This document shows positions 1-64,000 of a stretch of 64,000 bases of DNA, piece by piece. The notes under the pieces are model-generated. The model was not told the origin of the DNA, searched no databases, and saw only the letters and a list, made by a program, of their open reading frames with translations. The position numbers and the translations under genes are program-made. Within the stretch, counting starts at the first letter, position 1, and every line of letters begins with the position of its first letter. Source of the DNA: Heterotrichella gracilis (lineage: Eukaryota > Sar > Xanthophyceae > Tribonematales > Xanthonemataceae); NCBI GenBank assembly GCA_032358255.1, contig JAULBX010031591.1, positions 1 to 64,000 on the forward strand, in the 5' to 3' direction.

Positions 1-25
1 CCCCCACCCCCCACCCCACCAACAG

Positions 26-3000
26 GGGCAAGTTCTGGCTGGACCTGGTGGGCACCATCCCCTTTGACCTGGTGGCCATCACCCTCCTGGGAGGGTTTGA
101 GGGCATGGACCCCAAAACCCTAGCCCTGTGCTCACTGCTCAAGCTGCTGCGGGTGGTGCAGCTGTACCGCGTGCGCTGGTTCTTCTCCTACCTGGAGTAC
201 AACCTCACGGTCAGCCTGCTGTGGGTGACAATCGGGAGGAACCTGGCGGTAAGGGGTTTGTAGGGTTTTGGGTTTTGGTTTTGTAGGGTTTTGTCTCATA
301 CGTGGAGTACAACCTCACGGTCAGCTGCTTTGGGTGACCATTGGAAGAAACCTGGCGGTAAGAGTTTTGTAGGGTTTGATAGGGTTTCTTCTCCTACCTG
401 GAGTACAAACTCATGCTCAGCCTGCTGTGGGTGACCACTGGGAGGAACCTGGCGGTTAGGGGTTTGTATGGTCAACGGTAGGGTTTTGTAGGGTTGCAAT
501 AGGGTTTTTCTCGTCCCTGAAGTACAACCTCATGGTCAGCCTGCTGCAGGTGACCATCAGGGAAAGCTTTTGCCATTACATGCATATCCTCCACTCATTC
601 TAATGTGCCATCAATGGTGTATTGTTTCTAGAACTTTCATTTGTGAGGACATGTGAAAGATCTTTTTACCCCGCCCCCTTGTCCCCAGCTCATCCTGTAC
701 GTGACCCACTGGGCCGCCTGCATCTTCTTCTTCATCAGCCGGGAGGTGGGGTTCAGCCAGCAGATACTCATCGGCACAAACGCAGAGTTCTTCTCGCAAC
801 TCAACAACATGGAGCAGTAAGTGAACGCACTCCCAGTACCCCGCGTTGGTGGGGTCTTGAGGGCGTCCTTAGGGTGTAGAAGTTGTAGTCGGTGGTGTAG
901 GCACGCGAAGGCGAGTGAACTGGGAGAAGTATCGAGCATCAAATCATCTCTGCATAATATACAATTGCCAAAGTCTGTCCAAAGTAAAATGTGATGTCGT
1001 GCAATTTACTCATAGGTATCGTAATCTGTTGTGATTGGGAGTGAATTGCACGTGCAGAGCTGCGTCACATTGCAACGGGTGCATGGACTCAAGATAAAAA
1101 ATGGAAATGTGCAATAAAAAATACAATATTATGCATTCTACAATCTACGTGTGGGCACACAACACATCTTTTGTACCTCCACATCCCTTGATTACCCCGC
1201 CACAACACAACACAATTCGGCAAAACACTTGATTGGTATCCCCAAACCCTTAATTCCAACCCCAAAACCCTTTCTCAGGTACATCTACGCGCTCTACTGG
1301 GCGGTAACCACCCTGAGCACTGTGGATTTTGGGGACAACGTGCCAAACACCATGCCAGAGACGGTGTCTGCTGGCGTGCGCGCCTCCATCTTTTTCATTT
1401 TCAACATCATCCTGGGGGCCTATATCCTGGGCACCATCACGCTGCTGGTGGTGAAATCAGACGAAAGGACGGGGAGGTACCGGGACCTGTCAGCCAGCCT
1501 GAAGCAGTACTCCAATTCCAACGGGCTGCCGCCGGTGAGTGCAGGGGCAAGGAAGCCTCGAAAACCCTTAAAGATCCGCTAAAATTGCTTTCAAAAAGAA
1601 CATAGTGCTGGTGGTGATTAAAAGACGATGAAAGGACGGGGAGGTACCGGGACCTGTCAGCCAGCCTGAAGCAGTACTCCATGTCAAATGGGCTGCCACC
1701 GGTCTAGGGGAGTAAAACCCTAGACAACCCTATAGAAAACCCAGGAAACCCTAAAGAGTCATATCTCTGGAAGACCATTACGCTGCTTGTGGTGAAATCA
1801 GATGAAAGGATGGGGAGGTATTGGGTACTGTCAGCCAGCCTGAAGCAGGACTCCTATGGTTGAAGGGCTGATCGCTCCATGCCTAATAAGCTGCCACCAG
1901 TGAGAGCATAGGGTCACAATACCCTAGAAACCCTGGGAAACCCCAAAGAACGTTTTCCACATGGGTTGTTGTCTCCCCATGTAACCCTCTTTCTCCCTAC
2001 CCCCAGGAGCTGAAGGACAGCATGCAGGAGCACCTGCGCCTGCACTTTGAGAACCAGGAGGCGTCAGACGAAACGGTGAGAGGGGATGCAGGGTTGGGTT
2101 TTTTTTGTTTAGCGCCACAGATAGTGGGTGCAAGGGTTGGAATAAACCCTTGTGTAGTGCAAAGGGTTTTGGGGATGAGCCGTTTGGTCATATGACGGGG
2201 TGAGGTAGCTTGAGTAGTTAGGAGCCAGTGTTTGTTAGGCGAAACAGTGAGAAGGGCTGGGGGTTACCCCGCTGTTGGGCACTTGCTGCTCTTGCATGCA
2301 TTGTAACCCCACACTATGTCGCCGCGCCCTCACCGCCCCCTCCCCCCCCCCCGCAGGTCCTGTCCATCTACCCCACCACCATCCGCCGCCGCATCCTGCG
2401 CCACCTGTATTTCCGCCACCTCACAGACACCTACCTGTTCAGGGGGTGCAGGGCAAAGTACCTGGACGCACTGCTCAGCGTGGCAAGGTTTGAGCTGTAC
2501 ATGCCAGAGGTAAGGGTGGGGTGTAGGGTTGTGGCTAGGGTTCTGATTAGGGCAAAGTACCTGGATGCGCTGCTCAGCGTGGCCAGGTTTGAGCTGTACA
2601 TACCCGAGGTAAGCTAATGTTTGGGTGTAGGGTTTTGTGTTTAGGTCGAGAGGGCGAGGGTACTGCCGACCAAAGGTGAGTGGAAGGTGTTGTGGTTTGG
2701 AGTTGGCTTTAGGGTTTTGTGGTTTGGAGTTGGCTTTAGGGCAAAGCACCTAGGTGCACTGCTCAACATGGCAAAATTTGAGCTGTACATCTCAGAGGTA
2801 AGGGGCGCCGACTAGGGTTTACTTAGGGTTTTGGCTAGGGTTTCTGATGGAGACCATGTTGACCAACCCCCACCACCACTAAGCGCAATTATTCCATGCT
2901 GATCGCACCCTGTGCCTTGTACCCAGGTTGAAATCATTGCCGAGGGCGAGCAGGTGAACGAGCTGTTCCTGGTGGTGCAAGGCTCCGTGGAGATCCTCAC

Positions 3001-6000
3001 CAGCCAGTACGACGGGGCAGCACCGCCGCCGCCCAAGCAGGGACGGGACGAGGGCCCCCACCCCAACGGAGACACCGAACAACCCAGGACCGCCGCCGCA
3101 GGCTATACTACAGCCGCGTCGTCGTACGCGGGCGATGGTGCGGAGGGGGCGCAGGCGGTGTCGTCCGGCACAACCGCCGCGCTGAAGGAGCGAAACCCTA
3201 TCACGGGGTCCAACGCGCGGCGGCGGACCAACAAGGAGCGGGTGATTGGGGAGGGCGAGCTCTTCTGTGAGGCGGCGTTCTTCACGGAGATCCCTCAGCT
3301 GGAGGTGGGGCTGGTTAGGGTTTGGGATTTAGGGTTTTTAGGGTTTGGGGTGTTCTGCGAGGTACCACTGCTGGAGGTGGGAGGTGTAGGCATACCACCC
3401 AAATCTACCATCTGAAGGTCTTCCCATTCACAACCTTAAACCTGGCCCTGCACCCTACAAACCCTGCACCCCAACCCTCGCACCCCCGTTGCAGCGCATC
3501 CAGCCCCTGACAGTCTGCCCATGCACACAAACCCACCCAAACCCCAAACCCTGAACCCTAACTCTGACCCTTGGCCCCCGCCCCGCAGCCCATCCGCTCC
3601 CTCACTGTGTGCCGTGTGATGGTCATCTCCCGAGCCGCCTATGAGGGCGTGGCGCGCCAGTTCCCCATCTCAGCAAGCGTGGTGCTTGACAACCTGCAGC
3701 AGAAGGCGGAGGCGGTGGGTGTGGGTGGGGTGGATGTGGGGTGGGGTGGTGGGGCACATCACATGGTGATGTTTTATTATGGACACTGGCCATTAATAGC
3801 AGGATGATGATCTGAGCACCGCTGATAGGCCTTGGTAGAGTCTTGGTAGAGTGCTGCAGCAACGGCCTGGTCTTGCACTTAACATGATAAATAATAACAA
3901 TGTATTATCAAGAAACACAAGGGATTTAGTAAACCAACACCAACACCACCAACAACAACAATGATGAAGTATTAATTGGAGTATCGATTAGAGGAGCTGC
4001 TCCCAACAGAAATGAAGGATTGTTACATGAATGCTTCCCCTTTCCCCAGGCTGTGTGCTACGAGTTCCGCAGCAACGGCCTGGACCTGGGCCGGCTCATG
4101 GAGGAGCTGCCAGCAAACATCAGTATCAAGGAATATTTACATAAATGAAATAACTTTAGCAATTAAAACTGTCCCCTGTTGCCAGGCTGTGCGCTACGAG
4201 TTCCGCAGCAATGGCCTGGACCTGGGTCGCCTCATGGAGGAGCTGCCGGCAAACATCAAGTTCAGCTGGGCGGCCACAGAGCTGCTGGACAACGTGTCGC
4301 TGACATCGGCGGATGACATGCACGCGCCGCTACCGCTCAATGCGGAGACAGGTGCGCGCGCACGCATGTGTTTGTGCACAGGAGGGCGATTCATGTGCAG
4401 GTCCTGCTGCAGGACCCTCCCCCCTCCTGCTCTGTCTCACTGCGCCCCCATTGCGCGCCTCACCCAACATCCCAACGAGAAACTCCGCCAGCTCCCCCCA
4501 CTCCCCATTGCAACCATTGCCCACTTCAAGGGCAGCTCTGATCCGCCACATCCACACACCCTGCTCGCCACCCCATTGCAACGTTCACCTGCCGCCAATT
4601 GCAGACCCTGACCCCCACCCTCCCCCTCCCAGGCCTGAACAACCGCCAGGAGCAGGTTCTTAGCAATCTCCTGCGGGTGAAGGGCATAGTGGAGGCGGCG
4701 GTGAAGCGCGCGCAGCAGGAGCGCACAACAACGTTCCTGTACTCTGCATCGAGAGGGGACGCGGGGGCAATGCGCCAGGTGGGTGGGGGAGCCACTATCC
4801 TCGTCATGAACCCTTAACCATAAAGCATGACTCTTAAAACACTACAACAAGCTGCAAAGCGCGTGCAGCATCAACGGGCAGCAATGCGCGCAACAATTTG
4901 CTCCGGCAGGCGGCATGAAGGGGGAATGTGGGGAAATGCATCCCGAAACCCTGAAACCGGGTTTCCTGCACGCAACCTCCACCATGCCAACCCTAACGCA
5001 GGGTTTCCCTGACTGCGCAGATGCTCCAGCAGGGCTTCAACCCCGATGCAGCCGACTACGATGGCCGCACCGCCCTCATGCTGGCCAGTGCAAAGGACCA
5101 TTTGGACGTGGTCTCCCTGCTGCTGACAGCTGGCGCCACCATCAACTTGCGGGACAGCCTGGGATCCTCGGCCATTGCTGAGGCCTGCAAGTACGGTCAC
5201 GATGACACCATACAGCTGCTGGTGAACCACGGGGCCAGGTGCGGGGTGGGGTGTGGGGAGGGTGTGTGTGGGGTGGCAGAAGGGGATGGGAGCCTAGTTT
5301 TATGTGCATCTGCATTGCTGTAATTGAGTTCCATACCCAATGTAAGGGTTTGCTTCACCAAAAAGGGGCCCTTTACGCTACAAAACCCCCTCTGCCAAGC
5401 CTTACAGGTTAAGGCTGAACGATGTGCATGAGGCTGTTTCCGTAACAAAACCCAACCAAAACCCTACCAAACCCTGCCAACATCCTGACCAAACTACCCT
5501 TGCAGGTTGGGCGTGAATGAGGTTGAGGATGCCGCCAGGCTGTGCACCTGCGTTTTTGAGGGAGATCTGCCCAAGCTGAGGCGCTTTTTGAAAGCGGGGA
5601 TTGAGGTGAACGCCGGGGACTACGACAAGCGCACAGCGCTGCACATCAGCGCGGCGGAGGGAAACCTGGCAGCGGTGCGGTGTTAAGAAGCCCTACACCT
5701 TACCCTGACACCCTAGCGTGAGGACCAGTGGAACTTCAGTACCCCTTTTCCATGTTTTGTTCTGGTGGGGCGACACACCCATGAATGAAAAGGGTAATGG
5801 AAAACCCTTACAGCAGCCTGAAAGTGCCCTAACAGGATCTGAAGAAAATCTCTAGAAACGTTCACCATACCGCAAACGGAACTTTTGACTGAGCTCCCCT
5901 GTCCCTTCTTCAGGTCCGGTTGCTTGTCGAGTATGCGGATGCCGACCTTTTTGTGAAGGACCGGTGGGGCAACACACCCATGGATGAGGCCAGGAGGGTG

Positions 6001-6063
6001 GGGGCAAGGCCAGTCATCAATTACCTGGTGTCAAAGCTGACGTCGATGGCAGAAACCCTGTGA
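26..6063 (+). CDS. Shaker/AKT-type voltage-gated K+ channel with CNBD and ankyrin repeats (5'-partial)
   Basis: Inferred exons: <26-248, 689-816, 1279-1534, 2007-2075, 2357-2509, 2927-3304, 3589-3714, 4186-4351, 4633-4778, 5021-5238, 5506-5674, 5914-6063; about 726 residues remain and the N-terminal membrane segments lie outside the window. Order seen: the S3-S4 region (FWLDLVGTIPFDL, then KLLRVVQLYRVRW), S5, the pore (ALYWAVTTLSTVDFGD), S6, the C-linker, a cyclic-nucleotide-binding domain (EIIAEGEQVNELFLVVQGSV), and ankyrin repeats (DYDGRTALMLASAKDH; DKRTALHISAAEGN; DRWGNTPMDEA), ending at TGA. This is the layout of plant inward rectifiers such as AKT1, which take up K+ across the plasma or an internal membrane. 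Oddities: the first filter glycine is Asp, and the CNBD is split by roughly 75 low-complexity residues encoded at about 3010-3240. Family assignment is firm; ion selectivity is not. Confidence 0.9.
251..560 (+). repeat. Three decayed tandem copies of the 190-248 exon edge
   Basis: Copies of the exon 3' end (reading like YLEYNLTVSLLWVTIGRNLA) plus its donor GTAAG-type site and a TTTAGGG-like linker start near 297, 392 and 512. The first two keep a GT donor (gtaaga, gttagg); the third is degraded. Unit length is about 95-120 bases. Confidence 0.85.
1612..1895 (+). repeat. Two decayed copies of the pore-exon 3' edge
   Basis: Segments near 1612-1706 and 1770-1900 repeat the 1440-1534 exon end (residues like TLLVVKSDERTGRYRDLSASLKQYS and the following CTGCC[AG]CC). 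The second is more diverged. Both lie within the intron that follows the real exon. Confidence 0.8.
2547..2805 (+). repeat. Two copies of the exon 2357-2509 edge
   Basis: 2550-2611 repeats the coding end (AKYLDALLSVARFELYMPE), still in a readable form with GTAAGC; 2740-2799 is a more decayed copy with GTAAGG. Both are followed by short AGGGTTTTG-like linkers. Confidence 0.85.
4050..4128 (+). repeat. Near-identical copy of the start of exon 4186-4351
   Basis: The copy has its own strong acceptor (tttccccag) and encodes AVCYEFRSNGLDLGRLMEELPANI almost exactly like the real exon, but lacks a GT donor afterwards and runs into a stop. An older trace is visible at about 3975-4010. Confidence 0.85.
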
Positions 6064-7740
6064 AGGGTATCGGGGAGGCGGAAAACCCTAGAACCCTAGT
6101 CATTCACAATTTGATGGTGAGGTCCCTGGCAGAACCCTATTATGAGGGGTGGAAGGAACAGGTTTGGAGGCGGGAGGATTAAATCCATTTAAATATCGAT
6201 TGGGCGTTTGCGCTCAGGGATGTTTCGATCATCGGCCATTATTCGGGTTGGTGATGAGGTCATGCATGCATGTATGTGTACTACGTATCCTTATGAGAAT
6301 CAGGACTATATAGTAGTCCAAACCGCTCCTCTTTTGCATTTTGGATTGAATAATGGCTATAATGTTTCAATTCAGCTTATTTCTGCACTGCAGCACGGCA
6401 TTGTGCGCTGCAGATGCTCCCGCATTACTATTAGCTCTTTTCGCCACAGTTGCTTTAGCTATGATTCAATATTCATTGGTTGGCAGGACAGCGGCTGCAG
6501 CTCATGAGCCCACACGATGGGCGGCAAGTACTACACTTTTCTTATTTATATGCACGTTACTTGCCAATGGTTTAGCTCTGGGCCACAGAGTGCTTGCTTG
6601 TTCCTTATAATGTAGATATTATCCTGCTGTCAGAAAGGAAGGAAGATAGGGTTTAGGGTTTCCTTTGTTGCACCAGCCTGAGGTGCTTCATGAAGAGCCG
6701 ACGCCGGAGGTTCATTTTGCAATGCGGCCCACGCACTTCGGGCCGGTTGCTAGCTACTTCAGAAGTAACTAATGCGCCAACAATGATCTTTTAATGCATA
6801 AATATTAATAATGATCATTTGATGCATAGACATAAAGATAATTTCTGCATTTATGCGGCATCATCACCATGCCGGGCAAAGCCCAAAATGTTCAACAGTA
6901 TGCATGACGCGCACGCCGTGCTATCAGGCTGCAGCATGCACCCTTACGCAACTTCGTTTTGGGCTCTACTTTGGATGAAACTGGAACTGGACTGTGCATG
7001 CATCCATATTAGTCATGCATGCATATTCCTGTGGCACAATGTCACATTGTGCGGCCAGCAAACTCACGCAGCGCCACAGGAGTTCCAGACTTTGACAGGA
7101 TTTTACAGCTGTCCAGACTCCCGTGAACCCCTTGCACCCTTCCTCGTTCGGAATCCCCTCAGGTCGCTGTGGAGCTGCTGTGGTGGTGCTTCCCGTTTGC
7201 TCCGCACAGTAGACCCAGCACAACGCCTATCGCTGCATAGTTCAGGCGGGGACGCAGGGTACAATTTGAGACGCACGTGTGTTGCTGAGACGCGCCTGAC
7301 GCGCCTGATTGACTGTACCAGAGGTGTCGGGAGTATAGTCGGCGCGCTCATAGTTTGGCAGGACACACAATGTTGCTAAAATAAGCAAATAAAGTATATT
7401 CGCCTGAATGAGTGGATGTTGCTGTCACTAATGAAGCCTCCGCTGGGCATTCAACATGCTTTTCGATGTCAGCAACATGCTGCCCATCAAACTTCACCCT
7501 CACTCCTCCCCCAAATAATAATGTAGTATAATATTACCTGTCAAATGGGCACAGACATATAGTGACTTGCAAGGGAGCCAATCCCACTAACCCCACTGTT
7601 CAATACTCAATGCAGTTTGCAACCTAGGGCCTATGCGCCAGTGTCTACCCCACAGCCATACCCCACCCGCGGCTCAGCCAGCTGAAACAATTCCACACGC
7701 CATGCCTTGCTTGATGCCCTCAAAACCCCAATGGAGGGTC
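6064..7740. other. Spacer between convergent K+ channel and Mei2-like genes
   Basis: No recognisable gene. It holds an 85-codon hydrophobic open frame on the plus strand (6353-6610; two apparent membrane-spanning stretches) with no known relatives that I recognise and no nearby splice logic, so I do not call it. ATGCAT-rich simple motifs occur at 6260-6275 and 7000-7025. Confidence 0.5.
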
Positions 7741-10700
7741 TCAAGCTGTGGAAGGCTTGGTGCACACCACCGCCGCACCCACCACCCCCAACACCCCACC
7801 CACCGCTGCCTCCCTTTCACCACCCACCACCCCACCAACCGTTTCCCCACCACCACCATCCCCAGCCGCCACCACCGGCACCGGCACCGGCACTGGCATG
7901 ACCCGATCCCCACTCGACCCCCCATCCTCCCCGCCCACCGCCTCTTCACGCGCGTCTGCGGTCCATGTTGCGGTGGCCGAAGCGGGTGGGCTTGCACCTT
8001 GGGTGCTGTCTGAATCACCACCCAGGCTGGCGCCACTTGGCAGGATGAGCAGAGACGAGCTGTGGCTGCTGAACTGGACCGGCACCGGGTGCATGACGCG
8101 GTCCACCGAGGTCCCCTCCTCGTGATCGCCCTCGCCCTCCTGCGGTGGGGGTGCAACACGAGGGGTCAGAACACCCTGAAACCCTACCGTGACATGTAGG
8201 GTGGCATGCATGCTTTGGCACAAGGGGGTCTCTCCTTGCCCTGGGTTTGGGTGCGGCATGGAGGATCCGTGGCAGATATAAAAAAGGTGATAATATAATT
8301 TTGGTATGGGGTTGGGCAAAAAAAAAGCCAAACCCAATGCATTTGATAAAACCCTGAATGGGGCCCACGCGTCACTGCTGTACATTCTCCAATGTGACTG
8401 GCAGCGGTGGCGCTGGGAATGTGTCGTACTGTAATGGGCAGGGTTGCAGCATGGGGTGATAGGGTATCCTAAATGCTGTTACAGTATCCAGCTATCGATG
8501 AAGCTTGGAATCCCACCCGCTCACGCAGCTCCAAATGTGATGGGCAGGCAGGCATGTCCATCCGTTGGAACTTTGCATCACTGAACCCTAAATACAAAAC
8601 CCTAATCCTTACCTCTGGCTCTGGCGGTTCCATAGTGACTGGCAGGCAGTCCATGTCCAGCAGCGGGAACTTGGTGTTCTTGAAGTGCTCAACCAGCTGG
8701 AGCTTGCCTTGCACCCGTGCATAGGTGATCTCGCACACCTGCATGCACGTGCATAGGTTAGTACACGCGTGTGCGCACCTGGCTATTACAAGCATCTGCA
8801 AATGGCCGTTTAGGTTCAGAACAACAAAAGAATGACCGGGCGTCCGCTGGAGCCCATTTCCGCCATGGGCCATTCTAGAGATGGGCGATTTCCACGGCCC
8901 CGGGAGACGGCGCAGAGCAAATCGTTTAGATTCCCTGTCTACCGTATTCCCATGTTCTGCAGGTGGGCTAGAATAGGACTATTCTAGTCCCCCTGTGTTC
9001 TGTTCCTTTCCCTCCCCACCTTCTTCGAGTTGAACTCCTCCCAGCGCTGCGCCTGGAACTCCTTGTGGAAGGCAGCGGTGACAGGGGGGGAAAGGAAGTT
9101 GATGAACGCGTAGCCCAGGTTGCACCGGTTCTTGAAGTCAATGGGCAGGTAGAAGAAATCGTACTGGTTCCTGCGCAGGGCATGGCAAGGGTTTAGGGTT
9201 TGGCGCGGCGGTTTGTCGCTAGGTTTGAACCCTACATTAGGGTCAGGTTGCAGTGGTCACTGAAGAGTATGAGCAGGTATAGTTGAAGTCACACTAGTTC
9301 CTGCTCCCAACCTGCGTAGAGTTTAGGAAGCATGTCATCACACGGGGTTTAGGAAACTGTCAGCTTTTGTCCCGGGTTGGATGATTCATCCCCACAACCG
9401 TCACCTAATTTTTACATTCAAGTCCAAGTTTTTTCTTTATGAAATGTCAACAGCTGGGGATGGAGATATTATAAAGATGCTGCTTTGCGTCCTCACCTGT
9501 ACTTCCTGTCCAGCAGCTCCAGCAGCATCTTCTGGTTGTACTTGTTGGGGATGTTGCGGATCATGAGGGTGGTGCGCGCAGAGGCGGACCCGCTCAGCGC
9601 CTCATCCGGGTCAAAGTCAAACTGCAGAGAATGAGAACAGGGGGTGAGGGGGCAAATCAATGACTTGCAAAGCCAAAAGCAGCACTAGCAATGGCTGGGA
9701 GGGATGCATATTCCTTGTCAATGGAATGTGCATGGCTGTTGTGGAAAACATCGTCATCTATCTTATCCCAGAAACATCCTTTGCAAAACAAGATCTAAAA
9801 GACTTATTTGACTGTCACATACAGGGACCCAACCCAGGCTCACAAGGCTGTTGGGAGTCAACTCGCTTGCTAATGCATACAGTTTATTTTAATTATTCCA
9901 TTATAGAGAGCTCGCATGCAACGCACCTCTCCCCGGGATGGCGCCTCCACCTGCTGGGGCGCCTTGCTGTGCTTGCCACTCCGCTGCCCGCTGCGCCCCA
10001 GGCTGTTTGACCTGTGCGCCTGCCGATGGGTGGGGGAGCTGCCGTCCGGCTGCTGGTGGTGGTGGTGGCTGCGGTGGGGTGCGGGGTAGCCTTCGTGGCG
10101 CTGCGGCACCATGTGCATGTGCATGTGGGTGCCCGGGTGCATCATCATGCCTGGCGGGCTGCCGCCTCCTGGGTGAGAGAGGCATTGGATTAGTTGGTTG
10201 TTTGATACCACACAGGTACATGCCATCTAGCAGACTCTTGAGTTAGCAAATTTTATGAATAGAACCTTCATACATTCATACGGAATCTAACTTGATAGAC
10301 GCCTGGTATAAGTTGCAAAAGGCTCACGATTGTTATGATAATACAATACAATAGCCACAAGGCTCAAGGGCTGGCGGGCGCAATTAAAATCTCACCTGGG
10401 GCATAGGGCACCCCGTGCTGGTTCATCCAGTACTCTGGGGGGCAGGGCATCATGTAGGCTTGGCCCGCGCGTGGCGAAGAGCCTGGGGATATGCCGGGTG
10501 GGGAGGCTGCAACACAAGCAGGGGTGTGTGGTCAGGTGGTAAGTAATGACCAGTCATATTTTGCAAGTGTACTTGAACAGTTGCCAGGTACGAGGTTGGA
10601 ACAGCCAACGCCAACAGATTGCCCCGATGCGATGCGCATGTGCAAGTGGAATACTGACTCCAAACTCACTCATTAGCAATGAGGCCCCCCACATTGGGCT

Positions 10701-12730
10701 GCAAGCAGCCTTGCTAGTCGATTAACGAGGGTTCATAATTACGGTTACAGCAGGCGCTGCATTGACACCATCGATGCAGAGATAGTATAAGCAGTTCAAG
10801 GACGGGGCTGGTTGGCGCAAGGCACATACGACTGCCTGCTAACCTTGTTGTACTGCTGGAACGCATGCAAGTAACTAATAGCCCCTGGTACTAACGTGAG
10901 CCCTGCTCATCTGACGGCGACCCGTGTTGAAAGTGGTCAATTAGGGTTCACAATTGAGGGTTTAAATACCGCGCTGGTACTGACCTGAGCCCTGCTCATC
11001 CGGTGGCGACCCCCCCACCACATAGGGCTGCCAGCCGGGGTGCATGTGCACCATGCCCGGGTGGAGCGCGTAGGGCATAGCCCCCTGGCCGCCATGCGGC
11101 GGTGACCCAGGCCCCATCGAGTCGCTGCTACGCTGACGTGGCAGGTGGTAGGGCAGGTGGTGGCCGTGGGGTGGGGGCTGCGCCGGGTGGGGGATGGGCT
11201 GGGACCCAATCCCGGGCCGGCCTGATGGGATGGCGCCTGATAGAAGGCAAATGGATGAGCAAATAAAACACGAACGTGCTGTATTGAATACGATGGGTAT
11301 TATTTATAATAGAAAATTGAATAAGGAGATACCTAAATATGCAACCTTGTCCTTGTAGAGGTTAAGGATTGGGAGCTAGCCATCTCACACAAGGCCAATG
11401 TCCCTCTGTCCAGGACCTGTCTATCGATCTATTCTACACATCCCCTGCGCAATGCACAAGCAGAAATGACATCATTTCCTTTCCATTTGTATATGTCCCC
11501 TGTAGGTAGCTACCTGCGGGCGGCGGTGGCGTGTGCAGCTCCACGTGCACCTTCCTCCCGCTCACCAACCGGTGCTGAAAGGTCTCCACCGCCTCCTCAG
11601 CGCAGCGCGAGTCATAGAATTCAACCAGCTTGGCGGAGGGCTCGGTGGGCAGGTCTGAGACGCTGGCGATGTCACCCAGCTCCCTGTAACACAAACAAAG
11701 TATGGGAATTCAAGTTACAAGCTTGATTGATTGAGGCACAAATCCAAGCCCCAAACACCGGCGTATGCCTGTGTCATCCAATGAACAGCTATAGCATATA
11801 TGCTCCTCATTTCAAGTATGATGGAGAGGAAGAGACAGATTGTGAGAGGCGCAGCCTCAGAGGCTGGTCATGTGGTATTCATCCCCTCACAGGTCCCAGC
11901 CATGTGTACGGCGTGGCGTGCATTACCTGGCAGCGGATTTGAAGGCCTCCATGTCAGCCAGGGTGTTGAGGCCCCAGGCGGAGATAGTGGAGGGCCTGGG
12001 GGCGCTCCTGCTGTTCAGGATATGGACGTAGCCCGGGCTGTGCTGGGCTCCCGATCCCTGCTCTGATCCCTGCTGGGCCAGGTGGGTGAGGGCGGTCTCT
12101 GCGTGGCGCAGATCATACAGAGTGACCACCAGCAGCCCTGAACTCTCCACAAAGCTCTCATCCACCTCACACACGTCCAGGTTGTGCCGGGTCAGGAGGT
12201 CAAGCACGGCTGCCTTGCAGGCTTGGCCGGGGAAGCTGGTGGTGTGCACGGCTATCGACCGTGTGGGCTTGCTGGATGACACAAAGGATGGGGCTGGCTC
12301 GGCGGGGGGTGGACCAGTGGGGGCCCCTTCTGGCAGGTACCGCCCGTCCCACCCCATCCACTGTGGGTACATGGGATACATGGGGTAGCCGACAGGGGAG
12401 CCATAGGAGCCGTTGGACGAGTTGGGGCTGACGCCCAGTACTGGGCTCCCTCCCCCTAGATGCGCTGGCCCTGCACCGCACAATGCCACAAGGTATCAAG
12501 ATGGGCTGTTGGAATAGTGCGCCACGGACGCATACATGTACTGCATACATCCAAACGATCAACTCACCGTTGCTGTACGATCCCGAGGGCATAGGTTGAC
12601 CGCCGTTGGCAGGAGAGGCATGGCCATGTCGTGGTGCCCCGCGTACTCGACTGCTCTCGGAATGGTGCCCCGACGAATGACGGGACGTGTCTCCATCAGA
12701 GTCGATAGACAGCCGAGAAAAGGTGTCCAT
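7741..12730 (-). CDS. Mei2-like RNA-binding protein (three-RRM family)
   Basis: Exons (minus strand, from the start): 12568-12730, 11927-12470, 11514-11683, 10985-11236, 10396-10506, 9927-10168, 9497-9621, 9020-9170, 8613-8738, 7741-8139; phases agree at every junction, giving about 760 residues. The diagnostic C-terminal Mei2 RRM spans three exons: TTLMIRNIPNKYNQKMLLELL, then YDFFYLPIDFKNRCNLGYAFINF, then ITYARVQGKLQLVEHFKNTKF. Weaker RRM-like segments lie in exons 2-3 (KLVEFYDSRCAEEAVETF). The remainder is Gly/Pro/His/Ser-rich and probably disordered. Mei2 proteins bind RNA and control meiosis in fission yeast and growth or meiosis in plants. The start was chosen at MDTFSRLSIDSDGD; an in-frame Met lies 15 codons upstream. 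The last exon's low-complexity tail is the least certain part. Confidence 0.88.
10851..10873 (+). repeat. 23-base dispersed repeat, copy 1
   Basis: An exact 23-base match (starting TACTGCTGGAACG) recurs at 36772-36794, and a diverged version is at about 62192-62214. All three lie in introns of unrelated genes, suggesting footprints of a dispersed element. Confidence 0.75.
10876..10926 (-). repeat. Decayed copy of a Mei2-like exon edge
   Basis: The stretch repeats, with about a dozen differences, the donor edge of exon 10985-11236 (the segment around 10971-11020, encoding SPPDEQGS and its GTCAGT donor). It lies inside the intron just past that donor on the minus strand. A similar decayed copy of the acceptor edge of exon 9020-9170 lies near 9275-9312. 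Confidence 0.65.
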
Positions 12731-13432
12731 GACTGCTGGAGAACAAAGGGTGTCTCTTGGGCCTCGGCTGATCAACTGTGATAACAGATTGCCGACCGGA
12801 GACTTTGTGAAAAGGGTCCACTCACTGCCTGCTGCAGGCTGATGCCGTGCCTGTGCAAGCAGTCGTTCTAACCGCGCAAAGCACCTGTAAGGCTTCTAGT
12901 CATCACTACGAGAGCAAGACAAGTTGGTGGGTATTGCGCAGGCGTGCGGCGGCGTGCGAGGAATAAGCCTGAGGAGGTTCTTCCAAACGGAATACACAAG
13001 AAACTATTCAGTGCGCTCGAGCATCAAAGCTGCATCCCATAGGGGTTTTATGATATGGACGAACGAAGCGGGAAGTAATTTGATACCAAAACCCTAATTG
13101 ATAGACCCTAAAACCCTTGAGAACGTTTTTAGTTGTCACCCCCTGTAGTTCCCGCCCTTTTTCCACGACAAAAGCTTCTCGAACTCGATGATTTAGGCAG
13201 TGGCAAAGTCTCTGGTAAGCATTTTGAAGAGTCCACAACACATCCAGCTTGCCATACATCACAAAACCCACCTTTCGCCGCCAACCTCGTTGTCGCTGTG
13301 GCAAGAGGTGGAATAGAGTTGGGCGGTGGCGAGCCATGGTGTAGGCAGTGATCAGGGGTGTGGAAAGGTTGCTGGGACAGCCTAGAACTGCAAAGGCATA
13401 TAAAAAGCAGCTATTTGGGCAGGATTGGAGCC
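12731..13432. other. Divergent intergenic region, Mei2-like / ERdj3B
   Basis: About 700 bases between two divergently transcribed starts, so it must hold both promoters and 5' UTRs. CCCTAA-like heptamers occur at 13090-13115. I see no clear TATA box or further gene. Confidence 0.6.
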
Positions 13433-16400
13433 ATGAGATCCTCGTGGTGTCTGCTGTTCGGTCTTCTGCTCAGTTGCTGGGCTGGCGCCTCATTGGCAGG
13501 GTACGAATGCTGGCATACACTGCACGCTGCACGCCTTGCAGTGGCCTGGGTCGTGCTATTGTGGTGTTAACCTGGCCTCTGATAGTTCCTTGGACTATGT
13601 ATATTGTATTGCTTTGCAGGAAGGACTACTATGGAATACTGGGAGTGTCTAAAGGCGCCTCAGATGCTGAAATCAAGAAGGCATACCGGAAGATGGCACT
13701 GAAATACCACCCAGTACGTGCCAAGCACCTGATTTCAGTCATCCATGTCCCTCAACCGGCTTTGCTTATTCCCTGGTGTGGTGCATCGACGCCATTGCAG
13801 TGCTGCAGAGGGAGAGGTGGGCACTGACGGTTTCCTAACACGAGTGATCTGGTCGAATTGCAGGACAAAGTACCAGGGGGAGACGAAGAAAAGAAGGCTG
13901 CGTCGACGAAGTTTGCCGACGTCAGCAGCGGTACGTGCTCCGTCCGACTTAGGTCCAGACTTTTGCAGCTGCACTATGCATGCATTGCTGACTTGTGCGT
14001 GATCCTGCAGCGTATGAGGTGCTGTCTAACGAGGAGAAACGCCAGATTTACGACCGGTATGGCGAAGAGGGGTTGCAACAGCACAGCCAACAAGGCGGCG
14101 GCGGTGGTGACCCCTTTGGTGGAGGAGGGTAAGTCATGGACTTGTGCTGGCATTATTCTGTCATTCATGTTGGTTGCATGCTCCAGCAATGCGCCCAGAT
14201 CACCAGGTTACCCTACATTGTAGCTCGGCCTCCGCGGTAGAACTGCAGCAAGGGTCGCAGGTGCCTCACCCATTGTGTAAAAGTACGTGCGCATGCAGAG
14301 CTTGGCCCATTCTTGCTCATGACACACACCGCTCTGTAGGTTCGATCCTTTCGGCTCTTTCTTTGGGTTTGGAGGCCAGCAACAGCAGGAGGAGGAAATA
14401 AAGAAGGGCGATGACGTGTATGTCAACCTGGAGCTGAGCATGAAGGACCTGTACCTAGGCAGGGAGATGAAGGTGCGGGGCACGGCCCACACGGCAGCAG
14501 TAAAATACACCCAAATTTTATACCTCACAATATCTCCCACCGCTGGTGACAGTCCATGCATATTTGCTCACTGCAGCCTGATGTCCTGCCAATCGGTGGT
14601 TTGTGGGCAAGGTGGAGTGTAACATCCCGGCCCCCGAGGTGGCTGTGTAAGGGTTTAGGGTCTGTGGGCAAGGCCAAGTGCAGTGCCTATGCATCTCGGG
14701 TGCAGAACGCAGTGCAACAATTCCTGGACCTTCAACCAAACACCCTACCCTAATCTACATGCCCCAGGTGACGCGCGTGAAGAACGTGGTGCAACAAACC
14801 CTAGACCTTCCAACTACAAACCCTAAACTCTACTCCACGCTCCCAGGTGACTCACGTGAACACGCGGTGCGGAAACCCTTAGACCTTCAATTTGTAAACC
14901 CTAAACTCTACCCCATGCTCCCAGGTGACTCGGGTGAAGAACGTGGTGCGGGAAACCAGCGGCACCAGGAACTGCAACTGCAAGAATAAGGTGGTGACCC
15001 GGCAGGTGGGGCCGGGGATGTACCAGCAGTACACCACGCAGGAGTGCGAGAAGTGCAAGCAGGTCAAGCTGGAGCGGGAGACGGAGGAGATCCTGGTGGT
15101 GGTGGACCCAGGCATGAACGATGGGCAGGTATGGTTGCCTGCTGGATGAGTGAGTGGTTGTTGCGTACGCGCGTTCCGGCAGTGGGTTGCGCCACTCAAA
15201 CATGTCCTGGCAGTGCGGATGCCATGGCTGTATGTGTTTGGTATTGCGAAAGCACTCTTGACAGCTGGGAAGAGTTTAATGTACGTTTGCTGCATGCTGT
15301 CGCAAGCCCTGCATGACAATTGCCATTTGGCAGTCACCTCCAGCCTTAGATTTTAGGGTCTAGGGTTTCAGCCACTTGGCAGTAAGTACTGGCTGGGATT
15401 GTATACGCAGCTGCCGCAGGCAACAGCTTGATGCATGCACCAGCATTTGCATGCTGCGTTGACATGCTCTGCCTCCTGCACCAGTAATGGTTTAGGTTGT
15501 AGGGTTTAGGGTTTAGGGTTTAGGGCTTGCACAACAGGGGAACAGGGGCAGCGGCTAGGTCTTGGCAGTGCCACATCCCACCATCGGCATGTGCGCATAC
15601 CCGACCTCCCACCGCACATGTACACCGGCACTGAACCTCCATCGTGTCCCGCATGCAGCACATCACCTTCCCCGACGAGGGCGAGCCGATAGTGGATGGC
15701 GAGGCCGGGGACCTCAAGTTCGTCATCCGCCAGCTTCCCGACCCGCGGTTCAAGCGCAGGGGGAGCAACCTGGAGCACAACGCCACCATCAGCCTGCTGG
15801 ATGCCCTGGTGGGGTTCACGAAGCAAATAGAGCACCTGGATGGCCACAAGGTCACGCTGCATTCGGACGGCGTCACCCGGCCAGGTGCGGCGAAACTGCT
15901 GCTGTGTTGTGCATAACCACGTGGTTGCTGGAAGTGAAGGATGGTGTGGTTTAGGGTATAGGGTCAACAGTGCATCAGGTAGACTGTAGGCTTCGGGTTT
16001 CAGGGACCACACTGTGCAGTGCATCAGGTGTGGATTGTATGCTTATTAACACTGTGATTTGCAGCGAGGATCTCTGCAGCAGTGCAGAGGGGTGCGGTCA
16101 GTCTCCTGTTGCGCAATAATAGGAGTCATTGGTGGACAGGAGGGCAATGGCCGTCTCCTCTCATCTACTGTTGTCGATCCTGAGCCCTCGTTTGTATATA
16201 ATGCGCCTGTACAAGGACACTTGTTTATGCATTATATGTGGCGCAGGGGAGACGCGGGTAATCTCAGGAGAGGGCATGCCTATCTATGCGGGCAGCAAGA
16301 AGGGGGCGCTGTTTGTCACTTACACCATCGACTTCCCCACGGAGCTCACCCCTGAGCAAAAGCAGCAGGTGAAGGCTGTCTTCTCTGGAGCAACCTTCCA

Positions 16401-16434
16401 ATCGGCTGCAGTGGCTGGGCATGAAGACTTGTGA
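13433..16434 (+). CDS. ERDJ3B: ER-lumenal DnaJ co-chaperone, ERdj3B type
   Basis: Exons: 13433-13500, 13620-13713, 13864-13930, 14011-14128, 14340-14472, 14925-15128, 15659-15884, 16247-16434; 365 residues, all phases agree. An N-terminal signal peptide ([15 protein letters not shown]...) leads into a J domain ([20 protein letters not shown]) whose HPD motif is split across exons 2 and 3. A Gly/Phe-rich segment ([12 protein letters not shown]) follows, then the substrate-binding part with the short Cys module (CNCKNKV ... CEKCKQV) and GPGMYQQ, typical of plant ERDJ3B and animal DNAJB11. The family delivers unfolded glycoproteins to BiP in the ER lumen and, in plants, helps receptor-kinase quality control. 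No C-terminal KDEL is visible, as in the plant family. The gene ends with a stop after AGHEDL; a TGTAA motif at 16793 could serve as an algal polyadenylation signal. Confidence 0.93.
14690..14924 (+). repeat. Three tandem copies of the ERdj3B exon-6 acceptor edge
   Basis: Units beginning near 14695, 14768 and 14846 repeat the first about 30 bases of exon 14925-15128 ([11 protein letters not shown]) plus the CCCTAAACTCTACC-like tract and CCAG acceptor before it. Unit length is about 75-80 bases. The last two copies keep complete acceptors, so three alternative 3' splice sites stand in a row. Confidence 0.88.
15488..15531 (+). repeat. Intronic telomere-type TTTAGGG array
   Basis: Three consecutive perfect TTTAGGG units plus degenerate neighbours inside an ERdj3B intron. 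Similar short arrays are at 16443-16466 (just past the ERdj3B stop) and 19838-19857 (MEKHLA gene intron). Confidence 0.9.
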
Positions 16435-17316
16435 CAAGGGCAGGGTTTAGGGTTTAGGGTTTACCCGCACAGGGCGCGTGAGAATGGCAGGGTGTGGTGG
16501 GCATCAAAAGCTGAGACAGTGGCAGCGTGCGTGAATCCAAAAGGGCGGTTGGATCAGCATTGCAGCAGTGTACCTGCAGCACAGGCTCAGCCTGTGATCA
16601 GGGCAGCTTGTACACGGCAGCTTGTTGTGTGCCAGTTTGGACGTCTGCTTCGTGACTCACCTACCGTATTCTTTATCGCCATTTTATTGGCTTTCAGCAG
16701 TAATCCTTTTGACCTGCCAACATTTTGGGTTGCAAGTCTGGTATCTGAATGTATGGCGGCTCAATACCGGCCAACAAAGGCTGCAGCACAGGTGTAAAGC
16801 AACCAACAATAACTAGTATTTTCCTGGTACTACCTACTAGGCTCAGGGCTTGTTTTGTGTTGGTTTGCATAGTATGTATTACGCTGCTGTTAAAGCACAC
16901 ACATTTAGCCCACGCGCGCCAGCAACTCCACCGATATGGAGCCAGGCTGGGCATCTGCTGAGCATCAGTGGAACTAGTTTGCACGTGAAAGAAAGAAAGA
17001 AACAAAACGCCCCCACACACGGCGGCAGACCACAACCAGCAATGTTGAAAAACACAGACAAGCCGGGCAGCAACCAGTGGAACATGGCGTGGGTAACAAG
17101 GGCATAGCACCTAAGCATAGCCCTGATTAATGTCTGTCAGTGTATGAGTCACGGGGAGCAAAGTACAAGCTGGCGGTGGTAAAGCAGTGCGCAAGCCAGT
17201 GCATGCTTTTGCACCCTGGGGGTCCATGGTAGGTTGAGGTTCCTGTGAGAAGGCATGTGGCACCAAGAGCCGCACTAGCCCCGAGCAGGGCATCCTGAAC
17301 TTGCACGGCAATTATA
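16435..17316. other. Region downstream of ERdj3B
   Basis: Holds the ERdj3B 3' UTR with a short TTTAGGG run at 16443-16466 and otherwise no coding signal that I trust. A 101-codon open frame at 16492-16794 on the plus strand has no visible motif and is probably chance. Confidence 0.45.
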
Positions 17317-17614
17317 CTAGGCTGCCAATTTACACATTTTACATCGCATAGGCACATTGCACTTCTCGCATCCAGAGCACTTGTAATGAGTATCTATCCT
17401 ATCAGTAGGGTAATGTGTACCTGTAACTCTGACAGGGCAGGGCGTTCATAAACGGTAGGTGCCCATCTCTGGCGGCTATTCCACTTGCTGAACACTTCAG
17501 CCTGAAGTTCAGGATCCTTTTCTTTTCGTGGTTGCTTCGTCCGTGACAAGCAACACATTTCAGGCAGTGCATGCCTATCCAACACGTGATTCCGATATAC
17601 TGTAGCCAACCAGT
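17317..17614 (-). CDS. Possible small Cys-rich protein (fragmentary model)
   Basis: On the minus strand a frame at about 17421-17614 reads HALPEMCCLSRTKQPRKEK ... QRWAPTVYERPALSELQ and ends at a good donor (CAG|GTACAC). About 40 bases on, after TTACAAG, a short frame encodes CSGCEKCNVPMRCKMCK and stops at 17317-17319. The two join in phase to give a C-terminal CxxCxxC...CxxC cluster that could bind zinc. I do not recognise the family and cannot place a start codon; upstream exons may exist around 17620-17700. It could equally be a transposon remnant or chance. Confidence 0.25.
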
Positions 17615-17894
17615 CAGTCCTTGTTGAAAGTTGGGGTAAGAGGCACACTTCACGATGCTAGCACAGCTACATTCACCCTTGGGGAGTCAACCTTTTCCAA
17701 GCCACAGTGGTCGGCAAGGCAGGTATTGACAATATTGACAACCACTCACCATGACTTGCATCGTCTGCCTGTGACGTACAAAGATTGCATGGACGTCGCG
17801 TGAGTCGCGAAATGTTTTGAGACTAGTCGCCGCGCATTGGCAAACGACAGCAACGTGCAATGCATGGGCTGATTGCATATATGCATGCGTTAAC

Positions 17895-20800
17895 ATGCAT
17901 GCATGCGCTCAACCAATAGTTACGGACCCTTACGCATCTTGCAGGGCTTTGAATGGTGGCCGTGTACCATTTGGAGGTCAACACGTTAAACCAGGTAGGC
18001 AGAAACTGCTGCGATTGCGACTTGGGTGCAGGATGCGATGCCATGCTAAGGCTTCATGCTCACCCTCTTTCACAGGCAAGGCTGCACTACCACCCAGAGG
18101 GCTCCTAGTGCAAGCAATGGCGAAAAAGGTACTGCTAATTCTACCATACACTGGAACCTGCACAGCAAACGTTGCCCGTCTTGGTGGCTCAAGGGTCACA
18201 CTGCTCTTGCGGCAATGAGTACGGCCTTTGGTTTCACAATTGCTTCCCTAGTTTCCAATTGCTGTCTTCAGCCTTCCTTTCAGCGTGGTGGGCTGGTTGT
18301 TGTGCAGGGCGGGGCCAAGAAAGGCGGCCAGAAGAAGGGCCCTGGCAGCCTGATGGACCCCCCCAAACCCGCCACACCCTACCTCCAACCGGCAGTGGTC
18401 ATGCAGAACCTGCTGCTCATCGAGAGCTACGCACGCAAAGTGGGCAAGTGAGTATACATATCCCCCCAGGAGGGCATACATGTCCCCCAGGAGGGCACTC
18501 TTGACGGTTGTGGTCGGATCGGATAATGGCTAAACAATTTAAACACATCATTGGTCTCGGTTGCCTGAGGCCGGAGATGCACGCACACATATCCCGAGGG
18601 CGACAACAACAAAATTTCTAGTTCCGTCATGCATGAGAAAACTGGGATCTCGGTTGAGGTGGCATCCAGCTGCCCTGGCCAGTCATGACTGTGATGCGCC
18701 GGGGGTAGCATGCCGTGTTTCTCACTGTGACTGCGGTGCAGGCCCATGTTTGAGGGGGAAGTGGAGATAACCCAGGTTGCACAGACCCTGTGGGAGGCCC
18801 CCTTCTGCATACTCAGCCACGACGCTGGGGAACCCCGATTGTTCAACTACGCCAACAAGGTGGGCAGAAGCAAGAGAACAATTTCAATAGGATGCATTTT
18901 ACATCATTTTATATTACATGTTTGTTGATTTGCTAGTATTGAATTTTGGATCGAGTACTGCGCACGATGGGCAGTCTTCCAACCATGCATCCTGCATCGG
19001 CGCTGGATGGCATTGAAAATTGCTTGCTGTATGCTGCAGGCGTCGCTCGAGTTGTTTGAAGCCACATGGGATGAGTTCATTGGCCGGCCATCCAGCACAA
19101 GTGCCGAGGATGATGGACAGGTATTGTACAAACCACAAAAAAATGTCCATTTGCGTTTTTCATTTGCATGTGCATGTACAAGACACGCGCCCTTGCTGTG
19201 CAGACTCAGCGGCTTCTGATCGAGATGCGTGACGAAATAAATGTCCTATGGTTACATTGCATTTCCATTTCCATTTCCATTTGCAAGCTTCATCGTATTA
19301 ATGCACTTTCCTCAACATCTTCATCCACAAATACTTCTGCATGTTGCAAGTCATGCGCTGCCAGTGCCGCTGCAGACCCAGGCGGAGCGGCCATGGCTGC
19401 TGGGCGATGTGCATGAGAAGGGCATGTCCTATGGAGGAATTGCATTTCTGCACTTGCACTTCCATTCACATCCTCATTTCCATTCCATTTCCATTTTTAC
19501 GCACGTCCTCGTCTACCATCGACAAGTGCGTGTGCATTCGCAGACCCAGGAGGAGCGGCAACGGCTGCTGGACGATGTGCATGAAAAGGGGGTGTCCTTT
19601 GGCTACAATGGGTGGAGGAGGTCGCTCAAGGGCACGCGCTTCAGGCTGCAGGGGGTGACGATGTGGAATGTGGAGGCACCCTCAGGTGGGCCAGCTTTTA
19701 AGTACCTGAACCCTTCTCACACACGCATGTCTTTGTCATGTGTGTGGCGTTGCAGCTGTTGTTGCTTCCCTAAGGATGTGAAGTAAGCAACAACAGCTGC
19801 AACGCCACACACTTGACAAAGACATGCGCGCGTGTGAAGGGTTTAGGGTTTAGGGTATGTGAAGGAGTAGCTGTGCATACATGACATCATGTGCGGCGGG
19901 TCATATCTGCTTTCATGGTAAATGTCCAAGTGGTGGTCATAAAAGAACTCTGCCAAGCGCCGCCTTGCAACCTATCCGTAATTATAAGTGTATTTGGATC
20001 GTAAAATAGGCTTGTATGTGTGAATGCCATGGGCCTTGAGGCACGCATGTGTATGTTCCTCACCCACGCCTCCTCATGGCTGCAGCCAGACTGGGTCTAC
20101 AGGCGAAACTCTAAATATTTTTGTGTGTTTATTTTTGAATCTATATATTTGTTTATGTATTCATTGACAGGTCTGAAGGTGGGCCAGGCGGTGGTGTTTG
20201 ACCAGTGGGAGAATGAGGATGGCAGCATGGGGGGTGTTGGCAAAGGGGCACCACCACCACCCGTGGAGGTCACCGGGCCTGCACCTGAGGGGGAGGTGGC
20301 TGCTGCAGGTATGCGGCTAAATCCTGAACCCTAAACCAAGTCAGACCCACCATGGGGTGCTTGCAAACAGAATGTGCTCACCTGGATGGCAGCATGCAAG
20401 CACTGCTGGCACCGTTAGCATCCTCCCAGTGGCCATTGCGCAAGTCCACAAGGCGCCCAAAGGCAGGTGACCCCACCTGCTGGACAGGCCGCCTTCCCTG
20501 TATGTCATAAATCGTTCTTAGGCTGCACTCAGTGCTTTCCTGCCAGTTTTGTGGTTGTAAGTACATAAGTGGGTTCCGTTTCAAGTAGCCCTCTCGGCTG
20601 GGAAATCTGAGTACTTAACACCCGCTGTGACCGACAAATTGGCGTCCTTTACCCTGGCGGGTAACACCAAGAGAATGGATGGGATGTAATGCAATCCTTG
20701 TAACATATGACACTTAGCGGCAGCATTAAGCGCATTGCCCAGTAAGCACACCAGAGGCACAGTGCACTTTTGAGTGCAATGCCATTGTACTTTTTGGCTG

Positions 20801-21052
20801 CAGTGCATAAAATTGGAAGACTATAATCCAATCCTATGCAGTGCTTTTTTTTTTACTTTCTAAAACAGGCATCAAGCATCTAAGCATTTTGTGGTTTTTC
20901 CTGCAGAGGCTGCAGTTCAGGAGCTGGCGGCAGGCGTGCGGCACCTGAAGGAGGTGCAGGGCCTGGCAAACTCCTCGGAGGAGGTGCAACAAGCGGTGGC
21001 AAAGCTGCTGGAGGCCAAGCAGGCCCTGGCGGAGCTGCAGCAGCACAAGTGA
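17895..21052 (+). CDS. MEKHLA-domain protein with C-terminal helical tail
   Basis: Exons: 17895-17994, 18076-18128, 18308-18447, 18742-18859, 19040-19120, 19544-19685, 20171-20308, 20907-21052; 305 residues with agreeing phases. The middle matches the PAS-like MEKHLA domain: LWEAPFCILSHDAGEPRLFN, YANKASLELFEATWDEF, RPSSTSAE, GWRRSLKGTRFRL and TMWNV ... VGQAVVF. MEKHLA domains form the C-terminus of plant HD-ZIP III factors and occur alone in cyanobacteria and algae; their ligand is unknown. Here the N-terminus is short and basic (MAKKGGAKKGGQKKGPG) after a possible plastid leader, and the C-terminus is an Ala/Glu/Leu-rich predicted helix (EEVQQAVAKLLEAKQALAEL). There is no homeodomain, so this is the stand-alone form. 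The start at 17895 is tentative; a Met at 18114 (MAKK) is an alternative. Confidence 0.85.
19198..19440 (+). repeat. Two copies of the exon 19544-19685 acceptor edge
   Basis: Segments at about 19196-19265 and 19371-19450 repeat the exon start (CAG|ACCCAGGAGGAGCGG, DDVHEKGVSFGY) together with an upstream CATTTCCATTTCC-type tract. The second copy is intact enough to act as an alternative acceptor; the first is decayed. Confidence 0.85.
19710..19842. repeat. Long intronic inverted repeat (58-bp arms, 17-base loop)
   Basis: Arms 19710-19767 and 19785-19842 are reverse complements with about four mismatches. The element sits in the intron after exon 19544-19685, starting 24 bases past its donor, and the right arm runs into a TTTAGGG run. 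It would fold into a strong stem in the pre-mRNA. Confidence 0.93.
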
Positions 21053-21185
21053 ACGACACAGGGCCGATTGGTAAACTCCAGGGTTGAGCTCAGTGCGCAC
21101 CAACATCTGCTGATCAGGGGGCTGCTGCGGCTGTGCGCCAGCTGTAGTGGGGGCAGGGCATGGGGTGGCTCAGGCCTAAACTTAC

Positions 21186-21310
21186 TACTTTGATGAGGTG
21201 CAATTAGCAGTGGCAAGGCTGCTGGAGGCCAAACAGGCACTGGCGCAGCTGCAGCAGGCAAAGGACGATTTCGTACGGTTCAGCTTAATGTGCACACCAA
21301 GGCAGCAATT
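21186..21310 (+). repeat. Decayed copy of the MEKHLA gene terminal exon and 3' UTR start
   Basis: Repeats 20983-21105: the coding stretch EEVQQAVAKLLEAKQALAELQQ and the following non-coding bases (the TGCGCACCAA-like region), with the stop codon position mutated. Confidence 0.8.
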
Positions 21311-21454
21311 TTCTTGAGCATGTGTGCTTGGGACAACAAGGCAATGTTGGGGCCTTGGAACGCAATGCACTGGGGGGCATCATGCTCACACGCCGCATTG
21401 GAGCAGTTGTGCCGCAGCAGGTGTGACTCTCTGTTTGGAAGCATGGGCAGTCAT

Positions 21455-21524
21455 GCATTTTAATTAAAAGAACAATAATAATGATGGGTGCATTTTAATT
21501 AAAAGAACAATAATAATGATGGGT
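21455..21524 (+). repeat. Perfect 35-base tandem duplication
   Basis: Units 21455-21489 and 21490-21524 are identical AT-rich copies (core TAATTAAAAGAACAATAATA). A diverged AATAACAAAATAATGATGG trace follows at about 21577. The perfect identity implies a recent event. Confidence 0.95.
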
Positions 21525-22086
21525 GCCCCCGCAGCATCGCTGCCACAGTCGTGCATTGCGGGCATGTTGAATAACAGAATAACAAAATAATGATGGAAAG
21601 CCCGCTGCAGTCCGTAGACCATGGCATGGGCAACTGGGCATGTTGGCTATGGCTGGATGGTGACATCCCCGCAACGCTGATTGAATCAAAGTATATCCCC
21701 CTGATTACACACCCCGGTATGATCAGGGTGAAGGGTCGCCTTGGAACCTTTTTGCCCGAGCACCTCTCAAGTTATGTAAGTAATGCAGAAAGCTGCACAG
21801 ATAAACGCGGTTGGCCTGCAGACGGCTGTTTTATAGTCCTTTCTTGAGAGTGTGTCACGAGTCGTTGGGATCGCGCATTTCTGATGGGTCTCAAAAGGGT
21901 GGCATGACCAAGATTCCATTCACCATTCCTCCACACCAAGCACGTGCGTTGTGAACCTTGATCGAAGGCCCAGTGGCAGCAAGGAAGGGTTTTACACCGT
22001 TCTTGTAGTATCGTATACAAGGCTGCTTGGGTAGAGTAGATACAAACTCCTGGGGGCGTGGCATCTGAGCCACCTGGGCGCTAGAC

Positions 22087-27180
<5,094 letters not shown>

Positions 27181-27261
27181 CAGGGGGAGTTGGTGTGTGG
27201 TGGTCTGGGGATGCGCGTGCTGGTGCTGGTGGTGGGCGGGTGTGGCGGGAAGGCAGCGCCT

Positions 27262-27350
27262 GTTCCTGCCGGGAGGCACCTGAGGGCGCCAAGCAAATTG
27301 TGCTCAGACAATGGTCAAAGTCATTTGGGACCAGGCCACGTGACTGGGAT
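27262..27350 (+). repeat. Copy of the NSF terminal exon and stop region
   Basis: Repeats 27110-27190: PEGAKRIALSKWSQVI-like codons with mutations, then GGGACC..GGC.ACGTGA, so even the TGA is kept. It lies about 90 bases past the real stop. Confidence 0.85.
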
Positions 27351-28553
27351 GTAGGGGTACACACCTATATGCTGGCAAGCGCTCAAGGAGACATTCTTAC
27401 TTGCACCCAGGTGGTCGGATATGTGCATGGGGGCGATGCAGTGCACAGGGTAACGCATGCTACAAATTGTGCGTGTTTTTTCTGGGTTTTTTCCACTTGG
27501 TATTTTGACAATGTAGTGTGGGTTTGGGGTGGGAGGGGAAAGAGGGGCGTGATTAGTCAAAGAGGATATATTGATCAACAGGGGTTGCTTTTAAATCTGA
27601 AGTTTACAAACGGGTGCGTCATTTGATTTGACCTTAAGATAACTTGTAACCACTCATCGACAATCATGACATCTTGTTGACATTGAATCATTCATGTCCT
27701 GATGCCATGACAAGCGACGCGCGCACGTTGCAATGATATCATCGGCAGCTGCTGGAATCATTGTCAATGAGTCAATGGATGCACACGTCAGGAATTGTCT
27801 CTTTAATGAATCTCCAGCCGGCTGTAAGAGTTGGATAAGACTTTGACTAAACTACAGCTACAGACTAAGTGTACGTGTCAGTGATGTGACACAGTGCAAG
27901 TAACCTGCGCCAGCTGCCAGCTGCCATCTGACTCGGAATCAGACGCTCACAAGCCTGCCCAGTGGCTCACTCAGTGACAGTGGGATTGAATTTCAAGCTT
28001 GATGAATAAGGCTGATCAGACTTATATTACAAGGTTGAAAATCCAATATGGAATTTTAACGTACGTCCTGCATGGGTCCACTGAACCTGGTACAATACTT
28101 AAACTTGCACAGTTTATTCATAAATGTCATGCGCCATATGGTCAACCCTACTAGATCTAAATCCTAAAGCGTCACGAGCCGCCAGCTTGAACGTCAAGCC
28201 CGGCTTTACTAAACTGAGGCCTTAGCCAGGCTAGGCCCCACTGAGCCTTGTAGGGACTCTTTGGTTAGTCACAGTGAGCCTAAACTTTTGACTGCGTCGA
28301 GATCGACAACTAATAGGCCTAGTGTAGAAGAAACTAATGAAGAAAGGGCTGGAAAGGGAACGCCCACAGGAAAACAGCCAGCAGCTGGTACAACACACCA
28401 CGTATCAAAGGCTGGCGTAATTTTAGCTTCTATTCTTAGAGTACTGCAACAGTCAAGATTGGTCACATATGTCACATGTTATATAACGTTTGGCCAAAAC
28501 TGGGCCTCCAAGACTGCTCACTGAGAAGAACTCAAAATGAACATCCCAAACTG

Positions 28554-28572
28554 ATTGCGAGCCAATTCTACA
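28554..28572 (+). repeat. 19-base dispersed repeat
   Basis: Exact match to 34447-34465 (ATTGCGAGCCAATTCTACA), in a spacer here and in an intron of the TPR-DnaJ gene there. Flanks differ, which suggests fragments of a dispersed element. Confidence 0.7.
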
Positions 28573-28683
28573 AACCCGGAGCACTGTGCGGCGCCTGAAG
28601 CACCCCAACCCCCGTGCCACAAACGCAGGGTAAAAGCCCGTTGGGCCTTGCAAGGCCATGGCCCATGTTCCAGCGGCTGGAAC

Positions 28684-30979
28684 CTATGCCATCTCAGCAT
28701 GGCAGGTCACTTCAAATGCGAATGAAGTAGTGAGCGCCACATCCTTCCCGACCCGCTTGCCACTCTTCCCGCCAGACACCCACGCCAGCATGCGCCGCAG
28801 CGACTGCTTGATGCTGCCCCCCTTGATAGCCCTGCTCCCCTTCCCCCTGCCCTTCTCGTCCACGTCGCATACTCCAAAGGATGACGCCTTGGAGGAAACC
28901 CTAGGGCAAACCCTAGGCCCCTCTCACCGCCCTGGGGCTGCGCCACTGGTACCGCTGGCACAGGCTGTTGCCTGCCAACACCTGCTGCTGCAGCGCGCGC
29001 TGGTGGAGTCCCGGGGATCGTCATCAGCTTTGCGCACAGCTCAAAAGCTGACAGCCTGCTGATGCTGCCTGTGGTCAGCACACGGTCTGAGGCAGGAGGC
29101 ACCGCCACTTGCGCCTGAGGCGCCCCATTCTCCATGGTGTGACTGGTCAGAGGGGTGTCCATGTGATCAGCGCCACACGCAGCGAGAGGGCAGTAGCTGC
29201 CATCGCAGGGCCTAGATGTTGACCCTTCCGCAGCTGTCTCCAGTGCCCACTGTAGGACCGCTTCCTCCCCTTGCACCGCCGCCACAGCAGCCCAGTGTGC
29301 AGCCACCTGCGCCTGGGAAGAAGCCAATATAATTAATTATATAGTATAACTAAATAAAACACAAAGGAAACAGTACATTTAAAAACACAAAGGAAACTCA
29401 TTGTCTCAAGGATGAGTATGGTATGAGGGCGTTCACTGGGTGGTCCAGGAGGAAAAGACAGAGGGGAAGAGAAAAGGCCAGCAAGAAAGGTTGGTGCTTT
29501 CATCACATGTCCCTACCTGGAATGCCGCCAACTCCTCCTCATCCTCCAGCGCACAGTGCGCCTTTGCTCCTGCAAACAGAGCCTCCACTCCCTTGCCAGT
29601 GCTCGCCACATCAGCTCCCGCGCCTGTCACCGCTTCCTCCCCTTGCGCAGCCACCACCGCTCCCTCCCCTTGCGCTGCCACCTTCGCCAGGAACGCAGCC
29701 AGCTGCACCTCGTCCTCCCCTGCCACATTTTCCTCCGCTCCTCCCCTTGCCCCCTCCCCACCTGCTTCCAGTGCCGCACCCCCTGCCACCTCCCCGTCCA
29801 CTTCCGCGGTTTCTGCCCCCTGGAGAGCCCCATTGCCCTGCTGCAGCATGGTGGTGCCGGTGTGGCTGGCCAGCTGCTCCACCATCATGGCCATGGCTTG
29901 GAGGTAGTGGTCGGCCTTGTCCTGTGCGAGTGCCTGGGCGGCCTCTGCTTCCGCCGCGTGGCGAAGCGCCCTGCGTCAGGTGGTGGCGATGCGCTGTAGT
30001 TCCTGCTGCGCCTGTGGACAGCGGGGGCAGGTAGGGTGAGCTCACACGCTGTGGTGGGTGTCAGTTGGGTCAGGAACAACGCCACTTGAGGTTTGTCAAG
30101 GAGGGGGGGCATATCCTACAGCACTGGTGGGGTTACAGTTACGACTGCCATGTGACAGAGCCCTTGGCGGGGTCGTCGTGCATGTGCAGGCTATACAGCT
30201 GCGCACACGTTGCAGACAAGCCAAGTAAGTGAAAAAAAACACACAGCAAACCACCAGGCAGTTCCAGCTTCTACCACAACCGTTTCAGCGCCATGGCCAG
30301 CCCCACTACACACGATGCATCTTGTCAGATCTGATATCATAATTGACCACACACCTGCCGTGCAAGCGTTTCGGTCTCGCGGAGCTCCCGGCGTAGGCTC
30401 GTGTTCGTTTGCACCAGGCGCATGTTAAAGTCGGAAGGAGTGTTTCCATGCCTCGTCCAGATAGTCGATGGTTCGATTGCAGCGCGCCAGCTCATTGGCC
30501 TGCTCGCGCAGCCTCTGCCGCATGGAGGTCGACTGCGGGGAGGGGTGGGAAAGGGTCAGTGGGTCCCGGGAACGCGTAGTAGAGGATAGAGGTAAGCATT
30601 GGTTGGGAAAGGAAGCAGGAGCGAAGGGCGGTTGAGCTAGCTTGTGAGCGGGATGTGGGCGCAAGCGGTCGAGTCTCACGCGTCAAGATGCAGCAAGGTA
30701 CAAATGGCCGCCGCACAAGTGTGCCTTGAGAACGAACGAGTAGAAGAACGACCACGGGGGTTTGTGTGCTTTTTATTCGTTGTGCGCAGGGAATGAGAGT
30801 GAGCATGGAGCGTTTGTGTCACGCGCAAGTGCATGCATGCATACGGGCAGGCGTTTTGCAGCAATCAGGATTGCCTATTCAGGAACCCACCCACCAGTTC
30901 TGAGAACGTTACCGAGCAAAGGCAGTGTCTTTACCTTGTTTCCTTTGGAGTAGTTGGGCGACGTCTGAGAGGAGTTCAT
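28684..30979 (-). CDS. Ala/Glu-rich coiled-coil protein gene with frame breaks (possible pseudogene)
   Basis: Suggested minus-strand exons: 30935-30979 (MNSSQTSPNYSKGNK), 30355-30532, 29517-30011, 28928-29312, 28684-28871. Exon 2 reads as coiled coil (MRQRLREQANELARCNRTI, then MRLVQTNTSLRRELRETETL) but the two halves lie in different frames, separated at CTT-TAA-C near 30425. Exon 3 reads QQELQRIATT, then an in-frame TGA, then RRALRHAAEAEAAQALAQDK and LQAMAMMVEQLAS. The rest is Ala/Gly/Glu-rich repeats (AAFLAKVAAQGEGAVVAAQG) and a basic end (SIKQSLRRMLAWVSGGKSGK). I do not recognise the family. Two breaks in clearly coiled-coil sequence suggest a decaying gene, sequencing errors, or unrecognised splicing; splice sites and phase otherwise fit. 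Confidence 0.45.
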
Positions 30980-31915
30980 CGTAGCTGGTGTCGGTGTTGA
31001 ACCAACTGGCGGAACGATTTTGCTGTTGCAACTCAGGTTGCGGGGGGCGAAGCCAAAGCAAACCACACTCGAGGAGCCAACTACGTTGAAGGTCACGATT
31101 GCACCAAGCTATGGTCCTTGTATAAGTCGCACAACGTGTTCGGTTGTGTCCGCTGCATACGTCAAAGTTGGCTGGATCAGATGCTTTCGGAAGTCGGATT
31201 GAGGGAGACAACTTCGTTGGTAGTGACGCGTTGAAACGATGCGATACGTTGTGCGAGTCACAAAAGCTTTTGCTGGGGCTGCCGCCTGCCTGCAAATATA
31301 AAGTTTTTGCGAAGCGCGTGAACCGCGCCATTGCAAAGGGGAGTACACTCCACACGGTGACTAATTCACGAGCACGACATAGCACCTTCCCGTTTCACTA
31401 GTACTGTAACGTCCTACAACAACACGCGTGCCAGTGGTTTACAATGCCTCGGTGAGGCAACACGCCAAGCATCAGGAGCAAGAAAATGACCCAGTCCAAA
31501 CCTCAGTATCCCAACAAGAACCAATGCTGCTAGCAGGACTCTTCAACGCTTGCCAGATGGACAGCCCAGCTGAATAGACCGCCCTCCCTAGGCTAATGTC
31601 TGGGGTCACTGGAGAGCTCACAAAGCGCGACCTGGCCCAGGTTGGCACAGAAGTGGCTCACCCTCTACACTGTGTTTCTTAGCCCCAACATAAACCTAAA
31701 GCTATAAGAGGGACATCTACAAACCAGCACAGGATTACGTGGTGGTATGCACACACGCCAGCCCCTGGTCCCAAAACCCTAATAAGGGCACGTCCAGTCA
31801 CAGTCACCAACCCCTTGTACTACTTCTGGCAATGGTCCCAAAACAGTCTAGCGTTAGTCCCCATACCCTAGAGTATGTCCTATTCTAAGTAAAACCCTAG
31901 TGTCCGCCCCGGCCC
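30980..31915. other. Spacer between coiled-coil gene start and TPR-DnaJ gene end
   Basis: No coding signal seen. Upstream of the coiled-coil gene and downstream of the TPR-DnaJ stop (both minus strand), so it should hold one promoter and one 3' UTR. Short CCCTA motifs occur near 31775-31900. Confidence 0.5.
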
Positions 31916-34900
31916 CTAGTAGTAGCTCCACTCATAGTCCCCAAACCCGCTGCGGCTGGTGCTGCTGCGTCCCGCACGCTGCTGCTGACTCCAAGAGTTG
32001 TGGCGCTGGTAGGCGTACCCTTCCTCCCCACCCCTGCACACACAACCGCAACAACATATCAGCAACACGCCCAAACAAAAAATTGTTGACATATTTCCAA
32101 GTCCAGTCACTTCAAAAGGTCCCCATACCCCTCCATGCCCCAGCACGCCTATACTTATAAGATACCAATATAATTCTCAACAGTTTTTCTGATAAGTACT
32201 CTTTTCAAATGGCAAATTGCCTTCCTGCCACCAGCGTGTCCACAGCCGTGGTGAGCAGCAAACCCCCGCCTCACCTGTATGTGTGATAGCCCTGGTACCC
32301 GCTGCCAAAGCCTGAGCGGTAGGCGCGCTCCTCGCGGGGGGGCGCCTCCTGGCGGGCTAGGTCTCGATCCAACTGAAGGGGGAGGGGAGAGGGGAGGGGT
32401 GTCAAGTGGGTGATCAGCTCCTGGGGCTGGCGTATGGTGCAAATGCTAGGCAACGCAGGGCGGAGCAGCAAGGTGGGTGTAGGTCCCATAGGGCCATGCA
32501 GAATGGAGCACTATGGCGGCTGCATGATCCACAGGCTAGGATGATGGGTGCATGAAGGGGGAGGGAGAGAATGGGGGGGGGGGGAAATCAGATTGGCGAT
32601 CAGCGCCTGGGGCTGGCGTTTGGTGCCAGTGCCAGGCAACGTTCCAACGGTGGAGCGGGATGGTGGGTGTAGGAGTAGGTCCCATAGGGCCATGCAGGAT
32701 GTAGAAATATGGCGGCTGCTTGATCCACAGATCAGGATGATGGGTGCATAGCCTACTGTGTATGACAGGGCGGAGCAGCCATGATGGCACCACGCCACAA
32801 CAATTCCCAATGAACCATCACCACCACCCCGCCACTGGCCCAATCCCCACCCCATTCCCAATCCCCCACCGCACCTCAAACCGCGTGTCTGGGTCCGTCA
32901 CTGCCGCATTGGCCTCGCTGATGGCCTTGAACAGCCAGTCGGCCTCAGCCCGCACCCGCTCCTGAAGCTGCTGGGTACCCACCAGCCCAGCCCCCGCCGC
33001 CCCGCCGAAGCGCAGTGCGCACTTGCAGTTGGTGAGCGCCTTGTCGGGGTGGAAGCGCAGGGCCAGCTGGCGGTACAGCTTGCGCACCTAGATGGTGTGG
33101 GGATAAGGGGCTTAGACCTAGGGTTAAGGATTTAGGGTTCCGTTGGAGTCCGCCTTCTAGGAGGAAGGAAGGGAGCGGGGCAACAAAGGGATGGGCTGAA
33201 GCCTGACGATGCTCGTGGCGTTGAGCACAGTAGGGTTTTGAACCATTCCCCAAGCCTTGTTTGGATGGCTGTTATATGACACCATCATTCCCCCGGCCTT
33301 TCCCAAGCACCTGCAACTCCCCCACCCCCCCCTTCCCATCCCATGCAATTGATCCATAGCCAAGAAGTGGTGATGGTCACCCCTGCATCCCATCCCCCCT
33401 TTCGCCCCTACCACTCCCCACCTTGCGCCCACATGCACCTGCCCCAAGCTGCAGCCCCGCCCCACACCCCCACACTCTCCCACCCACCCACACACACCTG
33501 ATTCGCCCCCACCCCTCCCCTTTCCACACACCTGATCCACGGTGCACCCCCGCTCCACGCCCAGGAGCTTGTAGTGGTCGGGCGTGCGCTCCGCCCGAAC
33601 CTGCGCTCGGGACTCCTTCAGGCGCTTGGCGGCGGCGGCGGCCTCGATCGGGTCCCTCACCCCCGCATGGTCGATCTGGTCCTGCGCCACTGCTTCAGCC
33701 AGGTCGTGGCGCCCCACCTGGGTCAGCAGCGCGTGCAGGCGCGAGTACGCCTGCAGGGCGGGGCGGGGAGGTGAGAATTGGGGTTGGGAATCGGTGGAAC
33801 TTTGGGAACACAGCCACATGGAGCAGAGCCTCAGCAAGGCCCCATGCTGAGGGGCCCCACTTACGCACAGCCTCTGCACTGACCTGCATGAAGCATGACT
33901 ACACAGGCTCCCTCCTTCTCCACCCCCGCGCATTTTTGACTCCCTGCACATACCACGCCCCCGCCCCCCACTTACCCGCACGTAGCGCGCATCCAGCGCC
34001 CGCGCCCGCCCGCAGTCCGCCAACGCATCCGCCAGCGCACCACGCCCCGCATGCGCCGCCGCGCGGTTGGCGTACAGCACCGCAGCCAGAGCCCGAGGGG
34101 CGCCCTCACCGCCTCCCAGGCTGGCTGAGTATGCGGCTATCGCCTCCTCGTGTTTGTGCGCCTTGTAGGCCGCATTGCCAGCTTCCTTGTCTGACTGCCA
34201 CCGCGCCACCTGCCGGGATGTGGGTGTGAGTGTGAGGCTGGATGGGTGCCACTATGCGCACGCAGGCATGTGCCCCTGACTAAACGAGTGTGGCATGTGC
34301 ATGTGTGGGTGCCACCGCGCCACCTGCAGGCAACATGGGTGCATGCAAGGAATTGCATTGTGTCGCTGTATGGGTGCATGCATATGCTTGGCTGGCGCAT
34401 GCGCACGTGGTGGGTGGGCGCAGATGACGTAAGCAAGATGCACCAAATTGCGAGCCAATTCTACACTTGCGGGCACATCTCACACACAAGCTCCACGAGA
34501 GGAAATGCCAGTAAGTGATGAAGTTAGTATACTGGTGTGGTGTATGTGGTACACTGGTGGGAGGGGGAGTGATGTCCGTGGTACGCATTAACTACATTCT
34601 CCGACACTCTGCATTGACCCAACCCACCACCCATGTGCCCCCTCCCCCACCCCACCTGCTTCTCCAACCTCTCCAGCTCCTCCACCCCCGGCACCTCCAT
34701 GGACCCTGTGGCGCTGCTGGGGCTGGACTGCTGTTGCAGGCGCAGCTTGTGCAGGGAATGGCCGGCCTGAGGGGCAGGGACAGGGGGGCATGATCAGGAA
34801 GGGCGCAGATTTGATTGCATTTGCAGTGCACATGTGTTACCAGTCGAGTCTAGTCAAAAATAATAAGATAGTAATAGGACTATTGTTATCTTATTACCCT

Positions 34901-37900
34901 TGGGTCAGTAGTGGGACAGTATAGGAGGGTATGATGGGGCAATGCCACTGGTCCAAGCAGGACAGAGCTTCACTAGCATGCTTTGAACCAACAAACATGT
35001 CAACTGGTGTTGAATGTATGACATGCCCCTCATAGCTCCGCGCCCCCCTTCATACCTGAGGCAGGTCCCCGCTGTGCAGGTGCGCCTGCGCCTCCACCCA
35101 CAGCCTCCAGGCAGCCCCTTCGGAGGTGAGGCGGGCGCTGGGCTTGCAGCAGGCCAGTGCCTGAGGGAACCTGGGCAGCCACAGCAACGCATTTCAATAT
35201 CCTGGGTTTGCAGACCTCTGCCACTTTTTCACGAGATTAAATTGAGAAATGGAGTACATGGCTATAGGCCCTAGTTTTAGACAAAGGCAAAGAGGATGTT
35301 CATCTTAGAAAAGGCAAAATTGTGAAAATGACAATAACTACTAAAGCACTAGACCTGACTAAACAACAAAACTTTGTAGGAACAACCATCCCGCCGGGCT
35401 GCCAACTCTTTTCAATAATGCGTCCAAATTCTAACCCCCGCACCCACCTTCCCAGCCGCAGCTCCAGCCGTGCACAGGTAGCCGCCAGCGCCTCGCAGTG
35501 CGGCGCAGCCTCCGCCACCCGCCTCAGGCTGACCAGCGCCCCCTCCAGGTCCGCCACGCTGGCGTCCACGCGTGCAGCAGCCCGGTCCACCTCAGCGTGC
35601 AGCTCTGCCATCTGGCGCACCTCCTTCTGGTTGGCCACCACCTGTGGGGGGTGGGAAGGTGTCGCTTGGGCTCGGGCTATCAGACAGTCAATCACATTTC
35701 ATGACCACCATTCATTGTTGAGGTGAGTTCAACGGATGACATGGTTGATCACAATGAAGGACTACATGCGAGATTGTAATTCAAGCTGCAAGGCGTTGGA
35801 GTTCAAACCCCCACCAAGCAACCCACCTGCGACAGGTCCAGCCCGCTGGTTGCCTCCACAAAGCCCTGCAGCATGTCCAGTGCCGCCTGCCAGTGGCCCT
35901 GCTTGCAGTGCACCGAGGAGGCGCGCAGCACGCCGCGCACAAAGGTGGGGTGGCACTGCAGTGGAGGTGGTGACGGGTGAGGGGGGAGGATGATCATGTG
36001 CGGGGTGGGGTGGGTGGGATGGTGCATCGGCCATTTTTCATGCACCCACATGACACCTGGGCGCTGAAGAGTCCCCACCATGCCAAAGTCTTCAGTGTAT
36101 AATCAGACCTAAACCCACCTGAAGTCAAGACTAACCCTGCTCCTTCCTCCTCATGCACGAATGCCGACCTTAAACCCATAACCCTGAGTACATGCTAAGT
36201 TGGACACAACCCGTGCAGGTGCCCTCTGCACCACTGTCCACCGTCCCAAACCCACCAGCAGTAGCCCCACCCAAGGAAAGAAAAGACGGAAGGCAGATGT
36301 GCAGGAGCGGCAAGCGCAGCAAAGCATGGCCATTGTGGCAGCTTGTCATGGCAACCCACCTTGAGCGCCACGTGGCAGTCCTCCAGCGCCAGGTCGAATC
36401 GCTCCATCATGATTCGCGTGGCGGCGCGGTTGCTGTACAGGGCAGCAGGGGGCTCGCCGCTGGTGATGCCAGCCTTGGCCAGCTCCTCAAGACCCTGCGG
36501 CGTTACAAAATGGTGATCAGAGGCGGGGTATGTTCGCAAGTTGCGGGAAAATGTCAAAGAGCAATTGCAGTGCACAAAATTGCGCCCTTTTCCGATTCCC
36601 CAGATGTGGTCAGAGTACAGTGAGTTGGATGGGCATTTACACAATTATTTAGTAAACATGCCAGGACAGGGTTGTGTGGTGCAAGGCATTTTGGACCCGC
36701 TGCTAACCTGGCATATCTACTAGCATGACTTGAATGAGTATTGAGTACCCTCCTAGCCCTCCATAGCACCATACTGCTGGAACGCATGCAAGTACATATT
36801 TGAGTCCCCATCCCTAGCCAGTCCCAGCCATGCTCACCTGTGAGAAGGCGCGCTCCGCCAACGTCCATCGCCGGCGGGTGTGCTCATCCACGCCCCGTTG
36901 TCGGTATATAATCGCAGCCTGCAGCGCAGCATGGCGGGCCAGCTCTTGGGCCTCCTCCACGCTACCAGCCACCTGCTCAGCTCCCGCGTCACTCGTCCCC
37001 AAGTCATCGCTAGCGGTGCTCGCCGGTGGCGCTGAAGCAGCAGCGGTGGTGTCATCCGGTGCATGTGGTGGCGCCGCAGCGGTTGGGGCATTGACTGCGC
37101 CTGCATTAACTGGCTGTGCGGCACGCGGCTTCGGCGTGCGCGCCAGCCCCGCGGGTTGCTTTGGCACGCGGGCGGCGACGCGGACACCGCCGCGCCGCCG
37201 CATGGTCTTGCGGGGCGGCGCGGGGCAGTTGTGGGAGTCGGTCGGCCCGTGGCGCACCTCTGCGGCCGCATGGAACGTGAACACCGGCGCTGCAAAAGGG
37301 TTCCCGGCCGCGGCGAGCGGCGGGGGCTGCGCCCCCATGTGTAGCTTGCTGCGCAGCTGCTCCTCGATGCCTGTTTCGGCATTGACAAACAGCTTGGATG
37401 CCAGGTCATCTGCAACACTGTCTGGCTCTGCGCCAGCTGGTTGGGGTGCGGAGGGCTGGGTGGACGCGTCGCTGTTCCCCGAGCTTTCCGACATGCTCGC
37501 CGTTGCACTGGATGCCTCGGCGTGCGCAGGCGCGAAAGTCTGGCCAAACACAAAATCAAACACTGGTGGGGGAGCAGGAACGGGAGCTGCCGGTGCGGGC
37601 GCAGGCTGTTCGGCTGTGGCAGGTGGCGGCTGTTCGGCAGGCTGCGGGATGCTCACTGCAGCTGCTGGTGCGGGTGCTGGAGCCGGTGCTGATTCTGACA
37701 CTAGCCCTGGCTGCACCACAGGCTGTGGCACTGCCTCAGGCTGCTGCACATGCGCACGCATGGACGCTGCCGGGGGTGCCATTGGCGGCGCAACTGGAGG
37801 GGCATGCACATGCATGGACCCCGCAGGCGGCCCCACTTGGGCCGCAACAGGGGGCACCGCTGGGGCTGCTTGGGGCTCGGATGCCGGCTGCCTGCCCCAG

Positions 37901-39263
37901 GGCCATCCGGGGCTGGTGGATGACTCCGCTGCCTGATTCCCGCTCGCCTGGAAATGGAATGGGACGGGGGTGGCCGCCGCGTGCCTGGGCTCGGTGTCTG
38001 AGCTGCTTTCCAAGGGTGAAATGTCCATGGGTGAGGTGGCTGGGAAGCTGCCATCTGTGCCCCTGGCTGCGCTATGTGGCCCTCGGCGCTTGGAGTGGAG
38101 GCTGGACCTGGCTGGGGTGCGGGTTGCCTTGGTGGTCGGCGTGCGCCCTGCACACCAGATGTGTTGATGGGAGGAATTTCTGTGATACTGGCGATGATGC
38201 TTAGCCACGTGGCCGGCCTGGTGTGCTGTAGTTGTGGGTTTTGCAAGGTGCATGTCATGTTGCACGTTGGGATGCATACAGTCATAAATACTACGTTTAT
38301 ATGCATGCATATGGTAAAATACTGGCAGGCTGCTGCAAGCAACTAGGAAGACACCGCATGGTATTACCCTGCCATGCTGCATATGCGAATATGCGCAAAA
38401 CCCACCTTGCTCAGGCCCGCTGGTAAACTGGAACTCTGGCACAGGCGCAGGCGCAGGAGGCGGTTGCTGCGGGGCATCCCTCAGCGGGGTGTGCAGCGCC
38501 TCCTGGAACAGGCGGTCTATGAGCTCTGCATGTGAGGATGGTGCGGGAGGCTCTTGAGGGGTTGTGGGCGAACTCTTCAGGCTGCTGCCACCTGCTGGGT
38601 TGTCCTTCCTCCTAGGCGTGTGCCTCACCGCTTTGCCCCCTGCAGAAACCAAGTTACTTGCACCAAACGGTGGGTGGATGAAGCCAGTTGTTCAATCCCA
38701 AAGGTCCTGCTATGCTTACCTGGTGCAGCAGAAGGCGAGGAGAAAGCTGGCGGCGCTTGGGGGCTGGGGCTGGGGACAGAGTTGGTGGGCCCATCAGACA
38801 GCGGTACCCGGATGGCGTCTTCAAATGCAGCGTCCAGCCAAGCAGTGTCTTTGTAGTAAGCAGCTGCTGTTTGCTGCACTGGGGAGGCTGCAGTGCTGGC
38901 TACTGGCCTGGTTTCCCCAAAGGTGAAGGTGGCTGCCCCAGCTGAGTAGTTTTCAAGATGCGCTGGCAGTGTGACCGGTGGGGGACGCTTCCCACTGGCA
39001 GGCCTTGCGCTGGCAGTTCTGCGCACCGGGCTTTGCCTTTTGCTGCTGCTGGTGGAAGCAGTTGGCCCTGGACCACTGGCAGCACCAAACACAAAGGGTG
39101 GTAGGCCAGCAGCACCGTTTGCCTGGCTGGAATCGCCAAACAGGTTTTGCCTTGTCTGGCGGGTGGCCCCGTTCATCGGCTGGTAGTCACCCACGTTGAT
39201 GGTGTGGGTGTTCTCGTTGGCGAAACCGGTGGGGTCCCTCTGAGGTGTGCGTGCTGAGCTCAT
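31916..39263 (-). CDS. TPR-DnaJ co-chaperone with Phe-Gly-rich N-terminus
   Basis: Exons: 38720-39263, 38406-38639, 36838-38147, 36360-36494, 35827-35955, 35448-35641, 35056-35170, 34656-34766, 33976-34209, 33532-33750, 32875-33087, 32275-32372, 31916-32033; 1217 residues, phases agree. The long N-terminal half is low-complexity Pro/Ala/Ser with spaced Phe motifs (PPFVFGAASG, ATFTFGETRP, FDFVFGQTF, PVFTFHAA). Tetratricopeptide helices follow (ALYSNRAATRIMMERFDLAL; GNAAYKAHKHEEAIAAYSAS; AVLYANRAAAHAGRGALADA). Next is a J domain (DHYKLLGVERGCTVDQVRKL) with an intact HPD, then an Arg/Gly/Tyr-rich tail (SGFGDYEWSYY). This is the DNAJC7-like architecture; plant relatives (DJC62 group) also have FG-type N-termini. 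Expected role: hand-off of clients between Hsp70 and Hsp90, with the FG region perhaps adding nuclear-pore or condensate contacts (inference). Confidence 0.92.
32395..32765. repeat. Tandem duplication of an intronic segment (about 190-base units)
   Basis: 32410-32550 and 32593-32745 share CAGC[GT]CCTGGGGCTGGCGT, then a TAGGTCCCATAGGGCCATG block, GGCGGCTGC.TGATCCACAG and AGGATGATGGGTGCAT. Both lie in the intron between exons 32275-32372 and 32875-33087. A G-run separates them. Confidence 0.9.
36772..36794 (+). repeat. 23-base dispersed repeat, copy 2
   Basis: Identical to 10851-10873; lies in the intron next to exon 36838-38147 of the TPR-DnaJ gene. Confidence 0.75.
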
Positions 39264-39978
39264 GACTGCTCATCGAGACAAACCATTCCTACCTCGCTGC
39301 TGCACCAGCCCACTCAATACCAAAGCCCCATTAACCCGATAAGAGACAAAAACAAAGGCCAGCATACACCTGGTTAACCCAAGGTAATAAGAAGTGCTGT
39401 GCCATTCAGTCTGCCATTGATCGGCAACAAACGACCTTGTTGTCAAACAAGCAACGTTGATGGTCTAGGTAAAACAAAGCATTGCGCAAAAAGCAAATAT
39501 GATTGCTTTGCACACGGTTGAAACGTTGGTTTAGTGTGGACGTTTTAACGGTAATACCGTTGCAATCGATGCAGGCACGGTGGTCAAACTTAGAGCCTTT
39601 ATGTACCATATCATGTGTCGTACAAGTCGTGCTCGCAGGCAAAGCGGCATATAACGCATAGCACATTCAAGGATACAAACCTTGTGTATCTTTTGCCAGC
39701 CGGGCGCCATCCAAGGTTTATATGGCATGTCCCGCATTGGATATGCATGCATGTGGGCACCTGGACTGAGATCGAGAAGTGGACCCACTGGGATATAACA
39801 CTCGCACCAGCTATACATCGCTTTCCAAAACATTTTTCCACCAAAAATATCTCAATCGTTGTTTGGAGGTGACTATGTCGAGACAAAGGCAGTGGACCGG
39901 GCTTGATATAGCCCACATGCCAGCACACCCCTGAGACCAACCCACCAAGACCTGTGGGCTGACAAAGACTGTCAAGCG
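39264..39978. other. Divergent intergenic region, TPR-DnaJ / NCA2
   Basis: 715 bases between two start codons on opposite strands; must contain both promoters. No clear core-promoter motif or additional gene seen. Confidence 0.6.
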
Positions 39979-42900
39979 ATGGCGAACGTCACCAGAAGCC
40001 TGCTGCAGATGCCAGTGGACATGGCTGTGTCCGCTGGGACCAACTTCAAGGCAGCTGTGGAGCAATTCCAGACCAGAGCAAGCCTCCCAGCAGCTGGGCT
40101 GGACGAGTTTTCTGCGCAGGGAATCGCCTCACAGCTCCGCAGGGAGGTTACATCTGAAGAGGTAACATATACTACTACATTTATGACAGCAACCAGCCAA
40201 TTTCTGTCCAGTACTGCTGCTGAATGGACGCCCCTGTTTAACTACAGGACAAAGAGGCGCTGGTGCACTGGCTGCAGGCTCTCACACTCGCACAAACCAC
40301 TTCCAATAGGTAAGTTGGAAGTTGGTTGACCCCTTTTGCCGTGTCCTTGTTGCACACTCCACACGCCTGACCTGGACCAACCGGCGGAGTGATACCGCCC
40401 GCACAAAGTGCAACAGCCCTGCCCCTTCAAGGGGGCTACCGTCACTCTCACAAACACGAGCCGCAACTGCCCGCAGTCACCCAGTACTACTGCACTCACC
40501 TATTTCCAACCACCTCCCACTGCCACTCACCCACTGCCACTGTACTCGCTACAACACACCCACACTCACCCACTGCCACTGCACTCATCCACTGTAACCC
40601 ACCTGCCACTCGCCCCCTGTCACTCACCGTTGCCACTGTACTCCCTGCCACACACCCACTGCTACTGCGGCTCTTCATCCCAACCCAACCCAATGCCTCT
40701 GCCACCCCCTGCTACCGCACCAGCCCACTCCCCCCCTCCCCCCCCCCCACGCACAGGCTGATGCGCACCTGCAAGCTGGTGGAGCGCAACCTTGAGTTCT
40801 GGCGCCGCCGCCTGCAGCACGGCCGCCACGGCCGCTTCATGCTGCTTGCCCAGGGGCCCATCTCCTTTTTCAAGGACCTGCTCAACTGGACGCACATCCG
40901 GCGCAGGGATGAGCAGCTGTCTGCCACTGAGAAGATCGAGAGGCGGGTAGGGTCTTACACAGCCCCGTAAACAGAATAGCTTTCTTTGCCTCCCTGTCAT
41001 GTCGGAACCCAATTGCACCGCATCGCCCCGTGGGAAAAGCGACCACCCAGCCATTTGCAGTCACATGCACCGATTTAAGGCCGCGCATGCCAATGTGGTA
41101 TCCTGCAGCAGGCCTTGCTTGGAAATGGTTGGATGGTCACCTGCATGGCCAGCAATGCAGCCATACAAGTAGCGAGCCGTGCACGAGGGGCGCCAAACAA
41201 GTTTTTCCCTGGCAGTTGCGTATTCCATCGTGCACGCACCACCAGCTCGAAAAAAGCCCCAAGGAAACCTGCATCCTGCGCTTCTTGAGTGGCGGGTGGG
41301 CTGGCGCCGCCCTGCGGGGATGCACAGAAATAATTCATCTCCGTGAAAATCAGGAGTGTGAATTTTGTTGCTGGGTGGACTAACACACACATAGAATCAC
41401 CTCCTGAACTTTTTCAAAACATTATGATCTGTACAGGTTGCAGTGCTGCGCCTCCTACTGTCACAGCTGACCACAACCCTAGCTAGGGTCTACCACGCGG
41501 CAGGGCTGCTGTACCTAACCCCACAGGTGCGGCCGTGGACAATGACACAATATACGCTGATTTACAAGTGTATCGAATATTTGCTAATTTTGTGTGTGCC
41601 CACGGGCAAAGAATTAACAACCATATGCTGTATGCTGATCCCAACCCATTGTAAGCCTGGATTGCCTGGGAAGCCTCTCTGGTTGTTGTAGTTTTCCCTT
41701 AGGGAATTCGATGATGCAGTAAGAGCAGAAATGGTTCAAGGCAGTCCAAAGCAGATCAAACCCTGACGTAGGGTTTGATCGCCGCAGGCAGTGGGGCTTA
41801 AAGCTGCTAGTGCCACTTCTCTCTTGGGCCTGGAGGGGGGTCCAGGCACCACTCTGGAGGTGGCGCGCAGGGCGGCATATGCGGCTGCGCTGGCACTGGC
41901 GGAGGTGCGAGCTGCAGTGCCTGTGCACCATGCGTTCATCCATTTTCTCTTGAATTGGATTATTTGGAAGAGTTTCTTTTGTATACATAATTAAATGGGG
42001 GAACTTCACACTAAAAATCTCATTGGAGTTCCCAATTGATGGTCATCAGACACTAGGTTTAATCCTTCAAGTTAGCCAATTGGTTGTGTCAATCATGCGA
42101 GGGGAACATGCAGGAGGGTGTGCTGGTGCGCTAAATGATAATGCACGGCAGCAATGACCCCATACAAAAAGCGATAAAAACACATTGTAAGCTGAGAGAT
42201 CATGTGCAGGTGGGTGAGCAGCTGCTCTCCATGGTAGACAAGTTCAGCAATAAACTAATAAACAGCAATGGAAAATAATGAACAAAATAAATATATCACC
42301 TGAGGGATTAATGTGCAGGTGGGTGAGCAGCTGCGCACCATGGACCAGGCGTTGCGCACGTGGGAGGAGTATGGGGAGCTACCCAGCGCAGCTGCAGCCG
42401 GCATGGCAGAGGATGGGCAGACAAATGGTGGCACTGGTAAGCATATGGACCATATGGTACCTCCCCTCCCTGTGCCATGTGGCGCTGATCCATGCAGAAC
42501 CTCCCTGTGCATGTGTACTCCATCACATACAGATCAACACGCGTATTTCCTGGTGCGTCCAGGCTTGGTCGCATGCACATGCTCCCCTTGGCTCTTTACA
42601 TGTGTGATCAGTTACTCAGGTGACTATAGGAAACCCTCGGAGGGTTTCCTATATTCACCTGAGTGACCACCACCGTCCGCGTGTGCCACGCCCTGCAACG
42701 CACGCACCGCATACTATACAACCTCTTGACCCCCCACAGAACATGCACAGTGTGCACGACGGCCTTCCATGGGCATGCGATGGCATCCAAAATATGTAGA
42801 ACTTTCACAGATCTTCTGTACATAACCTGTCACCCCCTGCCCCACCAGGCGACGCCGGCGCAGCCCCTGCCACCACCGCCCGCGTGCGTCACGCCCTGAA

Positions 42901-45227
42901 CCGCGCGCACCGCATACTGTCCACCCCCTTGGCCGCCGACACCACATGCACCGTGCACGAAGCGCTTGCCGCGGCTGGGCGGGCCTCGGCGTCCGCTGGC
43001 CCCGTGTTGCACCTACCCCCCTGGCTGAGCATGCCCTCAAAGTACCAGCAGCATTGGATCAAGTACTCGCTGCTGGCTGCGGGAGGGGTGTGGGTGGGCG
43101 TTTTTGTGTTCCGGCACAGCAGGCTGTCAGGTGGGTGGGTGGGGTTAATCATGGGCGGTAACACTGCATTGAGGGGTAGGAGGTGGGGGATGGGGGTGGG
43201 GAGGTGTACATGCCTTGCACGCTTCCAGATGAGCGGTATTTGGTGGAATGCAACGGATTGGGTCAGTGGTGGCTGTGGCTGCACCCCCACACATACTCAC
43301 ACTACGGCCCCAAACGTACCACAACCCCACACCCCAGGCAGCACCGACATCGAGCGGTGGGCGCGCCAGGGGGCGACGTCTGTGGAGGGCGCCCTGCGGG
43401 ACAACGTGGTGGGTCCCCTGGTGCACCTCCAGGAGGAGTTCTTCAGGACCTTCCGGGATCGACCTGGGATGATGTCACGCGGCGAGTTTGAGGCGGATCG
43501 CGAGTCGCTGCGGCGCATGGTGGAGGACTTCCAGAGGGAGGTGGAGCGGGGGGGCAAGGTGGGTTAGCGTTTGGGGTTTCATGACCTAGCTTAGGGTTTC
43601 TTGTTGCCCAGCGGTTAGCGCAGCATGTCCCTTTGGCATGCGCAGCTCATCTAACCTAGAGCTGAATATGCCCAGTCAGTGACATGTATTATGATGCGGT
43701 TCAGTGGGGAATGCAATCCCTAAATGCAGTTCTTCATCTCATGTAATACCCAAGCGTATGGTGTTTGGGCAGCTGGTTGGGAAGCGGTCTAGGGGAGCAC
43801 CCAGGGCCACATGGGCTGCTCTCGTCACTAAGGACTTGCAGGCGAGAAACATCACAAAATGGTACAAGCAATGCCAGGATAGGGACGGGTGGCGCATGCT
43901 TGTGCAAGGCTGATTGCTGATCTGGCTTTGTTGCCGGTACGCGTGTAATAATAATCTCATGTAATCCCCTTGCGCGCAGGCCCTGCCTGGTGACGCCGCC
44001 CTGGACCCCAGCGGCCAGCCCAGCATGTCTCCAGTCATGCGCAGCTACGAGCGCGAGCTCAAGCGGCCAATAGTCAACCTGGTCAATGGACACCTGGCGA
44101 GGTCGCTGCTCATCCAGGTGCGGGTGGGAACGAGGCTGAGGGTGGGGGGCTAAGGGAAGGGTGGAAAGTCGCTCTGGTGAAAAGGATTTTAGCTGCCGTG
44201 CATTATCAGACCATGCATTCTGAGTTATCAAACAACCCCGCTGCATACAAAGCATGGCGACCCCGTTCTTGAAAACTGTTTGCTGCTCCAACCTGCAACT
44301 ATCAAGACATGGTTACCCATTTTTGATACCATAACCCCCAGGTGCAAAAGCTTAAGGTGGACGTCGAGGCCGCCATGCTCGAGCTGGACCAAATCCTACG
44401 CGCCAATGAGCTCAGCATCTCGCTGGTGGCAGCCATCCCCGCGTTTGCGGTGGCGGGTGCCATCCTGACCGCGGGGTGGCGCCTGCTGACCCCTCAGCCC
44501 CCGGATGCGCGGCGGGAGGCGCTCCCCTGCCGCATGGCTGTGGTTGAGATGGAGCGGGTGCTGGTGCTGGTGTCGGATGAGCCCCTGGGGGGGGTGGGGG
44601 CGGATGTGGGGCGCCTGGAGGTGGAGGGCCTGTTTCTGTACAACCTGGGCAAGGTGGGGTTTACTCCGTAATGGGTTTAGGGTATTGGGGAATACGACCC
44701 AACCTTGTCACTGTAGGCGCGCCACGGCGCTGCACTTTGCGCTCCCAATCCTCACTCCCTAAACATTGATGGATGTTTGTAACCTCTGCGGCCCTGAAAC
44801 CCTTGCTTTTGCTTTTGCATACCCAAGCCCTAAAGCCCGCGGCCCCTGAAACCCTAACACCCTCCCCTTCTGGCTGTCTCCAGGCCTACGCCACCATCGC
44901 CACCCTGTACGCCCCCCACGACACCGCCGCCTCACGATCCGAGTGGCCCACCCCTGAAACCCTACACACCTTTGCATCTCTAAAGTCCAGAGCCTGCAAC
45001 TCATAATACATGCAGCCCCTGAAACTTCAACATCCTCCCTTCCCTGTGTGCAGGCCTACGCCACCATCGCCACGCTGTACGCCCGCCACGACGCAGCTTC
45101 CTCTCGCTCCGAGTGGCCCAACCTGCGCGCAGACCTGGTGCACCTTGCCTCGCCCATACCCTGGAAGCAGCGCAGGCAGATGGCCAAGCGGATGAGCAGG
45201 GCATACGCCATACTGCAGCAGTTCTGA
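39979..45227 (+). CDS. NCA2: NCA2-domain protein, DGS1-like, mitochondrial outer membrane
   Basis: Exons: 39979-40161, 40248-40309, 40757-40946, 41437-41526, 41788-41904, 42319-42436, 42849-43130, 43338-43558, 43980-44117, 44342-44653, 45054-45227; 628 residues with agreeing phases. Conserved NCA2/DGS1 blocks: LPPWLSMPSKYQQHWIKYS followed by a membrane helix (LLAAGGVWVGVFVF), STDIERWARQG, YERELKRPIVNLVNGHLARS, LLIQVQKLKVDVEAAMLELD, QILRANELSISLVAAIPAFA (second membrane segment), and a helical C-terminus (WKQRRQMAKRMSRAYAIL). Yeast NCA2 affects ATP6/ATP8 expression; plant DGS1 is an outer-membrane protein in a complex linked to lipid traffic and galactolipid balance. The region 41437-42436 is the least conserved. 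Exon 8's downstream intron carries a LINE fragment. Confidence 0.92.
40480..40680 (+). repeat. Intronic CCACTGCCACTCA-type minisatellite
   Basis: Irregular reiterations of CACTCACCCACTGCCACTG-like units of about 18-40 bases fill the second NCA2 intron just before its C-run and acceptor. The tract is all C/A/T on the coding strand and extends the polypyrimidine region. Confidence 0.85.
42205..42250 (+). repeat. Copy of the NCA2 exon-6 acceptor edge
   Basis: ATGTGCAG|GTGGGTGAGCAG is repeated exactly at 42201-42220 relative to the real 42311-42330 junction, followed by decayed bases. Confidence 0.85.
42611..42667. repeat. Near-perfect palindrome with 28-bp arms and 1-base centre
   Basis: Arms 42611-42638 and 42640-42667 are reverse complements with two mismatches; the centre contains GGAAACCCTCGGAGGGTTTCC. 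It sits in the NCA2 intron before exon 42849-43130, directly before a copy of that exon's start. Confidence 0.93.
42660..42775 (+). repeat. Decayed copy of the NCA2 exon-7 start
   Basis: 42664-42770 resembles 42866-42965: CCACCACCG.CCGCGTG..CACGCCCTG..CGC.CGCACCGCATACT, then ACATGCACNGTGCACGA. The copy lies 180 bases before the real exon. Confidence 0.85.
43745..43925 (+). mobile_element. LINE-type reverse transcriptase C-terminal fragment (intronic)
   Basis: An open frame to a stop at 43911-43913 reads PKRMVFGQLVGKRSRGAPRA then TWAALVTKDLQARNI and QDRDGWRMLVQG. This matches the usual C-terminal tail of non-LTR retrotransposon polymerases (a G-K-R-x-x-G-x-P-x-x-R/T-W motif, then D-R-x-x-W-R-x-L). 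Only about 55 residues remain; it lies in the same orientation as NCA2 in its eighth intron. A 5'-truncated insertion is the natural explanation. Confidence 0.8.
44880..44970 (+). repeat. Near-identical copy of the NCA2 last-exon start
   Basis: 44878-44953 repeats 45051-45126 (CAG|GCCTACGCCACCATCGCCAC; AYATIATLYA.HD.A.SRSEWP) with about seven changes and an intact acceptor, followed by CCCTGAAACCC-type linker like the one preceding the real exon. Confidence 0.92.
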
Positions 45228-45234
45228 GCCCAAG

Positions 45235-45425
45235 GGAGGAAATGGTGAAGGAAGAAACTGAAAAGGGGGGGTGATACTGCAGCAGGTCTGAGGCCAAGCG
45301 GAGGAGCAGGGCATACGCGATACTGCAACAGTTCTGAGCCCAAGAGGGGAATCAGGAAAGGGAGAGAAGGAAAGGGGGGGGGGGGGTATATGCGATATTG
45401 CAGCATCTCTGAGGCCAAAGGGGGA
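45235..45425 (+). repeat. Tandem copies of the NCA2 terminal exon end
   Basis: 45276-45340 repeats GCCAAGCGGATGAGCAGGGC...CTGCAGCAGTTCTGAGCCCAAG (AKRMSRAYAILQQF and stop) almost exactly; 45388-45430 is a third, more decayed copy. G-rich AAAGGGGGGG linkers separate the units. Confidence 0.9.
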
Positions 45426-46854
45426 AACATGGACATGGGGCGCAACGCAGTACAGCACCCCTGCTGATCTGGTGGAGGAGCGGGGGAAAGGGAAAGGGGC
45501 AAGGGGTGTGTGGAGTGTGTACATACGTGATCGCAATGCTGCAGTACTGAGGGTATGGGAAGGTGGCGGGAGTTGTTTTCGGCATGGGTGTACCCGTGGT
45601 GTCTTTGTTTATACACATTTGTACGCAACATTGCGTTGAATGCTGTGGCAGAGGTAGATGGGATTCTGTGGTGGTGCCATGGTAGTGATTATAACTGGAT
45701 GTGCGTGTGTGATGCCTTTTAAGTCTGACTTCAGCTGACTCAGCAATTGTTTCAAATCCATTTTCTCATGAAAGAATGATTCTTGAATGGAGATAAGGGG
45801 AAGACGCTACGTCACAGGTCCTGGTCTGCTTCCTTCAAAATGGTTTAGTTTTGCGATAGTGCGCCGATTACCTTCGGCCACCAGTGGCCATGGCATTGCC
45901 CTCTCCATCATGGTGCCGAAGTACGGCACAATGATGGCAAATATAATAGAGCCTTCGGGATTCATGATTTATATATTAAATCATTTGACGCATGCGTGGC
46001 CAACTTGAAGTGGACAGTCCTGTCAGGTGAGGTCTTCCAGACTGCGCATTACATGCACTTAGTCTAGTGTACTGCGTGGTTGGGGACACATGAGGGGGAG
46101 GTAGAGGCCGCATATTATGTTATTAACTTCAACCACAATGTGGTAATATACGTACCTGCTGCAGCATGCATGTGGTGGAGTTAAACTTTGTTGACGTCAG
46201 GCTGTTGTCATGCTGAGGCTGCAACACTGTCAGATCTGAAAGCGCTGATAGCAGTCATTGGCTACCACAAGTTTCATGCAAGTTAGATTCTGAAGTACCC
46301 TGGACACCAAACAGCTTGGGAAATCTCCATGCCCGCCTCTCGCCATATGGAGAATGCATTGCCCCAGTGCCCTTCCCTGCATTAATAAAAATACTCCCTC
46401 CTGCCAGCCTTGGGGGACCCAATGGGCCACCATGCAATTAAAAATATTATTATAATATTATCCGGGCTGCAGCTTGGTCACTTTACACGTACAGACTGTT
46501 CATTGAGTACAGCCTGTTCATTGTGAACGTAATGTGTGGTCTATTGCCTTTCATGCGGCCCAAATCCCTTACAGGGCTCCCCTCCCTCCCTCTCTAGATC
46601 TCCATGGATCTTCCACCTCCACATAGACTTCCACTCTATGACATAACTTAGCCCCCAAAACTTCCCTCCACCATATGTGTCAGATAGTCCCCTCCCCTTA
46701 CAGTTGTACCGCACCTACAAAGGTGCAACCAACCTCCTCCCTACCCTCTTTCCCGCAGCAATGTAAACCCGCAGTATTCCTCTCCAGGCCCGCGGGACTC
46801 CAATATAACCCTCTTTAATTTTCTTTCCCGATTTCAAAGCCCCGATCCCCAGCT

Positions 46855-46935
46855 ACCGGTCCACCACCCGCATCTCTGCCAGTTCCAGCCATGGCATTCC
46901 TGGCGCCACATTTGCTGATCTGCTTGATCAAGCCT
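46855..46935 (-). repeat. Decayed copy of the epimerase terminal exon end
   Basis: GGTCCACCAC.C.CATCTCTG and CCTGGCGCCAC..TTGCTGATCTG parallel 47060-47135 of the real last exon; it lies past the stop on the minus strand. Confidence 0.8.
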
Positions 46936-47056
46936 CCTCTAACCAGGACCTTGTACCAGCGTGGCATGGAAGTTTCTGGGTTCCATTCCATTCCCACCCT
47001 CCAGACCACCACATCCGCCCATCAAATCCCCACCGGAAACCACAATCCCACCCCCT

Positions 47057-50000
47057 TCACAGGTCCACCACACTCATCTCTGTCTGTGCCAGCCACGACT
47101 CCCCTGGCGCCACGGTCGCCGGGCTGCTGAACTGCGCGTTCTCCACGCAGCAGAAGTTCTCGTAGCAGTGCGGCATGGCGGTCCATGGGCTCCACACCAC
47201 CACGTCCGACCAGTTGGTGCTGGTGATGGCAACGGCGGCGCCTGCGGGTGGGTGGGTGGGTGGGGGTTGGTGAATGGGTGGTCTGGTAATGGCCAGGGGT
47301 ATGAAGTGGGGTTGCAAATGTGAAGTGGGTGGTACTGGTGCATGTGGGTGGGGAGAGATAGGTAGGGGCGCATGGCAGTCCATGGGGTTCACACCACCAC
47401 CACGTCCGACCAGTGGGTGCTGCTCGTGGCGATGGCGGCGGTGGGGGAGTGGGTGGTGGGAGTGGTGTGTGGGGTCGCATGGGGTTATGTGGGTGGTGGT
47501 GAGCACTGGTGATTGCAACGGCGGCGCCTGCGGTTTTTCCTTTTAAACCAGCAGTGCTTGTGCCTGCGCCTCGCGCTTGTGTATGTAACCATGTATTGAA
47601 TATGTGTGTATGCATATGCATGTCATGCAAACGCATGCAATGCAAGCAATTTTCGTATTTTGATGTTTGGCAACAGCCCCACCTGTGCCCACATCCGGCT
47701 CCACATGTTCTATACCGTGTAATTGCAAACCTTTTTCTGTTTTTCCCAAGCGTTTGGCAACACTTTTGAGGCCCCACCTGTGCCAACATCCAGCTCCACA
47801 AAGCCGTTTGCCTTCTGGTACACCGAGTCCACGGGGCCAGTGAAGTCCACCAGCTCACGCGTCTCCTTCTGGAGGGTGGGGCTGGTGGGGTCCGCAACCT
47901 TGTCAAGGTACTCCAAACCCTGTGGCGAGGAGGGTCTAGGGTTTAAAATCAAGGTGAAAAGGTCACAAGGATCATGACTAGGGTTTTTTAAAGGCATTGG
48001 AAGGACTTGCAGCCCAGGCTCTGCCCTGCTTAATGTCCAGCACTTTGCAAGATAGTGTGCAGCGCAGTGAGGTTTTAAACATGTATTGATAGTGTAGTGC
48101 CGGGGTCATGGTTCAGGGTAACACGGCAATTGCAAGTGTGTCCCGTTAAGGATGTGCGCCCCACTTGCAGGCCCCTGATTTTGGCCTGCCTGGATGTCCA
48201 CCTCAAAGTACGCTATAAGGTTAGGGTTTCTGTTAGGGTCAGGAGTTTAGGGTTTAGGGTTTCTGCCCCACCTGCAGCCCCCTGATCTTTGCCTGGCTGA
48301 TGTCCAGCACCTCAAAGTATGTGTGCAGGGCAGCGGTGAAGTCAAACGCGGAGTCGCCCGAGTTGATGATGCGCAGGGATGTGCGCAGCACCTCGCCGTG
48401 CAGTGTCACTGTGAACACAGCCTTGAAGGCGTGGGGCCTGTGGAGGGGGGAGTGGTGGTGGGTGAAGTGGGTGGTATGAGGAGCGGGGTGGTGGTGGCCA
48501 TGGCCTGGGGATTGAATGTGCAGGGCCTGCCACGGGTGGGGATGGGGCCTGTGGATGGGTGGTGGGGTGGGTGATTGTGTGGCCCGGTAAGGCCTCCATT
48601 CTGGATCATTGCGTACCACATGCCACAAATGAACTGCTTGTTCACCAGCCAAGACCCTAAACCCTGGGTGCTGAACCCTTGACCCTTAAAACCCATTGCA
48701 CCAAATGGGCACGGATGTACTTGTCAATCAGGGAAAAGCATAAAGACACCAAAACGTCTTGAACCCTGAATCCCAACCCTGAACCCTAAAGCCCTGGGTT
48801 GTAGGGACAACCCAGCGTACCACATGGCGCACGTGTACTCATTGTCCACCAGCACAAGCTCAACCTCTGGGTCGGCCTCATCGAGCTGATGGTCGGCCAA
48901 TGTGATGCAGATGGCCCAGCCCAAATTTCTTGCAAACCCCAAACCCTACAAACCCTTACTCTGAACCCTGGCGTACCACATGGCGCGTGTGTACTCATTG
49001 TCCACCAGCACCAGCTCAACCTCTGGGTCAGCCTCATCGGGCTGGAGATCGAACGATGTGATGCAGATGGCTCAGCCCATTTTCCTTGCAAACCCTCAAC
49101 CTCAACCCTCAATCCAGAACCCTACAACACCCTCAATCCAGATTCGCCACGTACCACATGGCGCGCGTGTACTCATTGTCCACCAGCACCAGCTCAACCT
49201 CTGGGTCAGCCTCATCTGGCTGGAGGTCCGCCGACGTGTTGGAGATCGCCCAGTCCAGGTTGCGCGCAAAGCCGTGCTGCTGGATGGCCCCGGGGCCAAA
49301 CTGCGGGAAGCAGTGCGGGATGCCGCCCGAGATGGGCTTGGACTTGTCGAACACCGCGTCGGGGCGCACGTACAGGATCTCGTCCCCGCTGGGCTGCTTC
49401 CAGGAGATGACGGAGCCGCCGAACAGGTACACCTGCAGGGTGGTGGGTGGGTGGGCGGGCGATAATTGAATGGCTGGTGCACTATGCAAATACACCTGCG
49501 CGATGGGGTTCCAAGTGTATACCATTCTGACCTAGCGTAGGGTCCACCTCTGCTGTGCAGCATCACCAACGCGTGAGCACCTGAAGCCCTGACCAACCCT
49601 AAAAACCCTAGTTTAGGGTCCTCGCCTCTGCCGTGGAGCCACACAAATGCTGGGATACCACCCTGGGGAGGCCCTAAAACCCTAGCCAAGCATGCACAAG
49701 TTCAAACCCTAGATTAGGGTCCTCACCTCTGCCGAGGAGCCACACGCATGCTCATGCACCACCCTGCGGAGGCCCTTAACCCTAGCCAAGCATGCACGCT
49801 TTAAACCCTAATTTAGGGTCCGCACCTCTGCCGAGGAGCCGCACGCATGCTTGAGAACCACCCTGGGGAGGCCTCCCCGCCCAAGGTCGATTTCCACGGA
49901 GCCTGGGATGTCTGTGGGTGAAAAACAGCACGTAAGAAACGCATGGTGGGGGGAGAATCGAGTCCACAAATGGTCACCAGCGGTGGCAGGAGAGTATGTG

Positions 50001-51111
50001 AGGGCAAGCGCTCGCCAGCCTACAGGCTACCAAGCAGGAAAAAGGCACATTACAATTCCAAGCTCGTCGTTTACAGGGGCAAGGCACTTACTGAACTTCT
50101 TTTGGAGCTCCTCCACGGCTGTCTCTGTGCTGGCAGCGCACAGGACCCTGCGGCTGTGCTGTGCTGATCCCAGGGACAGCGCCTGGCGCGGCCTGCGCAG
50201 GGTGCATGGAGTGGTCAGTGTGCCGCTTGTGTTTCAGCAGTACTGGGTATGGGATGGGTTGAGCCAGTGCACGCCGTCGCTGGCCAAGGGCTATGAGCAG
50301 GGGTGTGGGAGGGGGGTGGGTGGGTGGGGGCGAATGCAATTTGGGTGTGCGGGCAGTGCATGGCACGGCCTGCACAGGGTTCAGGAGTGGCCAATTGTTG
50401 CAGTGAGTTCAGCAGCACAGGCAATTTTAGCAGTAAGAATTCCACAGCTAGAGCCCACCTAGCGCAGCCTTGGCAGGGCCTATGGGGTGGTTCAAGCAGG
50501 CGCAAAGCGCTCTTTATCTATTGCTGGTGAGACTCTTTTTCCCCCACACAGCGGTATCACTGCCTTTCTCTAGCGCCCAATAAAAAGGGGGACTTCGAGG
50601 CTAGGCGGTTGGGCAACCCATACGCATGCATGCACAACACCCGAGCTCTGCGATAGGGCGGCACCTGCCAATGGGTGCTATAGGTGCAGGAGGAACCTAA
50701 GGAGTGATTGCGTGTTTGAAAGGCACGTATACAAGTGCTTTCCACAACTGATCTGCTAAAACCAGCTGGCTTTGCCCGTGCAGATCTCGAGCACATGCAT
50801 GCCCACCCAGGGTCGCTATCGAGTGCGCATGGTGCACGGTGCATTGTGTACGACCCAGTTTAAGGAATGCACCTTGAACACAACGTTTGCAGGAGGTTTG
50901 TGTGTGCCAGCTCGAGGTTGATGGCCCAGCATGTGCAACTGACAGAGTGTATCCGTTCCTACCTGATGCACTTGACGGGCACCCCTGCAGAGAAGGGGGC
51001 TGTGCGGCTAGGCAGCGCAGATTGCGAGCCAGCGCTGCGCACAGGCGCAGCCAAATGGCAGCATTGTTGCACTGAGCGGGTTGCAAAAGCGTGCTGCAGG
51101 TTGCACGCCAT
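47057..51111 (-). CDS. Glucose-6-phosphate 1-epimerase (hexose-6-phosphate mutarotase), predicted chloroplastic
   Basis: Exons: 50963-51111, 50092-50192, 49826-49902, 49155-49432, 48272-48437, 47778-47919, 47057-47241; 365 residues, phases agree. The first about 75 residues look like a chloroplast leader (MACNLQHAFATRSVQQ ... RRVLCAAS: few acids, many Ser/Ala/Arg). The enzyme core is of the aldose-1-epimerase fold, YeaD branch: VVLKHACGSSAEVYLFGGSV, SGGIPHCFPQFG, QHGFARNLDW, a catalytic-type His in LHTYFEV, NWSDVVVWSPW, and the C-terminal PGESWLAQ with the catalytic-type Glu. These enzymes interconvert alpha and beta glucose-6-phosphate. The leader and start rest on my exon model: the phase fits and the donor (CAG|GTAGGA) is good, but there is no transcript support. 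Confidence 0.9.
47380..47535 (-). repeat. Copies of the epimerase last-exon start in the preceding intron
   Basis: 47380-47440 parallels the real exon at 47185-47245 (CCACACCACCACGTCCGACCAG with a GCTGGTGATGGC-type end), and 47512-47530 repeats TGCAACGGCGGCGCCTGCGG exactly, including the acceptor. Another edge copy from the next exon is at 47680-47705. Confidence 0.85.
48150..48215 (-). repeat. Copy of an epimerase exon donor edge
   Basis: Parallels 48265-48325 (encoding LDISQAKIRGLQ) with scattered changes; lies in the intron downstream of exon 48272-48437 on the minus strand. Confidence 0.8.
48805..49100 (-). repeat. Two long copies of the epimerase exon 49155-49432 donor edge
   Basis: 48817-48935 and 48970-49095 each repeat about 110-120 bases of the exon (encoding NLDW ... 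DEADPEVELVLVDNEYTRAMW) including the GTACGC-like donor, separated by CCCTAAACCCTAC-type linkers. They are highly similar to the exon; a small trace of a third is at 48605-48630. Confidence 0.92.
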
Positions 51112-51892
51112 GGTGGGCACGGGAATATGCTTCAGCCCAATGCCTGAGGTACGCTGGCGAGCAAGGTATGGGGAGGGCTCGCGTACGGGCAGAGAACTTC
51201 AGTGGCGCTTGATATAAGGTGCAAGCCTCGGCGGTTCTCCCAAGCTTGAGTGCCCAGCGGTCGCAGGTCTTGGCGTGAAAATCGCCTAACTTGAGATTTT
51301 AGATCGGGGTCCCCGTTCACATTTCCCTGTTGTTGCTCGGAATGGGCAAGTACAAAATGCCTGAAGACAGCAGCGTCCTGAGCGTGTGCACACGTTTGGG
51401 GCTTGTATTTACCGCTTTGCTTTCCGCAACACTCCACCCACACCGATGTTTAGAAGGTGCAACAGTTGGTGGCCAACTCGCTGTTACTGCACTGCGAATT
51501 GCAGGAGACAGTGCCTGGGTGACGTTGCACGCCTCTCTTGCTATATATCCACGCGCCCAAAGTCTGAAGTAAACCATTGTACCAGGGTGTTACATAGTAT
51601 GCTTGAAGGAGATCTCCCAGCAGTTTCCAGCCATCTTCTGTATTGAAGCAAAGTGTTCATAGGCTTGCGTTGGTGTTACCGACAGCATGGCGCCAGCTTA
51701 AACCACCCTTTGGCTCCACCAGTTCACCCACAGGTTAACCTCGAGTATTCTGCCCCACAAACATACCTTTATTGGCAAAACCACAGGCAACTGACAGCAG
51801 CACACAAGACCTGACACGGGGATTCCGAGGAACACCCCTCGTGATCCCAGCACAGCACCACACCACCATATGGGCGCAGCAAGGTAGCCACT
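51112..51892. other. Divergent intergenic region, epimerase / CDK8
   Basis: About 780 bases between two start codons on opposite strands. No further gene or clear motif seen. Confidence 0.6.
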
Positions 51893-54800
51893 ATGGAGTA
51901 CTACCACAACCCAGGCGGGTATGTGCAGCAGCCGCAGATGGCGTACGGGCAGCAGCCACCAATGCCCCAAGCCATGGGGCCAAGGGTGCTCCCACAGGGG
52001 TACATGGGACACCCCCAGCTGGCCCCCTATGCCCCCATGCCCCAGCTGCAGCCCAGGCCTCCCGCACCACCCCCAACCATGTACGGCAACCCCCCCATGC
52101 AACACAAGCCGCAGCCGCCGATGGGCGTGCCCATGCCCCTGGCGCCGCCCCACCCGGCCCGGATGCCCAACGACATGCCAGGCCCCATGGCGCGGCCCAG
52201 CCAACAGGTGCACAGCCGGAGCCGCCCCGTGGCCCCGCAGCAAATGGGGATCCCAGGGGACCAACACCTGGGACCGCACTTTGCCCAGCAGCCGCTGCCC
52301 GCACAGCCCGGCCACGCCATGCCCAGCGCCATGCATGCCCCGCAGCAGCGCATGGCGCAGCAGCCCGCGGCGCACGGCATGGCGCTGCCGCCGGGGTCAT
52401 CCAGCACCGCCGCCATGCAGAACCTTGACCGGTTACAGCTTGGGCTGCAGCATGACCAGCAGCAGCTGATGCAGTTTGCGCCTGTGCCCCAAACCCGCCA
52501 ACCCTCGGGCGCCAAGCAACAGCAGGTCAGTGGGTGGTTGCGCACTCATCTGCATTTTTCTCTGCAAAGACTCTTTGTCTGCAAATAAGCTTTTCCCCTT
52601 GCCGGCCCTGGGTACCAGCAACACAGTGCCCCATGCAGTAAGGAGAATACACGCGCGCCTCGGGTGGGATGCATTAAGAATACCACACGTCATGCATAGC
52701 AACCTGCGTGCCCCATGGCACTTGCCAGCTAGCCTTGACATGGAGGGGGATCATCTTCAGGCACGCCTTTGGCGCCACCGCCGTTGCGAGTTTTCAACCA
52801 TTTACCCTAGTACAAACCCCAAAACCCTAAAAACGGCATTCCCTTTCCTTCCAGGTCAACGGCCAAATCCAATCCGCCAAGCTGGACCAGGGCTACGCTG
52901 TTTACCCTGAAACTAACCCCAAAACCCTGACACGGTGCCTCAAAACCTAAGAACACCACCCCTTCCTCTTCTTCTCAGGTCAACGTCCAGATCCAATCCG
53001 CTAAGCTGGACCAGGGCTACACTAATGCCCACATGCACCCGCACGACCAGATGTCCGGCCCGCAGCCGCTGGCCATGCAGCATGTGCAGCAACAGGGGAG
53101 CGCGCAGGGCGGGGGCCTGCAACCGAGCCAGCATGTGGTGCCCTCCTACTTGCACGAGTTCTATGAGGTGCTGGATAAGATTGGCGAGGGGACCTATGGC
53201 GTGGTGTACCTTGCGCGCAGCAAGGCGCAGTCATCGACGTTTTTGGCGGTGAAGACATTCAAGACCGGCAAGGTGGGTGGATAGGGGATGGGGGCAGGGG
53301 TGATGCGATGGGGGAGGTGGTGCGGGGACCGGCGGCCAGTGGCGGCGGTGGTGATGAGTTAGTGCGCCCACTTTGTTACGTACATGTGGTGGTGGTGTGG
53401 ACTGTGAATTGCAGCAAATCCTCAACCCACATAGCGGTCAAGATATTCAACGCCAGCGAATGTGGATGGCTGCATGTGGACGTGGCAAAGGATTCTCCCT
53501 CTTATGAAGGAGGGCTGTTTCTCCTTCTGCTGTAGCAGGGAGGATGTGTATCTCATACCGCCATTGGAGAAATTCACGGCTCAAACATAACCCTCAAACC
53601 CTAAATTCCTACCCGCAGGAGGGCGACGGCGTGTCGCTGACCGCCATTCGTGAGATCATGCTGCTCAAGGGGCTGCGCCACGCAAACATAGTGCACCTGG
53701 ACAGCGTGCACATAAACAGGCAGGCAAGTGGCTGGTGCAGTGGCATGCCCAGGAGGTATATCCAGGTGCACCTGCACCCCCGAGGTGGTAATGTGTAAAC
53801 CAGAACTCCTGGCTTACACACTAACTCCCTTGGCATCTGCGTGCTGACAGCATCCCTGGTTGACTCTCATGCAAACATAGTGCACCTGGACAGCGTGCAC
53901 ATAAAACAGGCAGGCAAGTGGCATTTTTTAAGTGGCGTAGTAGGTGCATCAGCGTCACCGGGGGTGCATTGCCTGCTGCACCATCATGTCAAGGTTGCAT
54001 CGCCAGGTGCATCGGAGCATGTTGTTTCTACGCCACGCCAACATCGCGTATACCTGGACAGCATGCACTTTGACAGGCTGGCATGCGCAATTTTGGAGGA
54101 GCATCCCCAGGTGCATCAGCCATCATCCCACCATATTATCTTGATGCACCAGCGACCATATCCAAGCACGCACCACCCCTCACCCCCACACCCCCAACCC
54201 CATTCAGGACCCCTGCATGTCCCTTGCCTTTGACTTCGCTGAGCACGACCTGTATGAGATGATCCGCTACCACCGGGAGCACCTCAAGTTCTCCCCGATC
54301 GACGAGTACACCGTGAAGTCGGTCATGTGGCAGCTGCTGCGGGGGCTCTCCTACCTGCACCGCAACTGGATCCTGCACCGGGACCTCAAGCCATCGAATG
54401 TGCTTGTTATGGGGGAGGGGAGCGAGCATGGGCAGGTTAAGATCGCGGATTTCGGGCTGGCGCGGGTGTACAAGTCGCCCCTGCGGCCGCTGTCGGACAA
54501 CGGCGTGGTGGTGACCATTTGGTACCGGGCGCCGGAGCTGCTGCTGGGTGAGTGGGGGTGGCGGTGGTGGGAGGTCCATTATGGTGGTGATGGTAGTGGT
54601 GGTGTGGGGGTCATGGTGTGCGTGCGGTGGTTCTCATGGGGATGAACCATGTTTCATCGCTGCATAAACCAACACCAGGAGGTAGGGTGGTGCATGAAGG
54701 TATGGAGGTAGCCTGCGCAGCTATTGGGTTGAGGCGCCTACCCCGGCCAATTGCTGCAATGTGGGGGTGGCGGGCGGGTGTGAGCACCTGTTTTGGGATG

Positions 54801-56439
54801 TTCCTCGCATCCCCTCCACACATTCGCAAAGGAAGGCAAAAGATAACAGGTTGCCACCTCGTAAATTTGGCAAATTTGGGATAATTTGTCACTGTATGGG
54901 CTGCCGATCTGCCCATGGGCCCCCCATGCGCTCCCCCACCGTGCGTCCTCCCCCTGCCCCTCATGTCCCACCCCACTCCCCCTTCTGCCACAGGCGCCAA
55001 GCATTACACCCCCGCGGTTGACCTGTGGGCTGCTGGGTGCATCTTTGCGGAGCTGATGACCCTGCGGCCGCTGTTCCAAGGGGATGAAAGGAAGCAGCCG
55101 GGGAACGCGTTCCAGAGCGACCAGATTGACAAGATCTTCACGGTGCGTGGGCTGTAATTTCAGGGTTTTGGGTTTTGGATAAAGGGTTTATGGGACGAGA
55201 AGGAGGTGGGGAATGCGTTCCAGAGCGGCCAGGTGGACATGATCTTCATGGTGCGTGCTAGGTTCTCTAGGGTTTAGGGTTATAGGCCGAGGGAAGCAGC
55301 CCGGGACAAGACCTACGCGGTTGTGCTGGGTTGGAGGGTTGAGGGTTTAACGGATAAAGCAGCACATGGACACATTCCAGAGCAAATCGCCCCCTTCCTC
55401 AAAAACACCATCCCCACCCTCATAAACACCATCCCTACCCTCAAAAATACCATCTCCACCCTCAAAACGACCCATCCCCATCTCCAGGTCCTGGGCCAGC
55501 CCAGCGCGCACGCGTGGCCCGACCTCGAGTCCCTCCCCCACTGGCGAGACAACAGCGAGGGGTGCCGGGTGCGGAGAGCGGGCACTGCTGCCAACCGCTT
55601 GCCTGAATGCCTGCTGGAGCACTGCCGGGTGAAGGGGGTTGCCAGGGGGTGCGAGGCGCTCAAGCTGCTGGGGGAGTTGCTGGAGTATGACCCTGCCCGG
55701 CGGCTGACCGCGGACCAAGCGCTGGAGCACCCCTACTTTAAACAGGTGGGGATAGGGGATTTTTACCCTAATTGTACCCTATACTTGGACTTGAACCCTT
55801 GCCGGTTGACACCCTAGATGCATCCCATTGAGCCTTGTTTCCACAGCTGTTTGTCCAGACCCTAAACCCTAAACTGGGATTCTAAACCCTTTCTGGCTAA
55901 TGCATGATGCGGATTGAGAGCATGGTTGATTGAGCGCTGGACAACCCCTAGTTCAAGCAGCTTGTGTTGCTCAATTTTGTAGCTTGGATGCTGCAGCCCA
56001 TGTCATAGGTGGGGTGCCCAATGCTCGGCATCGCTCAATACCCGCTGCCACTGGTTGGTGGGCAATGTTAAAGTCGCTCATGTGACTATTTAGGGTTTAC
56101 ATCCCAAACCCCCAAACGTCGAACGACCACAAAGCCGCACATGCCACTGACCACCCCCACCACTTTCCACAGGAGCCCGTTGCGTCCATGAACGCGTTTG
56201 TGGTGAACGGGCGCGTGGTGGCCCAGTACCCCAAGCGCACCAAGCACACAGTGGATGGCGGCAGTGGCAAGGCCCCCCAGCCTGGCAGCAAGGGGGGCAC
56301 CGGTGGGCCGCAAGGGGGGACGCAGCGAGAGAACGGGAAAGGGGAAGGGGGGGCCAAGGCGGGGCGGCTGCCCACGCGGCCCACGGCGCCTGTGGGGAAT
56401 AAAAAGCGCAAGGCCGAGCTGGGGCCTGGCTTCCGATAG
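51893..56439 (+). CDS. CDK8: CDK8/CDKE-type Mediator kinase
   Basis: Exons: 51893-52525, 52979-53272, 53619-53723, 54208-54547, 54994-55142, 55488-55745, 56173-56439; 681 residues, phases agree. The kinase domain begins near residue 265: [22 protein letters not shown], the cyclin-contact helix [14 protein letters not shown] (plants have SPTAIRE), [49 protein letters not shown], and the CDKE-type insert (PLFQGDE ... [17 protein letters not shown]). CDK8 with cyclin C forms the Mediator kinase module that regulates RNA polymerase II transcription. Unusual: an N-terminal extension of about 260 residues rich in Pro, Gln, Met and His ([14 protein letters not shown]...). The Gly/Lys-rich tail ends in [12 protein letters not shown], a likely nuclear signal. 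The third intron appears to start with GC, not GT. Confidence 0.95.
52845..52945 (+). repeat. Copy of the CDK8 exon-2 acceptor edge
   Basis: 52853-52905 repeats 52977-53025 ([34 protein letters not shown]) with an intact acceptor, followed by a CCCCAAAACCCTGACAC linker matching the one before the real exon. Confidence 0.9.
53868..54090 (+). repeat. Two copies of the CDK8 exon-3 donor edge with the GC donor
   Basis: 53872-53920 repeats CAAACATAGTGCACCTGGAC, AGCGTGCACATAAA and AGGCAGGCAAGTGGC, so the GCAAGT donor is copied too. 54030-54085 is a more decayed copy (CGCCACGCCAACATCGCGTA). Confidence 0.9.
55190..55262 (+). repeat. Copy of the CDK8 exon-5 donor edge
   Basis: GGGAATGCGTTCCAGAGCG-CCAG.T.GACA.GATCTTCA.GGTGCGT repeats 55100-55150, in the intron just past it. 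Confidence 0.85.
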
Positions 56440-56489
56440 CATGCACGCTAGGGTTTGAAGGGTTTTACAGAGTAGGGTACTAGGGTTTT

Positions 56490-56552
56490 TCTTGCCTGCG
56501 GGGAATAAGAAGCGCAAGGCGGAGCTGGGGCCTGGGTTCCGATAGCGTGCAT
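56490..56552 (+). repeat. Copy of the CDK8 terminal exon with its stop codon
   Basis: Repeats 56390-56450 (GGGGAATAA.AAGCGCAAGG, CCGATAGC.TGCA.G) with few changes; [12 protein letters not shown] and TAG are both preserved. Confidence 0.92.
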
Positions 56553-57711
56553 GTATACTGGGCTTTTGTTTTCCTCGACAGCTATACTTGACTCAGGACA
56601 ACAATACAATGTGGCGTGAAGTGGCACGGCCCCAGTTAACTGCCACAACACATCTGCCAGGCGTTTTCTAAACAATATACAGTCTTGCAACAATAACCCT
56701 CTCTCCATGTTGTGCATCCCCTTTCTTTCTTTCCTGTATTAAGGTAGTATGGGAGTTTTGGGCTGACCCAATTGTGTGCTGTGCTAGCTGGGAAGAGGGG
56801 GCCTGTAAGTTACGTTAAACAATGGAGGCCACAGTTTTCGCCAGCCGTTACGCTCAACCATACACCGGGTGCAACAATTCAATGGATTAAACAGGGCCTG
56901 AAAATATTGCCCAGTGCATACTCTATGTATTGCTGTTGCTGTAGACAAAGTTCCCTGAGGCTATTAGGTAATACCACCTGTTTTTCTGCAGCGCTGATTT
57001 TATTTGGGGGGTGGCTGGAGGTAGTTTCCTTAGGGTAGCTGCTACCCTGCTGCAGGGTTATTTGATTAACTGGCATAATGCAGCAGGGTCGTGGCGATGA
57101 TTGGCGCACTTCAAATTACACAGGCATAGTGCAGCAGGGTCGTTTGTTTAAATTAGAATCTGTCGTCATTGACAATAATAAACCGGTGATCCAGCCCGTG
57201 GGCTATCACTGTGTGACACGTCGTTGCCATCTTGTGGCGGCCCCAATGAGTGTTTCCTTCTTTGAAAGAAATGTTACTTCTCGAGCTCCAGGTCACTCAG
57301 CAAGTTGCATGTCCCATAAGGGGACTCCCCTCCGAGGCTTGCAGTTCTGACCCTCCGCGACTAGCAAAAAGTTCCCTCATTGCACACAGTTGCACAGTAT
57401 TAATAGCAAGCTCGCCACAGTGGCCGCCGTGAGGCCCGCTTTGTCCACCCTATACAGGAGGACCTCCTCCACCTCATCCCCAGGGGCATCTCAATGCCAC
57501 AGCCTGCCCATGCATTTCCCCAAAGAGAGTTTCAACGCGTCAATCATTGAGAGCCCCTGTGGTTTCCCTTCACAAAGTTGCTTTTCAACCCTTCAACCCC
57601 TGTACGAGTAGCCCTCCTACTGCTGGAAGCAGGCGCGCCACCCCCCCGAAGAGCCTCGCCACGGAGCTTTTCCCAGGGAGAAAAACAACCACACTAAAAA
57701 GCCTGCGTCCT

Positions 57712-57870
57712 CATCTCACTGCACAAAGTTGTTGCCTGCAGTGGCCGCCTTGAGGCTGTCGTCATCCAGCCTGTACAGGTATATCTCCTGCTGCTTGAAG
57801 TAGCGCCGGTCCTCCTCGTCCACCAGCACCAGGTTGAGGTAGTGGCACTCCTTAGCAAGGCGCAACACCC
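57712..57870 (-). repeat. Copy of the VPS26 terminal exon with its stop codon
   Basis: 57715-57852 repeats 57940-58075 at very high identity: LNLVLVDEEDRRYFKQQEIY, LYRLDDDSLKAAT and NNFVQ plus the stop. A far older copy lies near 57405-57480. Confidence 0.93.
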
Positions 57871-57942
57871 TGAGATGCGCGGGTCCAGGAGCTTTTCCAC
57901 AGCGAGCAACCCCATCCTACAAAGTGCCTGCGCCCTCCCCCT

Positions 57943-60307
57943 TCACTGCACAAAGTTGTTGCCCGCGGTGGCCGCCTTGAGGCTGTCGTCATCCAGCCTG
58001 TACAAGTATATCTCCTGCTGCTTGAAGTAGCGCCGGTCCTCCTCGTCCACCAGCACCAGGTTGAGGTAGTAGCGCACGCTGAAGCGGTTGTGCACGTTGC
58101 GGTAGGTGGCGGTGAGGTCGTAGGGGGACAGGAACAGCCTGCGGGGGCAAGGGGAGGGGAGGGGGCATCAGGAGGGGTGTGTGGGAGGGGGGGCAGGTTC
58201 CACAAATGGGCAAAGGAGGGATTTACCCCAAACCCTAATCCCCAAACCAGGGGAGAAGAGAGGAAGGAGTTGCAGGCGAGGGGATGACAGGATGTAGAAG
58301 GAGCGACATTGGCCTCCAAAGGGGAGGAGGGGAGGGGAACACGGGTGGTGAGGCCTGCATGGTGCGTGTGGCAGCAGGTACTGTGGCGGATGGCGGCGTG
58401 AAAGCCACGAGGAGGCTATCATGCATGCGTATACTTGTGGGCGTGCAACTGAGACGGCGCTGTGCATCGGTCAATTCAGATGGCCTTTGCTCACAAGTAC
58501 CTAAGTGCGATCACGATAGGTCATGCGAGTGCAGTGCATTACCCTCCCACACTGGTCATGCCACTGTCATGCGTCTATCTTGCACTACCCCCCCACAGTG
58601 GTCATGCCACTGCCATGCCATCCCACCTTTTCAGCGCAAGGCGTGTTGCAGTTATAATTTGGGCAGCCTGTTGCATGGGTGCACCATCCAAACACCCCGA
58701 CAAAATCAATCGCTGCCCGCACGCACCTGATGGGCACATTCTCCCCCCGCACCGGCGCCCCATCCATGATCTCGTACTTGGCCAGCGTCTCGCTCTCGTT
58801 CTTGGCGTGCGCGCCCGACCCCACCGTCTCCCTGCGCCGGATCTCAATCTCCATGTGCTTGAGCTTGATGCGCACCAGCAAAAAGTAGATCTTGCCCACC
58901 ACGGTGTCCTTGAGGTGGTACTTGCCCTTGTCGTACTCAAACTCGATGTGCAGGCAGTCCTCGATGCCCACCTCCATCTGCGCCAGGTTTGGGGTTTTAG
59001 GGTTTAGGGTTTTGGGGTTAGGGTTGGATATCGGGGGAACCCTAAACCCTGAACGCAGGGTTTGAACTCGATGTGCAAGCAGTCCTTGATGCCGCCCTCC
59101 ATCTGCGCCGGGGTGTAGGGTTGGATTCAGGGGAATATTACTCCTGGTTGCACCCTACACCCTTATACCTGCACCCTACACAGTTTACTCCTGGTAGCAC
59201 CCAACAACCTACACCTTAACAATTTACTCCGGGTTGCACCCTACACCCTATACCCTAAACAATTCAGCGTTTAGGGTGCAGGCGCTGAGTTGCAGCTCAG
59301 GTGGGGCCAAGCGGTACCTTGATGGGTGCGGTGGCCTCGGGCATCTGCTCATAGTTCCTCACCCAGAAGGGGAAGTCCTTGACGATGTTGGTCCCCATGC
59401 CTGGTCTCGTGATGGACACTCGCAACAGGTACCTGTTGGCATGCCAACCGCCCTTGGTTACTAAGGACCTTGCCACTTCACGTATTCAGATTCAGTACGA
59501 GGTCTGCCGAGAGATCCCTGCTGGGTGGCGCAAGCTGTGCAAGGGTGACTGCTAAGTCTGGCTGGGATGCATGTAACACACTACCTATGGTGGAGTCAAG
59601 GCAATTACCCCATGCGCCGCATGTATGTGGATGTCAGCATGGTGTGGCGGGCAATTTGAGAGAAAGCGTACCTTAACCGGACTTGGGCTCCCTTGTACGA
59701 GTCATACTGCATCTCCACGTTGTTGAACTCGTAGGGGTATGTGTGCTGCGTGGTGATCTCACCCACTGGTGCAAGGTCCCGCACTGCACACACGCAAGGC
59801 ACATTCTCAGTGTACAGCCCTACAATGCCTTGTCATGTTGCCAATTGCCAACCAGCCTGTCATGCTGCCAGCGGTTCAAGATAGCCAAGTTGACACAGCT
59901 GAAACCCACTTAGAGCTGTGCTGCCCCCGTACCTAACGATACGAACTCGTGTGGATGGCCCCTGTCAGATGCCAGCTCGATTTCGCCCAGGAGCTGCACC
60001 TTGATGCCTTGGTGGTCAAGCTTCTTGCCGGGGATGGGTGTGATTTTGACCTGCGCAACGGTTTGCAGCCCCCGTCAACACCCAGCTCACGCCTTGCCAT
60101 GCATGCATGGTTGTGCAGTCCATGCGTAGCGAGCCCTACCTCTCCTATCACGTTGTCCTTGTTGGTAAACAAGGGCAGCGTTTCTGGGTCCCCGTTTTTG
60201 CCTTTGACGACGACGGTTTTGACTGGCTGCCCCTCCTCTCCTTTGAACTCCAGCTGCACTGTGCATACTGTCCCCAATCCCAGGCCCCCGAGCAGGTTTT
60301 TCTGCAT
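57943..60307 (-). CDS. VPS26: VPS26, retromer core arrestin-fold subunit
   Basis: Exons: 60140-60307, 59933-60050, 59672-59783, 59318-59432, 58727-58977, 57943-58138; 319 residues with agreeing phases, close to the family length of about 300-330. Recognised blocks: KNLLGGLGLGTVCTVQLEF, IPGKKLDHQGIKVQLLGEIE, VGEITTQHTYPYEFNNVEMQ, then the highly conserved VGIEDCLHIEFEYDKGKYHL, KIYFLLVRIKLKHMEIEIRR, YEIMDGAPVRGENVPIR, LSPYDLTATYRNVHNRFSVR and YYLNLVLVDEEDRRYFKQQE. VPS26 binds VPS35 on endosomes and helps recycle cargo receptors. Met at 60307 follows a possible acceptor (gcatgcag), so a further 5' exon cannot be excluded. An intron contains a LINE fragment on the opposite strand. Confidence 0.95.
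59038..59105 (-). repeat. Copy of the VPS26 exon-5 start
   Basis: GAACTCGATGTGCA.GCAGTCCT.GATGCC...CTCCATCTGCGCC repeats 58940-58985 with its acceptor; TTTAGGG/CCCTAAA runs lie between the two. Confidence 0.9.
59105..59272. repeat. Intronic minisatellite, about 50-60 base units, three copies
   Basis: Units share TTACTCC[GT]GGT[AT]GCACCC and TACACC; starts are near 59138, 59187 and 59227. It lies in the VPS26 intron between exons 4 and 5. Confidence 0.85.
59454..59570 (+). mobile_element. Second LINE-type RT C-terminal fragment (VPS26 intron, antisense to gene)
   Basis: An open frame at 59454-59555 reads LVTKDLATSRIQIQYE, then VCREIPAGWRKLCKGDC and a stop. It shares VTKDL and the WR-x-L spacing (17-18 residues apart) with the fragment at 43745-43925, and the bases around both stops are also similar (TGCAAGG.TGA.TGCT). 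Alone it would be weak; the match to the other fragment makes it convincing. Confidence 0.65.
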
Positions 60308-61429
60308 GCAATCAAGGCATGGGTTGACATGTGCGTTTCAAGGGAGGCAAACGACGATGCATACCAACCAGATTTGGCGCACCATCTTTGCCACAGGCTA
60401 TGGGGAGTCGCTACAAAGTCCTTGAGCCCATATTCGACCACTCGCCCCGAGATTAAGCTTTGCCTTCGTCGTGAAAAGGTGTAATGCATGTGTTGTCAAC
60501 GTGCAAGCAGCGATCCAACAACTCAGCACACAACTTCTGAGTGCTCTCAGGGTCACTGGGCAGTGCTCAAACGACAAACAAGAGTAACTGTGGCGCACTT
60601 ACAAATTTTTTGTGTGCAAGCATGAAATTCCTTGCAAGGCCCAGTGGAACACTCAATCCCCAATAGACAACGACCAGGGATGTTGGGATGCAAATTAAAA
60701 AGCATCCCCAAATGTAATGGTCCCATTTTTCAAACGGAAAGAAAATATTGCAACAGGTGAGTTCAAACTTCAACACATAAGCCGTTCTTGTATCACTGAT
60801 ACCAGTCTTTGCCACACGCGGTTGCTCTTTGTTGTGTGGTGCTGTTCCTTACGAAGACGTGCAAACCCAGTGTCGCTGGCGGGTGTGTGCAGAGTCAAAC
60901 TCATAAGCGGAGGTTTTGATGCAGTTTGAGCTACCGAGCTCTTTATAGAGCGACCGCGCCTGTTCTTGGTTGCTGTGCTTTGCACCAACTACACGAGGGA
61001 GGAGTTTAAACCGTACGCAAGGTGCGAAGCCGAACTGAATGGCGTAACGCCTGGCACATGCATGAGCGTGACTTTGAACTAGCGAGGGTGTTATAGAGGG
61101 CACGTCGCACGCGCACCGGTTTAGAGACAGCTGTTGTGGGGTAATGTCCTTCTTAACCCATGCGTCGTCTTTCTGCTATGCCTTAGAGTTGTCGGCGCTC
61201 GCTATTCCAACTACTGGGGTGTTGCTCGGCCTAACTGCCGTCAATGGTAACGGCTCTGATTCAAGCCGCTGGCCCCTTGTTGGGCTTGTCCTTGTTTGCT
61301 CGGCTATGTAAATAACTTATCAAAACGCATGCTTCTTCTATGTGAGTATATCTCCGCCGGTGATAAGTGTTTTGTGAGTCCTACATGTTGGGGGCACTTT
61401 TGAACTCTACCGGGTGTGTGCAGGCAACC
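60308..61429. other. Divergent intergenic region, VPS26 / CCCH protein
   Basis: 1.1 kb between two starts on opposite strands. A GTGTGTGCAG just before the CCCH start codon could be the acceptor of a 5' UTR intron. A short plus-strand frame at 60717 (MVPFFKRKENIATG then GTGAG) looks exon-like but connects to nothing that I can find. Confidence 0.5.
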
Positions 61430-63781
61430 ATGGCCGAAGACAACCCCACGCAAGATAACTGCCCACAGCAAGAAGACCCGATCGAGCAACCCAGCCCGGC
61501 ACTGTCTCAGCTTGGAGGTACAACTCATACAAAATCGCCTTGCTGGCCTCTTTTAGGCGATTCCACCCTTGGCCCTCCAGCACCCCCACTGACAACCCCT
61601 GCCCTTGTATCCAGATGCCAGCTCCACAGACGAAGCCGCCCCTTCAGACGGAGAAAGCTCTCAGGATGACGCGTGCAAAGGGACCGAACAGGACCCTAAG
61701 CGCCAGATCTGCTTCGACTTCACCAAGGGTGTGTGCACAAGGGGCAACGCCTGCAAGTACTCCCACGATGTGGGCCTGATCGTCCAAATCAACAGCCAGG
61801 AGAGGGGCATCTGCTTTGACTTCATCCGAGGCCAGTGCAACCGAGGGCCCCTGTGCAGGTTCAGCCATGACTTGTCAAACATCGCTGCCCAGCAGTGCCT
61901 GGTACGTCTTGTATGAGCTACTGCCTTGTTCTAAAGCAGAGCTTGTGCTCGTGTTCACTCTCCTTGACCTCTTGGTTGTCTTGCTGCCTGGCCCTGACCG
62001 TGGCAAGCTGTGGTGCAGAGCAAAGCCAAGAAGAATGCTCCCATCTGCTACGACTTTGTGAAGGGCATGTGCCAGAGGGGAGGCGACTGCCGCTACTCCC
62101 ATGACCTCAACTCCATCGTCAACAGCCGCAACGCCGCGTCAAGTGGGGAGATCTGCTACGACTTTGTCAAGTAAGGGCTCGCTTGCTGCTGTACTGCTGG
62201 AACACCTGTGAGTAACCAGCTAACTATATTCAGAGATACTGCATGGTACCCTGCATGGTACCCTACATAATGTTCCCCTCACAGTCGTGCCACTGACACT
62301 GGTTTTGTCACCTTGACAGGGGCCGGTGCAGCAGGGGAAGCGGCTGCAAGTACTCGCATGACCTCAGGGCCCTGGCAAACCTCAACAACCTGGCCAACAG
62401 CATCTTGCCCAGCGCCCTGGTGGCCGCAAGCCTCGCCACCAACGCTGCAAGTGCTGCCATGAGCCCAGCCCTGCAGAACTCTCTGCTGGGTAAGCGATGC
62501 TCCAGTGCTGTGCCCTTGTCATCCTTACCATGTTCCACTGTGTGCTGCCCTGCCTGTCCGTATTTTCCACATCGCTGCTTGATGCTGCTGTAAGTTATTT
62601 GCACTGGTCCCTGTTGCCTACTGAAAATATATATATCACTGCACTTGTCATCTCAAGTGAGAGGACGTCGAGGAAGGGACTGCCTGCTGAAACACTGACA
62701 GCCTGCCCCATCCTTGCCTGCAGCCTCGGTCCCCAGGCGCAACTCTGGTGACCTGGATGGCAGGAGCCCACTGCTGTTCCCCAACTTGGCATCCGCCTCA
62801 TTCCTGCCGGGAGCAACCCCTACCTTCCCAGCGGCCACTGCAGGGTAGGTTGCCCACCCACCCGCAATGGCTTGCAGCTTTTGCAGTATGCCTGTTCGCC
62901 CATCTGCTGCTGCGTGATATTTAGTTTGAATTTTGCCTACTGTGGCACCTCTGGTATCCCCAGTTAAGGGTTCATGCCTGTTCCTGTTGGTCATGCCATT
63001 GTCTACCTTATGCTAACCCTCCGCTTGCAGGATGCTTTCCCCCGCCAACAACGCCCTGCTGGCCCAAGCCGCAGCGCTGGCGCAGGCGCAGCAGATGGCC
63101 ACCCCTCTCCAGCAGGCGTACATGCAGCAGCCCGCAACCCCGCTGACCGCCCATTCCATCCCTGGTGGGTATGGCAGCATGGTCAAGCAGCTGCAGCACA
63201 CCCACCTGTCGGATTCGGCGCAGAAGCAGTGGCACGGCGCCTCATTCGGCCAAGAAAACGCAGAGAACATTGAGCCCTACTACGGAAATTTCAGCACGCC
63301 GGTCGGCAAAGGTGCGCTTTTGTCCACAGCTACTCCTACCAGAAATAAACAAATTCACTCCTTGGCGCATTCTGGTGGAAGGCTTTCTGCTAACATGGGC
63401 GCATTGCTGGATTGCTTGCCAATGCTGTTTACCGCAACTGTGCATGTGCATCTGCATTCCCAAGGTCAACTGAACATGCAGATCTGATCCAGCCGCCTGT
63501 GTTTCACAGATCGGATGAGGCAGCCCATGGCCCTCCAGCAGCAGCACCTCGGCAGCTTCCAATCAGTCACACAGCAGCAGCTTGCCGAGGTCGCAGCCCT
63601 GCACCACCTGCACCCCATGTCACCCAGCGGCTACCAGCTCACGCCCAAGCAGGCGCCCCAGGACGCGTGGGATGCGCAGCGCACCCCGCTCAGCGACAGG
63701 AGGATGGCTGGGCTGATGCAGGAGCAGCTGGGCTATGGGTACTCCGAGGGCTACTCGCCGCCGAGGATGGAGGACCCCCTG
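61430..63781 (+). CDS. CCCH zinc-finger RNA-binding protein with four fingers (3'-partial)
   Basis: Exons: 61430-61517, 61615-61901, 62019-62170, 62320-62489, 62724-62844, 63031-63311, 63510-63781; 457 codons in the window, and a good donor (CTG|GTACGC) at 63782 means the gene continues beyond it. Four C-x7-C-x5-C-x3-H fingers: CFDFTKGVCTRGNACKYSH, CFDFIRGQCNRGPLCRFSH, CYDFVKGMCQRGGDCRYSH and CYDFVKGRCSRGSGCKYSH, the last split by an intron. The N-terminus is acidic; after the fingers come Ala/Leu-rich and then Gln/Met/Pro-rich low-complexity regions (LQQQHLGSFQSVTQQQLAEV). Such proteins usually bind single-stranded mRNA and affect its splicing, stability or translation; no more exact orthologue can be named. 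Start chosen at the Met of MAEDNPTQDN. Confidence 0.9.
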
Positions 63782-64000
63782 GTACGCCAAACCCGAAACC
63801 CTAGGGTTCCTTCTTGATTGGGTTGTGCATTTTTAGTACCACCTAATTCAACATGGACAGTTGGTGTGCTGTTACCCCAGCGAATGCATGGATGAAGCGC
63901 ATCCAATAGATTAATTCTGCCTGTATACTTCACAATAATACAACCAGAACATATGCTGGGGTGCGTGGTGTCCTCTGCCTGTCCATGCCTCCGCCTTTGT
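63782..64000 (+). other. Probable intron of the CCCH gene
   Basis: Begins with GTACGC and a CCCTAGGG-type motif and contains no readable continuation of the protein before the window ends. Confidence 0.55.

Follow-up and report, generated by a model that had tools for sequence, protein, structure and literature searches.

Duplicated coding edges and telomere repeats in the introns of the alga Heterotrichella gracilis

The window analysed here is a stretch of 64,000 nucleotides of H. gracilis DNA. Its genes and repeated segments are itemized in Table 1. Seven hand-trimmed proteins from the window were compared with Pfam, and two with PDB homologues; the exons are predictions of a self-trained gene model, in which decoy copies are sometimes called as exons. 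A scan of the window against Rfam gave no matches, and a 21-residue trial protein from the analysis gave no match.

Table 1. Coding edges, their copies and the associated tracts in the window.
Coordinates	Strand	Feature	Basis
105..248	+	Exon of cyclic-nucleotide-gated ion-channel-like gene, 3′ edge copied	Gene model; Pfam Ion_trans 2.8e-10, cNMP_binding
164..594	+	Array of exon-end + donor copies; telomere-like tracts 261-268, 284-291, 370-387, 479-507	Repeat alignment
1433..1516	+	Exonic original; intronic copy 1774-1857, 88%	Self-alignment
2450..2517	+	Exon end + donor, copy 1
2524..2542	+	Telomere-like tract separating copies 2450-2517 and 2549-2615
2549..2615	+	Decoy in intron: second copy of exon end + donor
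4036..4122	+	Acceptor + exon-start decoy, 91% to 4172-4258
4172..4258	+	Real acceptor + exon start
10877..11023	-	Mei2-like gene: copy 10877-10934, telomere-like tract 10941-10964, original 10965-11023	RRM_2 6e-41
14684..14971	+	Exon-edge copy array with CCCTAAA tracts, DnaJ-like gene (name read from gene model)
20970..21043	+	Exonic original; copy 21184-21257, 85%
23939..23999	+	NSF exon end + donor, original	PDB homologue
24127..24181	+	NSF intronic copy; 16 residues absent from aligned solved NSF homologue
24881..24951	+	NSF acceptor + exon start, copy within intron, 90%
25098..25168	+	Real NSF acceptor + exon start	PDB homologue
27115..27348	+	NSF CDS 3′ end: original 27115-27185, copy (77%) downstream at 27279-27348
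44839..44953	+	Last NCA2-like exon: acceptor + start, copy within intron
45012..45123	+	Real acceptor + start of last NCA2-like exon	PF08637 7.1e-48
45182..45418	+	NCA2-like CDS end + stop + 3′UTR, duplicated downstream (45182-45297 / 45292-45418)
48158..48322	-	Aldose-epimerase-like gene: exon-edge copy, telomere-like tract 48221-48262, original	PF01263 2.3e-43
48808..49095	-	Long duplicated segment about tract 48941-48956
52814..53043	+	CDK8-like kinase gene: acceptor-side copy, tract 52922-52928, original	Pkinase 2.7e-54
56388..56445	+	Original CDS end of CDK8-like gene, including stop codon
56446..56493	+	Filler of degenerate telomere repeats between CDK8-like CDS-end copies
56494..56551	+	Copy of CDK8-like CDS end, 91%
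57663..57846	-	VPS26 last exon + 3′UTR, downstream copy, 88%
57888..58073	-	VPS26 last exon + 3′UTR, original	Pfam, PDB homologue
58940..58996	-	VPS26 acceptor + exon start, original
58996..59063	.	Telomere tract between VPS26 copies, both orientations
59065..59122	-	VPS26 intronic copy, 86%

Of the nine gene models starting in the window, eight carry at least one pair of copies, so that the statement of an earlier note that nearly every gene is affected stands apart from a C3H zinc-finger model at 61430. The copies which that note placed at 44880, 24892 and 57712 are present, and are 82, 90 and 88% identical to their originals. The copy reported at 10876 is weakly borne out (10885-10923 against 10974-11012, 87%). 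A further copy, claimed at 22905, is not recovered; the best intron matches to the two neighbouring exons extend over only 16 and 20 nt with scores of 22 and 20, and, scored in the same way, unrelated flank pairs in a separate test reach no more than 23 in 99% of cases. The copies were said always to have the same orientation, and the window contains 43 direct and no inverted repeats at separations of up to 2 kb. Self-alignment for local repeats in 13 stretches (304 kb in total) gives 141 direct repeats and one inverted.

The duplications also occur elsewhere in the genome, and seven further contigs (C50, C250, C300, C350, C400, C450 and C500) each have between 5 and 33 pairs in 20 kb. Two bacterial-looking contigs of 35–36% GC (C1 and C100) have none and one, and two of 52% GC (C150 and C200), which may not belong to the alga, also have none and one. 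The last two are included in the counts of adjacent pairs, made over 264 kb, while the simulation of uniform placement and the pool of matched points described below were made without them. Pair counts are of adjacent pairs of at least 35 nt, except that the limit was 30 nt in the analyses of AGGT intron gain and of heptamers.

Predicted coding sequence is included in 102 of the 112 adjacent pairs, and 10 are purely non-coding. For pairs with spacers of at least 15 nt the latter fraction is 8/104, compared with 46–70% of detected pairs when placement is simulated as uniform for pieces of the observed length lying across no more than one boundary; longer units, comprising the whole offset, would hit edges more often. 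The copies are thus commoner at exon edges than elsewhere, as the earlier note held. In 49 of the 54 events with an assigned side, more exon than intron is included (27 of 81 were dropped as unassignable, non-coding or too short), so the copied piece is mostly exon. The 3′ ends of coding sequences, with stop codon and UTR, are also copied (45182, 56388, 57663 and 27115). Since these ends have no splice site, copying does not depend on one, and the unit that is duplicated is not the junction itself. Of the earlier interpretation, the copying of coding edges, the decoy splice sites and the growth of introns therefore stand; the splice junction as the duplicated unit does not, and the telomere repeat described below had been overlooked. 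Overall, the data support a widespread duplication of coding-edge pieces into the adjoining non-coding DNA, lengthening introns and leaving decoy splice sites.

The identity between copies is mostly ∼65–96%, and one pair is identical. Mismatches occur at frequencies of.093,.096 and.182 at the three codon positions in 90 pairs (22 of 112 were dropped, the exon side being unassignable, non-coding or too short). This agrees with one copy being conserved and the other free to change, the copies decaying neutrally. The GT of decoy donors is retained in 32/37 and the AG of decoy acceptors in 35/37, giving no sign of selection against decoy splice sites; three further donor-side rows comprise one GC donor and two reading CA.

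The introns hold the telomere repeat of the organism itself, identified by TTTAGGG arrays at the starts of two contigs (C70 and C140), at ten times the level of control words. Heptamers of the TTTAGGG class number 1825 in introns, whereas 19 letter-permuted classes have a median of 182 and at most 262; the intron-end part of this analysis covered gene models with at least 450 nt of CDS. There is no excess in predicted exons (53 against a control median of 54), and intergenic DNA has 21 against 18. The period of the intronic repeat is that of the contig-end telomere, with 452 matches against 20 for TTAGGG and 21 for TTTTAGGG. Coverage by telomere words peaks at 7–9% between 10 and 40 nt from exons, and is 0.8% beyond 400 nt. 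Selection for splicing signals was considered as a source of the words and rejected: on the acceptor side they are C-rich (16 C, 1 G and 25 with none), but on the donor side they are mixed (12 G, 8 C and 20 with none). The strand skew at acceptors could result from avoidance of acceptor-like TTTAG motifs. Contig C626 has two matches, side by side, to the RNA-binding domain of telomerase.

Many telomere tracts lie near-flush between two copies of one segment (X), giving an X–telomere–X anatomy. This was found for 81 of 465 tracts located more than 140 nt from a stretch end, and for none of 930 mispaired flanks. The arrangement is specific, near-flush duplication occurring at 12/465 distance-matched intron points (2.6% against 17% at telomere tracts), 5/209 TGCATGC tracts and 22/325 GGTGGGG tracts. 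The 98 duplications that flank telomere tracts have a median length of 70 nt, and strict X–telomere–X events occur at 30.7 per 100 kb of sample. On other contigs 9 of 15 four-unit telomere arrays are flanked by repeats, one of which (L041) is included only by virtue of telomere-like flanks.

In young pairs telomere coverage is 10.9% in the spacer (for spacers of at least 15 nt) and 2.7% in the outer flank. Along the spacer the words are evenly distributed, with no concentration at the joint. Taken pair by pair, telomere content is greater in the spacer in 32, greater in the flank in 16 and equal in 34. Where isolated sided pairs are at least 80% identical, words occur beyond the copies in 1/12, against a baseline of 155/1789. 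The fraction with an outer word is 6/16 for isolated pairs of <80% identity and 21/29 for sided cases in multi-copy arrays (24 of 81 events being left out of this count). Such outer words are as expected if X plus tract duplicates as one unit. A four-copy array (R14) has a tract behind every copy, with two neighbouring identical 65-nt copies (∼14.16–14.31 kb of contig C300) separated by a tract of 23 nt, while at two other loci repeats lie ahead of the first copy (L035) and, in part, behind the second (L040). Among 92 spaced pairs, 37 of the 39 spacers with exact words have these in a single orientation, the other two being CG and GCG. Extension by telomerase at both ends, giving G-strand followed by C-strand within one filler, is therefore unseen.

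An exact telomere word is absent from the spacer in 52 of 101 spaced pairs. Twenty-three of these have residual homology of the kind left by plain head-to-tail tandem duplication, and 29 have neither. With about half of the spaced pairs lacking a word, decay or some further route has to be invoked. The other half, in which the copy is split from its original by the telomere repeat, suggests that introns are lengthened by break repair using the telomere machinery. We give an even chance to the proposal that such repair is ongoing, with telomere repeat of the organism itself being placed in genes and the target duplicated. Nicks on opposite strands 30–120 nt apart would generate complementary 3′ overhangs, one of which would be lengthened by TTTAGGG repeats in the manner of telomerase. 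Filling in and joining of both would yield X–(TTTAGGG)n–X, with X of ∼70 nt. We infer that breaks are staggered and concentrated in coding DNA, with telomerase as the agent. Events within exons would introduce stop codons and be purged. Where X includes a splice junction or stop codon, the exon-proximal copy would stay in use, and the filler and second copy would become intron or UTR. The surviving edge events would then decay neutrally, leaving decoy splice sites and longer introns, and arrays would arise from repeated events or from later unequal copying.

The order of events could be reversed, with G-rich telomere-like tracts already present near intron ends. Replication would stall at these, and the strand would slip 80–220 nt and recopy edge and tract by template switching, generating head-to-tail units of X plus tract. 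The outer words of arrays and lower-identity isolated pairs favour such slippage, as do the 20/112 adjacent pairs that are contiguous tandems (spacer <15 nt) and the residual tandem homology in the spacers of 39% of 101 pairs with spacers of at least 25 nt (∼10% expected). However, 11 of the 12 better-preserved isolated pairs have the tract nowhere but between the copies, and in young pairs most of the telomere coverage is found there too. Exons have no excess of tracts to serve as the second breakpoint, and the origin of the repeats filling the introns is left unexplained. We consider slippage rather unlikely. Ordinary short tandem duplication might alternatively occur anywhere in genes, its appearance at edges arising from selection against exonic events, geometry and the quicker visible decay within introns, with the telomere words incidental. 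It accords with the neutral decay, the copying of CDS 3′ ends and the plain tandems, but predicts far more non-coding pairs than are seen for pieces of the observed length, and it accounts neither for the peak of telomere words close to exons nor for the tie to telomere tracts. This we regard as improbable. As a full account plain tandem duplication is insufficient despite the residual homology, because in young and in better-preserved isolated pairs most of the telomere filler separates the two copies.

A mobile element or introner with a body of telomere repeat, inserting near exon edges with long target duplications, would explain insertions that are restricted to introns and biased to edges. 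Introners are reported in green algae and are biased towards genes and nucleosome linkers (PMC9860276), with target duplications of 3–9 nt in some families; the median here is 70 nt, and no element body is seen in the window. Self-alignment of the window gave three similarities more than 3.2 kb apart (two direct and one inverted), and the signature of new introns is absent from 378 introns. We judge a mobile origin very unlikely. An artefact of assembly or haplotype merging is hardly credible, even with a fragmented assembly containing bacterial-looking contigs, given that copies are mostly ∼65–96% identical, show codon-position structure and occur on many contigs, and that a homologue reveals which NSF copy is extra.

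Exon segments duplicated in tandem were reportedly described as a source of new introns by Gao and Lynch in 2009; there, too, short direct duplications involve exon–intron structure. That process makes a new intron within an exon, whereas existing introns and UTRs are lengthened here. Gain by AGGT duplication gives no signal, as none of 378 introns (in gene models with at least 450 nt of CDS) has in-register similarity of donor and acceptor of ≥60% identity in either stretch. The best-scoring intron in that test reads as a decoy copy. Tandem duplication of mutually exclusive exons also places exon-like sequence and splice sites in introns; the present copies differ in being cut to one edge and decaying neutrally, with no coding constraint.

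Break repair with telomere repeats has precedents. Mammalian interstitial telomeric sequences are inserted at double-strand breaks, sometimes with a target duplication read as a staggered break (PMC2246262, PMC7215372). Simple target duplication is exceptional there, at 6/130 rodent, 4/25 primate and 3/66 horse loci (4.5–16%), and human examples are absent from exons, with an intronic share (31%) no different from chance. The present repeats share with these the use of the organism's own telomere repeat internally, the lack of excess in predicted exons and the direct duplication of the target. They differ in that telomere words are concentrated at the coding edges of introns with long near-flush duplications of ∼70 nt. 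The telo boxes of Arabidopsis and rice are likewise telomere units near genes (PMC3022908); they are single units favouring 5′ UTRs, for which transcription-linked insertion by telomerase was suggested, and show no enrichment in introns (in Arabidopsis, 150.7 per Mb there against 155.2 genome-wide). The repeats studied here are enriched in introns, and some of their tracts are flanked by duplications.

Gene predictors will mistake decoy copies for exons in this genome, as the self-trained model did. The wider proposal, that introns in this lineage have grown in large part through telomerase acting on internal, staggered breaks of coding DNA, with many thousands of insertions at coding edges and nested decoys in most genes, has in our estimate slightly less than an even chance. 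If true, the divergence of the two copies would date each event, and the genome would contain thousands of natural experiments in which near-identical splice sites compete within one transcript, from which RNA data could reveal the rules of splice choice. It would also provide a concrete source of intron DNA that is legible in the sequence, and would tie telomere maintenance to the evolution of introns.

The window covers the first 64 kb of a contig of 167,983 bases (C896) in an assembly of 68.5 Mb and 903 contigs, whose genes and telomere suggest a green alga as the source. It was supplemented with 240 kb, taken as 12 stretches of 20 kb of which one continues C896, to give 13 stretches and 304 kb in total. 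Self-BLAST located 43 direct and no inverted local repeats (within 2 kb) in the window, and 141 direct and one inverted across all 13 stretches, so the claim of the earlier note that the copies keep a single orientation holds. The offsets are mostly 60–240 nt (first eleven stretches). Two contigs of the same assembly, C1 (stretches L002–L003) and C100 (L006–L007), are bacterial-looking, with a GC content of 35–36% (36% in C1) and long ORFs over 89 and 62% of their sequence respectively. Used as negative controls, they contain 0 and 1 local repeats. C150 and C200 (L008–L011), at 52% GC, also contain 0 and 1, unlike the other eukaryotic stretches, and may belong to a second organism or to a separate compartment of the genome.

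Genes were modelled with a simple exon–intron HMM self-trained on the sequence, giving 34 genes and 426 introns (median intron 281 nt, median exon 146 nt). Seven trimmed proteins from the window match the Ion_trans/cNMP_binding, AAA (NSF), NCA2, aldose epimerase, protein kinase (CDK8-like), Vps26 and RRM_2 families. One copy in the NSF gene was miscalled as an exon by the HMM; its 16 residues align as an insertion absent from a solved NSF homologue, and it is therefore a decoy, that is an intronic copy with a splice site. VPS26 without its downstream copy aligns well with solved homologues. The copies that the earlier note had read as near-identical are confirmed, and those it found barely readable fare less well (see the table).

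Positions of individual copies in the window and of the telomerase domain matches
Contig	Position	Feature	Observation
C896 (window)	10876	Copy named in the earlier note	Duplication present, weak
C896 (window)	22905	Copy named in the earlier note	Unsupported by alignment
C896 (window)	24131-24178	NSF copy	Decoy
C896 (window)	24892	Copy named in the earlier note	Clear duplication
C896 (window)	27115	CDS end	Stop codon and 3′ UTR duplicated
C896 (window)	44880	Copy named in the earlier note	Clear duplication
C896 (window)	45182	CDS end	Stop codon and 3′ UTR duplicated
C896 (window)	56388	CDS end	Stop codon and 3′ UTR duplicated
C896 (window)	57663	CDS end	Stop codon and 3′ UTR duplicated
C896 (window)	57712	Copy named in the earlier note	Clear duplication
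C626 (host assembly, G000)	23723-24513	TERT RNA-binding domain, PF12009	Two adjacent matches

The duplications are concentrated at the edges of coding sequence. Predicted coding sequence contributes at least 10 nt to 102 of 112 adjacent pairs, and the other 10 are non-coding only. In a placement simulation pieces of the observed aligned length were dropped uniformly, those wholly exonic or spanning multiple boundaries were discarded, the copies were decayed and the same detection was applied. The non-coding share of detected pairs was then 70, 65 and 46% for introns decaying 1, 2 and 4 times as fast as exon copies, compared with 8 of 104 observed on a like-for-like basis. The bias is therefore unexplained by the simulated geometry and detection assumptions, in which the duplicated unit was the aligned length, shorter than the whole offset; copies are indeed commoner at exon edges than elsewhere, as the earlier note had supposed. 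Its statement that splice sites are copied needs widening. Exon edges are duplicated, but a splice site is not required, as the 3′ ends of the CDS of four window genes are copied too. Among the near-flush events at telomere tracts described below, the exonic part of the copy exceeds the intronic part in 49 of 54 whose exon side could be assigned (medians 52 versus 18 nt).

What that account of exon-edge copying overlooked is TTTAGGG, the source of the commonest intronic heptamers. The introns contain 1825 such heptamers in 163,750 bp; for 19 control classes obtained by permuting the letters, the counts have a median of 182 and reach at most 262. The excess was not found in exons (53 versus 54 for control classes) or in a small intergenic sample of 18.5 kb (21 versus 18). 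TTTAGGG is the telomere repeat of this genome; C70 and C140 begin with perfect arrays, and the assembly contains 209 four-unit matches (overlapping ones included) and none of the reversed pattern. The intronic words have a period of exactly seven. They cover 1.9% of the first 10 nt next to an exon, 7.2, 9.0 and 6.7% at 10–20, 20–30 and 30–40 nt, 2.6–3.9% at 40–200 nt, 1.5% at 200–400 nt and 0.8% beyond. At the 97 of 789 intron ends where a copy was detected, telomere coverage is ∼3-fold that of the remaining ends (permutation p 0.0002). Of the tracts lying no more than 40 nt from an exon, 91 of 207 have similar left and right flanks, compared with ∼1% for mispaired flanks and 13–17% for random non-telomeric intron points at matching distances. 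TGCATGC and ATGCATG rank among the commonest intronic heptamers after the telomere words.

The telomere repeat lies between the copies. Telomere words account for 839 bp of spacer in 104 adjacent pairs, and the control classes for 28–132 bp. Coverage is 10.9% of spacer versus 2.7% of outer non-coding flank in young pairs (≥86% identity; 44 spacers, 41 flanks), 7.9 versus 4.8% in older pairs, and 29% in spacers of 15–40 nt. For individual pairs, coverage is higher in the spacer than in the flank for 32, lower for 16 and equal for 34. Near-flush duplication, within 6 nt of a tract on both sides, occurs at 81 of 465 tracts at the strict score (≥14) versus 0 of 930 mispaired flanks. It is found at 12 of 465 distance-matched intron points, 5 of 209 TGCATGC tracts and 22 of 325 GGTGGGG tracts. 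The relaxed score (≥10) gives 98 events (controls 4/930), in which the copies have a median length of 70 nt; 19 are non-coding only. In the cleanest case, part of a four-copy array on contig C300 (R14), two identical 65-nt copies of an exon end and donor surround a 23-nt tract. Sixteen four-unit arrays were fetched from other contigs, and direct repeats flank 9 of the 15 testable, in one case (L041) solely through flanks that are themselves telomere-like. By eye L028, L029, L035, L038 and L040 seem flush or almost so, and L040 and L028 resemble an exon end with its donor. Read in gene sense, the telomere words in spacers at intron ends of the algal stretches are nearly all C-strand on the acceptor side (16 to 1) and include both strands on the donor side (12 G, 8 C). 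TTTAG, which resembles an acceptor, is part of the G strand.

An exact telomere word is present in the spacer of 49 of 101 spaced pairs. Among the other 52, residual tandem homology is found in 23 and neither feature in 29; such pairs could represent older events, different fillers or simple tandem duplications. Duplication of a larger unit, exon edge plus tract, predicts a tract after the outer copy as well. Just one of 12 isolated sided pairs of ≥80% identity shows this, matching the baseline frequency (155/1789), and the better-preserved single events therefore have the appearance of telomere-repeat insertion accompanied by target duplication. An outer tract occurs in 6 of 16 isolated pairs below 80% identity, and for arrays the figures are 9/12 and 12/17; arrays and some older pairs also fit duplication of the larger unit.

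Mismatches at codon positions 1, 2 and 3 of 90 sided pairs are 154/1656, 160/1663 and 302/1655. A doubled rate at position 3 is expected when one member of a pair decays freely and the other is constrained as protein, so the copies are unconstrained as coding sequence. Decoy donors retain GT in 32 of 37 cases and decoy acceptors AG in 35 of 37; both proportions equal or exceed the ∼0.82 expected under neutrality, as derived from the position 1–2 rate. Intron-side identity is 0.75–0.87 in 5-nt bins, close to two neutral lineages. The intronic parts of the alignments have ∼10-fold as many gap columns as the exonic parts (112 versus 10 per kb), more than neutral decay would suggest.

Excerpts of published surveys describe telomeric insertions at breaks in mammalian genomes. 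Target duplication accompanies 6 of 130 such loci in rodents and 4 of 25 in primates (PMC2246262), and 3 of 66 in the horse (PMC7215372). In these excerpts human insertions are absent from exons, ascribed to the stop codons that they bring (PMC2246262, PMC7215372). Introns of Arabidopsis and rice show no enrichment of telo boxes (PMC3022908), and excerpts of a Chlamydomonas comparative paper treat break repair and intron dynamics without telomere-filled exon-edge duplications (PMC8226300). Among the matches listed for the open full-text PMC literature there is no earlier report of such duplications in introns.

We favour a mechanism in which a staggered break would leave overhangs of 30–120 nt, one 3′ end would be lengthened with telomere repeat, and the overhangs would then be filled in and the ends joined. 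A telomerase gene is likely to be present, because C626 carries two neighbouring matches to the RNA-binding domain of TERT. The exonic skew of the copies and the coding-edge bias of the pairs suggest that breaks are concentrated in coding DNA, the survivors lying at its edges with a mostly exonic duplicated target. Extrapolated from 81 per 264 kb to tens of Mb, strict events would number of the order of ten thousand genome-wide.
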